Positions 1-64,000 of a stretch of 64,000 bases of DNA are shown in pieces. This stretch comes from Armigeres subalbatus. Its lineage: Eukaryota; Arthropoda; Insecta; Diptera; Culicidae. The translations under genes were made by a program, and so were the position numbers. The stretch is from contig NC_085141.1 of the NCBI RefSeq assembly GCF_024139115.2, forward strand, positions 404,925,612-404,989,611, in the 5' to 3' direction. The notes beneath the pieces are model-generated. The model ran no database searches and was not told the DNA's origin. It saw nothing but the letters and a program-made list of their open reading frames with translations. The first letter of the stretch is position 1, and every line of letters starts with the position of its first letter.

Positions 1-2240
1 TTGATCACATGTTAACCATTTTTACTCTGAAACTCAGCTAATTTCACGTAAAAACTTGTTTCTGTTAGTTGCATAACATCTTTTACGTTGAATGAACGAG
101 AAAACAAGAAATTTAATATCAAATTATTTGGTGGATTTTGCATAAAATGATTTAGAAGCACTGGCCACCACCTCGTCGATGAAACCGACTGAGGAAACAA
201 CAAGGCAGTCAAAGTTGAGTTGTCACATCTAGAAATACTACAATAAGACATCGGTGAAGACGCCATCTTGTTTCCAATCGAACCGTCAAAAGCGGTTCCA
301 ATCCGACTTGTTTACTTTTTGCATCCATAAGAAGCAAGCAAAAGTTCAAGTGAAGCCAATATTTTTTTTTCACGATTTCATGCATTTTCATACGTTGCCA
401 TTTCGACGGTTTTTCACTCCGCCGGTCTCTGGTTATAGGGTGGCTAGTCACGTCCTATCCTAGGTTCCAGTTTCGTACGTTATGAACGATCTTCGGTACC
501 CAGTAATAAAATTGTCGCTTCAATACGTATTCTGTTGATACCCCTTTAGAATAAAATTTAGCACTTTTTTCTTCAAACAACCTTCAAAAATGAAAGCAGA
601 TGGAAGTTCGCGAAAATAATGGACCCAATCTTTTCAATATTCAAAATTTCTTTGGTTGAATGAATCTTAGCAAACTATCAAGGAAGTTGAGCAATTATTT
701 TAATCTCTTTCAGCAACATGAAGATATTGAAAAAATACTTGGAATTAAGCTCTTTGGGAAGCTTTTAATGGAAAAAGGAAAGATATAATTCTTATAGCAG
801 TTCGAGAAAGCATTCCCAATGCATCCAGAGTGACACCCATAACAAATTCCTTCATTTTATGCAATATACATACCCCCATTGTAAGTTTATTCGACATCGA
901 TCAATTTTTTATCAAAAGACGAAATCCATATCTGTGTAAATAGGGGACTATGGAGCATTATGAACACCCGGGGCAGATCGGATACTTCTAATACTCTTGA
1001 TAATACAAATTTTTTTACTATGAATGGAATAATGCAACAAACTCTGAAATCCTTCCATAATCAACTAGTTTGTAACATAGAGAGTCCATTGATTTCTTTT
1101 TTTTTTCTTAATATAAGTTGGCAGCAAAAATGCTTAAATGTTTTTCTATACAGTGAAATTTTAAATTTCAACTTCCATAAGCTTTGCTTTGCCATGTAGA
1201 AAAAAATGAGCAACAGCAACATTCAATTATAATTATAAATATAATTATTAACAATGATCTGATATGCATTTATGATAAGCTTTCTTGATTTTTACCATGT
1301 TTAAACAAATTTTTAATTGTGTCATGAATACTTATACTTTCATTAAATAGGTCCTCTCTTGAAAACCGATGTAACAAGGTAAACCCTTGCAGCAATTCAG
1401 CGGAACGGCGACGGAAACGGAAAATTTGGCAGAAAACATATGGCCCGTTACGCTGTATTGCTTAAAGGCTTCATTCACATTGGCGGCATAGATACGGCAA
1501 CAACTTCCAATCGGCCAAAATTGGTTAAGCTTCAATCATTTTATAAGCCTTAAAACAAAAGTCTAATTCCAGGACTATTCTACGGCCGGAGGTGCTAACA
1601 CTTCCTTAACATCACTCAAGGTTCCGAGTCTCGAACTCACATCAAAAGCCAGATTGACAGTCTGGGCATTTACGATATACTATGGGAGGCCGAATAGTGG
1701 CAAACAATCGCGTTCTGCGGGCAAATACGATACGAAATTGGTAATCGTGATTCAAAGATTATGAAGAATTAGAAGTAAGAATATTGCGTAACACACAAGA
1801 TATATGTTAATCTTAAGCCATAGGCGTTGTTACACACAGTGAAAGATTTTAATGAAATTAAGTTTTAGAAACAGGTCCACATTTCGTTGAAGCGTTTTTT
1901 TCTTCAGTCGTTTCATTCATAAGTTCCGGCTTTAGGAAAGGAAGTTAAGATGGTTATACAACAAAGCCACAAATCGGCGATCTTGGAAACCACGTGCTTT
2001 TTCAGTCAAGAGCACTTAAGTTTCAGCACTGTATGAAACGCATTATGTCGTATTTTACTTAACAGATAAAAATTGCATGGTAAAAGTACTGTTTTTAAAT
2101 CTACCATGAAATTTTAAATTCACCACGGGTCTGATTGTACACTGAGGAAACGGGTCGTATGAACATCATAAGATACTCTTTCGAAATTGCGACATAAGAT
2201 AATGTGTTGAGTTTTGTTATGGAATGAATTTCATAAGACG
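1..2240. other. No gene recognised; AT-rich DNA
   Basis: I see no recognisable domain, RNA gene or complete mobile element here. Short open frames exist on the minus strand between about 12 and 451 but they overlap in different frames, show no motif I know and lack a partner exon. They could be debris of an old coding element. The rest is A+T-rich with frequent stops in all frames. Confidence 0.5.
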
Positions 2241-2274
2241 ATCTTATGAAATATTTTGAACATATGTAAAAAAA

Positions 2275-2345
2275 ATGTAACCCGGATTGGAACCGTGGAC
2301 GTCGAGATTAGGAGGCGCGTATTACATCACACGCTATCAACGCCT
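2275..2345 (-). repeat. Possible degenerate tRNA-derived SINE head
   Basis: Read on the minus strand, this stretch has a pol III B-box-like GGTTCCAATCC about 50 nt after a weak A-box-like TAGCGTGTGAT. The spacing suits a tRNA-like promoter, but I could not fold a convincing anticodon arm, so a functional tRNA is unlikely. A decayed SINE head is the simplest reading. No tail or target-site duplication was found. Confidence 0.25.
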
Positions 2346-4215
2346 CAAAGAAAAATATTTCGCTGGATAGCCAATATAAATCCAGAATTTGTCAAAACAA
2401 GGTATTATGATTTTCATAATTTCATTCTTATGAAATGTTCTCATTGGTCTTATAAAAATTGTAAGAGCCATTTTCCTGAGTGTATAATCAACTTAAAGAT
2501 GAGGACTCGCTCTGAGGTCTCTGTCTGGTACGGGATTGTGAGGAATACATGCTTCTTCGCGCAAGTCTTGACTCGTCTGGCGCAAGCGAAGATAGCCATT
2601 TCCTTCCGCCTCGCTCCCGATACCATACGATGAGCTAAAAACAAATCTATTAAAGTTAAAAGCAAAATTACCATTCTTCATGAACATCCACAAACTATAT
2701 AGGAAATTAATAAATAAGCAGCAAGATAAACAGCGAGGATGATAACCAGGACAACTATGAAAAATTAGAAGAATTCAAAATAATGTTGAACTGTTGCTTT
2801 GTTTCACTAGGTAACAAAATCTTAGTACATTGAAACCATAAAATGAGTAATTTGCTCTGACCCCAACATCTTGATAATTATATCTATGGTTTCATCAAGC
2901 TCTGTGCTTTAGATCTGATCCTACCTATTTGTTTCGAGTTGAGATAAGCTTGTCAACAATGAATTATCGGCAGTGGCTGATTTTCTACCCACCGCTTCCA
3001 CATCCAAGCGCTATTGTATATGCGCAAATAGCCAGCATGAGTGACCCGCCAGAAATTTGTATGGCGAAAGACATCAAACGCGGGTTTTCTCAAGATTAGG
3101 AACTTTTCATGAAAAACCATTTGGTACCGGTTATGTAGGAAGGTGCCCGCTTCTACGACTACCAAATATTTTTTGATGCAGGTGCTTAATTTTGAGAAAT
3201 CGAACCTTAGATGCCTTTTGCCATACTGATTTCAGAAAGTTAACTCCTTGTGTGCCGATGTAAGTACGTTCAAAGTGGGCGATTCACTGGAGCAACTCAG
3301 GAGTCTCGATGTTACTCTTTGCCAATTGCCTCTTAATTTATGCATATCAAACGAAAATTTGTAAAATAATGAAATGCGGCATGGACTGCTTGGTGCCTAC
3401 AGTGGACGCATAAGTAGGTAGTTAATAGATCGCTTGAACTCTTAATGCAAAAACCGGGTTACTATGGTTGAATAGTTGATTCAAAAGTATAAGATTGCTT
3501 ATGTCGTTCCTGTTCGCGTAACTAACATCTAGGTTACTTTGAGCTGGCGGCCAAAAAACCGGTACTACGTACAAGAGGCCGGGGTTCTGCCAAATCGCAC
3601 CAAGCGCCACCAAACTCATATTACAATATTTTGTTTAGCAGATTTATTTGATAACAATTCGTATATAATATCCCACAGCTGCATAACTGAGGAACACAGG
3701 CACACAGGCACTCATCCCGTATGAAGCTTATTTGGGTGCTCTCTCTAACACACCCTCTGGCACACCCCTCCCCTTGTAGCACACATGTTATGGGCCGGTT
3801 GCCGTTACTGATATTCGACCGAATTTGGTCACGATCCCGTTGCTGCAACCAGATTCGATAGAAATGTGCTCTCTCTGACGCACCATATGAGTCTGTAATT
3901 AAGGATATCCTACAACAAATGTACGTATGAATTAATATGAAATGATTTCCGTTTTTCTTTTAAGGACAAAATATCCCAAGTCGGTTAAAAAGCCGCATGG
4001 TGCAATTTTGTTGAACCCCGACCAAGTGTCAAACCGATGTTGGCGATGAAACCAAACATGCACTACAACATGATGCACAAATTATGGCCAAGAAGCAAGC
4101 AAAATTTGGCAAAATAATTTCAATGAATACAGTGCCACTAGCGTTCTAGTACTTATGCTTCTACTGGTTGAATCGTGTTGACCACAATAGTTGAATTGGA
4201 TAATTAGGAGTGAGG
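2346..4215. other. No gene recognised
   Basis: Mixed-composition DNA without a recognisable coding region. Short open frames around 2450-2690 and 3420-3850 carry no known motif and are probably chance. Nothing else supportable is visible. Confidence 0.45.
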
Positions 4216-4218
4216 GTG

Positions 4219-5480
4219 GTACGAGACACTGAAGACGACCTTACAGTAGAGGTCGAAATACGTATATATATAAGTAATACGATTTGGTGGAATTAAATGG
4301 AATTGTTCTAAACTCGTCTCATGACAGTAAAATATTTCTTAAATAGTTTACGTTTTTTAAATCTCTCATTTTCTTACCTGGCTTTATGGAAATGCGATGG
4401 TTTCCCTCTTATAGATCTAAGTCGGATACCAGTACCCCTGTGTCAGTTAATTTATGTAGTGAATGCAATAATTTATGAAGTAAATGCATCGTAGTTCAGT
4501 AAGTCAGATAAATTGTTGAGACGTTCCGAAGTGGGACATATATGCTTTTTCCGTCTACTGTTCTCGGAAAAGGCGGTTTTCCTCGTGTGATCTAGCCTTT
4601 CCCAATTCTTCCAAACGGAACTCGTTTTCGTACCACTGCTTGAATCGAACTGGATGATGGTTGTATAACAGACAACAAATGATGCACATTGTTGTTTAAA
4701 TGTTGGTTACTAGTCTTACTAACTACCCAGTACCCATGAAAGACAACATTATTTCAGCGCGGTATTATATGTAACCAACTATTATCATATTTCATAAAAG
4801 CAGAATCATCATATAGAGTGTAGTTACTTGTCTGTCATAGACATATTCACACTTTGGTATGATTAGGAGATTGAAGTGCAATAATTCTGTAATTTGAATA
4901 CTGTATTGTGGTTGCATTGTCTATTTTGTCATTGATATTAGTACAATGTTATCTATATTTATTTACACCTTTGCTATTTTTTCTATTATTCAAAGAATAG
5001 GTTTTAGGTTATAGTTGATTGAGGTTGCAAATTGCATATTTGATGATAATTTATTTGGATGTAATCAGGAGGAAATTCACGGTATATATGGTTGCATATT
5101 AGTGAAATATCGAACGCAAAAATCATTAAATTTGTAACTGCCATAACTTTCGATTTTCTAGATGAAATATTTTGAAATTTTCATAGTAGAAGCCTGGATA
5201 TTATATCTTTTGAAAAAGGAGTTCAGAATGGATTGACATTTTTCGTTAATAACGGAAAACTGTCATACGAAAGATCTGTCGAAGGGAGATGCACAATAAG
5301 GCCCCAGGACAGTGGACTTACTTTTGATATCATTACCAGAAAAATATATTAAGTTCTTTTAGTGAATTTATTCAACGGTCTAAGACGAATTACTCTCCAT
5401 TTAAAATCACCAATTATTTCGATATCTTTTCAGATACGTATTTCGACCACAACTGTGTGGTCGTCTTCAGTGTCTCGTAC
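4219..5480. mobile_element. Non-autonomous element with ~48-bp terminal inverted repeats
   Basis: The left arm (4219-4266) begins GTACGAGACACTGAAGACGA and continues to a GGTCGAAATACGTA segment. The right arm (about 5433-5480) is the reverse complement of the same sequence with a few mismatches. The ~1.2 kb between them is AT-rich and non-coding. A single related end is seen again at 10610-10690, so this is an interspersed family. No clean target-site duplication was identified, so the superfamily is unknown. Confidence 0.6.
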
Positions 5481-5519
5481 TTGACTCGACTAGTCGACTA
5501 ATCACAAGTCGAGTCAAGT
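5480..5519. repeat. Short palindrome next to the SINE
   Basis: CTTGACTCGAC at 5480-5490 is mirrored by GTCGAGTCAAG at 5509-5519, giving 11-bp arms around an 18-nt centre. It joins the end of the preceding inverted-repeat element to the truncated SINE head that follows and is probably the outer part of that element's terminus, present in both orientations. Confidence 0.55.
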
Positions 5520-5801
5520 GCGGTAAGACACGCGGCTACAAAGCAAGACCATGCTGAGGGTGGTTGGGTTCTGATTTCCGGTGACGGTCTAGGCAATTTT
5601 CGGATTGGAAACTGTCTCGACTTTTCTGAGCAGAAAAGTATCATCGTTTTAGCTTCATGATATATAAATGCAAAAATGGTAATTTGGCTTAGAAACCTCG
5701 CAGTTAATAACTGTGGAAGTGCTTAATGAACACTAAGCTGCGAGGCGGCTCTGTCCCAGTGTGGGGATGTAATGTCAATAAGAAGAAGAAGAAGAAGAAA
5801 A
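5519..5801 (+). mobile_element. Feilai-type SINE, 5'-truncated
   Basis: This is a tRNA-related SINE of the kind described in Aedes as Feilai. It contains the tRNA-like head (GCGGCTACAAAGCAAGACCA), a mutated B box (GGTTCTGATTTCC rather than GGTTCGATTCC), the conserved body with the element-typical ATTAACTGTGGAAGTGCTTA segment, and a 3' (AAG)n tail at about 5779-5800. About 18 nt of the head seen in the 24.2-kb copy is missing, including the start of the A box, so it is probably not transcribable by pol III from its own promoter. Confidence 0.8.
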
Positions 5802-5815
5802 TCATAGATTAAGTG

Positions 5816-5985
5816 TTAGCATTAACCTTTTCGCACAAATTCGTAGGTTGTACAAGCCTAGACTTTTACATGAGAGTAGCATTATTTCCATTCGTTACCA
5901 TATATATTGATTTGGGATTAATCTCTATCTCTTAGATGGAAGCAACAGTGCGTTGCTCCAACAGTCAAGATCTATCCTATCTCAA
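5816..5985 (-). mobile_element. 3' fragment of a tRNA-headed SINE
   Basis: About 170 bp here matches the tail half of the SINE at 53629-54065 in the same orientation, including the segments around CGTAGGTTGTACAAGCC, ATGAGAGTAGCA and CTCTTAGATGGAAGCAA. The tRNA-like head is absent, so it is a fragment. It lies only 15 bp after the Feilai tail. Confidence 0.65.
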
Positions 5986-6479
5986 GATTTTTCCATAAAT
6001 AAATCAAAATGTTCCACGGAAAAAAAATTCAAAATTTCCATAAATAAATCACTATTAGCAAAAAAAGTAATTATTTCCGTGAACTTTGAACGCTCTTGAA
6101 GAAAAGGTCATCTATGAAAAATTCCCAGTTTTATTTCTATTTATGGACATTTTTTATGGAAATTTTCCTGTTTTTTATTGATTAATTATTAATTTTTTTA
6201 TTAATTTTTTCTTGGATTTTTTTTTAATTTTTTGTGAGAAAAAAAATATTTTGCGGAAAATTTTGTGATAGTTTATTGCTAATTTTGGTTTATTTTTTCT
6301 TGGAATGTACCAAATCTCAGATACACATTTTGCGGAAGACACCTTTTTTTTCGAAAGACATTTCGCGGAATGCCATTTGGCGGAATTCAGTTAGAATAAT
6401 TATTGTTGAAATATTTACCGATTTCTGCTTAATTACATGCAATCCGGGCTAAACTCTTTTGCATTGTGATTTATAGCAA

Positions 6480-7110
6480 TGAAAGAAGGTAATAATTTCT
6501 TTGAATGACGCATGCGATCGTTATACTGAAAAGTCAGGGAACAATGCCTTCTTGAAATGGACACGTTGGCTTGGTATACAGAAAAGAAAGAAGGTAGTTT
6601 CTTCTATGAATTAACGCGTCTGCTCGGTAAAAAGCAAAGGTAAAGATAATGTCTACTTTGAATGGATGCGTCTGCCCGGTTTAAGGCGAAGGGAGGGGCA
6701 ACGCCTTTTTAAATAAATGCATCTGCCCGGTGCAAGGCGAAAGAAGGGTAATGTCTTCTTTAAACGGAAGCGTCTGCCCAGTAGAAGGTGAAAGAAGGAG
6801 ATAAAGCGTTCTTAAAAATAATGCGTCTGCTCTACATAAGGCGAAGGGAGGGGTAATGCCTTCTTTGAATGAATGCATCTGCCCGGTATAAGGCGAAAGG
6901 ACGCATCTCAGGAAGGCGAAGGAAGGGGTAATGCTTTTATAAAAGGATGCGTCTGCCGGATATAACGCGAAGGAAGGGGTAATGCCTTCTTTAAATGATT
7001 GCTCTGCCCGGTACAAAGCGAGGGGAGGATATAATTCCATGTTCAAATGAATACGTTTTCTCGGTATAAGGCGAAAGGAAGAAATAAAGGATTATTCATA
7101 AAAACGCCTA
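6480..7110. repeat. Minisatellite, unit about 52 bp
   Basis: Roughly a dozen diverged units carry the recurring pieces GCGTCTGCCCGGTATAAGGC and GGGGTAATGCCTTCTTT. The unit length drifts between about 50 and 58 bp. The same units occur in reverse orientation at 7645-7684, 8764-8890 and 9100-9215, so the array was once larger or symmetrical and was split by the insertion at 7685-8762. Open frames through it on the minus strand are repeat artefacts. Confidence 0.65.
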
Positions 7111-7213
7111 TTCGTAACAAAGTAAAGAGAGGAGTCCGTCTGCCAGATATAATGAAGGATTTGTAAGGGGCAATTGAAATTTCGAAAATTACTTCTTCAT
7201 ATTTTGGGAGGCC

Positions 7214-7466
7214 TTTTTTAGCCGTGCAGGAAGATACATGGCTGCCAAGCAAGACTCAGCATAGACTAGGAGGCTGGGTACGACTTCTGGGTTCAACGGT
7301 CTAGGAAATTTATCGGTGAAAAAAACTTGTCGACTTTTTAAGCATAAAAGTCTCAACGTCTTAATCTCGTGTTTTACGAATGCAAAAAAAGGTAACTAGG
7401 CTTAGAATCCTCTTAGGTAATAATTGTGGAAGTAAGTGCTGAATGAACACTAAGCTATTATTATTA
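7214..7466 (+). mobile_element. Diverged Feilai-type SINE copy
   Basis: The head (TTAGCCGTGCAGGAAGATAC), the body (GCATAAAAGTCTCAACGTCTT, GTGGAAGTAAGTGCT) and the terminal GAACACTAAGCT can be followed in order, but with many substitutions and several deletions. The B box region is damaged, and the tail is a TTATTATTA run instead of (AAG)n. It is an old copy inside the foldback-like element. Confidence 0.65.
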
Positions 7467-7684
7467 ATATTCCGCGAAATGGTGCATTCCGCCAAAAGTC
7501 ATTCGACGAAAAGGTACAATCCGCCAAATGTCGTACCACGAAAAGATACAAACCGCCAAATGTTAATCCGCGAAATGTTCAACCGCGAAAATTGATTCCG
7601 CGAAATAGTTTTCGGTGAAATGTTATACAATCAACGTCTACCCTGCATTCATTTGAAGAATCTTTCTTTCGTTTTATACCGAGT

Positions 7685-8762
7685 GTAGTATATATATATG
7701 GACCAGGTTGAATGAAAATTCCATTTGTTCAAAAATGATAACAAAGAACTCGAAAATAAATAAAAATAATTAAATAAAGAAAATATAGATAATAATCAAT
7801 AAAACTGCTCATCTGCATACGAACCTAAAACTTTTGAGCTAAATTTGGTTCAACTGTATACGCTTCTCGAACTGAAAATAAACAAACGGATAATGGCATA
7901 CGACGCCCACATCACTAACGGTACATGTTCTTGAAGTATAAAAGCGCATACATAACAGTGAACTGGTCACTTTTTCGACGGACGCGGAACAAGGAGCTAC
8001 CGCTCCGCTCTATTTAGTAGAGCGTGGGAGCCGACGTAAGGACCAGCTCCGCTTCAATCCGGGTGAGCGGGTGGCACCGCCCCGGCAATCGAAGCGTGGG
8101 AGCCGACGTGTGGACCAGCTCCGCTTCGATCCGGGTAAGCGGGTGGCACCGCCCTCGGCAATCGAAGCGTGGGAGCCAACGCAATGATCAGCTCCGCTTC
8201 GATCTGGTTAAGCGGGTGGCACCGCCCCCGGCAATCGAAGCGTGGGAGCCAACTCGAGGATCAGCTCTGCTTCGAGTAAAATTGAAGTGTAGCAGCCGCG
8301 CCGACGTTTCGACGCGAGAAGGCGGTAGCAGGCCTAAGTGTATAATGGGCAGATTACGACAATGGCGCAGTCGGTAGCTTACCCGGATCGAAGCGGAGCT
8401 GGTCCTTACGTCGGCTCCCACGCTCTACTAAATAGAGCGGAGCGGTAGCTCCTTGTTCCGCGTCCGTCGAAAAAGTGACCAGTTAACTGCTATGCATGCG
8501 CTTTTATACTTCAAGAACATGTACCGTTAGTGATGTGGGCGTCGTATGCCATTATCCGTTTGTTTATTTTCAGTTCGAGAATCGTATACAGTTGAACCAA
8601 ATTTAGCTCAAAAGTTTTAGGTTCGTATGCAGATGAGCAGTTTTATTGATTATTATCTATATTTTCTTTATTATATTATTTTTATTTATTTTCGAGTTCT
8701 TTGTTATCATTTTTGAACAAATGGAATTTTCATTCAACCTGGTCCATATATATATACTATAC
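7685..8762. mobile_element. Non-autonomous element with ~385-bp terminal inverted repeats
   Basis: The left arm (about 7685-8070) and right arm (about 8378-8762) are near-perfect reverse complements, from the outer TATATATATGGACCAGGTTG to the inner GACCAGCTCCGCTTCRATCC. Only ~310 bp separates them and is filled by 73-bp tandem units. There is no transposase. The element interrupts the reversed ~52-bp minisatellite. ATACCGAG and ATACTGAG outside the arms are a possible imperfect 8-bp duplication, which is weak evidence. Long near-identical arms suggest a foldback-type element or recent gene conversion between arms. Confidence 0.75.
8022..8265. repeat. Four tandem 72-73-bp units inside the long-TIR element
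   Basis: The word GCGTGGGAGCC recurs at 8022, 8094, 8167 and 8240, followed each time by the CAGCTCCGCTTCGAT segment and, in the first three units, a GGGTGGCACCGCCC segment. The block is GC-rich, unlike the surrounding DNA. Just downstream, 8363-8374 reads TGGCGCAGTCGG, which fits a pol III A box. The following GGATCGAAGC is too near to act as a normal B box. Confidence 0.75.
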
Positions 8763-8763
8763 T

Positions 8764-9225
8764 GAGCAAAAGTTTCTTTAATGAAGGGATTATCTCCTCT
8801 CCTTGTCTTGTAGCGAGCAGACGCTACCATTTGAAGAAGCCATTACCCCTCGCTTCGCATTACACCGGTCAGACACCTTCTTTCAAAGATGGCACTTTCT
8901 ACACCCAAAAAACAAATCTGACAATTATTGTATAAAATCTGGGCATATACAAATCTGTAAGCTTTTTATACAAATATTGTATTAAAATAATACAAATCTG
9001 TATTAATTTAATACAATATTTGTATAAAAAAGCTTACAGAATTGTATATGCCCAATTATTATACAGTTTCTGTAAGGTTCTTATGCAGAACTGTATTAAA
9101 ATCTGCCATCCCTGGTTGGGTGTACTTCTTGCCCCTTGTACTAGGCAGATGCAACGTGTCCAAGAAGACAATATCTCCTCACTTCCTTTAAGTCGACCAG
9201 ATGCACTCATTAGAGAGCAGGGATC
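8764..9225. repeat. Reverse-oriented units of the ~52-bp minisatellite
   Basis: Segments at about 8764-8890 and 9100-9215 are diverged reverse complements of the 6480-7110 units (for example GAAGCCATTACCCCTCGCTT). Between them sits a separate AT-rich palindrome at 8941-9053. The arrangement suggests one older structure whose halves face each other and which was broken by later insertions. Confidence 0.5.
8941..9053. repeat. Palindrome with ~44-bp arms
   Basis: The left arm 8941-8984 starts GGGCATATACAAATCTGTAA. The right arm 9009-9053 is its reverse complement with one substitution and one extra base. A 24-bp centre separates them. Partial symmetry extends outward to about 8931 and 9065. It is a small MITE-like insertion with no coding capacity. 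Confidence 0.7.
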
Positions 9226-9735
9226 TGCCAAGCGGCCATGTTTCTGATGCCAGCATCAAAATCATCGATTAATTTAATATGAAGGCGTAATCATAATCGT
9301 TGAAACCTACCATTGAAAATATATTTTTAATATCACAATATTTTGGCGAAGTAGAGCGCTTGGAGCCGATTGAAATATGAAAATTTATTAAAGACATCAA
9401 TATTCTTGTTGAAATACACCTCGCATTCATACTTTCGCACAAGTTCTTGAAAAATGATGAAAACTAATTTCGTCTATTTGGAAAAATCACTTCGAAATAG
9501 AGGTTTGTTTACAAAACAGAATTGTCAGCGGGAAACCCAATTACAATAGAACAATGGAAACTCAAAGATGTTGGCGTAGGGGTAGGATTGGGGTTGCCAG
9601 ATACCTGTTAGAAAGCATTGCCTTCTTGCAATGATTCAAACCACAATCCGAAATAATGTATACCGGATTACAAAACACTAGCACCATGTAATTAAGTAGA
9701 ATTCAATAAATATTTCGCAGATAATTATTCTAAGG
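9226..9735. other. No gene recognised
   Basis: AT-rich DNA with no recognisable protein motif, RNA gene or repeat boundary. Confidence 0.4.
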
Positions 9736-9895
9736 AAGCATCCATAAATTACGTAACGCGCATAAGGGAGAGAGGGGTTTCCCGATGTGTGACAATCCAT
9801 ACAAAACATTTCCATGATTCATACAAAAAGTGTGACATGGGGGGGGGGGTTAAAATGGCCAATTATTACGTTACGTAATTAAAGGATTTTCCCTA
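9736..9895. mobile_element. Small inverted-repeat element with TTACGTAA-type ends
   Basis: The left end has CATCCATAAATTACGTAACG and the right end the near complement ATTACGTTACGTAATTAAAG. The interior has a C/G-rich strand with a 10-bp G run near 9840 and paired TTCATACAAAA segments. Related elements occur at 27303-27463 and 31190-31340, which supports an interspersed MITE family of about 150 bp. Confidence 0.6.
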
Positions 9896-9898
9896 ACT

Positions 9899-10030
9899 GA
9901 ATTCTGCCGAATGTCATTCCGTGGAATAACTTTCGGTGAAAAAGCACATACCGCGAAATGTCTTTCGGTGAAAAAGTGCATTCCACGAAATGTCTTTCCG
10001 AAAATTGGTAAATGATACTACAAAGGACTT
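9899..10030. repeat. Remnant of GCCGAA/CGCGAAATG foldback arms
   Basis: Several copies of short words such as GCCGAATGTCATTCC, CCGCGAAATGTC and TTTCGGTGAAAAAG occur in tandem. They match the right-arm vocabulary of the element ending at 7625, so this is probably a detached or duplicated arm. Confidence 0.45.
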
Positions 10031-10609
10031 TGGGAGTGGAATATTACGTAAGGGATCCCCCATAAGAAAAAAAATCCGCATTTTTTCCGTAAAGAGCAAG
10101 ATAAATGGTCTCCCGACATTCGATCCGATTAATATTTAGGAATTTCCCAAAATATATTCTGATGACAAATCAGACATTTGAAATTGCATAAACTTTGGTT
10201 AGGCCATCAAAAAAATCGAGAATCTTTGAAGGTTTTTTTTTTTAGTTTGTTTCACTCGAACTTCTTGTGTAGGCTTTTTGATGGATTTCAGGTTTCGAAA
10301 TGATTCCTGGGTTTCAAATTTACAAACTATGTGATTCAAATCAAATCTATGTAGAAAAATTATTTAAATAAAGTTCTATCATAAAAAAGTGCAATTTTCA
10401 AACACTAACGAAGATTTTCCGACTAAGTTCGAACTCATGTTGAACATTATTGCACCTTACTCTGTATAACTTGCCCCAAAATTGTGTTTTTTCAATGGTG
10501 AAAGCGGATAATACAAAAAAATATAAACAACAAAATGAAACATCAAATTTCACTAGTCATACGAACTATTCCATTTAATTCATTCACTTTGTAATCATTT
10601 ATTAGTGTC

Positions 10610-10690
10610 TCATACTTGACTTAACTCGACTTGAAAGACTATGTAAAGACGGCTTTACCGTCATTACTGTTGAGGCCGAAATACGTATTC
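10610..10690. repeat. Solitary end of the 4.2-kb inverted-repeat family
   Basis: This stretch contains the words AGTGTCTCATACTTGACT and GAGGCCGAAATACGTATTCT, recognisable from the termini at 4219 and 5480 but more diverged. No partner arm was found within about 1 kb. Confidence 0.4.
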
Positions 10691-10699
10691 TTGTAAAGA

Positions 10700-13600
10700 T
10701 TGAAAAGTGATGGGATTAAATGACAAAAGTGATGGGATCGTGACAAGTGAAGACATTCCACTAAATAAGCACACAGATTTCTTTTCATCGGATTGAATAA
10801 TGAATATATTGAATAATTTACTCATATTTTCACGGAATTTATTGTCTCTTCAATTTGGAATTTTCGTCCAAAAGATATTAAAGGGAGACATAATTATCAA
10901 AAATATTATTTTTATCGGCCTTATTAACCTCATATGAAATTAAATTGTTGGCACTGCAAATGAAATTAAAAGTAATACAATCGATTCAAATACTAGCTAC
11001 CTTAAAAATCTATAAATTCGCTTTCATCATTAGGCATGGATAGTTCAAACCATTTTGAGTATGGCTAGGTTGAAAGCCCTTTGACCCTACTTATAAACAT
11101 TCGTAAAACAGCGATTCCTTCCATTTACAAACGTTATGCCCAATGCATTTTTTCAACGAATAGGAAGCAATTAATGGCAGGCCAACCTTACATAACACCT
11201 GATACCATATCGCGTCATATGACAAATGGATCTTCTTACTAGGATCTCGCATCTCGAGGCTATGGCAGTGAAAGATCGACATTAACATCTGCATGCAAAA
11301 CAGGGTGGTAAGACATTGATATTTTTCTGCAGTCTGTTTGTCTTTTTATGCCTTTTTATGTCGTTTGCGGTTTCAGGAAATTCAGAGCTGTTTCGATCAT
11401 TACATACACAGGAATGGCAATCACTTTCATTCAAGTTCTAACGTATATTGCAAACATCTATAAACATTCTTCCAATTTTCTATTAGTCCAAATTCTATTA
11501 TCTAGTTTTGATTTTAATTGGACTCTAAATAAAGGCTTCGGTTTCCTATGGAAATATTCTTACGATCGTTTTAGAAAAAGATTAACGCAAGAAAACCAAT
11601 ATCGCCATCGTTTTTGTTTTCCTACATCCGTTTATCACCCTAACACGCAACCTCTCAGGAATAGAGATTTGCATTTATCCACTCGGCTCACACGCTCGGT
11701 GTTGACCCACGAAGGCATCGAAACCGGCACCACAACGTCCGTCACCTTTCGCATAACTTTGTGAGCGGTGGTGGTGGTGGATATGCGATGCGATTGGAAG
11801 AAAAACAATCTCGTCGTCGTGCTTCGGAATGATAACAAACACCAACATCACACTCCGGATTATGATGTTTCACCCCGGCTGGGCCGGTTGAGTCGCCTGC
11901 GTGTTTAGAGTGGAATTGCAAATTAACGTCGTTGTAAGCAACACGGCGACGATTTAACACGAATTAGCACATTTATGCCGCTTACATCCTCCAACTCGAA
12001 GCACAGCATGATGTTTGTTTTGCAGATTTGATACACTCAGAACTGAGCGTAACGGCCGCCGGGTCCGGTGATGGATGTGCGAAAAGCTTCGGAATGGTGA
12101 CGATTGTGAGAAAATCTACCGAGAAGAATGCCGTTGACATTAGATTAGAAGTACTGCTAAGCAGCTTGTTCGATGGGGCGCTGTGCTGCAAAGTGGGCTC
12201 GAGCTTATTTCTTTAAAGCGATTCGCACAGCTTCAAGGACAAGATAAAAGAATGTGACTCGCAAGGTACGCACCCTCCACTTATGGAACCAATCAATGTC
12301 GTATGCATCTATCTTGAGGGTTTACGTTTACTGCATTCCAGTTGACAACACCTTCATAGCTGAATATGGTTGGATGCCGTTAATACCAAGCAATAATAAT
12401 TATTATTTTCCCTTGCATCGTAGCTTATAAATGATAAACGATTATTATAATTTGCAAAATGACCATCAGAAATTTTGCAATCACAGTTTGAGCTTGTATT
12501 AAGGGTATAGGACTTCGCCTATGCTATCAAGTGATCATCCACCCACGAATCTTTTAACTAGTTAAAAAATCTGAATAATTTTACTTCTGAATTAACTCTT
12601 TCGTGAGTGCTGTGTAATACTAAGTTTTTAATTCTTTAAATTTAAATCCTAGTCATGAACCCTACCTCCAATTAAAAAACTCGTACACCACAAGCTCGAA
12701 GAACTGCAATCGGTGGCCAATAAGCTGAATACATTGAATTGCAAGCGAATCGCTCCGGTGTATTGTCTGCTGAGACGCCTTCATCACAAATCAAACATCT
12801 GAGTACGGAATGTGCCATTTATCCTGAAATATCTACGACCAGCATCTATTCCATCATCTGATTGGAGCTGACAGTAATGCGCTTGTGTGGGCGCCAGTGG
12901 CCCCGAGAGATGAAGGATCTGAAATCGATCACTGACCTGAATGTTTAATCAGAAATTGTCAAAAGAAGACTGCTCTGTATACGTACAGTGGGATCTCTTC
13001 CAACACGGTGGATGACAATATAATACCACCACGAGTTACATTGGAGGAAACATGACCGAGAAATATAGAACTCGACCGTAAGATGGTTGATCTATTGGCA
13101 ACCGAAGAGTGCAACTACCCTTTCTGTGATTAAATATTCACCTGTGTCAAGGAAAAGAAGCAAACAAAGACGTTCGAGATTGTCTTCTCTTTCACAGAAC
13201 TATGGGATCCCCAGCGGCAACGACACACAAGTCAGTCCCACTCCCCATAAATCCATACGGAGTAAGTTGCTGAAGCTTTGCACTTACTCTCGTTAGCTGT
13301 TGCAGTATTCACCGATGGGGTGGTAATGATGGGTCGAAGAACGAACCGAAACTCTGGCGAGGCAGCTATCGATTGTAGCAATGTTTGAGAATGGTATCTT
13401 CGATATCGGTTCGGCACTCGGCATCATCAATATTTGATGGGATCCTTTTGTCCGGTCCGACCAGATGTCACCGGTCCAAACCCGCCCGGTTGACAAGGGA
13501 TGCTTTTTTGCTGGGTATGGTTGGAAAATGTCAATTTGTGCAGAGTTTATCAGTACCGGAGCGCTTTGAAGAGGTGAATTAAGTCATAACCAGATGATAT

Positions 13601-13975
13601 TTATTGGTTGTTCGGAGCTCAGTTTTTTTCCTGGAATTATGAATTTATTCAGTTCCGCATAAAAGCAATCACTGTATCATTTTCATATTTTTTGTCGATT
13701 GAACGATTAAGGTCAATATAGGGTTAAATGGCCAATAATAAATTTCTCTGATAGCGGAATTTTATATTTTCTGCTGTTAGTTAGTAAGTAAGTAGCTGTT
13801 ATGCGAAGAATTTCCAACACATCAACTTCACGTAGCATCTATTTACAAGTTTTTCATCTTACCTGCACGATATATAATTAAACCACTCAAGTATTCGACG
13901 TTTTTCGTTGAATTTATATTTTGGAAGTTTGTCTGCATCTATAATATATTCCCGAGTAGCACACTTGCTAAAAAT
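10700..13975. other. No gene recognised; two less AT-rich islands
   Basis: 11340-12230 and 12650-13600 have more balanced base composition and longer open frames than their surroundings, but I recognise no domain and no frame stays open long enough to be a convincing exon. The second island has broken plus-strand frames and may be a decayed coding element. The rest is AT-rich. Host gene exons or a conserved non-coding block cannot be excluded. Confidence 0.35.
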
Positions 13976-14916
13976 AGGTTGCAGTGACTCATATGCGACC
14001 AAATTGAGTCACATAAGAGTTACTGTAACTAAATTAGTCAGAATTGTGTTGCTAGGGTTTGTATAATTAGAAATTGCTTCTCGTAGTGTGAGTTATGTTA
14101 TAACGATCAATGCAAAGAAAAATGTTTATATTATGCGATAATATTGTCACAGGAGCCCACGTTTGAACACATTAAAAATTAACTACTTCAAAATCCAATC
14201 AAAATTCTATTTTTTAAATTCAGATCATTTTTAGGATTCCTTGACTAATGTTATATTTTTGTTTTCATTGCAGGTATGCATCCTTCGATATTGTTAGATA
14301 CACATAATGCAGCACTTTGGTAAGAATCTTTTGGAAGCGGTAAGCTCGACATACAGTAGAAGAAAATAAGTAAAAAATGCACACCAGCTCGAAAATCGCC
14401 AGAGACGGCAGTTCTCGTGAACATTGGGATGCATTTCTCTTGGGATTACAAACGATCGTCAAGACTCGAGTCTTTCGTGGCATTTAATACGAAATTTAGG
14501 TAGAAATGTTGAAGGATTTTCCAGCAGAAGTTTAACCGTTTCCTTTGAATCCAATGACTTTGAACCGGTGACACCAGTATGCTAAGCAGGTGATGTTCTT
14601 ACTAAGGTTTTCCACTCAAAAACATCCTAGGTCAAGAATCTAGCTCGCCATTTCCGGATGGGCTGGGCAATCTTCTGTTAGCAAGCTTTTTGGATATTTT
14701 TCCAAAGGCTCGAAGATTTAGAAGATTCTTATTATATCATGGCACACGGGTAAGCCGATTAAATATTTTTATTGTCTTTCTCGTACAACAAGATTGCACC
14801 GAAAGGGAATCATTTCATTCCAAAAACGAACTTTTTATAGAAGGCTGTTATACCAATGGACTCATCCCGACGAACTGGGTAATGTCTGTCCGTCCATGTG
14901 TGTGTGCACCTCCCGA
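13976..14916. other. Unassigned DNA with repeat-like pieces
   Basis: 13978-14030 has short imperfect inverted ends (GTTGCAGTGACTC near the start, GAGTTACTGTAAC near the end) like a small MITE relic. The stretch 14760-14916, up to a TGTGTGTG run, reads like interspersed-repeat sequence common in Aedes non-coding DNA, judged from memory only. No gene is recognised. Confidence 0.3.
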
Positions 14917-15167
14917 CAGAGATGCATCCTGAGCAGAACATGAGCCAAGAGCGTGCCTTGGTGTTCTTAGTTTTGAGCTCTGGACACAGTTCAGTGTGCA
15001 CTGGACTGATACGCAAGCAAAAACGATCATGGTAACGAAGGTTCCCTAGACTTGAAACTATGCAAAAAATACGAGCATGCTTGTTTTCTATCCGTTAGAT
15101 GCCAACGTGTTTCATTACTAGACGAAAAATGTGTAGCATGCCGATGCCTGAATTTGTTTTCCTAGGA

Positions 15168-18100
15168 CAGCGGTTCTCAACCTTTTTCTTGCGAGGTACC
15201 CCTTCGAACTTTTTCATTTATCGAGGTACCCCCTATTTTGTTCGATGTAAAAAATAAGCGTTTTTCTCAAGACATATGCAAAACAGACCAGAGAACTAAC
15301 TGAATTTATGGCTCTCTATAAAAATTGTCTGAAATGTTCGTAATTCAATGAAAGTTTCCAATTAAATTTACGTTCAGACATCATTACAACTTTGATGGCA
15401 TTTGGAGTCTTCCGAGCCTCTTAAATAAACAATTCCAAGCCTAAAAAGAAGGCTCTAGATCATCTTGAAAAGAGGCCTTCAAGCCTCTTGAAAGAATAAT
15501 TTCTAGTCTCTTGAAAGAATGTTTCCATACCTTTTGAAAGGAAGCTTCCAAATCTCTTGAAAGGAGGGCTTTTGAGCTCCTTGAAAGGAGGCTTCTGAGA
15601 GGAGGCTTCCGAGCCTCTAGAAAAAAGGCTTCCGAGATTCTTGAAAGGAAGCTTCCGAGCCTCTTGGATGGAGGCTTCCGAGCCTCTTGAAAGGAGGCTT
15701 CCGAGCCTCTTGAAAGGAGGCTTCCGAGCCTCTTGAAAGGAGGCTTCCGAGCCTCTTGAAAGGAGGCTTCCGAGCCTCTAGAAAGGAGGCCTGAGCCTCT
15801 TGAAAGGAGGCTTGAGGCCTCTTGAAAGGAGGCTTGAGCCTCTTGAAAGGAGGCTTGAGCCTCTTGAAAGAAGGCTTCTGAGGCCTCTTGAAAGGAGGCT
15901 CTGAGCCTCTTGAAAGGAGGCTTCTGAGCCTCTTGAAAGGAGGCTTCTGAGCCTCTTGAAAGGAGGCCTGAGCCTCTTGAAAGGAGGCTTCTGAGCCTCT
16001 TGAAAGGAGGCCTGAGCCTCTTGAAAGGAGGCTCTGAGCCTCTTGAAAGGAGGCTTCTGAGCCTCTTGAAAGGAGGCCTGAGCCTCTTGAAAGGAGGCTT
16101 CTGAGCCTCTTGAAAGGAGGCTTCTGAGCCTCTTGAAAGGAGGCTTCTGAGCCTCTTGAAAGGAGGCTTCTGAGCCTCTTGAAAGGAGGCCTGAGCCTCT
16201 TGAAAGGAGGCTTCCTGAGCCTCTTGAAAGGAGGCTTCTGAGCCTCTTGAAAGGAGGCTGAGCCTCTTGAAAGGAGGCTTCTGAGCCTCTTGAAAGGAGG
16301 CTTCTGAGCCTCTTGAAAGGAGGCCTGAGCCTCTTGAAAGGAGGCTTCTGAGCCTCTTGAAGGAGGCTCTGAGGCCTCTTGAAAGGAGGCTTGAGCCTCT
16401 TGAAAGGAGGCTCTGAGCCTCTTGAAAGGAGGCTCTGAGCCTCTTGAAAGGAGGCTCTGAGCCTCTTGAAAGGAGGCTCTGAGCCTCTTGAAAGGAGGCT
16501 TCTGAGCCTCTTGAAAGGACGCTTCCTGAGCCTCTTGAAAGGAGGCTTCTGAGCTTTGAAAGGAGGCTCTGAGCCTCTTGAAAGGAGGCTTGAGGCCTCT
16601 TGAAAGAGGCTCTGAGGCCTCTTGAAAGGAGGCTTCCTGAGCCTCTTGAAAGGAGGCTTCCGGAGCCTCTTGAAAGGAGGCTTCTGAGCCTCTTGAAAGG
16701 AGGCTTCTGAGCCTCTTGAAAGGAGGCTTCTGAGCCTCTTGAAAGGAGGCCTGAGCCTCTTGAAAGGAGGCTCTGAGCCTCTTAAAAGGAGGCTCTGAGC
16801 CTCTTGAAAGGAGGCTTACGGGCTTCTTGAAAGGAGGCTTACGGGCTTCTTGAAAGGAGGCTTCTGAGCCTCTTGAAAGGAGGCCTGAGCCTCTTGAAAG
16901 GAGGCCTGAGCCTCTTGAAAGGAGGCTCTGAGCCTCTTGAAAGGAGGCCTGAGCCTCTTGAAAGGAGGCTTGAGCCTCTTGAACGGAGGCCTGAGCCTCT
17001 TGAACGGAGGCTTCTGAGCCTCTTGAACGGAGGCTTCTGAGCCTCTTGAACGGAGGCTTCTGAGCCTCTTGAACGGAGGCTTCTGAGCCTCTTGAACGGA
17101 GGCTTCGAGAGCCTCTTGAAAGGAGGCCTGAGCCTCTTGAAAGGAGGCTTGAGCCTCTTGAAAGGAGGCTTCCGGGCCTCTTGAAAGGAGGCTTCTGAGC
17201 CTCTTGAAAGGAGGCTTCTGAGCCTCTTGAAAGGAGGCTTGAGGCCTCTTGAACGGAGCCTTGAGCCTCTTGAACGGAGGCTTCTGAGCCTCTTGAACGG
17301 AGGCTTCTGAGCCTCTTGAACGGAGGCTTCTGAGCCTCTTGAACGGAGGCTTCTGAGGCCTCTCTTGAACGGAGGCTTCTGAGCCTCTTGAAAGGAGGCT
17401 TGAGGCCTCTTGAAAGGAGGCTCTGAGGCCTCTTGAAAGGAGGCTTCTGAGCCTCTTGAAAGGAGGCTTCTGAGCCTCTTGAAAGGAGGCTTCTGAGGCC
17501 TCTTGAAAGGAGGCTTCTGAGGCCTCTTGAAAGGAGGCTCTGAGCCTCTTGAAAGGAGGCTTGAGCCTCTTGAAAGGAGGCTTCTGAGCCTCTTGAAAGG
17601 AGGCTTCTGAGCCTCTTGAAAGGAGGCTTCTGAGCCTCTTGAAAGGAGGCTCGAGCCTCTTGAAAGGAGGCTTCTGAGCCTCTTGAAAGGAGGCTTCTGA
17701 GCCTCTTGAAAGGAGGCTTCTGAGCCTCTTAAAGGAGGCTTCTGAGGCCTCTTGAAAGGAGGCTTCCTGAGCCTCTTGAAAGGAGGCTTCTGAGCCTCTT
17801 GAAAGGAGGCTTCTGAGCCTCTTGAAAGGAGGCTTCTGAGCCTCTTGAAAGGAGGCTTCGAGCCTCTTGAAAGGAGGCTTCTGAGCCTCTTGAAAGGAGG
17901 CTTCTGAGCCTCTTGAAAGGAGGCTTCTGAGCCTCTTGAAAGGAGGCTGAGGCCTCTTGAACGGAGGCTTCTGAGCCTCTTGAAAGGAGGCTTCTGAGCC
18001 TCTTGAAAGGAGGCTTCCGAGCCTCTTGAAAGGAGGCTTCCTGAGCCTCTTGAAAGGAGGCTTCCAGACCCCTTGATAGAAGGCTTCCAAGCCTCTTGAA

Positions 18101-18686
18101 GGAAGGCTTCCGTTCCCTTGATAAAAAGCTTCCGATCCTCTTGAAAAAAGGCTTCCGAGCCCCTTGTAAAAAGGCTTCCGAGCCTCTTAAAAGGAGGCTT
18201 TCGAGGCTTTCGAAAGAAGGCCTACGAGCTGATTGGAAGGAAGCTTCCAAGTCTCTTGCACCGAAGCTATTGAGCTTTTCAGAAAAAATACCTTCATGTG
18301 TCTCGAATAAAGTCTTTCGAATCTTTAGATTCTATATGACAGATCTGAAACATATTCTTATTATATTATTCAACAATTCGTCCCGATCAGGTGGATTACA
18401 TTGAAGATTGTCTATTCTACGTTTTGTCGCTTTGTTTATTTTGTCTCACAGCCCTTCATTTAATGTGCTGGTTGGGGTAAGCAGGATTCACAAGTCTTTG
18501 ATTTACTGATAGCCATTCATGTTATGAACAATGCAAAGTTTTAGAATCAAAAATTATTGAAACTTTATCAACAAGCTTGTATTGAAGTTGTTATACGTCC
18601 GCCATTACGCATCTTTTCCCGAGGTATCCCCTAGAGCCAGCGAAGGTACCCCCAGGGGTTCATGTACCCCAGGTTGAGAACCGCTG
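15168..18686. mobile_element. Non-autonomous hAT element carrying a satellite
   Basis: Perfect 16-bp terminal inverted repeats (CAGCGGTTCTCAACCT) lie at 15168-15183 and 18671-18686. An exact 8-bp target duplication TCCTAGGA flanks them at 15160-15167 and 18687-18694. CAGNGGTTCTCAACC is a terminus found in many animal hAT elements. The pre-insertion site is seen intact in the MITE at 60054-60401. The 3.5-kb interior encodes no transposase. It has ~240 bp and ~400 bp of unique ends around the 23-bp array, so mobilisation would need a transposase in trans. Confidence 0.9.
15405..18275. repeat. Satellite S1: ~23-bp palindromic minisatellite
   Basis: About 120 units (estimated from length). On the plus strand each unit is arm AGCCTC, 7-nt loop TTGAAAG, arm GAGGCT, then a 4-nt loop usually TCTG, 23 bp in all. 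Because arms alternate, each arm can pair with either neighbour. Units at both edges (15405-15600, 18070-18275) are degenerate while the centre is homogeneous, as expected from unequal exchange. An AACGG variant of the 7-nt loop forms blocks at about 16980-17110 and 17250-17390. Minus-strand frames repeating S-F-Q-E-A are artefacts. Confidence 0.93.
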
Positions 18687-18793
18687 TCCTAGGATACAAG
18701 TTGCTATGTTAGGTCAGTGCTCTTAAACAGTGTGCTGTGATCAGAACGCACAAACACGCGTTCTCGTGTTCAGAATGCATCTCTGCCTCCCGA

Positions 18794-20602
18794 ACAACTT
18801 CATCCAACAGCACCTCGTCTATGTCGCAGCCGCAAAGTTCCAGCCTGCATTTCACCACGCTAGCGCTCTACTGTAACGTCAACAACTTATGCGACTTCGA
18901 GCTGTTAATATCCAGTTCTGAACCTGTAGTGATCGCTCTTCAAAAGGTACACAACGGACAACACCCGCAGCCCTGGACCGGACACTCTGTGGCGGGTACA
19001 AGTGGTTCGCCGAAGTGAACCAAAACGTGTACTAGTTATTCCTGCCTCTGAAATTCTTATCGACGCCGATTTCTGATTTTTTTTCGTCAGATTCGAGTGG
19101 CCCTTTCCAGTGACCATCGCTTCCATCTATATTTTGAGAAATTGATTCCCGAAGCTACAGGATAAGCTGGTAGAGTTTTTCTAAAAACTGCCATCCCCGG
19201 CGGTAATCTTGAGCGACTTGAAATATTCCTGAAGTATCCACTCCAACAACACCAGAAGGAACATAATCTTCCATACGGCAACTTATGCCAGCCTTGTGGT
19301 CCTGAATGATAGCTCCGACCTTCCGCCGAGGTTTTGCGGAGTCTTCTATCGATTACTTAGTAGCCTCGAGCAATGGCGTGAAGTAGCGACCTCGTAACGC
19401 TACATCGAGAAACCTTCCGCAGACTGCGTTGGATCTACAGTCAAGCCAACTGGTGTAATTTCCAACGAGGGATGAAGCACAAACTGGACAAAAGACCAAC
19501 CACAAGTGCTACGGAGCTGTCCGAGGCCATCCTTCGGGCCACCAACAAGTTCATGCTATAAACCAGCCTAAATCCGCGAACGAAGAAGCCAAAAAATCAG
19601 TCAAGTCCATGGGAAAAGCGCTGTGAGTACTCAAAAGGACCAAAAGTGTCTATCTCCGAATAACCCAGCGTTTGTCGACATTCGAATCGAATGCCAAGCT
19701 GCAAGGAACGAATGCCGCTAAACGATCCGGGAAGTCAAGAGATGAGTTACTCGACCGCATCTATCATGAACAATCGACAACTGACCTGTGGCGGCGTTTA
19801 AGTTGCTGTTCAGATAAGAGAAGGGCTAAAGGGTTCACTCGTTCTATTAATTGCACAACCCATCAGAATCCGGCCATCGTTGCAGGGGCCTTTGCCGAAC
19901 ATTTGCACCGCCAGTCTTCCGAAGTCAAGAGTAGCCCGAAGCGTTCCGAAAGAAGCATCCTAGGACCGAGGACCCTCGAAAGAAGTCAGCGATCACCGCG
20001 GTTTCGAGCGTAAACGCAAAGGTATTGGAGCGCGAGCGTCTTGTAAACCGAAGATAAATCGAATACCTGGGAAGCACCAGTCGGAATTTTCTACTAATTG
20101 CTGTTAGGCGAGCATCCAAAAGCCGTCAGGAGGAAGGCCCAATCGGTCGTGAGCCAAGTCAGCCAGCTACCAAATGGCGGCGGAAAAGTGCGTGAAAGTT
20201 CACATTTATGAATCCTGAATAATGGCTTCCTAAACGGAAGAAAAAATAGCCAGCGTTGAGTATTTTTAAACTTACTTTTGAGTTGTTTTCTCTCTTTTCT
20301 TTCATCCACTCTTTCTTCTGTTGTCAAACTAAGGGGGGAAAACAATGCATCGACACCAGCAAGATTTTTTTATGTACAGGTTATCCGACTTCGTCAGTAG
20401 ATGGGAATAACCAACGCGGGGGGGGGGAAACATACATTTTCAGTGCAAAACGTAAACAAACGAGCATAAATTCCATACAAAAATCCAAGATGGCTGAGTT
20501 GGAGATATTGACAAGTCGGATAACCTGTACATAAAAAAATCTTGGACACCAGTTCGATACAGGAAGCCAACCTTGAGTTTGCTGCCTGAGGTCGACATTG
20601 AG
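18794..20602 (+). pseudogene. 5' half of a decayed non-LTR retrotransposon
   Basis: The plus-strand translation in broken frames shows an endonuclease-like start (about 18850-18960: a C-N-V-N segment, then P-V-V-I-A-L-Q-K, resembling the N and Q-E motifs of APE endonucleases). Further on, 19672-20010 gives a 113-residue frame with L-W-R-R-L and P-A-I-V-A-G-A-F-A-E-H-L, typical of the linker before reverse transcriptase in Jockey/Loa/I-type LINEs. Stops and frameshifts are many. It is interrupted by the MITE at 20360 and the RTE at 20615; its RT end continues at 23887. The clade is not certain. Confidence 0.55.
20360..20544. mobile_element. MITE, CAAGAT-end family, copy 1
   Basis: The ~31-bp inverted ends start CAAGATTTTTTTATGTACAG and are flanked by an exact 8-bp duplication GACACCAG (20352-20359 and 20545-20552). 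It is 185 bp and non-coding, with a G run near 20420. Its interior (GTAAACAAACG and CCAAGATGGCTGAGTTG segments) is related in reverse to the element at 25230-25411, so both belong to one family of related MITEs. The 8-bp duplication suggests hAT-type transposase. Confidence 0.85.
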
Positions 20603-20626
20603 TGAATCAAACCTATTTATTTATCA

Positions 20627-22036
20627 TCAGACTAAGGCCGGAGTGGCCTGTGCTGCACATAAAAGACTTCTCCATTCAGCTCGGTCCATGGCTGCACTTC
20701 GCCAACCACGCAGTCTGCGGAGGGTCCGCAAGTCGTCCTCCACCTGATCGATCCACCTTGCCCGCTGTGCACCTCGCCTTCTTGTTCCCGTCGGATCGTT
20801 GTCGAGAACCATTTTCACCGGATTACTGTCCGACATTCTGGCTACGTGCCCGGCCCACCGCAGTCTTCCGATTTTCGCGGTGTGAACGATGGATGGTTCT
20901 CCCAACAGCTGATGCAACTCGTGGTTCATTCGCCTCCTCCACGTACCGTCCGCCATCTGCACCCCACCATAGATGGTACGCAGCACTTTCCTTTCGAAAA
21001 CTCCCAGTGCGCGTTGGTCCTCCACGAGCATCGTCCAGGTCTCGTGTCCGTAGAGAACTACCGGTCTTATAAGCGTTTTGTAGATAGTCAGTTTGGTACG
21101 GCGGCGAACTCTATTCGAGCGGAGCGTCTTGCGGAGTCCAAAGTACGTACGATTTCCAGCCACTATGCGTCTCCGAATTTCTCTGCTGGTATCGTTATCG
21201 GCGGTCACCAGTGAGCCCAAGTACACGAATTCTTCAACCACCTCGATTTCGTCACCACCGATAGAAACTCGTGGTGGGTGGCTCATATTGATCTCTCTTG
21301 AGCCTCTTCCTATCATGTACTTCGTCTTCGACGTGTTGATGACTAGTCCAATCCGTTTAGCTTCGCTTTTCAGTCTGATGTAGGCTTCCTCCATCCTCTC
21401 AAAGTTACGTGCCATGATATCAATGTCGTCGGCGAAACCAAATAACTGGACGAACTTCGTGAAAATCGTACCACTCGTGTCAATCCCTGCCCTTCGTATT
21501 ACTCCCTCCAAAGCGATGTTGAATAGCAGACACGAAAGACCATCACCTTGCCGTAACCCTCTACGGGTTTCGAAGGGACTCGAGAATGCCCCTGAAACTC
21601 GAACTACGCACATCACCCGATCCATCGTCGCCTTGATCAACCGTATCAGTTTATCCGGAAATCCGTTTTCGTGCATTAGCTGCCATAGCAGGTCCCGATC
21701 GATTGTATCATATGCGGCTTTGAAGTCGATAAATAGATGATGTGTGGGCACGTTGTATTCGCGGCATTTCTGCAATACCTGACGTATGGCGAACACCTGG
21801 TCTGTGGTAGAGCGTTCACCCATAAATCCCGCCTGGTACTGCCCCACGAACTCTCTTGCAATTGGTGTTAGTCGACGGCATAAAATTTGGGAGAGTACCT
21901 TGTAGGCGGCGTTCAGCAATGTGATTGCGCGGTAGTTGCTACAATCCAGCTTACCGCCCTTTTTGTAGATGGGACACACGACACCTTCCATCCACTCCTG
22001 CGGCAGAACCTCATCCTCCCAAACCTTGGTAATCAC
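20627..22036 (-). CDS. RTE reverse transcriptase domain (frame 3 of the broken ORF)
   Basis: A 469-residue open frame holding the RT: F-I-D-F-K-A-A-Y-D (102-110), G-L-R-Q-G-D-G-L-S (160-168) and the catalytic F-A-D-D box (201-204), then the thumb and the C-terminal R-W-A-G-H-V-A-R-M segment typical of RTE elements. The frame is open upstream of the first methionine for about 25 codons, which supply the start of the RT domain, so 22036 is not the real start. The aspartates are intact; only the frameshifts to the other two pieces disable it. Confidence 0.88.
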   Translation of the reverse strand: MITKVWEDEVLPQEWMEGVVCPIYKKGGKLDCSNYRAITLLNAAYKVLSQILCRRLTPIAREFVGQYQAGFMGERSTTDQVFAIRQVLQKCREYNVPTHHLFIDFKAAYDTIDRDLLWQLMHENGFPDKLIRLIKATMDRVMCVVRVSGAFSSPFETRRGLRQGDGLSCLLFNIALEGVIRRAGIDTSGTIFTKFVQLFGFADDIDIMARNFERMEEAYIRLKSEAKRIGLVINTSKTKYMIGRGSREINMSHPPRVSIGGDEIEVVEEFVYLGSLVTADNDTSREIRRRIVAGNRTYFGLRKTLRSNRVRRRTKLTIYKTLIRPVVLYGHETWTMLVEDQRALGVFERKVLRTIYGGVQMADGTWRRRMNHELHQLLGEPSIVHTAKIGRLRWAGHVARMSDSNPVKMVLDNDPTGTRRRGAQRARWIDQVEDDLRTLRRLRGWRSAAMDRAEWRSLLCAAQATPALV

Positions 22037-22097
22037 CCAGTGCAGCGCTCTAGCCAGTGCTTCACCACCGTGTTTAAACAGCTCTCCTGGTAGTTGG

Positions 22098-22829
22098 TCA
22101 ACTCCAGGGGCTTTGTTGTTTTTCAGCCGGCCGATCTCCTCCTGGATTTCCTGGAGATTCGGAGCCGGAAGTCGCGTGTGCTCCTAGGTTCATTACCATA
22201 CCGCCACCGTTGTCTGCCATATCGCCATTCAGGTGCTCTTCGTAGTGCTGCCGCCACCTTTGGATCACCTCACGCTCGTTTGTAAGAAGGTTCCCGTTTA
22301 TGTCATTACACATATCGGGCTGTGGCACGTGGCCCTTACGTGAACGGTTCAACTTCTTATAGAACTTTCGTGCGTTATTAGCGCGGTACAGTTCCTCCGT
22401 CTCTTCACGGTCTCGATCTTCCTGCTGGCGCTTTTTCCTCCGGAAAATCGAGTTTTGTCTGTTCCGCGCCAGTTTGTATCGTGCCTCGTTCGCCCTCGTG
22501 CGGTGTTGCAGCAATCTCGCCCATGCTGCATTCTTCTCCTCAACTAACTGCTCACATTCGCCGTCATACCAGTCGTTTCTCTGATCCGGAGCCACCGTGC
22601 CTAGTGCAGCGGTTGCGGTGCTTCCAATGGCGGATCGAATATCTCTCCAGCCATCTTCAAGAGATGCTGCGCCTAGCTGCTCTTCCGTTGGGAGTGCCAC
22701 TTCCAGCTGCTGCGCGTAGTCTTGGGCTAGTCTACCGTCTTGTAGCTGCTCAATGTTAAGCCGCGGCGGACGAGAGTTTTGAGCGCAGACATACTGCGAC
22801 GAGGTAGTGGTCGGATTCAATATTCGCAC
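22098..22829 (-). CDS. RTE linker region (frame 2 of the broken ORF)
   Basis: A 243-residue open frame overlapping the end of the endonuclease frame. Its useful part starts near 22770 with the R-L-N-I-E-Q-L segment. It is rich in charged residues (long R/K/E stretches around R-R-K-K-R-Q-Q-E) and covers the domain between endonuclease and reverse transcriptase, with no known catalytic function. It goes out of frame near 22115, at a run of A and C residues just before the start of the RT domain. Confidence 0.75.
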   Translation of the reverse strand: MRILNPTTTSSQYVCAQNSRPPRLNIEQLQDGRLAQDYAQQLEVALPTEEQLGAASLEDGWRDIRSAIGSTATAALGTVAPDQRNDWYDGECEQLVEEKNAAWARLLQHRTRANEARYKLARNRQNSIFRRKKRQQEDRDREETEELYRANNARKFYKKLNRSRKGHVPQPDMCNDINGNLLTNEREVIQRWRQHYEEHLNGDMADNGGGMVMNLGAHATSGSESPGNPGGDRPAEKQQSPWS

Positions 22830-23631
22830 TGCGGTAAGTGCGGACGTTCGTGATGTCGGAGAAGAATTTACCGTCGATTAGAACGTGGTCGATTTGGTTT
22901 TCCGTTACTTGATTAGGTGATTTCCATGTGGCCTTGTGGATATTCTTGCGGGGGAAGAAAGTGCTTCGGACTACCATTCCGCGGGAGGCTGCAAAGTTTA
23001 TGCATCGTTGGCCGTTGTCGTTCGATACGGTATGCAGACTATCCGGTCCGATGACCGGTCTATACATTTCCTCCCTTCCTACCTGAGCGTTCATGTCACC
23101 GATGACGATTTTGACGTCCCGCAGTGGGCATCCATCGTATGTCTGCTCCAGCTGCGCATAGAACGCTTCTTTCTCGTCGTCGGATCTCCCTTCGTGTGGG
23201 CAGTGCACGTTGATGATGCTATAGTTGAAGAAACGGCCTTTTATCCTCAGCTTGCACATCCTTGCGTTGATTGGCTGCCACCCAATCACACGTTGGCGCA
23301 TCTTTCCCAGCACTATGAAGCCGGTTCCCAGCTCGTTGGTGGTGCCACAGCTTTGGTAGAAGGTAGCCGCTCGATGCCCGCTTTTCCACACTTTCTGTCC
23401 TGTCCAGCAGATTTCCTGCAGCGCTACGACATCGAAGTTGCGGGGATGTAATTCATCGTAGATTATCCTATCGCAACCTGCGAAGCCTAGCGACTTGCAG
23501 TTCCATGTTCCAAGCTTCCAATCGTGATCCTTTATTCGTCGCCTAGGTCGTTGCCGATTGTATCGAGTCGTATTATCTTCTATGTCGTTCGTAATAGTTA
23601 TTTTTAAAGGCGGCTTATTGGGCCTGCGCAA
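22756..23631 (-). CDS. RTE endonuclease domain (frame 1 of the broken ORF)
   Basis: This encodes the APE-type nuclease that nicks target DNA for target-primed reverse transcription. Counting from 23631, motifs appear in order: G-T-W-N-C-K-S-L (41-48), V-A-L-Q-E-I-C-W (69-76), N-V-H-C-P-H-E-G (141-148), G-D-M-N-A-Q-V-G (178-185) and S-D-H-Y-L-V (273-278). All expected catalytic positions are therefore present. The codon at 23631 is TTG; the frame is open back to a stop near 23668 without an ATG, so the true start is lost or lay in another frame. The frame ends shortly after the S-D-H motif through a frameshift. Confidence 0.85.
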   Translation of the reverse strand: MRRPNKPPLKITITNDIEDNTTRYNRQRPRRRIKDHDWKLGTWNCKSLGFAGCDRIIYDELHPRNFDVVALQEICWTGQKVWKSGHRAATFYQSCGTTNELGTGFIVLGKMRQRVIGWQPINARMCKLRIKGRFFNYSIINVHCPHEGRSDDEKEAFYAQLEQTYDGCPLRDVKIVIGDMNAQVGREEMYRPVIGPDSLHTVSNDNGQRCINFAASRGMVVRSTFFPRKNIHKATWKSPNQVTENQIDHVLIDGKFFSDITNVRTYRSANIESDHYLVAVCLRSKLSSAAA

Positions 23632-23886
23632 ACCTCCTGTCTCGTCGGAGGGCCGTCGTGTCAGGGCTGTTTAGCGTCCCACCTAACACCAGGACTTGGG
23701 CTTGTGCGCTTTGAGCGGCACACGGTCGCTTTGGCGGAGCCTACTTGCGGATACATGCAGCTTTTATAGAGGTTTAACAGGGCCCACTGTCAAACCCCAC
23801 CACATCCTAGGCAGGCGCCACAACTCGCAGATGGCCTGGGGAGGATCTTGGACCTTGGACATAGTCCCTGCTGCTGAATCAAACCT

Positions 23887-24219
23887 CCAGTTGAGTAAAT
23901 AGAACTTGCGCTAGGTACTTTTTTATAAATGGGAGTAAAGGCAAACTACTTCGACCACATTTACTCAAATTTGGCTTCCCGTACGGTAGTGCAAAGTTGG
24001 GTGGATTGAACTCACTTTTGGGTAGTTTAGTTCTTCCGTGTAGTCAATCCACCACTCTGAATGGAAACATCGTACCAACGAGGAACTGCGCAAAACTTCT
24101 TGGTGTCATCGTCGATCAACATCTAACCTTCAAGAACACTTTGTAGTCTCACTCGCAGTGCATGTAATTCCAGAACGAACATGGTGAAGCTGATTTTCAA
24201 GGAACTAACTAGGACGCCT
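23887..24219 (+). pseudogene. Reverse-transcriptase C-terminal piece of the decayed LINE
   Basis: After the RTE insertion, 24060-24140 translates to L-L-G-V-I-V-D-Q-H-L-T-F-K, which matches the conserved L-G-V-x-x-D-x-x-L-x-F segment downstream of the catalytic core in Jockey/I-type RTs. It is followed by stops. The palm domain itself is missing, so the element is internally deleted or too decayed to see. The SINE at 24220-24505 splits it from its continuation. Confidence 0.5.
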
Positions 24220-24505
24220 CCGGGGCCCTCCTTAGCCGTGCGGTAAGATGCGCGGCTACAAAGCAAGACCATGCTGAGGGTGGCTGGGTTCGATTCCCGG
24301 TGCCGGTCTAGATAATTTTCGGCTTGGAAATTGTCTCGACTTCCCTGGGCATAAAAGTATCATCGTGCTAGCCTCATGATATACGAGTGCAGAAATGGTA
24401 ACTTGGCTTAGAAACCTCGCGGTTTATAACTATGGAAGTGCTTAATGAACACTAGGCTGCGAGGCGGAAATGCCCTAGTGGGGATGTAATGCCAACGAAG
24501 AAAAG
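24220..24505 (+). mobile_element. Feilai-type SINE with intact promoter boxes
   Basis: The best-preserved copy in the window. The tRNA-like head begins near GGCCCTCCTTAGCCGTGCGG; the B box GGTTCGATTCC is exact at about 24288-24298. The body ends in GGGGATGTAATGCCAACGAAG and a short A-rich tail. A 13-bp duplication AACTAGGACGCCT flanks it (24207-24219 and 24506-24518), the mark of LINE-mediated insertion. It sits in the RT end of the decayed LINE. Confidence 0.92.
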
Positions 24506-24518
24506 AACTAGGACGCCT

Positions 24519-24900
24519 TCATCACTAGCCGGCTTATCTACGGTAGTGAGCTGACATCCGGAAAAATCCCGGAACTCATCAGTTCTCTTGGTCAGTGCTC
24601 TTCAGTACTATGTACCAGAACCAAACGGCCACCTAGAGAAGACTGGGACCTCCGACGGCCCCTGCAACCTACTCAATCGAGCCAACGATGCTCTCCGTCA
24701 ATCTGGTCAACGACAACTTATGAAGATCGCCGACCTCCACCGACCCGGCGCAAGGATCTCCAATGAAGCAAAGCCCAAAATTGACCATTTTCTGAAAATG
24801 CAGCTGCGGAGAGAACCAAACAAACAGCAAGCGCAAAGCCTACCCCGACAGCGGATAGAAGCAAAGTACCCCCCCTTCTCAATCCGGTACACGGTAAGGT
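24519..24900 (+). pseudogene. 3' end of the decayed LINE
   Basis: Directly after the SINE duplication, a plus-strand frame reads L-I-Y-G-S-E-L-T-S-G, like the segment following the L-G-V-x-x-D motif in Jockey/I-type RTs. A ~100-residue open frame (24588-24902) follows with no motif I recognise. The 3' end of the element was not located. Confidence 0.4.
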
Positions 24901-25221
24901 AAGGTGGAGGTTGGCATTGAAACAAATGGTAGGACCGCAGGTGGCGCCTGCGTTGATTTTCTTTTCTTGTCAAAAATTGACTTGTCACTTGACGACAATT
25001 TTTATATAATTTGATGTGTAATATCGAGAGCTTCCTCCCAGGACATAACATACTGAGCGATTAATCTCCCAATAGGATTTGGTTCGCAATGTTCCCAGCT
25101 GCTGAGCACGCCCTCTCTGGTTCAATCGAAGATGGACGAATGGTTTCATGAGCGTTGAAAATCAGTGTCTTATTCCATTCACGGATCTAGTAGGAGAATT
25201 CTTTACGGATTGCTTGCAATG
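24901..25221. other. No gene recognised
   Basis: Nothing supportable between the LINE debris and the next MITE. Confidence 0.4.
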
Positions 25222-25229
25222 ACCCTGGC

Positions 25230-25411
25230 CAAGATGAATACACCACTAGGTGTTCCAATCTCCCAAATTCACGATTCAGCCATCTTGGATTTTAGTATGG
25301 GAGAGCCAGCCGGTTTGTTTATGTTTTGCACCGAAAATGAATTTTTCACCCCCGCCTTCTTCTCGCCCATAAATTGGGTAGATTGAAACACCTAGCTGTG
25401 TATTCATCTTG
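25230..25411. mobile_element. MITE, CAAGAT-end family, copy 2
   Basis: The 182-bp element has inverted ends starting CAAGATGAATACA and continuing through the ACCTAG / CTAGGT segments. It is flanked by an exact 8-bp duplication ACCCTGGC (25222-25229 and 25412-25419). The interior is related in reverse orientation to the MITE at 20360-20544. It has inserted near the 3' end of the transposase remnant that follows, supplying its apparent C-terminus. Confidence 0.85.
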
Positions 25412-25962
25412 ACCCTGGCTTTAACGTAACTAGTTGCCACCGTCAATGCTAATGTTTTGCTCTGCTGCTGGCTCTTCACGAGTTGTTCTTTAACCAATAA
25501 ACCAGAATAATTATCCAATGAGGCATCTTCTTTGTAGCGCTTGTCAGGTGTGATGAATGTCTCAGCTTCGGCAATCGCATCAGGAATGATTAAACGCTTC
25601 AATATATCGTCTGCTTGACTAATCAAAGTAGTGCTGGATGTTTTGAAGAAAATAACAAAATTGTTTCTGATCGAATGCTGTCCGGCATTATTATCCATAA
25701 AAAGCAAAAACATCGTGTTCTGATCGCCTCTCTTGGATTCGATTTTTGAAAGCATCGAATAAGTTGGCGACAACTCTGTGGCCTGATTTGATAATTGCTT
25801 CAACATAAATTGGAACATCACATCGGCTTCATATTGAGTGCATAAGTCACGGCAGAGTAGTTTCATAGTAGCTTAAACAGGTTCGAGGGCTTGGATTATA
25901 TCACCTACCGCCAAAAAATCATCGTCACTGAAGTCGAATTTGGATTGAAGCTTAAAATCGAT
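25412..25962 (-). pseudogene. hAT-family transposase remnant
   Basis: On the minus strand from about 25962, a frame reads F-D-F-S-D-D-D-F-L-A-V-G-D-I-I-Q-A-L-E-P-V, then a stop, then L-C-R-D-L...F-M-L-K-Q-L from 25866. The D-D-D-x-L-x-V-x-x-I-x-x-x-L-x-P pattern with a following helical stretch resembles the middle of hAT transposases, from memory of the family. The continuous part is ~150 residues; the N-terminal zinc finger and C-terminal dimerisation domain are absent. The MITE at 25230 truncates it. Identification is tentative. Confidence 0.45.
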
Positions 25963-25965
25963 CCT

Positions 25966-27300
25966 AGTTTTTGAACAGGCCCCTTAATAGCCCCCCTTAA
26001 CAGGCCCCTTATAGAATTGCTTGTGCATGGATAACATGCTATTATAGCACATAACATGCTATTTAGCCACATATACAAGTTCTTTTCCGAATTCAGAATG
26101 GATTTATTTTTGCAGCAAACAATTTTTCACAGGTAATCTTAGGAAGAAAGCTACTACGGCACGTAACGTTTTCACAACTTCTAAAAGGTGTGAAGTTGAG
26201 TGGCTCCAAATCTCTCGTCTCGAGCGAAAAGAACTCTGCTTCTTCAGAATTATCATTTGATTCTACATTGAAGTCTGGGAATAAACAACTAGAAAACAAT
26301 TCAACAAACTTATTTAATTGAACAAAAAAAAGCTACCGTTGCGTGTATTCATCGGATGTCCTCAGATTGGGCAAGAGTCCTATAGGATGTACCGTCGTGC
26401 GGGGCTTCTTGGACATTGGACATTTTAAAACAAGAATTATAACGAAAATTATTATAAAATTGTTATTATCATCGAACGGGTGTCTTGTTGATAGTTGGAT
26501 GACAATTTTCTGTTTGAAATTTGGTATTTTTCCGTTTATTTTTTTCAAAAAATCAAAAATCCAAAGTAGGCCCCGGAGTCAACAGAAGCCCCACCCGACG
26601 GTACCGTCATTCGAAGCCATTCGGTCTAGCTATAGCAGTTTTAAGAGAGGAGACCGTCGATGGAAAATATTGCGTGATTGTTTTACATCTTTTTGGAATT
26701 ATGGTTAAAGTTGGTATTGACGACTGATCACCAGCCCCATCTGGAAAAGCAGCACGTTTAAGCATAATGTTGTGCAACACTTTGAGATGTGTTTTCATTC
26801 CCATTGCCTTGTGCTGGAGCCTTCACACATGATTACCTTTGAATACTTCACGCACTTGGATACGTCACGGTTTTCCTTTCGCGTAGAAAATTAAACCACA
26901 CAGAAGCAGCGGACATACCGGGTTTAATTTTCTCTACAAATTCTATTTTTTTTTTCTCCGTGAATTGCAGACGCAGTCACATGACTGTCGTGAATGTCAT
27001 GAATATCGTGACCTGTTCCCATGGACATCAGTGGATATTGGGGGTCTTTTGGAGACCGAAACAACCGTTAAAGTGGTCAATTAATAAAACTCATACTAAA
27101 AGAGCACATTTAAAATAAAATGTTTTGCTCTAAGCAAAGAATAATTGTAAAAGAAATATTTGTCATGACCCAACCTCATATACCTGAGTGCCCAAAGGAT
27201 GTGCTCCGGAAGATCCGGAATAAACATAAAAGTAGTCAAATAATGGAACTCATCTTTATTTTCATTTTGTTTATTTAATAGTGATTGCAACCTCTTCCAG
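25966..27300. other. No gene recognised
   Basis: Contains short duplicated pieces (for example two AACAGGCCCCTTA words near 25973-26012 and ATAACATGCTATT words near 26033-26062). A minus-strand frame at 26607-26804 ends in a broken, unrecognised coding-like stretch. No supportable gene. Confidence 0.4.
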
Positions 27301-27302
27301 TG

Positions 27303-27463
27303 TTAGGGTCGTTCAAAAATGATGTTACAGGTTTTAGGGGGAGGCGGTCTAAGATTTTGTGACAGTACATGTACTAGGTATGCAAAAAAGCGAGACAGAG
27401 GGGGGGGGGAGGGGGTCTAAAAATCCCAAAAAGTAGTGGACGTCATATTTGAATCGCCCCTTA
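27303..27463. mobile_element. Small inverted-repeat element related to 9.7 kb
   Basis: The ends are GGGTCGTTCAAAAATGATGT and, inverted, ACGTCATATTTGAATCGCCC, around a G-rich interior (GGGGGGGGGAGGGGG near 27410). Together with 9736-9895 and 31190-31340 it represents a class of ~150-bp elements with a polarised G-rich strand. Confidence 0.5.
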
Positions 27464-28226
27464 CGTCGTCTTTCTTACGACGGGGTTTTTCATCCGCCTG
27501 TTTGTTGTCACGTACAACCGAGTGTGTCCTGTTTTCTGACCTCGAACTTTCCTCTAGAACCTCGATGAAGTCATCATCCGAAGTTTCCGGTGATTCTTGT
27601 TCTTCTTCCTTTTCAGCTACGACACCAGCATACGTGGTACCTTTCTATGCTTTTCAGGCCTGTTCTGCGCTTGTTGAGGGCAGGAATCCCGTCGATGATC
27701 AACTGCTTGACACCGAAAGCATGTATCCTTCAGTCCGTCGTAAAAAAAATCTTCCTTTTAAACCGGAGACATCTATGGATGGTGGAATACTTTTTCCGAC
27801 TTCCATGTGTACACCACGAACACCTGTGAACAGGTGTCCCAGGCCCAATTCCGAGGGAAATTTCTCTCTTACAATGCGATCCACTTTGCCAAATAATCCG
27901 AGTACCGGCTATAAATTTTCGTTTTTGACTTCCGGCGGCATTACAAATACGCGGACATACCGCAAATTGGTAACAGCGATTTCCATCCGAACTTCAACCG
28001 ATGTCCCGCTTGAGTAAACAAACTTTCGCGGCTCCGTATTTCTCCTCATGGATTCATACATCGCATCACGAGAAACGTATTTGATGTACAGCGAGCGATC
28101 ATGTGCCATAAGTAATAAATCAGTCTCCAGCTGCTTCAAAAAGCTGGCGATTTCTGCCCAAAATGGACGCGGACTTCCAACTGAGAACCGAAACTGAACA
28201 GTATTCACAAACACACTGTCACTCAT
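27440..28226 (-). pseudogene. Retroelement Gag/ORF1-like protein with CCHC knuckle, broken
   Basis: The minus-strand frame starting at 28226 gives 105 residues without a known catalytic motif. After a frame change near 27910, the frame at 27884 adds ~50 residues. A further shift near 27740 leads to C-F-R-C-Q-A-V-D-H-R-R-D-S-C, an exact CX2CX4HX4C zinc knuckle, followed by an acidic tail. This arrangement fits the nucleic-acid-binding Gag or ORF1 protein of a retrotransposon. No polymerase follows, so it is an orphan, and at least two frameshifts disable it. The clade is unresolved. Confidence 0.55.
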
Positions 28227-28229
28227 TTT

Positions 28230-29145
28230 GCTTTTTTTGTGCGATTTCTACGACTGAAAGGCACTAGCGAACGAAACACAATGGGAACAATGGATGGCAA
28301 ACGCGCGTGATGGCGACTGATGGCACCGAAACTACAAAGGCTGCACAGAGCACAACTATTCAGTGTTGCCACATATACAGATTTTTCTGTATTGATACAG
28401 ATGTTTGAGTCATATTCGGGACAAGAATCTGTAAATACAGAGTACATATTTTTCGAAAATCAACAGATTTTATACAGATTTTGAACATTCCACATTAGGA
28501 ATAAATCATTTCTAAATAGATTTTGAAAAGAGTGGCATAAAACATTAGATACGTTAATTGTACTCCCCGGAAATAAGAATAACACAATCGACGTAAACCT
28601 GTTGTTATCGACGGCTAGTGTACAACTTAATCGAAATCTAATATTTAAATTCTATGAAAATATATACAACAAGCATCACAACATAATTGAAGAATAATTA
28701 ATGATAGAATTGTCTTAAGTTTTCAAAAATATTTCCAAATTTACTAATAAAGAAATTCATGTTTGCCTTTTTCTACGAATTTTATCATGTAGATTTCACA
28801 TACACATTTTTGGATTAAAATACAGATAGGCCACCGGAGGTGTTCGTTTCATGGTATTCATCCAATAGCCATGTAAATTTTTCAATTTGTTTTACAAAAT
28901 TTTGTTGTCGTATTCTAAGCAAGACATCATTGACCTGAGACCGAAAGTCCTTCAGAGGATCCGGAACATCAGTAAAAGAGTTCATTTCATGAAAGTCATT
29001 CTAGTAGAGCGATTTTAGTTTTCAAAATTTCTTGTTGTCGTACTCTGAGCAAGAAATAATGTTCGTGACATATTCTCATGAACCTTAGTGACCGGTGGAG
29101 GTCCTCCTCTTTTAAGAAACACACCGATTTCCATTTTTTATTTTC
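28230..29145. other. AT-rich DNA with diverged direct repeats
   Basis: 28380-28830 is AT-rich with nothing recognisable. From 28830 the words CCACCGGAGG, AGCAAGA and GATCCGGAACATC recur at irregular spacing. They are diverged relatives of the inverted element that follows at 29150. Confidence 0.4.
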
Positions 29146-29149
29146 GTAT

Positions 29150-29360
29150 TCTGATCAAGAAATGATTGTCCTGGTCCATACTTATGGACTTGAGTGGCCA
29201 CCGGAGGTCTTCCGAAAGATCTGGGTCATCCTTAAAAAAGAAGCCTTAGAAGAGCCTGAATTGACAATTTTCATGGATGTTCCGGATCTTCTGGAGGACC
29301 TCCGGTGGCCACTCAGGTTCATTAAAATGGGTCAAGACAATCATTGGTTACTCAGAGTAC
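29150..29360. mobile_element. MITE-like inverted repeat
   Basis: The outer arms (CAAGAAATGATTGTCCTGG near 29156 and CAAGACAATCATTGG near 29334) and inner arms (GAGTGGCCACCGGAGGTCTT at about 29195 and its inverted counterpart near 29300-29320) make an element of about 200 bp. The words recur in single orientation upstream (28850-29100) and at 29610-29690, so several copies cluster here. A plus-strand frame through it is incidental. Confidence 0.55.
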
Positions 29361-29374
29361 GATGATCGATACAG

Positions 29375-29564
29375 TCAAACCTCCATAAGTCGATGTTCTA
29401 TGACTCGATATCGACTCAAGGAAACATATTATGTCTTAATGAAAAATATTTTCTGGTTACTGTTATGGTTCCTTCAAACAGCTAATCAAGTATTTTCTAT
29501 TCTACATCTCGATTTTTCTATGAGTCGACGGTGCCTTCAATGTCGGCTTATGGAGGTTTGACAG
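29375..29564. mobile_element. Tigger/pogo-like MITE with TA duplication
   Basis: The 190-bp element begins CAGTCAAACCTCCATAAGTC and ends in the inverted CGGCTTATGGAGGTTTGACAG. It is flanked by TA on each side (29373-29374 and 29565-29566). CAGT..AACCTC ends and TA target sites are characteristic of pogo/Tigger-type Tc1-mariner elements. It has no coding capacity. Confidence 0.7.
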
Positions 29565-29711
29565 TAGCTTAAAAAAACCGTGCTCTTCTAAGATAAGCTA
29601 TTCGGATGTTCCGAATCTTCCGGATGATCTCCAGTGGCCAAACAGGTCCATCAAAATGGGTTACCACAATCATTTGTTACTCAGAGTTAGATAATGGAAA
29701 TCTTAATAAAA

Positions 29712-29825
29712 AACCGTGCCATTTGGCCGAATGTCACTAGGCCGAACAAACCATTAGGACGAAATTCATTTGGCCGAAAGTCGTTTGGCCGAACAGGTCG
29801 TTTGGCCGAATATAGATATGATCCG
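29712..29825. repeat. GGCCGAA foldback arm, unpaired
   Basis: Five or more copies of the word GGCCGAA, spaced by short GTCATTT-like pieces, all in one orientation. The vocabulary is the same as the arms of the elements at 31.6 kb and 36.2 kb. The next sequence (CCGATTTTATCACG, CCGTTTTTATCAAC) has an inverted counterpart near 31620-31640, so a larger symmetrical structure may span 29.7-31.65 kb. Confidence 0.5.
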
Positions 29826-29829
29826 ATTT

Positions 29830-31185
29830 TATCACGTTCCGATTTTGTCAAGCTCCGATTTCGTTAACAAAATTATTCCGTTTTTATCAACAAAAAAATC
29901 AATCTTTTTTTAAAGGAATTTAGCTTTTAACATAAAATAACTTGGGTAAGTTTTTGGTCAAATGTTGTATTTATAATATTTCATGCACTAGCGGTAATAA
30001 GGCCGTAACTAACAATAGAGGATTTTCTTCACGGGCTGTCCCTTATCGAAATAAAAGTGAAAAGATGCGGGTTTGTTTGCACTTTATTACATCAGGATGA
30101 AGGATCACATTGTTATCGGGCATTCTGATGTAACTGAAGAAAGTGTTCTGGAGTACATATCCTCGAATGTATCAGATATGTCTACAATCAAAATATTCTA
30201 AGCTGAGATATATGTCCAAAAATATCTTTGTGATCATAAGAAAATAATTAATTGAGTTTTGAATAAACGTAAACTGTTTCAGGGTCTCCAAAACGTCCTG
30301 GAGTTCAGAACATGTGATATACCCGATCAACCAAGCCTTGAACGACGTATTCGTTCATCGTTGAACATCTAAGCAGGACTATTGAGCCGATAGGATTTCA
30401 CTTATAATTTTTACAAGCTACTACAAGCTTATTCGGTTCTCCTAAACAACCTTTAGTTCCGAACATGCGATCCACCCGATCAACCAAGTCCTGAGTGATA
30501 TATTCGTGCATTACTAAACATCCCAGCAGTTCCATCGAGCTGGTAGGATATCACTTAATTCTTTAACAGGCTACAGTAGATGCTCCATGAGTTGATTCTA
30601 AGAGTCGATATCGCATCGTTGAAACAAATGATGCCATACTAAAATATTATAATAATATTATATAACAATTTTCCAAGAACTTTTGTTCCACATCTCGATA
30701 CCGATTGTATTACATCTCTTCAAAAAGTCTTGGATCTCGGATCATGCAATGATCCAACCTATGAAATATGTGAGATATTATATCCCAGCAAGTCCTACGC
30801 CTATGCTCACAAGGCTAATTGGATACCCTTTGGTCATCTTATGTTCATGGAAATTAGGATTCTATGCTTTTTGAAGAACTAGATTTGGTACATGCTGACG
30901 ACGAGGACATTGCGAAAGTCATAATTGATCTAATATATACTTTGAATTAAACTCGAAAACGTTTTGTAGTACCTTGAACATCTCGAATTCAGGAAAATTG
31001 ATTTTACATGGTACGCATATGCTTAGTGAAACGGGCTGGATACATATCGATGTTGAGGACATTCCAAAAAGCCTTGGTTGTCCGGTAGATACTTTGGATA
31101 GAACTTGGAAACGTTTTGGAGTACCTTAAGGAGGTCAAATATTTTCACATTTATTGTTCTGTTATAAATGGATGCCACCTTATTT
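29830..31185. other. No gene recognised
   Basis: AT-rich DNA with several diverged local duplications (for example AACGTCCTGGAGTTC / AACAACCTTTAGTTCC contexts near 30290 and 30450, and GGAAACGTTTTGGAGTACC / GAAAACGTTTTGTAGTACC near 31110 and 30960). The segment 30570-30720 has words like the Tigger-like element at 29375. No coding region is supported. Confidence 0.4.
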
Positions 31186-31189
31186 TAGG

Positions 31190-31340
31190 GAACGTCCATA
31201 AATTACGTCACGCTTTTAGTGGGAGGGAGATGGTTTCTAAGTGTGACTTCTCATATCAATTTTTTGGAAATTTCATACAAAAAGATGGACAATGAAAATG
31301 GTTAATTTTTGTGTGACATAATTTATGAACGTTGATGCAC
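31190..31340. mobile_element. Small inverted-repeat element related to 9.7 kb
   Basis: The left end GAACGTCCATAAATTACGTC is mirrored at the right by GTGACATAATTTATGAACGT. The interior has the TTTCATACAAAAAGATGGAC segment also seen in the 9.7-kb copy. No coding capacity. Confidence 0.6.
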
Positions 31341-31639
31341 TCCTTACTTGCCAGGAATCTCAACCAGTCACCATTGATGATCAATATACATTTCCTATGT
31401 AAAATAACTTTGGTCTCTTTTCACTAACCGTTTCCTCCCAGTAGCATGTTCACGTGGTTTATGGACAGTCCCTCAGCATTTAAAAATGGTAGAACCTAAA
31501 AAACTAACATTTTTCCAGTAATATATCATTTCCACTAAAGTTTTAGCAAAAAAAATCGTCAAAGTAAACTATTCCGATTTTGTCACTGTTTCGATTTTAT
31601 CAACTGAAACTCACGGACCGTGTTGATAAAAACGGAACA

Positions 31640-32565
31640 TATCTGTAGTTCATTTGGTCGAATAGAATAGAATAGGACATTTTGCCGAATAGTACATTTG
31701 CTGAATAGGAAAAAGGTCGTTTGGCCGAAAGCTCATTTGGCTGAATAGGTCATTTGGCCGAACTTGTCACTTGGCCGAATAGTTCATTTGAAAGTGAGAA
31801 ACTAGGCGTGAAAAGTAAAACGTCTGTAAAGAGTGAGAAGTGAGTAGGAGGTCCTACTTCTCACTCCTCGTATTATACTTCTTATTGTGAAAAGTGAGTA
31901 GTTTCACAGTGAGAAGGGAGAAATGAGGAGTGAGAAGTGAGACGTCTCACTACTCACTCCTCATTTTTTACTTCTCACTGTAAAAAGTGAGAAGCGCGAA
32001 AAGAGGAGTGAGACGTTTCACTTGCCACATCGCACTACTCCCGTTTCCAATGAGAAGTGAGAAATAAGTAGTGAGAAAAGAGACGTCTCACTTTCACACT
32101 TCATTTCTCACTTTCAAATTGTGAAGAACTGTTTAGTGAGGCGTCTCACTTCTCACTTCGCACTACTTTCTTTTCACAATAAGAAGTGAGAAATGAGGAG
32201 TGAGAAGTGAGACGTCTCACTGTGAAAAGTGAATAGTGCGAATTGGGTTGTGGGACGTTTCACTACTCACTTCGCGCTTCTCATTTTTTACCACGAGAAG
32301 TGAGAAATAAAGAATGAGAAGTGAGACGTCACACTTTTCACTCATAATTTCTCACTTCTCATTGTAAAAAGTGAGTAGCGTGAAGTGGGTAGTGAGCTCA
32401 CTTTTTACAGTTATAAGTGAGAAATAAGTAGTGAGAATTGAGACGTCTCACTTTTCACACCTTATTTCTTACTTTCCAACTGGTCTATACGCCTAAATGT
32501 CCTATTCAGCCAAATGTCGTTTTCGTCCAAATGAACTTTTCGGCCAAATGACCTATTTCGCAGTA
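31640..32565. mobile_element. Foldback-like element B: GGCCGAA arms around a palindromic array
   Basis: Left arm 31650-31795 has repeated GGCCGAA/TTTGGCCGAATAG words; right arm 32482-32560 has the inverted TTCGGCCAAATGACC words. Between them lies ~680 bp of GTGAGAAGTGAG-type repeats. The same plan, with only a trace of the centre, is seen in the element at 36215-36582. Arms made of tandem short motifs are characteristic of foldback-type elements. No transposase and no clear target duplication are visible. Confidence 0.55.
31800..32480. repeat. GACGTC-centred palindrome array
   Basis: The palindrome GTGAGACGTCTCAC, flanked by AGTGAGAAGTGAG-type words, recurs about eight times at irregular spacing of about 40-130 bp. 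Strictly inverted neighbours (GAGAAGTGAG and CTCACTTCTC) allow extensive hairpins. Variants of the core include GAGACGTTTCAC and GAGGCGTCTCAC. It forms the centre of element B. Confidence 0.75.
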
Positions 32566-33010
32566 TGCATACATTTTTGGTCTAACATTAATAAAACATA
32601 TTTGTACGACTAGATTGGTATCTAACTTAAAAAAAACATATTGGCCAACTAGGAACATTTCTCCGTCGTATGAAATCTGTTGTTACTCGAATTGGCCAAG
32701 TCCTTGTATATGAAATGTATTTTACTAAACACACGCACACACAGACAGACATTTGCTCAGTTTTTCGAACTTCGCGAACAAATTTCGGGATTAGTTTCGG
32801 TATCTTTGCGAGTAGCGGTTGTGGAGAAATTTTGCCCAAAAGATGTTCGCGAGTATTTCGCTTTGCAAACAATCTTGGGGGTAAGCTCACAGATCCGCAT
32901 AACTGTTTAAGATCATTTATTTTAAAGGCTAAGCAGATTTCTTGAAATATACAGCCTGATAAAATGTGATCATTCTGCTATTTTATTCATTTTTTTATAT
33001 CCAATTTTTA
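32566..33010. other. No gene recognised
   Basis: Short open frames on both strands around 32627-32945 overlap a CA-rich stretch (ACACACGCACACACAG near 32729) and carry no known motif. Confidence 0.4.
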
Positions 33011-33023
33011 AGAAGGTTTAATT

Positions 33024-33455
33024 TTTTTTTATTCCTTTATTTATTTGTTAGGCACTCTGTGTTACTTAACCGCTACTGTGCCGAGATCTACTGTGGTATT
33101 CTGCTCTACAGAATCCACACAGAATCTATTTTTAGATTTCCATTACCATTATTGTTGTCGTTGCCAGTCCATCTCATCGTGTGTCCATTGTGTCCGTTTG
33201 TCCATGTCGTGTATTCAATGATCGTTGCATTGTTCGGTTGCCATTAATCCGGGTAACGTTGGAGGAATGCCTCCGAGAAGAACAAGTTGTCAGTCGTCAT
33301 CAGGCAGCCGTGACGGTAAGGCGCGTCACCAAAACGCCAACGTATGGGCTGCGGATCTGGCGACTGACGAGGGTTTGGTGGAGGGCTGGGAATCGAACCC
33401 ATGACCATTCGCTTGTAAGGCGAACGTGTAGCCAACTACGCTACGGAACCCCCTG
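33024..33455 (-). mobile_element. tRNA-Val-derived SINE
   Basis: On the minus strand the head at about 33455-33385 closely resembles tRNA-Val: GTTCCGTAGCGTAGTTGGCT with an A box, anticodon loop CTTACAA (anticodon TAC), and the B box GGTTCGATTCC. A ~350-bp unrelated body follows and ends in a T/A-rich tail. An exact 13-bp duplication AGAAGGTTTAATT flanks it (33011-33023 and 33456-33468). The acceptor stem is not closed, so it is a SINE, not a tRNA gene. Both promoter boxes look usable. Confidence 0.88.
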
Positions 33456-33469
33456 AGAAGGTTTAATTC

Positions 33470-36210
33470 AATCCTTCGATTTAGTTTTGATCTATTCTGA
33501 TGAATCTTTGGAACGGGCTTTTGTGAGAGATTCGTTAAATTCCATTGTTATATAAAGAGCTGTTAAATGAAGTTTTTTTTTCTCCAGTTTGGATCCAGAT
33601 GCATGGATTAAATTTCTATTAGTGCTAACACTGGTTTCAATTTGATTAATAATCTCTACAATGCCTGAATCACTAATGGCCGCTAATGAAACACAAAAAT
33701 GTTGACATAAGGAGAAACACGAGGGCCAACGATTAACTCGCGATCAATAACTTCAACTTTCATGTTATTATGCGAAATATGTGGAAAACAAACCAATCGA
33801 TCAGTCACCTGGGATTTCTGGGCAGAATAGTTTTATAATTCATTTTATAGAGCACTGGAATAAACTTTAGAAAGCACATTTTACAACTCATTTGTTTGCT
33901 ACACTGTTTAGTAGATTTTGTTTTGCCAATGAGGAAATGTAGGCCGCTCTGCCACTAAAAACGAACTGTAAAACAGGTTACTTCTTATGATCCGAAATTG
34001 CGGAAAAAATCTCATATATACCATTTGCCTTTTTGGACTATTCCGGTTTCCTTTAAACACACCTCGATAACGGCTCGAAACGGGTTTCCACAAATTCAAA
34101 ACAAACTCATCCAATCAGGTTTTGGAATGTTGCCATAAAATTTCCAAATGTGTGCGACAACAGAGCACAGAACACCATCAATGTATGAGGCATTTGTCGC
34201 AGTGGGTACCACTCTGTCGAAGCAGCACCCCAAATCCGACTAATCTCACACATATGTCGGATTCTTATAAATCTTTCTCCACCTACCCACATCAGCCCAC
34301 CGAGGAAGAAATCCGCAAAGCTTTTCATCGTCTTCGTTTTGCTGGTTGAAGCGGCTCTCTCATTCCTTAATTTACAGAACACCAGCCTCGAATATAGGCA
34401 GAGAATGTTTGTGAACAATCAAAAATATGTATAAGCTGCAAAATAAGGAGGCGAAAATAGGGCAGATTGGAACCAAAACGTTCGCCAAGTTCCTGCTAGT
34501 TCTGAAGTTCTCAATATCCTACATTCAAATTAAAGATGTCAGCATTATTCACAATGGCATGGTTTCGTTTCTCTGCATTCAAAACCGAGAACGAGAACAA
34601 TATTTATTTATTTATTTAATATTTCATGATCGTCATCCCTGACTAAACCCAGCCATGGCTGCAGAACTCCGCAGCATCAGAATGTGGGAAGAAACCAGTA
34701 TGTGACAATTTATTTCCTCCGACGTTCCTCCGCGCCGTCCGCCATCGTCGCTTGGAATTGATTTATAATTATGAGTTCCTTTGAACCATATAGGCATTTA
34801 TTAATTTACAGATTCCAACTTGCTCTGGCAGTCGGGCATCCGTTCAGATTTAAATAATAGCATATCGAGAGGTGACTCCAAGAAGCTTTGAGCAAACATC
34901 GCACCGATGGATATTTGTTCAATTTATTTGGTTGTAATTCGATTTTTTTTAAGGATTTAAGGCAAAGATCTTTGGATAAAATTGAATATTTGTTTCTGGA
35001 ATCAATTTCTGTACGGTTTTGTTTCACGATACATGGCTTCGTTTTTATTGGATGAAATCTATAAAGTACGGTTGTGGTACGCCGTTACAAAGCCCAACTT
35101 TCTGAAATTAACAAAAACCTTCCTCCCTCCAAGACAGCCGTGGAGTGTGGAAAAAATATACCAAAAATAACATTCAATTATTTTCAATTTTGTTTGTGCT
35201 GTGACAGTATTGAATCAACATAAATTTCAGCCAAGAAACACCCCATCGTGTTACAACGACATTGTTGTGATAGGCTCGATGGGTGCGAAGCTCTCTAAAA
35301 TTCACATCAGGAACGGAAAGCACGCCAACGAAGACGACGACTCTGTGCCCGTTAGCAAGCGGCAATAAATTATCCAAATTTTCAACTCCACCGTTCATAA
35401 TTTATCAGCGTGTGCCGTACGGATATGGCTGCGGCGGGGGCGGAGAATCTTGTATAGTGGGAACAGGAACGGCTGTTTTGTTTATTCTGGAAGGCAAGAG
35501 GCGTACGATAAGATCGAGGAAGAACACTCTCCAAAGCTTATGATTGGTTTCAATTAATTCTCCAAACAAACACAAATTAGTAAATCGGAGCCCATTAGAT
35601 TCGATTATGGCCGTCATAAGTCGGTTTAGAAGAGCTGGGAGTTCGGTCGGCAGACAGCGCTCGATGTGAGAGCAGGGATTTGATGATGCGGTCGAAGCTT
35701 GAGCTCAGTACCAGCTCGGCACAGACTCCCTCACAATATGAATGGAAGTAATCAACTTAATGCAGATGGTGCCATCCCATACATTGTGAAGTGGGGGGTT
35801 TTTGCATTTAGTACTTTGATGTGCTGTTTTCGGAGTTAGTTTGCGACGTTATGTGCATTCGATGGTCGAGTTGATTTTCGGGTCGCACTGTGACGCCAGC
35901 TGGTCTCATGGTGACTCTGCTTCATGTGGATTGTTCTCGTTTGTTATCGGATCGCACTGAGCAGCTTCGGAAAGTTTGTGAAGCATTTTCAAATTAATCG
36001 AAAGTTGTTTGTGCGTATGTCGAAGGTTATGGCTTTGGGTTGGGCAAGGTCAGCTTAGCTTGATGCTTGTTCGCTTCGGTGTTGATCACAGATTAAAATT
36101 GTGAGAAAAGAAGCAACGAGTGCGAAACATTTAGTAATACTTGTTTTGAGCTCTGCAATAAAACAAAGTGGGCAATTGTTGATATTATTTGTACAGGAAC
36201 CCTAGAACGG
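33470..36210. other. No gene recognised; mostly unique-looking DNA
   Basis: Contains short AT-rich tracts (a TTTA run near 34600) and moderately GC-balanced blocks, notably 35170-36110. Open frames are short and motif-free. The lack of repeat structure between 34100 and 36180 compared with the rest of the window suggests host intergenic or intronic DNA. Confidence 0.4.
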
Positions 36211-36214
36211 GAAA

Positions 36215-36582
36215 CGGCCGTTTTGCCGAAAACCATATATACCATTAGACCGAACGTCATTTGGCCGACCAGGTCATTTGGCCCACCAGGTCATTCGGCC
36301 GAATGGATCATTGGGCCGAATAGGTCGTTTGACCGAACAGGTCATTTGGCCGGACAGGTTAGAATGGCAGGCAGAATGCGTCATTTAGCCGAATAGGTCA
36401 TTTGGCCGAACAGGTCTTTTGGCGAAAAAATTATTATAGAATAGTGAGAAGTGATCGTCAAATTACTTGTTTGGTCAAATAACATATTTGGCCGATAACC
36501 TGTTGGGCCAAATGACGTATTCGGTTAAATGACTTATTCGGCCAAATAACCTTTTAGGCCAAATGACCATTTCGGTCAAATA
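36215..36582. mobile_element. Foldback-like element A: compact GGCCGAA/TTCGGCC inverted arms
   Basis: 36240-36430 has at least eight GGCCGAA-type words in one orientation; 36470-36580 has the inverted TTCGGCCAAAT-type words. The ~35-bp centre contains ATAGTGAGAAGTGATCG, the same word that is amplified in the centre of element B at 31.8-32.5 kb. The right arm runs directly into satellite S2 without a gap. Confidence 0.6.
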
Positions 36583-37750
36583 AGGATTCGAACGAATCCC
36601 TTTCAAGGATTCGAACGAATCCCTTTCAAGGATTCGAACGAATCCCTTTCAAGGATTCGAACGAATCCCTTTCAAGGATTCGAACGAATCCCTTTCAAGG
36701 ATTCGAACGAATCCCTTTCAAGGATTCGAACGAATCCCTTTCAAGGATTCGAACGAATCCCTTTCAAGGATTCGAACGAATCCCTTTCAAGGATTCGAAC
36801 GAATCCCTTTCAAGGATTCGAACGAATCCCTTTCAAGGATTCGAACGAATCCCTTTCAAGGATTCGAACGAATCCCTTTCAAGGATTCGAACGAATCCCT
36901 TTCAAGGATTCGAACGAATCCCTTTCAAGGATTCGAACGAATCCCTTTCAAGGATTCGAACGAATCCCTTCAAGGATTCGAACGAATCCCTTTCAAGGAT
37001 TCGAACGAATCCCTTTCAAGGATTCGAACAGATCCCTTTCAAGGATTCGAACGAATCCCTTTCGAGATTCAGAACGAATCCTTTTAAGGATTCGAAACGA
37101 ATCCTTTCAAGGATTCGAACGAATCCCTTTCAAGGATTCGAACAGATCCCTTTCAAGGATTCGAACGAATCCTTTCAAGGATTCGAACGAATCCCTTTCA
37201 AGGATTCGAACGAATCCTTTCAAGGATTCGAACGAATCCCTTTCAAGGATTCAGAACGATCCCTTTCAAGATTCGTACAAATCCCTTTCCAAGATTCGGA
37301 CGAATCCCTTTCAGGATTCGAACGAATCCCTTTCAAGATTCGAACGAATCCCTTTCAAGGATTCGAACAGATCCTTTCAAGGACTCGAACGATCCCTTTC
37401 AAGGACTCAGACAGATCCCTTTCAATGACTAGAAACAGATCCCTTTCAAGGACTCGAACGAATCCCTTTCAAGGACTCGAACGAATCCCTTTCAAGGACT
37501 CGAACGAATCCCTTTCAAGGACTCGAACGAATCCCTTTCAAGGACTCGAACGAATCCCTTTCAAGGACTCGAACGAATCCCTTTCAAGGACTCGAACGAA
37601 TCCCTTTCAAGGATTCGAACGAATCCCTTTCAAGGATTCGAACGAATCCCTTTCAAGGATTCAAACGAATCCCTTTCACGGATTCGAACGAATCCCTTTC
37701 AAGGATTCGAACGAATCCCTTTCAAAAATTCGAATGAATCCCTTTCAATT
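36583..37750. repeat. Satellite S2: 23-bp palindromic minisatellite
   Basis: About 50 units. Each is arm GAATCC, 7-nt loop CTTTCAA, arm GGATTC and 4-nt loop GAAC, 23 bp in all; with the extra C/G pair the dyad GGATTCG-AA-CGAATCC is perfect. Units from 36590 to 36965 are almost identical, suggesting recent expansion. A GGACTCG variant fills 37380-37610. One-base losses increase from 36965 to 37400. The loop CTTTCAA is the reverse complement of the S1 loop. Plus-strand frames through it are repeat artefacts. Confidence 0.93.
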
Positions 37751-37810
37751 TTGTCAATTTTTATTACAATTTTGTTAACATTTTGTCACAAATATGTTAA
37801 AATGTTTCTT

Positions 37811-38098
37811 CTTCTTCTTATTCGCATTACATCCCCACACTGGAACAGAGCCGCCTCGCAGCTTAGTGTTCATTAAGCACTTCTACAGTTATTAACTGCA
37901 AGGTTTCTAAGCCAAGTTACCATTTTTTCATTTGTATATCATGAGGCTATAACACGATGCTACTTTTATGCCCAGGGAAGTCGAGACAATTTCCAATCCG
38001 AAAATTGAATAGACCGGCACCGGGAATCGAACCCAGCCACCCTCAGCATGGTCTTGCTTTGTAGCCGCGTGTCTTACCGCACGGCTAAGGAGGGCTCC
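37811..38098 (-). mobile_element. Feilai-type SINE, minus orientation
   Basis: Reads in reverse from the head GGAGCCCTCCTTAGCCGTGC (about 38098) through an intact B box (GGTTCGATTCC, seen as GGAATCGAACCC at about 38021-38032) and body to the (GAA)n tail at 37811. TGTTTCTT at 37803-37810 and 38099-38106 is a possible 8-bp duplication, though the first overlaps the tail microsatellite. It interrupts the TTTTGTCAC-type array. Confidence 0.85.
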
Positions 38099-38106
38099 TG
38101 TTTCTT

Positions 38107-38400
38107 ACAATTTTGGTATAATGTTTGTCACAATTTTGTTACATTTTGCCACAGTTTTGTTAATTTGTTAGGAATTTTGTCAAAATTGTGTTACAGTTTT
38201 GTCACAATTTTGTACAAAATTTGGTCACTTTTATGTCACAGTTTTGTCACTTTTTTATCACAATTTTGTCAAAATTATGTCAATCTATTCGCAATTTTAT
38301 CACAATTTTATGTCAGTCAAAATTTTCTTTGTCACAATCAAAATTGCAGCAAAATTTGTTAAAATTTTGCTGCAATTTTGTAAATTTTACAATTTTCAAT
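38107..38400. repeat. TTTTGTCACAA short-period array, left part
   Basis: A degenerate tandem array of ~11-bp words TTTTGTCACAA and shorter TTTTGTCAA. The open frames it creates (F-C-H-N-F-V-T-I-L and the like) are compositional. It continues after the AT-rich palindrome at 39660-40972, so the two parts probably were one array. Confidence 0.7.
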
Positions 38401-38639
38401 TTATAAAAATATTTTTTTATTCATGTCTTCATATTATTTTTTAATTTAAAAAAAAATAATTTTAATTTCCAGATTTTTTTTTTATTTTTTCAATTTTGCT
38501 CAATATTTTATTTTTCTTCAATATTTTTAATTTTTTGACTTTTTTCAATTTTTTTAATTCACACATTTCATTTTTATTTTTTTTTGGTTTTTTTAAATTT
38601 TTTAAATATAAAAAAAATTGTTTCATTTCTTCAATTTTG

Positions 38640-39290
38640 TAAAAAAAAAATAAAATTTTGAAATTATTAAAAATTTGTTTTCCTCTAAAATTTTAAAAAA
38701 TTAAAAAGATTTGCAAAATTTAAAAAGTAGAAAAAAAATATGAAAAATTAAAAAAATTTAAGAAATTTAAAAAATTAAAAAAAATCAAAAAATTAAAACA
38801 AATTAAAAATTTTAAATAAAATTAAAAAATTTAAAAAATTAAAATAATTGGAAAAAAATTAAAATTGGAAAAAATTAAAAAATTTGAAAAAAATTAAAAA
38901 TTGAGAAATTAAAAAAATTGAAAAATTGAAAAACAATGAACAAAATTATTCAATTTTTTTATTTTTTAATTTTTTATTTTTTTTTTAATTTCTTAATTTT
39001 TGAATTATTTCCAATTTTTTAATTTTTTTCAATTTTTAATCTGTTTTCAATTATTTTATTTTTTTAAATTTTCAAATTGATTTGAAATTTTTAATTTGTT
39101 TTAATTTTTTAATTAATTTTAATTTTAAAATTTCTTAATTTTATTTATTTAACTTTTTTTTTCTACTTTTGAAATTTTCCGACAAATTTTTTGAATTTTG
39201 AAAATATTTTTAATTTTTTAAATTTTTAGAAGAAAATAAATTTTTAATAATTTTAAAATTTTAATTTTTTTTTATTTTTTTTTAATATTG
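38640..39290. repeat. ~650-bp AT-only imperfect palindrome
   Basis: 38640-38943 is A-rich (AAAATTAAAAAATT words) and 38944-39290 is its T-rich imperfect reverse complement. Landmark words confirm homology beyond composition: TTTTCCTCTAAAATTTTAAA near 38677 against the complement of AAATTTTTAGAAGAAAATAA near 39220, and AAAAAGTAGAAAAAAAA near 38724 against the complement of TTTTTTTCTACTTTTGAAAT near 39155. There is almost no spacer, so it could extrude as a cruciform. Flanks 38400-38640 and 39290-39660 are also nearly pure A/T. Confidence 0.6.
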
Positions 39291-39659
39291 AAAATTTTAT
39301 AAATTTTTCAGTGAATAACTATTTTTTCAATTTATAGTTTTTTTTAAATTTCTTCAATTTTGTAAAGAATTGTCACATTTTTTTATTTTTTTAATTATTT
39401 TATTTTTTTTTATTTTTTATTTTTTATTTTTTTCCAAACTTTAAAAAAAAATATTTTTTTTTAATTTTTAAAATTTTTGAGAAATTAATTTTTTTATTTA
39501 AATTTCATTTTTTTTTAATTTTTTAAATTCAATTTTTTTTTATTTTTTAAATTTTTAAATTTTTGAATTTTTTATTTTTTATTTTTTTTTTAATTTCTTT
39601 TTATTCTTTTTTAATCTTTTCAATTTCTTTTTTTTTTTTTTTCAATTTATTCAATTTTG

Positions 39660-40972
39660 TTAGTTTCGTCAATTTGGTCAATATATGTAATTTTTTTCAC
39701 ACATTTGGTTAGTTTTGCCCCAATGTTGTGATTTACTCACAATTTTGTTAAAATGTTCATTAAAATTTTGTCACAGTCACAATTTTATCACAGTTTAGCC
39801 ACAGATTTTTTACAATTTTGTTAGCATTTTGTCACAATTTTGTTTAAATGTTTGTCACACTTTTTTCACAGTTTTGTGGCAGTTTTGTCACAATTTTACA
39901 CAGTAAAAAGTTTTCACAATTTTATAATAATCACAATATTGTCCCATTTTTGTAAAAAAAATTGTCTAATTTCTGTCATATTTTTTTACAAATTTGTCAC
40001 ACTTTTGTCACAATTTTGACACAATTTTGTCACAATTGTTTCACAATTTATTTGCAGTGTTGTCACTCTTTTGTCGCAATTTTGTTAAAATTTCAAAATT
40101 TTGTCTATTCCGATAATTTGGCTAATTTCGCCAATTTTGTTAATTTAGCTCATTATTACAACTTTTGTCAATTTTGTAAATTTTTATATCGTAAATTTTA
40201 TTCATTTTCTAAATTTTGTCAATGTGAGATGGTGAATAATAGGGTTAATTCCAATTTTATCAATTTTGTCACAATTAGGGGAACGGTTCGCCACTTCATC
40301 TCATAGCTCCTATTTCCATCCCATCAAAAACAGAGAAATGGAAAGGAATTTGGTTTGTTTATTATTTTTGTGATTTTTTTCAGCAGTGAGCACGCATGTT
40401 GACAAAAAGAAGCGACGAATTTGGTGCCGTATTTCTTTGCTTAGCGATGTGATGGATATATGTACAGTGAGATTGAGATCGGACCAGTTCCCCTATGTTA
40501 ATTTTGTCAATTTTGGCAATTTTTTGTCACAATTTTATCACAATTTTGGTAAAATTTTGTCACAATTTTGTTACAATTTTGTTACAATTTTGGTAAATTT
40601 TTTTTTCACAATTTGTCACAATTTTGTAACTATTTTGGCACAGTTTTGACAGTTTTGTCAATTTTGTAAATTTTCTCAATTTTTCTGATTTTGTCAATTT
40701 TGTAATTTTTTTCAATTTTGTCAATTTCGTCATCATTGTCAATTTATTCATTTTTTTTTAGTTTTGTTAGCTTCGTCAATTTCGTCACATTTTTTTCACA
40801 ATTTTGTCACAGTTTTTCTTTTTCCACAATTTTGTTCAAATTTTGAAACAATTTTATTACAGTTTGTCGCAGTTTTGTCACAATTTCGTCACAATTGTGT
40901 CAAATTCTTGACACAATTTCGTCAATTTTGTCAATTTATTCGCAATGTTGTCACCATTTTGTTAAACCTTTC
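39660..40972. repeat. TTTTGTCACAA short-period array, right part
   Basis: The same ~11-bp vocabulary as 38107-38400, interrupted by about 230 bp of ordinary sequence at 40250-40490. Array frames on both strands are artefacts of the repeat. Confidence 0.65.
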
Positions 40973-41024
40973 AATGATTCGAACGAATCCCTTCCAAGGA
41001 TTCGAATGAATCCCTTCAATTCTG
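40973..41024. repeat. Two outlying S2 units
   Basis: Two copies of the S2 unit (GATTCGAACGAATCCC, then GGATTCGAATGAATCCC) lie directly after the TTTTGTCAC array, 3.2 kb from the main S2 array. They show that the AT-rich block lies inside, not beside, the S2 domain. Confidence 0.85.
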
Positions 41025-41029
41025 ATTAA

Positions 41030-43010
41030 TTTTTATTCAAATGAAATTTCGAGCAAATAAAGACCTCAACATAGATGTGAACATAATTATGAAAGGGTTT
41101 GCAAATAAATTGGTTCTGAAATGCTGTGGATTACAAAAACTTCCTACTGTAATTCTTCAAGTGGAATTAGAATCAAATGTTGCTTTAAAAACGGTGTTCT
41201 ACTTCAGTACAGTGTAACAACAGTCGACCGAGCCTTGTACCGAATAAGTTTTCCACAGCGACGACAGCCCCCCCAGATTAGGAATTCAATTTGTCTAGCC
41301 GATGTTAATCTGCTTAAACCAAACTACCGTGCAGTAAATCCGCTCTGCTTGACACCACCACGTGTCGCCAAGTAGATAACGAGCAATATTTCGAGTGCCC
41401 AACTCTTGGTGCCATTCTAGCAGCTGCTGCTGTGCTGTGAATTTCGAAATTGATAATCGGCAGCCGTGAATATTGCCGCTGCCTAGTTTTGCGGTGCACG
41501 AAATTATTGCTCCGATCCTAATTGTGACTTATTGGTAAGGGTAATTCGCGTGGATGCGAACATTTCGGCAATATTTACGATTTCCGATAGCGGCAGCAAT
41601 TCTAATTTATGAACCCGTGTTCGGAATTGAAATTATTCTGCCGCCGAAGCTGGGCTCCGAAATCTGCAGAGGGGTCTCGATTTACGGACCAATCGTTCAC
41701 ACAGGGATTAATTTCCTCCTATAGTCCAATGGCAGCGCGGTCAGCAAAATCGCAGGTGTTTTTCATTTCCATCTGTCGTCGGGTCGGGTCCGAGAGAAAT
41801 AAGATCCAACGAAATGGACTAATTCAATTACGTTTAATTAAAGGCAACTTTTCCCCCTTGGTGATTGGGGGGGACCGCACTACTAACTCGTCATCCGACT
41901 AGGCAGATGAACATCAAACCGCAAGCAAGCATTCGTTTGTTCCGCATCTGGGAACGGCCAGCATGATGGAGAGAAAAATTAGCTTCTTTCGGCTTGGGGC
42001 GAGATTTATGCTGACGACGACATGACTTCTAGTCTCGTGTGACCATCAGAGGTAGTCAGTCAGTGCCTTGAGCGCGTTAAGCGAATAATCTTAATTCAAA
42101 TTCTATGGGAATGCCGGCCGACAATAGCGGGCCCCGTCCGGATGATCACGATACAAAGTCGGCATGGGGTTCACAGGAAGGGAGGGGGTTCTTTAGCAGT
42201 ATGTCACGACGATGAAAATTACATTTTTGCCTACGATGATGGAGCTTGCTCTTGGATGGGGGCTTCTGGCGACTTGGCAGCAGCTTTATTTATGACCGCT
42301 CGAGTTATCACTCATGGGGTCGTATAAGTAGGGAGGAGATTTGTGTGGCGACTATTTCTTTTTTTCCTACTCTCGCCGATTTGGTTGACGACATTTCTCC
42401 GAAATAGAGGCGCATACGTGAGGGTAGAACCGATTAGGCCAGTGGTTGGAGGCAATTTATCTTCTGCAATTCGAGATGGGGCAGGCAGCCGAATATGATG
42501 GCGAAGCACTTGGAAATTTGTGGCAGATGCTTGCTGGAAGGTCGTTTTTTTATTTTATGAATGCGAAGACAATGAAGTAAACGTGGTGGGAGGTCGTATT
42601 TCTCTTGTGTTTATATTAGCATGATGGCTGGATGGTGTGAAAATTAGGTTTTACTGTAAACAGTTTATTTTATTCGTACGATCTTGGGCTCTGATTAAAT
42701 TTTCTTTTGCAGGATATAATCTGGTGAAAAAATGTTTAAGAGGCTAATTGAGGGATTCAACATACAACAATTGCGGCAGAATTCCTTAAAATGCCTATTT
42801 CCAAAGGGGTTTTGAGCAAAATATCAGAGGAGGATTCCAAGGCACTTGAATTAAATACACAGAAAGAAGTTTGATCGATTTTCCAAAATGGTTTGCCTTA
42901 CTCAACTCCAAGAAGGATTATGTCGCATTGAAAGTGAATTTTGGCTAGTTTGAATATCAATTAAAAAGAAATAAATTGAACAATTAAAAACAATCAAACG
43001 TTAAAAAATA
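41030..43010. promoter_or_regulatory. Unique, balanced-composition island; possible regulatory DNA
   Basis: Between two satellites, 41230-42540 is free of the repeats that fill the window and has balanced composition. It contains several homeodomain-type ATTA cores (TAATTCAATTACGTTTAATT at about 41819-41838; GATTAATTTCC at 41706), TGATAA, and GCAGCAG/CAGCTG-like words. No frame has a recognisable motif. A cis-regulatory or intronic conserved block is inference only. Confidence 0.25.
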
Positions 43011-43064
43011 CATTGATTAATTTTTGTGAAGAGCACACATTTGGATTTAGTCCGAATCCGAATC

Positions 43065-46000
43065 ACTTCTGGGATTTAGTCCGAATCCCTTCTGGGATTC
43101 AGTTCGAATCCCTTCTGGGATTCAGTCCGAATCCCTTCTGGGATTCTGTCCGAATCCCTTCTGGGATTCTGTCCGAATCCCTTCTGGGATTCTGTCCGAA
43201 TCCCTTCTGGGATTCTGTCCGAATCCCTTCTGGGATTCTGTCCGAATCCCTTCTGGGATTCTGTCCGAATCCCTTCTGGGATTCTGTCCGAATCCCTTCT
43301 GGGATTCAGTCCGAATCCCTTCTGGGATTCAGTCCGAATCCCTTCTGGGATTCAGTCCGAATCCCTTCTGGGATTCAGTCCGAATCCCTTCTGGATTCAG
43401 TCCGAATCTCCTTTGGGATTCAGTTCGAATCTCTTTTGGGATTCAGTCCGAATCCCTTCTGGGTCAGTCCGAATCCCTTTTGGGATTCAGTCCCAATCCC
43501 TTCTGAGATTCAGTCCGAATCCCTACTGTGATTCAGTCCGAATCCCTTCTGGGATTCAGTCCGACTCCTTCTGGGGTTCAGTCAAAATCCTTCGTGGATT
43601 CAATCCAAATCCCTTCTGGGATTCAGTCCGAATCCCTTCTGGGATTCAGTCCGAATCCCTTCTAGGATTCAGTCCGAATCCCTTCTGGGATTCATTCCGA
43701 ATCCCTTCTGGGATTCAGTCCAAATCCCTTCTGGGATTCAGTCCGAATCCTTTCTGGGATTCAGTTCGAATCCCTTCTGAGATTTAGTTCGAATCCATTC
43801 TGAGATTCAATCCGAATCCGTTCTGCGAATCAGTCCGAATTGCTTCTGGGATTCAGTCCGAATTCTTTCTGTGATTCAGTCCAAATGCCATCTGGGATTC
43901 AGTCCGAATTGGTTCTGGGATACAGTCCGAATCCCTTCTGCGAGTCAGTCCAAATTCCTTCTGGGATTCAGCGTAATCATTATTGGAGAGACCTCGGCCC
44001 TTCTGGGATTCAGTCCAAATCCCTTCTGGGATTCAGTCCGAATCCCTTCTGGGATTCAGTCCGAATCCCTTCTGGGATTCAGTCCGAATCTCTTCTGGGA
44101 TTCAGTCCGAATCCCTTCTGGGATTCAGTCCGAATCCCTTCTGGGATTCAGTTCGAATCCCTTCTGGGATTCAGTCCGAATCCCTTCTGGGATTCAGTCC
44201 GAATCCCTTCTGGGATTCAGTTCGAATCCCTTCTGGGATTCAGTCCGAATCCCTTCTGGGATTCAGTCCGAATCCCTTCTGGGATTCAGTCCGAATCCCT
44301 TCTGGGATTCAGTCCGAATCCCTTCTGGGATTCAGTCCGAATCCCTTCTGGGATTCAGTCCGAATCCCTTCTGGGATTCAATCCGAATCCTTCCTGGGAT
44401 TCAGTCCGAATCCTTTCTGACATTCAGTCCAAATTCCTTATGGTATTCAGTTCGAATCCCTTCTGGGAATCAGTCCGAATCCGTTCTGGAATTCAGTCCG
44501 AAACACATCTGGGATTCTGTCCGAATCCATTCTGGGATTCAGTCCGAATCCCTTCTGGTATTCAGTCCGAATCCCTTCTGGTATTCAGTCCGAATCCCTT
44601 CTGGGATTCAGTTCGAATGCCTTCTGGGATTCAGTCCGAATCCCTTCTGGAATTCAGTCCGAATCCCTTCTGGGATTCAGTTCGATTCCCTTCTGGGAAT
44701 CAGTCCGAATCTTTTCTGGGATTCAGTCCGAATCCCTTCTGGGATTCAGTCCGAATCCCTTCTGGGATCCAGTCCGAATCCCTTCTGCGATTCGGTCCGA
44801 ATCCCTTCTGGGATTCAGTCCGAATCCCTTCTGGGACTCAGTCCGAATCCCTTCTGGAATCCAGTCCGAATCCCTTCTGCGATTCAGTCTTAATCCCTTC
44901 TGGGATTCAGTTCGAATCCCTTCTGAGATTCAGTCCGAATCCCTTCTGGGATTCAGTCCGAAACACATCTGGAATTCAGTCCGAATCCCTTCTGGGATTC
45001 AGTCCGAATCTCTTCTGAGATTTAGTCCAAATCCCTTCTGAGATTCAGTCCGAATCTCTTCTGGGAATCAGTCCAAATACCTTCTGGGATTCAGTCCGAA
45101 TCCATTCTGAGATTCAGACCGAATCCCTTCTGAGATTCAGTCCGAATCTCTTCTGGGATTCAGTCCGAATCCCTTCTGAGATTCAGTCCGAATCTTTTCT
45201 GGGATGCAGTCTAAATCCCTTCGTGGATTCAGTCCGAATCCCTTCGCGGATTCAGTCCGAATCCGTTCGTGGATTCAGTCCGAATCCGTTCGTGGATTCA
45301 GTCCGAATCCGTTCGTGGATTCAGTCCGAATCCGTTCGTGGATTCAGTCCGAATCCCTTCTGGGATTCAGTCCGAATCCCTTCTGGGATTCAGTCCGAAT
45401 CCCTTCTGGGATTCAGTCCGAATCCCTTCTGGGATTCAGTCCGAATCCCTTCTGGGATTCAGTCCGAATCCGTTCGTGGATTCAGTCCGAATCCCTTCTG
45501 GGATTCAGTCCGAATCCCTTCTGGGATTCAGTCCGAATCCTTCTGAGATTCAGTCCGAATCCCTTCTGGGATTCAGTCCGAATCCTTCTGGGATTCAGTC
45601 CGAATCCCTTCTGGGATTCAGTCCGAATCCCTTCTGGGATTAAGTCCGAATCCCTTCTGGGATTAAGTCCGAATCTCTTCTGGGATTAAGTCCGAATCCC
45701 TTCTGGGATTCAGTCCGAATCCCTTCTGGGATTCAGTCCGAATCCCTTCTGGGATTCAGTCCGAATCTCTTCTAGGATTCAGTCCGAATCCCTTCTGGGA
45801 TTCAGTCCGAATCCCTTCTGGGATTCAGTCCGAATCCCTTCTGGGATTCAGTCCAAATCCCTTCTGGGATTCAGTCCGAATCCCTTCTGGGATTCAGTCC
45901 GAATCCCTTCTGGGATTCAGTCCGAATCCCTTCTGGGATTCAGTCCGAATCCCTTCTGGGATTCAGTCCAAATCCCTTCTGGGATTCAGTCCGAATCCTT

Positions 46001-47140
46001 TCTGGGATTCAGTCCGAATCCCTTCTGGGATTCAGTCCGAATCCTTTCTGGGATTCAGTCCGAATCCTTCTGGGATGCGGTTCGAATCCCTTCTGGGATT
46101 CCTTCCGAATCCCTTCTGGGATTCAGTCCGAATCCTTCTGGGATTCAGTCCGAATCCCTTCTGGGATTCAATCCGATTCCTTCTTCGATTCAGTCCGAAT
46201 CCTTCTGGGATTCAGTCCGAATCCATTCTGGGATTCAGTCCGAATCCCTTCTGGGATTCAGTGCGAATCCCTTCTGGGATTCAGTTCGAATCCCTTCTGG
46301 GATTCAGTCCGAATCCTTTCTGGAATTCAGTTCGAATCCTTTCTGGGATCCAGTCCGAATACCTTCTGGGATTCAGTCCGAATCCCTTCTGAGATTCAGT
46401 CCGAATCCCTTCTGGGTTTCAGTCCGAATCCGTTCTGGGATTCAGTCCGAAACACATCTGGGATTCAGTCCGAATCCATTCTGGGATTCAGTCCGAATTT
46501 CTTCTGGGATTCAGTCCGAATTTCTTCTGGGATGCAGTCCGAATCCCTTCTGGGATTCAGTCCGAATTATTTCTGAGATTCAGTCCGAATTATTTATGGG
46601 ATTCAGTCCGAATCCCTTCTGGGATTCCTTCCGAATCCCTTTTGGGATTAAGTCCGAATCCCTTCTGGGATTCAGTCCGAATCCCTTCTGGGATTTAGTC
46701 TAGGATTCCGTCCGAATCACTTCTGGGCCGTGGTCCGAATCTCTTATGGCATTCAGTCCGAATCCTTCTGGGATTTAGTCAGAATCCTTCTGGGATTCAC
46801 TCTCGGATTCAGTCCGAATCCCTTCTGGGATTCAGTCCGAATTTCTTCTGAGATTCAGTCCGAATCCCATCTGGGATTCCGTCTGAATTCCTTCTGGGAT
46901 TCCATCCGAATTCCTTCTGGGATTCCGTCTGAAGCCCTTCTGGGGCTTGGTCCGAATATCTTCTGGAATTCGGTCCAAATCCCTTTTGGAATTCGGTCAA
47001 AATCCCTTCTGGGCCGTGGTCCGAATCCTTCTGGCATTCAGTCTGAATCCCTTCTGGGATTTAGTCAGAATCTCTTCTGGGATTCACTCTCCGATTCTGT
47101 CCGAAACCCTTCTGGAATTCAGTCCGTATCCCTTCTGGGT
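43065..47140. repeat. Satellite S3: 23-bp palindromic minisatellite
   Basis: About 175 units over 4.1 kb. Each unit is arm GAATCCC, 4-nt loop TTCT, arm GGGATTC and 5-nt loop AGTCC, 23 bp. Sub-arrays differ: 43145-43290 has loop TGTCC, 45215-45350 has GTTCGTGGATTC. One foreign spacer (ACCTCGGCC after GTAATCATTATTGGAGAG) breaks it at 43972-43998. Length changes are rarer than in S1, S4 and S5; variation is mostly substitutions. Plus-strand frames with W-D-S-V-R-I-P-S-G-I-Q-S are artefacts: 23 is not a multiple of 3, so three frames alternate every 69 bp. Confidence 0.94.
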
Positions 47141-47444
47141 GAGTAAAATGCAAACAATTTCTGTGATTACTTTTCCTATACTCCAGTGTTTAATTTTTAC
47201 CCACCTCAACTCAAATTTATGTTATTTTCACTCACTCGGGACTATGATAAAAACAACTCATATTTGGCTTCTTCAACCAAACCGCATTAGTTGGGTCGAT
47301 GCAGCTCTCTTTGTTTTTAATATCATTCATGAGAGCGAGTGAGAAAACTAGTTAAAGGAGTTAAAAATTTGAACTTCGTTTGAGTACGCTTGAGTTCTTT
47401 AAACCTATTTTTAGATACTTATTTTATCTGTATTGGATGCATTT

Positions 47445-47510
47445 CTGGGATTCAGTTCTAAATCCTTCTGGGATTCAACGTAATCTTTATTGGAGAGATC
47501 TCTGGGATTT
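47445..47510. repeat. Outlying S3 fragment with the array's own spacer
   Basis: Two diverged S3 units (TTCTGGGATTCAGTTC, TTCTGGGATTCAACG) are followed by GTAATCTTTATTGGAGAGAT, nearly the same 20-bp spacer that breaks the main array at about 43974. The same junction therefore exists twice, 3.5 kb apart, outside and inside the array. Confidence 0.75.
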
Positions 47511-47549
47511 GTACTGAATTCTGTGGGAAAGTCTTCTCTGATGCAGTAA

Positions 47550-50460
47550 AATTCTTCTCTGGACAATTTTAGGGTTCTATTTTATTTGTTTTTAAAGGCT
47601 GTAAGGAAATTAATAACATTTTCTTGATGGTCAAATTTTCTTTGGGATTTAGTCTAAATATATTCTCATGGATAATAAGTGTGGAAGTTGAATATAAAGA
47701 AATACAGAAATTTCTAAAATGAAGATAAAGAAAAAGTTTGAATCAATCCAATGATATCGAATTCATCCGCATTGCATTGAAACATGAGATCCAACTCACG
47801 ACTTCACTTGTCCTGCTAACTTTCCTCAGCAACATTCAAGCATAAAACCGCAATCATGACATTAAAAGTTCCGTTGGATTGAATCGATTGAACTTGCTCG
47901 TAAGTTTCTCCGCGGTCGCGCTTTCATGCCAGGTTCCAGTAACGATGTTGACGACGATGACGATGGATGGAAGGCAAAACGGTTCTGCGGTTTCGCGGTA
48001 TCGCCTCGAAAATACTGCGGATTCTGTGTTTACTCGTCGTCGTCGTCGTCGTCGCCGCCGGTTTGAAAAACAGAAAAGGCGTAAACGCTCGATTGAAACC
48101 TCAGCCGAGCGTGTCGCGTGCCTCAAAGCGAATTGTGTACCTTTGTCGGTCGGGGGTACCGTTGGGATATCATTTTCCCCTGAGTCGGTGGAGGATACTT
48201 TGGACAGTCGCCGCATTTGTGTTACTCAGAAAGGATTTCGCTTCCGAAAATCAAATTTGCTTTTTCATGATTTCAAAATCTCCATTCTAAAGCCCTCTTA
48301 AGCTTCAATATGTGCCCGGAGCAACGACGACTGTCACAACATGGATTGCTTTTGTCGTAAATGTACGTCAGCCTCAAGATGTATCATAAACACCCCAAAG
48401 CTGCAACATAAACAACTCTATCCCAAGACAAGGGCAAAGATGACGACGCCGCTGCGCCGCGTCGCTCCAATCGACCGCATCGGAACGCAAGGATACCTTT
48501 CTTCACCGTTCACGTTGGACGGTGTGGATGGTCGGTCGTCCTTCTGAGCACCTTCTGGGGAAAAGGGGCACACGGCCGCTGTCTGGAGGTTGGAACGACC
48601 AAGAAAGCACGAAATCACGTTGAGACCCATCTTCAGCATCATCGTTGTTGTCACCATCGCATCGTCGTCATTCTGCGTCCTGCTCGGTGGTGCAGAAGAC
48701 AACGAACGGCTCAATGACGTGAAAATAGATTAAACAAATAAAAACATTGTTTATCTACTCCACTCGGGTGCTACGGAGTGTGTTCCGTTATTGGTGCCAA
48801 TATGAGATGTCGTCGATTTAAGAATTAAGGGTGACTATGTGAGAATCTTAAACTTTGTAGATTTTGGTGGCTCATACGGTATTCAATTCTTCTGCATGAT
48901 TCATTTGACATCTTAATTTTTTAAGCAGTATGTCTTTTAAGCTCCATTTTTTTTCACAAGCATAGGCCACCCTTATCTGCAAACAATCATGGCTGGGTGG
49001 CATTCCTTTCAGATTTCGTTCCATCCGAATCCATCCTCATAAAAACAATCATTTCACCGACGAAAGAAGCCAAATAAGTTAATAAACTCTATGATAACGC
49101 GTCTCGTACATTGACTCGTAAAATCCAACCTTTACAACGCCTCGAATGTCATCTGAGTCTAGGATGACTTCACCGTCGCCTTCGGAAGTCAATCGTGTGA
49201 CATCCTCCCGTGGAGATCATCACTTTTTGATGCTCTCTGTCTCTATCCCTAAACCTCTGCTCGTAAAATCCTGATAGCGCACTTGGCACGTATCGTACCT
49301 GTACTCGGAATTGGCAGCAGTAAATTTGACGTCTATATTGATTACCGCACAATTATTGCCACATTTCGGATTGGGGTCCTCTACGTGGTCTTGTGCTGGA
49401 TCTGTCAAATGACATTTGGTCGAAAACCAATTCTTCGGTGAAATATTTGTCAGGATGTTGTTTGCGATTTGATTATTATCGTTTTCAATTCAATGTCTTT
49501 TGTTCAAATAGCACTGACGTTAAACACATGTGATTTATTGGGTCCAACTTGTTTGCACTATTTTGTCAAATGATCTCTGGCAATTAAGCAAAGCAAATTA
49601 TCATTATTTCCTACATTGGCTGTTCTTAAGTTAGAAAAGTTTATTCGGCAATATGTCCCTTCGACCAACTTTCATTAGCCCCTCATAAAAATTTCTTCGT
49701 ACCACCGTCTCATAAGATTCTGATTTTAATATCGCCGAGCTGCGAACATGACGGCACATAAAACAGTCCACGCACGCAGCAATTTCAGTGTATTAGAAGA
49801 ATTTCGCTACATGGACTACCGACCGACCGACCGGGGCTGACAATGATGAGTAAATATTCATACATATGCCAAGTGCGAGTGAGGAAAACAAGCGCAAATG
49901 TTACCATTAAAGCACGAGTGACGAGACGCAAGAGCGATGAGTAAGTAGGCACGCGCGCTGGACGTGGCCGGAGGGGCAAAACAGATTTGGATTTGCTTCG
50001 GTTGGAAGTGCTGTTGGGGAGTTGTAAAAAGCGAGCAAACACGGTTGTAAAGCGATGAAAATGGAAATCCAAGACTCCACTTAGAGCAGCTTGAGCGACG
50101 TCATTGCATACGAGTGGAACAATGAGAGCTGGATAGTTGCGGAGAAGCTGCGATTGTGACAAGTGGTTTTATGCGACAAGGGTTTGTGTATAATTACCTG
50201 TAAATTGTGTGAATAATGAACTGACAATGTGTGATAACGATTTCTCTCTGAGGCCATCTTGAAAATAATATTCTTTTCAGGTATTAAATAGCGCACATGG
50301 CTTGAACGATGGTTGTAAAATGAAACAAAGAAAAGCGTTTTACGACAAAATTAAATTGCGAGTATGAAAACATATTCAAGATTGATAACAAAGTTGAGAA
50401 AAGTTGAGCAATGACTAGTAACGTTTTTAAAAACGTTTGCATGAAGGGTGGAAAGGTAGG
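47550..50460. other. No gene recognised; includes a (GTC)n microsatellite
   Basis: 47850-48720 and 49140-50200 have balanced composition and some overlapping open frames on both strands, none with a motif I know. A (CGT)n run lies at about 48034-48060 and encodes poly-R in one frame. 49397-49675 has a few GGTCGAA / TTCGACC words like decayed foldback arms. A host gene with small exons cannot be excluded. Confidence 0.35.
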
Positions 50461-50517
50461 TTTAAATTGGGTTCCGGAAAGGCCGGTTCAAATTGGGTTC
50501 AATTTTTTTTAACCGTG

Positions 50518-50526
50518 CTTCTTCTT

Positions 50527-50557
<31 letters not shown>

Positions 50558-50807
50558 TTGGCATTACATCCCCACACTGGGACAGAGCCGCCTCGCAGCT
50601 TAGTGTTCATTAAGCACTTCCACAGTTATTAACTGCGAGGTTTCTAAGCCAGGTTACCATTTTTGCATTTGTATATCATGAGGCTAGCACGATGATACTT
50701 TTATGCCCAGGGAAGTCGAGACAATTTGCAATCCGAAAATTGCCTAGACCGGCACCGGGAATCGAACCCAGCCACCCTCAGCATGGTCTTGCTTTGTAGG
50801 AGGGCCC
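50518..50807 (-). mobile_element. Feilai-type SINE with A box deleted
   Basis: The tail is a long (GAA)n run (seen as CTT repeats, 50518-50556), followed in reverse by the intact body and B box (GGAATCGAACCC near 50758). The head then jumps from GCTTTGTAG straight to GAGGGCCC. About 26 bp that contains the A box in the copy at 37811-38098 is missing. The copy should therefore lack internal pol III initiation. Confidence 0.85.
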
Positions 50808-50924
50808 CTTGCTTTAAAAAAACTTAAAAACACCTAATTTTGGGAGTATGTGCGTTGGGAATAATGTCTGTATTTTGTCATTGCTTACCAGTCTGCCTAC
50901 AAAACGAGGAGTTTTTTTTAATAA

Positions 50925-51130
50925 TTCAGTGAAAAAAGAAACTGTAATTCAGTCAATAACCGAATTCAATTTCATCAGCATCCCTTCTAAAGTTCGATCA
51001 GAATTCTTCTGGAATTCAGTAAAAATCTCTTCTAGAGACAGCCAAAATCCACTCAGTCAGAATCTTCTCCGAGATTCAATCAAAATCCCTACCAAGATAC
51101 AATCTGACTTATCTTCAGAATTAAATCATA
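50925..51130. repeat. Degenerate S3-like units at the S4 edge
   Basis: Words such as TTCTGGAATTCAGTAAAAAT and TTCTCCGAGATTCAATCAAAAT follow the S3 pattern (TTCT loop, GATTCAGTC) rather than the S4 pattern. This edge is about 200 bp long and grades into S4 near 51140, which supports common ancestry of S3 and S4. Confidence 0.6.
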
Positions 51131-51144
51131 AGGGGACAGAAACC

Positions 51145-52970
51145 CCATCGGGATTCGGACAGAATCCCCTTCGGGATTCGGACAGAATCCCCTTCGGGAT
51201 TCGGACAGAATCCCCTTCGGGATTCGGACAGAATCCCCTTCGGGATTCGGACAGAATCCCCTTCGGGATTCGGACAGAATCCCCTTCGATCTGGACAGAA
51301 TCCTTCGGGATTCGGACAGAATCCCTTCGGGATTCGGACAGAATCCCTTCGGGATTCGGACAGAATCCCTTCGGGATTCGGACAGAATCCTTCGGGATTC
51401 GGACAGAATCCCTTCGGGATTCGGACAGAATCCTTCGGATCGGACAGAATCCTTCGGGATCGGACAGAATCCCTTCGGGATTCGGACAGAATCCCTTCGG
51501 ATTCGGACAGAATCCCCTTCGGGATTCGGACAGAATCCTTCGGGATTCGGACAGAATCCTTCGGGATTCGGACAGAATCCTTCGGATCGGACAGAATCCT
51601 TCGGGATCTGGACAGAATCCCCTTCGATTCGGACAGAATCCCCTTCGGGATTCGGACAGAATCCCTTCGGGATTCGGACAGAATCCTTCGGGATTCGGAC
51701 AGAATCCCTTCGGGATTCGGACAGAATCCTTCGGGATTCGGACAGAATCCCTTCGGGATTCGGACAGAATCCCTTCGGGATTCGGACAGAATCCTTCGGG
51801 ATTCGGACAGAATCCCTTCGATCTGGACAGAATCCTTCGGGATTCGGACAGAATCCCCTTCGGGATTCGGACAGAATCCCTTCGGGATTCGGACAGAATC
51901 CTTCGGGATTCGGACAGAATCCTTCGATTCGGACAGAATCCCCTTCGGGATTCGGACAGAATCCCTTCGATTCGGACAGAATCCTTCGATTCGGACAGAA
52001 TCCCCTTCGATTCGGACAGAACTCCTTCGGGATTCGGACAGAATCCCCTTCGATTCGGACAGAATCCCTTCGGGATTCGGACAGAATCCTTCGGGATTCG
52101 GACAGAATCCCTTCGGGATTCGGACAGAATCCTTCGGGATTCGGACAGAATCCTTCGGGATTCGGACAGAATCCTTCGGATTCGGACAGAATCCTTCGGG
52201 ATTCGGACAGAATCCCTTCGGGATTCGGACAGAATCCCTTCGGGATCTGGACAGAATCCTTCGGGATTCGGACAGAATCCTTCGGGATTCGGACAGAACT
52301 CCCTTCGATTCGGACAGAATCCCTTCGGGATTCGGACAGAATCCTTCGGGATTCGGACAGAATCCCTTCGGGATTCGGACAGAACTCCCTTCGGGATTCG
52401 GACAGAATCCCTTCGATTCGGACAGAATCCTTCGATTCGGACAGAATCCTTCTGGATCGGACAGAATCCCTTCGGGATTCGGACAGAATCCTTCGGGATT
52501 CGGACAGAACTCCCTTCGATTCGGACAGAATCCCCTTCGGGATTCGGACAGAATCCTTCGGGATTCGGACAGAATCCCTTCGGGATTCGGACAGAATCCT
52601 TCGGGATCTGGACAGAATCCTTCGGAATTCGGACAGAATCCTTCGATTCGGACAGAATACACCTTCGGGATTCGGACAGAATACACCTTCGGGATTCGGA
52701 CAGAATACACCTTCGGGATTCGGACAGAATCCCCTTCGGGATTCGGACAGAATCCCCTTAGGGATTCGGACAGAATCCCCTTCGGGTTTCGGACAGAATG
52801 CCATTCGGGATTCGGACAGAATCCCCTTCGGGATTCGGACAGAATCCCCTTCGGGATTCGGACAGAATCCCCTTCGGGATTCGGACAGAATCCCCTTCGG
52901 GATTCGGACAGAATCCCCTTCGGGATTCGGACGGAATCTCCTTCGGGATTCGGACAGAATCCCCTTCCCA
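51145..52970. repeat. Satellite S4: 22-23-bp palindromic minisatellite
   Basis: About 80 units. The full unit is arm GAATCCC, 4-nt loop CTTC, arm GGGATTC and 5-nt loop GGACA (23 bp). Many units have lost one to five bases, nearly always in the C run, G run or the GGGATT piece, giving 18-22-bp units. Full 23-bp units dominate both ends (51145-51290 and 52730-52960) while shortened ones fill the middle. The long frames open on both strands (over 500 residues each) are repeat artefacts. Confidence 0.93.
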
Positions 52971-53333
52971 GGATTCGAACAGAGGGCCCTTCCTAGGATT
53001 CGAACAGAGGCTCCTTTCCAGGATTCGAAAAGAGACTCTTTTCCTGGATTCGAACAGAGGCTCCCCAAGTAACCAAAAGTCCCTTTAAAAATACATTCAC
53101 AGAAAATAAGAAATACAATAAAAATAAAAAATACAAAATACAGAATCCCCTGAAAATACATTTTCGCTTAATCAGCTTGACTGAGCGAAAAACGTACTTG
53201 TGAAGAAACTTTTGGTTACTTGGGTCCTTCCCAGGATTCGAACAGAGGCTCTTTCCCAGGATTTGAGCAGAGGCTCCTTCCCAGGATTCGAACAGAGGCT
53301 GCTTCCTAGGATTCGAACAGAGGCTCCCTCCGA
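52971..53333. repeat. 25-bp array joining S1-like and S2-like words
   Basis: Eight units, four before and four after the MITE at 53065-53223. Each has GGATTCGAAC (as in S2) followed by AGAGGCTC (an S1 arm on its minus strand) and CTTTCCCA. The unit is 25 bp and lacks the clean alternating dyad of the 23-bp satellites. It directly abuts S4 and looks like a recombinant of satellite pieces or their ancestor. Confidence 0.7.
53065..53223. mobile_element. MITE inside the 25-bp array
   Basis: The ends CCAAGTAACCAAAAGT and its exact inverted ACTTTTGGTTACTTGG enclose 159 bp of AT-rich DNA, with an internal hairpin (TTTTCGCT near 53161, AGCGAAAA near 53184). The array resumes in register right after it. 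A target duplication is not clear within the repeat. Confidence 0.8.
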
Positions 53334-53610
53334 TTCGGATCAGAATATTCTCTGGATTTGTTTGTTGCTGTTCAGGCAGAATCCCTTTTCGGGATTAAGT
53401 TTGAATCTTTTATGGGATATCGACATTCCGAATTCAAAAGTCATTGTACTGAAGAATGGACAGTTAAAAGATATTATAAGTGAACTCTAAACAGTTCTAA
53501 AATCATTTATTTATCAACGAGTACATATCGGAAAGCAACAAGAATTTGTGAAGACAAATCTGGAAAATTCAAGTTATTGGCGATAGAATGCAATGCATTT
53601 ATCATTGTTT
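53334..53610. other. Satellite edge, then no gene recognised
   Basis: 53380-53425 has diverged S3/S4-like units (CAGAATCCCTTTTCGGGATTAAG). After that the sequence is AT-rich without recognisable content up to the SINE target site. Confidence 0.5.
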
Positions 53611-53628
53611 CATTACTGACACTTTTCA

Positions 53629-54065
53629 TTAGCATTGAGCAATTCGCACATATTCGTAGGTGGTACAAGCCAAGACTATTGTATGAGAGTAGCACCACTC
53701 TCATCCGTTGCCAGATATTGATTTATTACTAATAACTATCTCTTAGATGGAAGCAATGCACTCTCCAATAGTAGAGATCTTTCCTGGCCACTTCCTTGCG
53801 AATGCCGGGAAAGGGGAAGGATGGTTTGTTGGACACCTACTTAAGAAAGATGCAGAGAACTCTACGACCTTTCATAGGTGCCACGGGAGGTTTTGGAATT
53901 GTGTGGAAGGTTATAACAATAGGAATCGTTTTGATAGAACGTGAAACACAGAAAGAACTAAGATAGAAATACAAAGTAGGAAAAGGACGAGCCTGGAATT
54001 GAACCCACAACCTTTTGCTTATAAGGCAGAAGCGAGAGCCGCTAGACCACCGATCTCGTCTGTTC
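53629..54065 (-). mobile_element. tRNA-headed SINE (anticodon-like TAT)
   Basis: The minus-strand head at about 54060-53985 is tRNA-like: GTGGTCTAGCGGCTCTCGC (A box region), an anticodon-like loop CTTATAA and a B box GGTTCAATTCC. The ~360-bp body ends near 53629. An exact 18-bp duplication CATTACTGACACTTTTCA flanks it (53611-53628 and 54066-54083). The head matches a tRNA-Ile(TAT)-like or related tRNA only loosely. A 3' fragment of the same family is at 5816-5985. Confidence 0.85.
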
Positions 54066-54083
54066 CATTACTGACACTTTTCA

Positions 54084-55540
54084 AATTATTTTTTCAATGT
54101 AGACCTTTCGACACTTTCATTAACATCCCTCTCCAACAAATATTTTATCAAAATTACAAATCTTGTTAAAAACAGACCGACACCTGCCAAGTTCAACCCA
54201 AAGCTTATCGAACCATGTTTCGTCTGACGTTTTTTTCTCTCGTTTTTCCCGGCACAATACTGACGCTGATGGACTCTTGTTTCCCCCTCACAAACGACAC
54301 TTGTTTCAGTTTGGCAAACGATACAAAAACTACTCTTATTTAGTGCCCATCTGTTCCCGCAGATGAACTCGCTTTCGAGTTTTCGAGCCCCGGTCATCTC
54401 TCTCACATGGTCGCATGCATGGATGAACCGGGGCGGCGGGTCCATCCAATTCGGTTCTGCTGCCGGTGGTGGGGTGTTTATGTTTCCTCCATTCACATTC
54501 GCATTCCGGTCCGATGAATGAAAACTAGTTTAACGGAAGTTGCCTCAGTTTTAGTTGGCCCTCCTCTCGGTTTCATTCGAACGAGAAGCGCTCGTTGTTG
54601 TCGTCGCCGTCAGATGGTTGCATATCTGGTACTGGATCTGGCTGGCTGGTTCAGGCTGTTTTGTGTGTGGTTAGAGTGAAGTCTTCCGAACCGGGCCGTG
54701 GAGGAACATACTGATGTCTCACTCGTTTTTTACTTTTCCTACAGTCTGAGAAGAGTACACGAACGGTTGCTTTTGTGAGGATCAAGAGGATGCAAACCAT
54801 GTCTTCAAACTCATCCTTATTCATAAATTCCTGGAGTTTCAAAGAAATTCAGATTATTTTCGAACGGGTTCCAGATTTCTCAATAATAAAATGAAGCTTT
54901 TTCTAGTTTGATAATTTTGGCATAATTTTTTATCTAAGTTGTAAGTTTATTGAAAGTTATTTTATTATTATAATATCATTTTCTTTATTCTGTTTTTTTT
55001 ACAGGTATGCCCGGTACAAGCAACGAATATACATCTTCTGGTAACGGCAGCTGTAATGTATTTTGCAACATATTGAATGATTTTTGTTTCAAGCTGTGAC
55101 ATGAGATCACGAATCAAAACACTTTTCAAGCCTTATAAAAAGAATCCCCTAACTATAGGTGAATTATTTCAGATTTTTGAACAAGAAATCTAAATACCTC
55201 CGACCTCCCGCGGGCCCACCATCCAACACTGCTTTTTCCAGCTGACTCTCCGCATGGGATAAAGAGATAATTGTAAACTTCCCCTTCGGTTTAAAGTTTT
55301 ACCCGGCACATAAGAATTTCGAGTCTCGTATGCAAAATTGCCCGACTCAGACAAGACAAGAAGGGTGAATAAAATAAAATTAATGGAGCAACTTCGAACG
55401 CACATACACACAAACCGGCGTACTTGCTTTTGAGATGCACTTGTTGTTGTCTCCTGATTCCTTTCGAACAGGATAGCGTCTTTCTCAAACCGAATAGTTT
55501 TGCAAACTGATTATCGTTTGCTGCAGAAATTTAGAATTAT
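54084..55540. other. No gene recognised; repeat-poor DNA
   Basis: Balanced-composition sequence lacking the window's repeats. Short open frames (54086-54496 minus, 55190-55488 minus) have no known motifs. It includes the 3' flank of the gene at 55541. Possibly intergenic or intronic host DNA. Confidence 0.4.
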
Positions 55541-56149
55541 TTATTCCTCTTTGATTTGTGCATCCAGAAGAAATTTATTTACGTAGGATTGGAAGTCCGG
55601 GGGGATTTCCAGGCAGTGCTTGAAGCGATCTATAGAGCGGGATTCGGTCAGGACCATGGCGTTGAAGATGCGCTGGAACTCGGTGACCAACGTCTCCAGA
55701 TAGAGACAAATATTGTTACCTTGGTTGAGAATGGCGACCAATGGGAGTTGGTCTTTCGAGCCTTCAAGCAAGAAAGTTTTCAGTGTCCAATCCAAGTGAT
55801 AAGCGATTTTTTCCAAGGCTTGGAAACTCTTCCTGATGTGATTGTAGGAATCGACGGTCTCCGATATCAGTTGCGCAGTGGTAAAAAGACGACGAAACAT
55901 CTCTTCCAAGCATTCTTGTTTGACTTCTTCGACCAGGTCTGCCGGATACGGTGTGACATCCGGGCAAGCTCGTGTAAGCAGTTCATACCGAATAGATTGA
56001 ATCCAAATTTTGTCAATATTCAATAGTTCAATATCCAGAAGGTTTCTTATTAAACGAAAGTTGTTTTCGAGGACTTCGATAAAATCTGCGAGCCTTTGAC
56101 GCGTCTGTGCTTCGATTTTCCGATCGCATTCCGTTGTGAATGTTGCCAT
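55541..56149 (-). CDS. Unrecognised 202-residue protein, candidate host gene
   Basis: An uninterrupted 202-codon ORF in repeat-poor DNA, starting at an ATG with a good context (A at -3, G at +4) and ending E-E-stop. The protein is acidic to neutral, rich in L, I, E, R and Q, and looks helical throughout (for example E-V-L-E-N-N-F-R-L-I-R-N-L-L near 26-39 and an A-L-E-K-I-A-Y-H-L segment near 115). No signal peptide, membrane span, zinc ligand set or nucleotide-binding motif is visible. The length and character would suit a small complex subunit or coiled-coil protein, but I do not recognise the family. An AATAAA hexamer overlaps the stop codon (TTTATT at 55540-55545). A single exon could also mean an old retrocopy. 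Confidence 0.6.
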   Translation of the reverse strand: MATFTTECDRKIEAQTRQRLADFIEVLENNFRLIRNLLDIELLNIDKIWIQSIRYELLTRACPDVTPYPADLVEEVKQECLEEMFRRLFTTAQLISETVDSYNHIRKSFQALEKIAYHLDWTLKTFLLEGSKDQLPLVAILNQGNNICLYLETLVTEFQRIFNAMVLTESRSIDRFKHCLEIPPDFQSYVNKFLLDAQIKEE

Positions 56150-56260
56150 TTTGACGTATCTGTGCGGTCTCCGGCTTCAGCAGGCAACTAAGATGCCAAT
56201 TTCCCCCTACATAAATAACAGCTTTCAAGCGTTGCGTTGTTGCACCTGTTGAGCGCCATT
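56150..56260 (-). promoter_or_regulatory. Possible promoter of the 202-residue ORF
   Basis: Reading toward the ORF on the minus strand, a TTATTTATG TATA-like word lies about 65 bp before the ATG, followed by a pyrimidine-rich AGTT initiator-like word about 25 bp later. Spacing is compatible with a short 5' leader. It is a sequence-pattern suggestion only. Confidence 0.25.
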
Positions 56261-57480
56261 AAGAAACCGGTTTCTCCACCACCAGCTAATCAAAGTCTAT
56301 TATTCTGCAGTCAAACCTGCTCTTTTGCCATGTTCTTATGCATGCATCTTCATCGCATTGTTTTGCAATAAACACACGATCGCTCTAAGGAGTATCTGCC
56401 GCCCGCCACCGTTCAAGACGCGAAAGGTCGTCAAAGTATGAACATTCCCAACTGATGGTAACCCTAATCAGCGGTTTGAATTCCAACACCAGACCAAGAG
56501 AACCCGATCACGGTTAAGGCATCGTCGCGCGCACGTTAGTAGAGGCTGGTAGGTACCGGTGATGACTGGTTTCAAGTCCATTCACGTTTTGAATCGCTAG
56601 CCGATTCCTTACGCAATAACACCGCCATGCATCGTTTTTTTTTTACAGTGAACTAAAAGGCGACGAACCGATCGCATAGGTACGTGGCCCTATAAGATTG
56701 CAACCGGGAGATATCACCGCCGCTGCAGTGGAGTACCCTAATTATGTTTTCATAACGTAATTCCATGCGTCGGTCGTCGTCGTCGGCGCGTAGACGCCAC
56801 TTTGTGCGCGAGGACTGGTTTTCCTGCACACAGCAGCGGGCCCTTCCATTCCATCAAATCCAGATTCCCATCGATGGTTTTGCATGCGTTCGCAATGTAT
56901 GCTGAGCGCGTTCAATCGAATCCGTTGTTCGCTACTGGCGCTGGCGCTGCTGCTCTGCCAGAGCCGTCACCCGGCCAGCAAAAGACTAACCTTTCCGCGA
57001 GGCTCCACGCACATGCCGTGTTTACAATGTCTTCCCCAGTTTGATGATTCGATAATGGTGTTGTGGTTTTACGTTGTCGGGTTTTGATTTGCTCTCCATG
57101 TAGGGCGAAGATGGCGATGACTGCGCGGCCCGGCGATGGGTGCGTCCGTGACCCAAATCGAGACGAGATGTGAGATGAATGCGCGCATTTATTGTTCGCC
57201 GGATAGTGGAGGCCAGGTTCTGGGTCGGAATCTGGGATAGGTCGGTTTTTGCCGCGGTAGGAAAGCTATGGATGGATGGGAATGACTCGAAACTAGAGCA
57301 CTGATTGGTTTTTCCTTCATAAAATGGAATAAAGAGCATGCAAAATAATCGACTGTCTAATACGATTCGACTTTACTGTGGTTTTAAAAGGGTAATGAAG
57401 ATTTTCAAGTGTTATTGTTGGCTGTTTGCCTTGAGTGGTATCACTGGTTCATGTTGTAAACAATTTTAGTGGAAAACAGC
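56261..57480. other. No gene recognised; GC-richer, repeat-poor DNA
   Basis: Includes a short CGTCGTCGTCGG run near 56773 and GC-rich stretches at 56500-57300. Short open frames on both strands show no motif. It may hold a regulatory or untranslated region of a host gene; nothing more can be said. Confidence 0.35.
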
Positions 57481-57489
57481 TACTACTCA

Positions 57490-58807
57490 GTCTTAATGCA
57501 GCAAAACAAATGTTATTGTAATATTCGACAAAAGGTCAGAACCCTTTTGCTGTAACGCAAGTTCGTATCGGTTCGGCTCGAAGAGCAAAGCCGAGGTCTG
57601 GTTAATGAGAATAAATGATAAATCGGTCTCTTTTGATCGTAGACTGTAAACCTAATAGGACGTGTTCAGGAGTGAATTGTATAACCGAAAAATCCATAAA
57701 ATTAAATATTAAAGTGGCGACGAGTAGAAAAGTTAATTTTACCGCGTTTTGATTTTGAAAAAAAAACGGTGATATTTTTTTAGACTAGGCTAAAAGCAAT
57801 CTTAGCAGTGGCGATTGGAAGCGTGCTAATTGGATCGTCGCTGTGTGAGAGGTGCCATTTTGAAATTTTCAGTTTTGAACAGCGCACAGTGAGCTAAGAA
57901 TTTTCGTTTGAGAAGCAGCTGTAGCGTGGATTGTGAAAAAAGGAATAAAGCAGAGAAAAATTTACGAGAACCGCAAATTGAAAAAAAAGTGTATTTGCGA
58001 TATCCAATTTGGTTGTTCTTTCTATTTGGTGGACTTCAATACGCCATTTTGTAAGCGGGAAGAGATCATTTCGAGAATATCGTTTCTTTAGAAAACTATG
58101 ACGACGGGTTTCAATTGGTGAATATAATAGCTCTCTTTTGTTTGCAGCCGGGTTACGGTGAGCATCTTTGTAAGGAAAGTGAGAAAAAGACGGAAAGTAT
58201 CTATTAGTTTGCGAAAAGCGTTAAAGAAATTGACCAGTTGGTTGAGTTGGTGTGCGAAGAGCAGTCTGGTTTCGTAAAAGTGTAGTAAGGTTGCAGTAAG
58301 GGTGTATGCTATTGTTAAATACGTAACACGATCTCATGAGGTCTTTGTTGGTGGTTGAAGGAATCGGCGCTATGTAATAAAGTGGAAGCTGTGTGTGATG
58401 AAAGTTTAGAGAACAGAACAGAGCAAAAACACATACCTAGATCACATTTCACATAACACTGTAACCGAGTGAAGCTGCATGTTGCAACGGCATACTGGCG
58501 AACGATATATGTGTGAGTGTTGAAGACAATCGTGCAAAGATCAAGTGAGTGACTAATACACCGCAAAAAGCCCAGCGAACATCAATTTAAGTTTGGAAAG
58601 CAACCACCGTTGAGCAGTCAGTGGACGTTTGACTGTATTGGTGCTGCAGCGGATTCCCAAACATTGGCAGCTGCATGTCATCGGGTCAAACTCGCTAAGA
58701 AGTCGTCGAATAGTAAGCAAATCATCACTCAAGTAAGTTTTTGTTATTGGTTTTGCTTCATTTATTTTTTCTAGCATTGGTTGCTGTGAACAGTGAACAA
58801 TTTAGTC
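57490..58807 (+). mobile_element. 5' leader (and possible LTR end) of a Ty3/gypsy-like element
   Basis: Upstream of the Gag frame, 57714-57723 reads TGGCGACGAG, a word of the type found as the primer-binding site in mag-like Ty3 elements. That would place a 5' LTR end near 57713 and its start around 57490-57510 (TGTAATATTCGAC). No second LTR copy is in the window, so the LTR cannot be confirmed. About 1.1 kb of purine-rich leader follows to the Gag ATG. Confidence 0.35.
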
Positions 58808-59356
58808 ATGTCGTCTATAATAGGAACGGTAGACCATTACATTCGGGGTTCCAGTTTTGGGGACTATATGGAACGTATGGATATTTTATACTCTTTAAAT
58901 AACATTCCGGATGGTAACAAAAAAAATTTATTTATTACGTTGAGCGGTCCTGTTATATTTGATGAAATTAAGCTAATATTTCCGGGAGCGCCAATTGCAT
59001 CTATTGATTACGATCAAATGATTCAGAAGCTAAAAGAACGATTGGACAAGGTAAAGCCGAATATGTTGTGTAGGCATAAGTTTAATGCGCGCCTTCAAGG
59101 TGTTGACGAACCTGCTGAAAACTACGTATTGGCTTTAAAACTATTGGCTAGTCAATGTGGTTTTGGTGCACATAAGGATGAGGCAATAAAAGACAGGATA
59201 GTGTTTGGTTTGCGCGATGAAGAATTAAAACACAAATTGCTCATGAAGGATAACATGACACTTGAGGATGTTGAGGAGCTAGTAGTACGCTCTGAACTGG
59301 CAACATTCCGTGCAAGGGAATGCAAAGAAAGAGATGACATGCTAAGGAGAGTGTGA
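58808..59356 (+). pseudogene. Ty3/gypsy-like Gag capsid region
   Basis: The frame from ATG 58808 gives 182 residues with a retrotransposon Gag pattern: a hydrophobic start, Y-M-E-R-M-D near 20-25, then D-Q-M-I-Q-K-L-K-E-R-L, F-N-A-R-L-Q-G-V-D-E-P-A-E-N-Y-V-L-A-L-K-L-L-A and K-D-R-I-V-F-G-L-R-D-E. This is the capsid-forming segment of Ty3-type Gag. It ends in a TGA; two more in-frame stops (TAA, TAG) follow before the next open stretch, so Gag is broken from its zinc knuckle. Confidence 0.8.
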
Positions 59357-59464
59357 ACTCAGTGAAATACAGATTGGTAAGTAGAAAAGAGCATGGAAAT
59401 ATATACAGGGATAATGGTATAGGGCATCGCGCGCATATGGCAATACCGTAGCCGCAGTAGAAGT

Positions 59465-60045
59465 ATGAGTAGGGAACGAGGCAGAGCAAACAATCTCAAT
59501 GATCGTAGAGTTTATCATGACATCGAGTCGCGTGGTATACAAGAGCGGTGTAGATACAGTAATGACAATCCACATGCTAACGTGATATGCAACTATTGTA
59601 AGAAACGGGGTCATGTGAAACGAAATTGTTTTAAGCTGAAGAACCGGAAAGCTGTTAATTTCATGGGAGAACAACAGGTTGATAGTTACGATTTTAAAAG
59701 GTTGAGCATCAGAGATTCTGAAGATGATGATATTGAGTACCCATGTATGATGATTTCAACCAAAGCTAGGATCAGCGAACCGTGTCTAGTGCAAGCGTAT
59801 ATCGGAAAAGTAATTTTGAGTATGGAGATTGATTGCGGAGCGGCAGTGTCGGTCATTAGTTTGGGAACATACAAAACGTATTTCAAACACATTCAAGTAC
59901 ACCGTTGTAACAATCGTCTAGTAGTGGTGAGTGGCGAGCAGTTAAACATATATGGGAAGATAGAGGTCGACGTGATGATAAACAACACCAAACAACAGGT
60001 TTCCTTAGTAATCCTAGACAGCGGCATCTGGTTTGTACCATTGAT
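59465..60045 (+). pseudogene. Ty3/gypsy-like zinc knuckle and protease region
   Basis: In the same frame as the capsid part: a CCHC knuckle C-N-Y-C-K-K-R-G-H-V-K-R-N-C (exact CX2CX4HX4C), then a retropepsin-like region with M-E-I-D-C-G-A-A-V-S-V-I and the downstream W-F-V-P-L-I-G-R. The catalytic D-S/T-G-A is D-C-G-A here, a substitution at the second position that probably lowers activity. The frame is cut by the MITE at 60054, with its duplicated target at 60046-60053. Confidence 0.8.
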
Positions 60046-60053
60046 CGGTAGAA

Positions 60054-60401
60054 CAGAGATGCATCCTGAACAGAACATGAGCCAAGAGCGTGCCTTGGTG
60101 TTCTAAGTTTTGAACTCTGAACACAGTTCAGTGTGCACTGGGTTGGTACGCAAGCGAAACGATCATGGTAACTAAGATTCCTTAGATTTGGGGTTATGCA
60201 AAAACATACGAGCATGCTTGATTTCTATCCGTTAGATGCCCACGTGTTCCATTACTAGTTGAAAAATGAGTAGCATGCCGTCGCTTGAATTTGTTTTCCT
60301 AGGATACAAGTTGCTAAGTTAGGTCAGTGCTCTTGAACAGTGTGCAGTGTTCAGAACGTTTTGAACATGAACACGCGTTCTCGTGTTCAGATGCATCTCT
60401 G
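60054..60401. mobile_element. hAT-like MITE copy 2, intact
   Basis: A 348-bp copy of the element at 14917-18785, with inverted ends CAGAGATGCATCCTGAAC / GTTCAGATGCATCTCTG and an exact 8-bp duplication CGGTAGAA (60046-60053 and 60402-60409). It interrupts the Ty3-like pol frame just after the protease. Its interior shows the empty TCCTAGGA site (about 60297-60304) into which the hAT element inserted in copy 1. Confidence 0.92.
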
Positions 60402-60645
60402 CGGTAGAAATTGGTTGGATATTTTTTATCCAAACTGGAGGAATAGTTTTGAAGCCAATTTGCACGTAAACAAATTACATACCAATCAGCTAACCGAATC
60501 GGGATTTGAAGCAGATCTTGTGCTTAAAGAGGAGAGGCCCGTGTTTCGCAGAGCATACGAAGTACCGTTCAAACTGAAGGACAAGGTTCTTGAGCATTTG
60601 GACTCCTTGGAGAAACAAAACGTTATAACTCCCATAAAGGCATAC
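60402..60645 (+). pseudogene. Ty3/gypsy-like pol: protease-RT boundary
   Basis: After the MITE, the frame reads N-W-L-D-I-F near its start and then P-V-F-R-R-A-Y-E-V-P-F-K-L and L-E-H-L-D-S-L-E-K-Q-N-V-I-T-P. This is the conserved N-terminal edge of Ty3 reverse transcriptase. It stops abruptly near 60640, before any catalytic motif, at an internal deletion. Confidence 0.8.
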
Positions 60646-60981
60646 ACTCAAAGCTCATCGGAATCAGCTGAGAATTGTTCCTGCTCAGCCGACGTGCACC
60701 ACGATACGTATTCCAATACAGAGGATGAAACGACCAAGAAGTGTGAGTGATTCCGAAGAGGAATTTTACGGTTTCCCAGACGTTCCGGCCGTACCAACAG
60801 ATTCGGAAGGCGTTAGTAGGCGTTTGAAGCACATTCGACGCAGTTTGATAATAACACGTAGCTCGACGAGAACAAAAGAAACTATCACTCAACAGCATCA
60901 AATCAGGAAACATCCCAGCAGCGGTGATATACATTATGTATTACTGAGTCCTGGAAAACGAACGAGGAGAAAAGTTAAGTG
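60646..60981 (+). pseudogene. Ty3/gypsy-like pol: integrase C-terminal end
   Basis: Directly after the deletion junction another frame reads R-H-T-L-K-A-H-R-N-Q-L-R, resembling the R-H-x-x-Q-L-R found at the C-terminal end of Ty3 integrases. A polar tail (S-D-S-E-E-E-F-Y-G-F-P, R-S-S-T-R-T) and a TGA at 60979-60981 follow. All of RT catalytic core, RNase H and the integrase core are therefore missing. No polypurine tract or 3' LTR is seen before the satellite begins about 45 bp later. Confidence 0.65.
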
Positions 60982-61024
60982 ATTGAGAAATTTTGAATTC
61001 ATGTGTAGTTAGTAAGAAAAATCC

Positions 61025-64000
61025 AGATTGGACTTTCCAGAGGAAATTCATCGGAATTTCCAGAGGAAATTCATCGAATTTCAGAGGAAATTCATCGAAT
61101 TTCCAGAGAAAATTCATCGGAATTTCCAGAGGAAATTCATCCGAATTTCCAGAGGAAATTCATCCGATTTCCAGAGGAAATTATCCGATTTCCAGAGGAA
61201 ATTCATCCGATTTCCAGAGGAAATTCATCCGATTTCCAGAGGAAATTCATCCAATTTCCAGAGGAAATTCATCCGATTCAGAGGAAATTCATCCGAATTC
61301 CAGAGGAAATTCATCCGAATTCCAGAGGAAATTCATCCAATTCAGAGGAAATTCATCCGATTTCAGAGGAAATTCATCCGAATTTCCAGAGGAAATTCAT
61401 CCGATTTCCAGAAGAAATTCATCCGAATTTTCAGAGGAAATTCATCCGAATTTCCAGAGGAAATTCATCCGAATTTCCAGAGGAAATTCATCCGAATTCC
61501 AGGGGAAATTCATCCGAATTTCCAGAGGAAATTCATCCGATTTCCAGAGGAAATTCATCAATTTCCAGAGGAAATTCATCCGAATTCCAGAGGAAATTCA
61601 TCCGATTTCCAGAGGAAATTCATCCGAATTTCAGAGGAAATTCATCCGAATTCCAGAGGAAATTCATCCGAATTTCAGAGAAATTCATCCGATTCAGAGG
61701 AAATTCATCCGAATTTCAGAGGAAATTCATCCGAATTTCCAGAGAAATTCATCCGATTCCAGAGGAAATTCATCCGAATTTCCAGAGGAAATTCATCCGA
61801 TTTCCAGAGGAAATTCATCCGAATTTCCAGAGGAAATTCATCCGAATTTCCAGAGGAAATTCATCCGAATTCAGAGAAATTCATCCGAATTTTCAGGGAA
61901 ATTCATCCAGGGGAAATTCATCCGAGTTTTCAGAGGAAATTCATCCGATTTCCAGAGGAAATTCATCCGAATTTCCAGTCCGAATTGCCAGCGGAAATTC
62001 ATCCGATTTCCAGAGGAAATTCATCCGATTTCAGAGGAAATTCATCCGATTTCCAGAGGAAATTCATCCGATTTCCAGAGGAAATTCATCCGATTTCCAG
62101 AGGAAATTCATCCGATTTCCAGAGGAAATTCATCCGAATTCCAGAGGAAATTCATCCGAATTCCAGAGGAAATTCATCCGATTTCCAGAGGAAATTCATC
62201 CGAATTTCCAGAGGAAATTCATCCGAATTCAGAGGAAATTCATCCGAATTCAGAGAATTCATCCGATTTCCAGAGGAAATTCATCCGAATTTCAGGAGGA
62301 AATTCATCCGAATTTCAGGAGGAAATTCATCCGAATTACCAAAGAAAATTCATCCAATTTCCAGAGGAAATTCATCCGAATTTCAGAGGAAATTCATCCG
62401 AATTTCAGAGGAATTCATCCGAATTCCAGAGGAAATTCATCCGATTTCCAGAGGAAATTCATCCGAATTCAGAGGAAATTCATCCGAATTTCCAGAGGAA
62501 ATTCATCCGAATTTCCAGAGGGAATTCATCCGAATTTCCAGAGGAAATTCATCCGAATTTCCAGAGGAAATTCGTCGGGATTTCCAGAGGAAATTCATCC
62601 GAATTTCCAGAGGAAATTCATCCGAATTTCCAGAGGGAATTCATCCGGATTTCCAGAGGAAGTTCATCGGATTTTCCAGAGGAAATTCATCCGATTTCCA
62701 GAGGAAATTCATCCGATTTCCAGAGGAAATTCATCCGATTTCCAGAGGAAATTCATCCGAATTTCCAGAGGAAATTCATCCGAATTCAGAGGAAATTCAT
62801 CCGATTTCCAGAGGAAATTCATCCGATTTCCAGAGGAAATTCATCCGATTTCCAGAGGAAATTCATCCGAATTTCCAGAGGAAATTCATCCGATTTCCAG
62901 AGGAAATTCATCCGAATTTCCAGAGGAAATTCATCCGATTTCCAGAGGAAATTCATCCGATTTCCAGAGGAAATTCATCCGATTTCCAGAGGAAATTCAT
63001 CCGAATTTCAGAGGAAATTCATCCGAATTCCAGAGGAAATTCATCCGAATTCAGAGGAAATTCATCCGAATTTCCAGAGGAAATTCATCCGAATTTCAGA
63101 GGAAATTCATCCGAATTCAGAGGAAATTCATCCAATTTCCAGAGGAAATTCATCCGAATTCCAGAGGAAATTCATCCGAATTTCAGTAAATTCATCCGAT
63201 TTCCAGAGGAAATTCATCCGAATTCAGAGGAAATTCATCCGAATTTCGGAGGAAATTCATCCGAATTTCCAGAGGAAATTCATCCGAATTTCCAGAGGAA
63301 ATTCATCCGAATTTTCAGGAAATTCATCCGAATTTCCAGAGGAAATTCATCCGATTTCCAGAGGAAATTCATCCGAATTCAGAGGAAATTCATCCAATTC
63401 CAGAGGAAATTCATCCGAATTCCAGAGGAAATTCATCCGAATTTCCAGAGGAAATTCATCCGAATTCAGAGGAAATTCATCCGATTTCCAGAGGAAATTC
63501 ATCCGAATTTCCAGAGGAAATTCATCCGAATTTCCAGAGGAAATTCATCCGAATTTCCAGAGGAAATTCATCCGATTTCCAGAGGAAATTCATCCGATTT
63601 CCAGAGGAAATTCATCCGATTTCCAGAGGAAATTCATCCGAATTTCAGAGGAAATTCATCCGAATTTCAGAGGAAATTCATCCGATTTCAGAGGAAATTC
63701 ATCCGAATTCAGAGGAAATTCATCCGAATTTCAGAGGAAATTCATCCGATTTCAGAGGAAATTCATCCGAATTTCCAGAGGAAATTCATCCGGATTTCAG
63801 CGGAAATTCATCCAACTTTTCAACGGAAGTTCATCCGACTTTCCAATGGAAATTCATCCGAATTTCAGAGAAATTCATCCGATTTCCAGAGGAAATTCAT
63901 CCGAATTTCAGAGGAAATTCATCCGATTTCCAAAGGAAATTCATCCGAATTCCAGAGGAAATTCATCCAATTTCCAGAGGAAATTCATCCGAATTTCAGA
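61025..64000. repeat. Satellite S5: 23-bp palindromic minisatellite, runs off the window
   Basis: About 130 units, continuing past the end. The full unit is arm GAATTTCC, 3-nt loop AGA, arm GGAAATTC and 4-nt loop ATCC, 23 bp, with 8-bp perfect arms. Many units are 20-22 bp through loss of T, C or A in the AATTTCC piece, so one arm is often shortened while GGAAATTCATCC is nearly invariant. It starts right after the Ty3-like coding end, so it may have grown in that element's 3' region. Confidence 0.94.

Follow-up and report, generated by a model that had tools for sequence, protein, structure and literature searches.

The window, by which the entire analysed stretch of 64,000 nucleotides from chromosome 3 of Armigeres subalbatus is meant, harbors five tandem arrays (S1 to S5), all of which had been proposed in the initial annotation and could be recovered by wraparound parsing. 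With short units arranged head-to-tail over long distances they qualify as satellites or minisatellites, and their summed length amounts to 20.2% of the window, in agreement with the proposed one fifth. The features are located as follows (S1 to S5 were delimited by wraparound parsing; unit counts include partial end units):

14917 to 18785, no strand: older MITE hosting the S1 element, with ends CAGAGATGCAT and the 8-bp duplication CCTCCCGA
15160 to 15167, no strand: TCCTAGGA, target site duplication of 8 bp, bordering the S1 element on the left
15168 to 18686, no strand: S1 carrier, a 3,519-bp non-autonomous hAT-type element with the terminal inverted repeat CAGCGGTTCTCAACC (identified by inverted ends, duplication and empty site)
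15404 to 18275, minus strand: S1 array, about 129 units
18687 to 18694, no strand: TCCTAGGA, second copy of this duplication, bordering the S1 element on the right
36582 to 37748, plus strand: S2 array, 52 units GAATCC-CTTTCAA-GGATTC-GAAC
40967 to 41019, plus strand: S2 relic of two units, on the far side of an AT-rich tract
43057 to 47139, plus strand: S3 array, 181 units GAATCCC-TTCT-GGGATTC-AGTCC
47443 to 47562, plus strand: decayed S3-type units (51.7 bits, against at most 19.9 in three shuffles of one strand)
50942 to 51107, plus strand: decayed S3-type units left of S4 (49.6 bits)
51134 to 52967, plus strand: S4 array, 86 units, full form GAATCCC-CTTC-GGGATTC-GGACA
52946 to 53331, plus strand: S4b, a 25-bp array without dyad, unit GAGGCTCCTTTCCAGGATTCGAACA, interrupted by a MITE
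53371 to 53418, plus strand: relic in which an S4-like spacer precedes an S3-like one (S3 profile score 41.4 bits; spacers read by eye)
60054 to 60401, plus strand: intact 348-bp copy of the S1-hosting MITE, duplication CGGTAGAA (empty site of the S1 element)
61031 to 64000, plus strand: S5 array, 136 units GAATTTCC-AGA-GGAAATTC-ATCC

The best circular dyads reproduce exactly the proposed arm-loop-arm-loop sizes, namely 6-7-6-4 in S1 and S2, 7-4-7-5 in S3 and S4, and 8-3-8-4 in S5, with arms of 6–8 bp. Compared to shuffled units, the dyads reach P values of 0.018 (S1), 0.020 (S2), 0.0018 (S3), 0.005 (S4) and 0.001 (S5). Folded as single-stranded DNA of three units, all five arrays perform better than dinucleotide shuffles (z of -2.3, -3.8, -5.5, -3.1 and -7.3 for S1 to S5, the S1 value being equalled by 6 of 200 shuffles), while the adjacent sixth array S4b does not (z -1.2). 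The uniform length of 23 bp holds for the founder or consensus unit; many assembled units deviate from it, and exactly 23 bp are found in 61 of 129 units of S1, 39 of 52 of S2, 159 of 181 of S3, 22 of 86 of S4 and 41 of 136 of S5.

S1 lies inside a non-autonomous transposon of hAT type that is itself a repeated element. Its carrier displays CAGCGGTTCTCAACC at both ends, is flanked by the 8-bp target duplication TCCTAGGA and resides within the older MITE, of which the uninterrupted copy at 60054 to 60401 therefore represents an empty site. A second complete carrier, again with CAGCGGTTCTCAACC at both ends, was found at another locus (L049, 2658–4586), where the 8-bp target duplication reads GTCTAAAC. 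Both duplications contain a central TA, as in the Buster branch of hAT. Transposon-end amplification, one of the mechanisms considered initially, is thus supported for S1 by terminal repeats, target duplications, an empty site and recurring ends. On the minus strand the founder unit of S1 reads AGCCTC-CTTTCAA-GAGGCT-CGGA, and most interior units carry the spacer CAGA. When parsed with the CGGA unit as template, CGGA is the majority spacer in all five S1-type loci of the survey described below.

The survey comprised 17 stretches of 10 kb (170,000 bp). S1-type arrays are present in five of them and occupy 10,582 bp, corresponding to 6.2% of the surveyed bases with a bootstrap 95% range of 0.8–13%. 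Transposon ends of the S1-carrier type lie beside four of these five arrays; the fifth (L041) has no recognisable hAT end inside its surveyed stretch. A hAT-type transposon may hence have spread the S1 array over several percent of the genome.

The remaining arrays had been described as unrelated-looking, a label that is wrong for S2, S3 and S4. Compared on opposite strands, the units of S3 and S4 agree at 18 of 23 positions (P 0.0003), and at 19 of 23 if the S3 spacer variant TGTCC, found in 8 of 109 scored spacers, is used. The longest common words measure 10 bases between S2 and S3 (P 0.00025), 11 between S3 and S4 (P 0.00025) and 8 between S2 and S4 (P 0.011). A sister array of S2 at 81 Mb (S6) matches the S2 unit at 21 of 23 positions, a level reached by none of 3000 random dyad units. 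All four units share the arms GAATCC/GGATTC, and S4 sits among decayed S3-type units. Judged by their units, a single origin of S2, S3, S4 and S6 is supported, and the common 23-letter hairpin design of the five arrays arises because at least three of them belong to one family. Transposon-end amplification finds no backing for S2, S3 and S4. Within 3 kb, no terminal repeats with target duplication surround S3; eight loose candidates around S2, most of them in or reaching the AT-rich tract (a control in which one flank was reversed gave one), are not convincing, and neither is a weak candidate around S4 (48801–53876) with two mismatches in 13 end bases and one in the 8-bp duplication (control 0).

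The common origin proposed for all five arrays becomes suggestive for S1 and weak for S5. S1 and S2 share a word of 9 bases (P 0.003, about 0.03 after correction for ten pairs), and whole-unit identity is not significant (12/23, P 0.20; 13/23, P 0.06 with the CGGA form). The loop CTTTCAA is common to both units, whereas the arms are wholly different yet complementary; with the shared loop held fixed, the chance of perfect S1 arms is 0.0005. S5, which extends 1,272 bp past the window end to window-equivalent position 65272 (L053), shares 7-base words with other arrays (P 0.03–0.04) and is one more array with a weak link to them. At a distance of about 5 kb a second S5 array runs in the opposite direction; in the flanks covered, no homology was found between the two arrays.

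Reverse-complementing the S3 variant spacer TGTCC gives exactly the S4 spacer GGACA, while the loops TTCT and CTTC of S3 and S4 retain one orientation. Such an inverted spacer between unchanged arms distinguishes S4 from S3; inside the 12 arrays or array parts searched, no single unit with the main loop or main spacer reversed was detected. The relic at 53371 to 53418 carries both kinds of spacer side by side. Compensated arm changes in S3 number 5 within the unit (3.4 expected; reached by 116 of 500 shuffles) and 7 across the junction (3.3 expected; 23 of 500). The corresponding values are 3 in S1 (1.0 expected; 29 of 500), 4 in S6 at locus L035 (1.1 expected; 26 of 300) and 11 in L041 (5.2 expected; 0 of 300), where 9 of the 11 represent one variant type; S2, S4 and S5 show none above chance. 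Compensatory selection within arrays is thus indicated marginally at best, the excess being clear in L041 alone. The arms are not consistently constrained: they vary less than the loops at L035 (0.044 and 0.023 versus 0.116 and 0.246), and are not clearly less variable in S2, S3, S4, L049 and L039. Independently of pairing, doubly changed units in general exceed expectation.

These observations are best combined in a joint explanation, which we place just on the probable side of even: inheritance of a founder dyad, ordinary amplification, hAT transport of S1 and rewriting between families. The minisatellites would take their dyad from founder units and lengthen, presumably, by ordinary unequal exchange or slippage, with S1 additionally moving by transposition. 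Between families the dyad seems to be rewritten with pairing kept, S4 resembling an S3 unit whose arms are unchanged and in which a single-stranded segment is reversed; S1 and S2 apparently retain one loop while their arms were replaced. A possible cause is fold-back template switching between two arms during replication, and a function of the hairpin would not be required. According to the available parts of two reports, template switching in yeast equalises the arms of inverted repeats and inverts spacers (PMC8604942), and template switching can create or mend stems (PMC8794818). The farther-reaching proposal of a hairpin minisatellite superfamily, which stays palindromic by fold-back template switching at family birth and has one hAT-loaded branch at about 6% of the Armigeres genome, is regarded as rather improbable.

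Among the alternatives, plain descent survives best and is a real, if lesser, possibility. Here the founders had dyads by chance, which copying and homogenisation preserved, S2 to S4 deriving from one ancestor and S1 and S5 being coincidental. A 6-bp dyad occurs in about 2% of shuffled 23-mers, so that, given many arrays, an independent dyad or two would not be rare, and the unremarkable variability of the arms fits this explanation as well. It also agrees with the survey, in which, S1-type arrays left out, none of seven 22–24-bp arrays has a dyad at P<0.05 (L041 1068–1170 and L039 3565–3652, for example, give P 0.29 and 0.89), compared to one of ten arrays of other periods. A mechanism favouring 23-bp dyads in general, as suggested in the initial annotation, is accordingly unsupported, and so is a rule by which arrays of 23 bp would generally have dyads. 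The expected dyad excess over other periods is absent by family in this small sample and present by bases, where the S1 family dominates; what had been named as evidence against the proposal was thus in part found. However, plain descent requires three independent dyads of the same length (S1, the S2-S3-S4-S6 group and S5) within 64 kb, as well as independent mutations by which precisely one segment is exchanged between S3 and S4.

Selection for a hairpin or protein site, acting for instance through RNA hairpins, small RNAs or TFIIIC bound to the B-box-like GTTCGAATCC, appears very unlikely. The tRNA B box has the consensus GGTTCGANTCC. GTTCGAATCC is present in S2 and S4b and in part of the S3 units, and the units of S2 and S4b, read on the minus strand, match 9 of the 10 fixed B-box bases (probability about 0.001 for a shuffled unit), but S1, S4 and S5 contain no match with one mismatch or fewer. 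The reduced arm variability at L035 would fit a selected site, yet in S2, S3 and S4 arm variability equals or exceeds that of the loops, and the compensatory coupling is too slight to argue for it.

Still less probable is that two copies of an 11–12-bp repeat with a palindromic core make up the 23-bp unit, the dyad being a by-product. A half-unit similarity of 11/23 in S5 (P 0.014 versus shuffles, 0.084 versus random dyad units) is consistent with this idea, but S1, S2, S3, S4 and S6 display none (P 0.22–0.43 versus shuffles), and a dimeric origin was rejected for these five of the six units.

Edges poorer in indels than the interior (0.00 versus 0.62 per unit in S2, 0.46 versus 1.82 in S4), a pattern expected from a poorly polished long-read consensus and absent in S1 (0.92 versus 0.83), S3 (0.50 versus 0.26) and S5 (1.00 versus 1.10), together with an assembly that, in the available text, was built from Nanopore R9.4.1 reads (PMC12333114), could hint at an assembly artefact, but this explanation has a negligible probability given that S1-type units and hAT ends turn up again at other loci, the S2-type unit recurs at 81 Mb and the unit length of S3 is stable (159/181). 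Arrays of young identical units nevertheless flag places where the assembly may be unreliable.

Should the surveyed stretches be typical, a hairpin satellite carried by a transposon would rank among the larger single components of the 1.34-Gb genome. The S3/S4 pair, only a few kb apart, would be well suited for testing whether satellite families can arise by template switching.

In searches for relatives with translated S3 and S1 as queries, no match was obtained at E 0.001 or E 10 (about 8,000 candidates scored each). Exact unit patterns of S1, S2, S3 and S5 were not found in viral contigs, nor that of S3 in genome contigs. Six unit words gave no occurrence in the literature searched, and the titles and abstract openings retrieved contain no report of the units, which does not prove absence; neither 'tandem' nor 'satellite' occurs as a word in the genome paper's main text. 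Foldback elements, such as FB of Drosophila, have long inverted repeats built from tandem units, together with a target duplication. Another is Tetris, named in PMC9659126. The two S5 arrays about 5 kb apart are comparable to foldback elements in the inverted arrangement of tandem repeats. Like the tapiR locus, a mosquito-conserved satellite piRNA locus described in the available text of PMC7919454, S1 to S5 are tandem arrays in a culicine mosquito; membership was rejected, since the conserved tapiR/MCpiRCL piRNA sequence given there is missing from the units, its best ungapped match (21/29) lying at 39465 in an AT-rich tract outside the arrays. With quasipalindrome and template-switch mutations the arrays share perfect arms and turned spacers; those described in the available parts of PMC8604942 and PMC8794818 are single-site events, whereas the arrays would display the amplified result of such an event. 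MITE-borne satellites comprise Xstir and miDNA4 in Xenopus and the mobile GTCY repeats of Lepidoptera (PMC9659126, available part). S1 differs from these by its hAT-type ends, 8-bp duplications and 23-bp dyad unit, a combination not reported in that part of the source, and agrees with them in the expansion of a tandem array within a non-autonomous DNA transposon that also spreads the array.

Each of the five arrays is built of a unit in which arm, loop, inverted arm and spacer follow one another, and unit-by-unit parsing yielded 129, 52, 181, 86 and 136 units for S1 to S5, respectively:

15404-18275, minus strand, S1, unit AGCCTC-CTTTCAA-GAGGCT-CGGA at the array edges, spacer mostly CAGA inside
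36582-37748, S2, unit GAATCC-CTTTCAA-GGATTC-GAAC
43057-47139, S3, unit GAATCCC-TTCT-GGGATTC-AGTCC
51134-52967, S4, unit GAATCCC-CTTC-GGGATTC-GGACA
61031-64000, S5, unit GAATTTCC-AGA-GGAAATTC-ATCC

The best dyads of all five units reproduce exactly the geometries of the initial annotation, and the arrays occupy 20.2% of the window, in line with its estimate of about a fifth. Compared with shuffled units, the dyads reach P values of 0.018, 0.020, 0.0018, 0.005 and 0.001 in S1 to S5, and DNA folding agrees with these results. Seven further repeat units in the window were assessed likewise, and one has a dyad with P<0.05 (about 73 bp, 8021-8275, P = 0.016); the 25-bp unit of S4b, an array beside S4, gives P = 0.45. 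Units in the assembly often measure 21–22 bp; a length of exactly 23 bp is found in only 22 of the 86 S4 units and 41 of the 136 S5 units. Indels in S2 and S4 avoid the array ends, a pattern that could stem from identical units having been incompletely polished; S1, S3 and S5 display no such contrast between ends and interior. The window belongs to scaffold C3 of the 1.336-Gb assembly GZ_Asu_2 (GCA_024139115.2), which according to the genome paper is based on Nanopore R9.4.1 with Illumina polishing; a word-start search of the main text of that paper gave no occurrence of either "tandem" or "satellite" (PMC12333114).

The survey comprised 17 ten-kilobase stretches at round-number positions. In the first 14, with overlaps merged (score ≥60, period 15–70, ≥2.8 copies), 22–24-bp arrays included six S1-type rows, built of S1-like units, in five stretches; four of the six rows had a dyad with P<0.05. 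This level was reached by none of five 22–24-bp arrays of other types and by one of ten arrays of other periods. Two further 22–24-bp rows lack a dyad, bringing the non-S1-type total to 0/7. In this small sample, the dyad excess over other periods proposed as a check in the initial annotation is absent by family, and a general rule of 23 bp with dyad is thus not supported at this level. Across the initial 100 kb surveyed, no other period is as common as 23 (5,084 bp, nearly all of it S1-type). By eye, a 167-bp satellite unit is apparently common to stretches L054 (7082-9043) and L042 (7652-8614), in opposite orientation.

Initially the five arrays had been considered unrelated-looking; S2, S3 and S4, however, share words beyond shuffle expectation. 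The longest common words measure 10 bases for S2–S3 and 11 for S3–S4 (P = 0.00025 each), 8 for S2–S4 (P = 0.011) and 9 for S1–S2 (P = 0.003). S5 has only 7-base words in common with S3 (P = 0.039) and S4 (P = 0.032), and sharing in S1–S3, S1–S4, S1–S5 and S2–S5 was not significant against shuffles. Whole units, compared for all ten pairs with random dyad units of matching geometry as the reference, are identical at 18 of 23 positions in S3–S4 (P = 0.0003) and 14 of 23 in S2–S4 (P = 0.021), with the other eight pairs not below 0.05. The common origin suggested initially is well supported for S2, S3 and S4. S4b, which lacks a dyad, shares an 11-base word with S2 (reached by none of 4000 shuffles) and an 8-base word with S1 (P = 0.013). 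With at most one mismatch, the S2 unit has at least 41 matches in the genome, 37 in the window, including a relic at 40967, and four at 81.2 Mb on the same scaffold. The latter sit in arrays of the sister unit S6 (GAATCC-TTAACAG-GGATTC-GTTC), identical to S2 at 21 of 23 positions.

The surroundings of the arrays contain further repeats (L053 covers sequence beyond the right end of the window):

36256-36583 and L053 1281-1350, 17-bp-unit arrays (GGCCAAATGACC type)
37749-40966, AT-rich tract, 3.2 kb, AATTTTGTCAC-type repeats, S2 units on both sides
53064-53224, MITE, 161 bp, splitting S4b, 34-nt inverted ends, 82% complementary, CCCAAGTAACCAAAAGT
5518-5799, 24222-24507, 37806-38098 and 50543-50799, tRNA-like SINE, perfect B box in three of four copies

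One of the 17-bp-unit arrays directly borders the left edge of S2, the other the right edge of S5, and a like or identical 15–17-bp unit occurs in survey stretches L040, L042, L043, L050 and L051. S5 recurs about 5 kb past the first array as a second, oppositely oriented one (L053 6257-8000), which extends beyond the sequence covered. The sequence following each S2 copy flanking the AT-rich tract is similar by eye, and a SINE lies inside the left part of the tract. The tRNA-like SINE with four copies in the window resembles Feilai-type mosquito SINEs. A reverse-transcriptase frame at 20627-22183 displays 97% identity to an Armigeres subalbatus protein over 66% of the query.

Profile scanning detected decayed S3-type units at 47443-47562 (51.7 bits), 50942-51107 (49.6 bits) and 53371-53418 (41.4 bits), at a chance level of 19.9 bits (best of three shuffles, one strand scanned). 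S4 sits between the latter two and aligns to S3 on the opposite strand: 19 of 23 positions agree with the TGTCC spacer variant, present in 8 of 109 S3 spacers, and all four mismatches fall within the four-base loop. Read on the same strand, the loops TTCT and CTTC agree with a one-base shift and the spacer is turned (TGTCC versus GGACA); by eye, both kinds of spacer occur once in the relic at 53371-53418. A turned spacer of this sort has been described as an outcome of template switching from one inverted arm to the other; in that study, however, inversions were found only where arms exceeded 9 bp, which counts against the analogy (PMC8604942). As a step rewriting dyads, template switching may be considered plausible, if unproven. 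A non-repeat insert, GTAATC.TTATTGGAGAGA.CTC, was noticed by eye inside S3 (43965-44000) and also within the decayed S3-type copy outside the array (47478-47505).

Substitution rates are not consistently lower in arms than in loops, amounting to 0.080 and 0.068 versus 0.034 and 0.063 in S3, 0.038 and 0.023 versus 0.009 and 0.002 in S4, and 0.044 and 0.023 versus 0.116 and 0.246 in S6 of L035. Compensated changes showed a marginal excess in places, numbering 7 across the junction in S3 (3.3 expected; reached by 23 of 500 shuffles), 3 in S1 (1.0; 29 of 500) and 4 in L035 (1.1; 26 of 300); L041 had 11 (5.2; 0 of 300), nine of these being one variant type and probably copied; none above chance were found in S2, S4 and S5. 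These changes are not counted as arm coupling, since doubly changed units are generally in excess (17 versus 9.7 in S3) and the shuffles ignore copying of units. Reversed main loops or spacers were absent from 12 arrays or array parts. From rates, compensation and reversals, the dyad therefore looks like a founder property kept by homogenisation and not an actively guarded structure; a function of the hairpin is unsupported.

For S1, the transposon amplification suggested at the outset is supported. In a self-comparison of the window, 14916-15167 and 18687-18786 match one continuous stretch, the uninterrupted copy at 60053-60402. The matched flanks enclose an element of 3,519 bp, 2.87 kb of which is occupied by S1; its ends are CAGCGGTTCTCAACC, its duplication is TCCTAGGA, and it is inserted into an older MITE that has ends and a duplication of its own. 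Ends and duplication length suggest a hAT-type carrier, and transport of S1 by such an element is well supported. S1-type arrays occur in 5 of the 17 survey stretches and cover 10,582 of 170,000 bp (6.2%, bootstrap range 0.8–13%). Four of the five adjoin the transposon ends of the S1 element, and the element in L049 is complete, measuring 1,929 bp and having the duplication GTCTAAAC; no recognisable end was found in L041. No S2–S6 array was found in the 17 stretches, the only matches being a weak S5-like stretch of 110 bp in L045 and S2 cross-matches to the S1 arrays of L041 and L049. Transposon-borne satellites are already known (PMC9659126), so the present case counts as a variant of these, set apart by the hairpin unit and by a possible genomic share.
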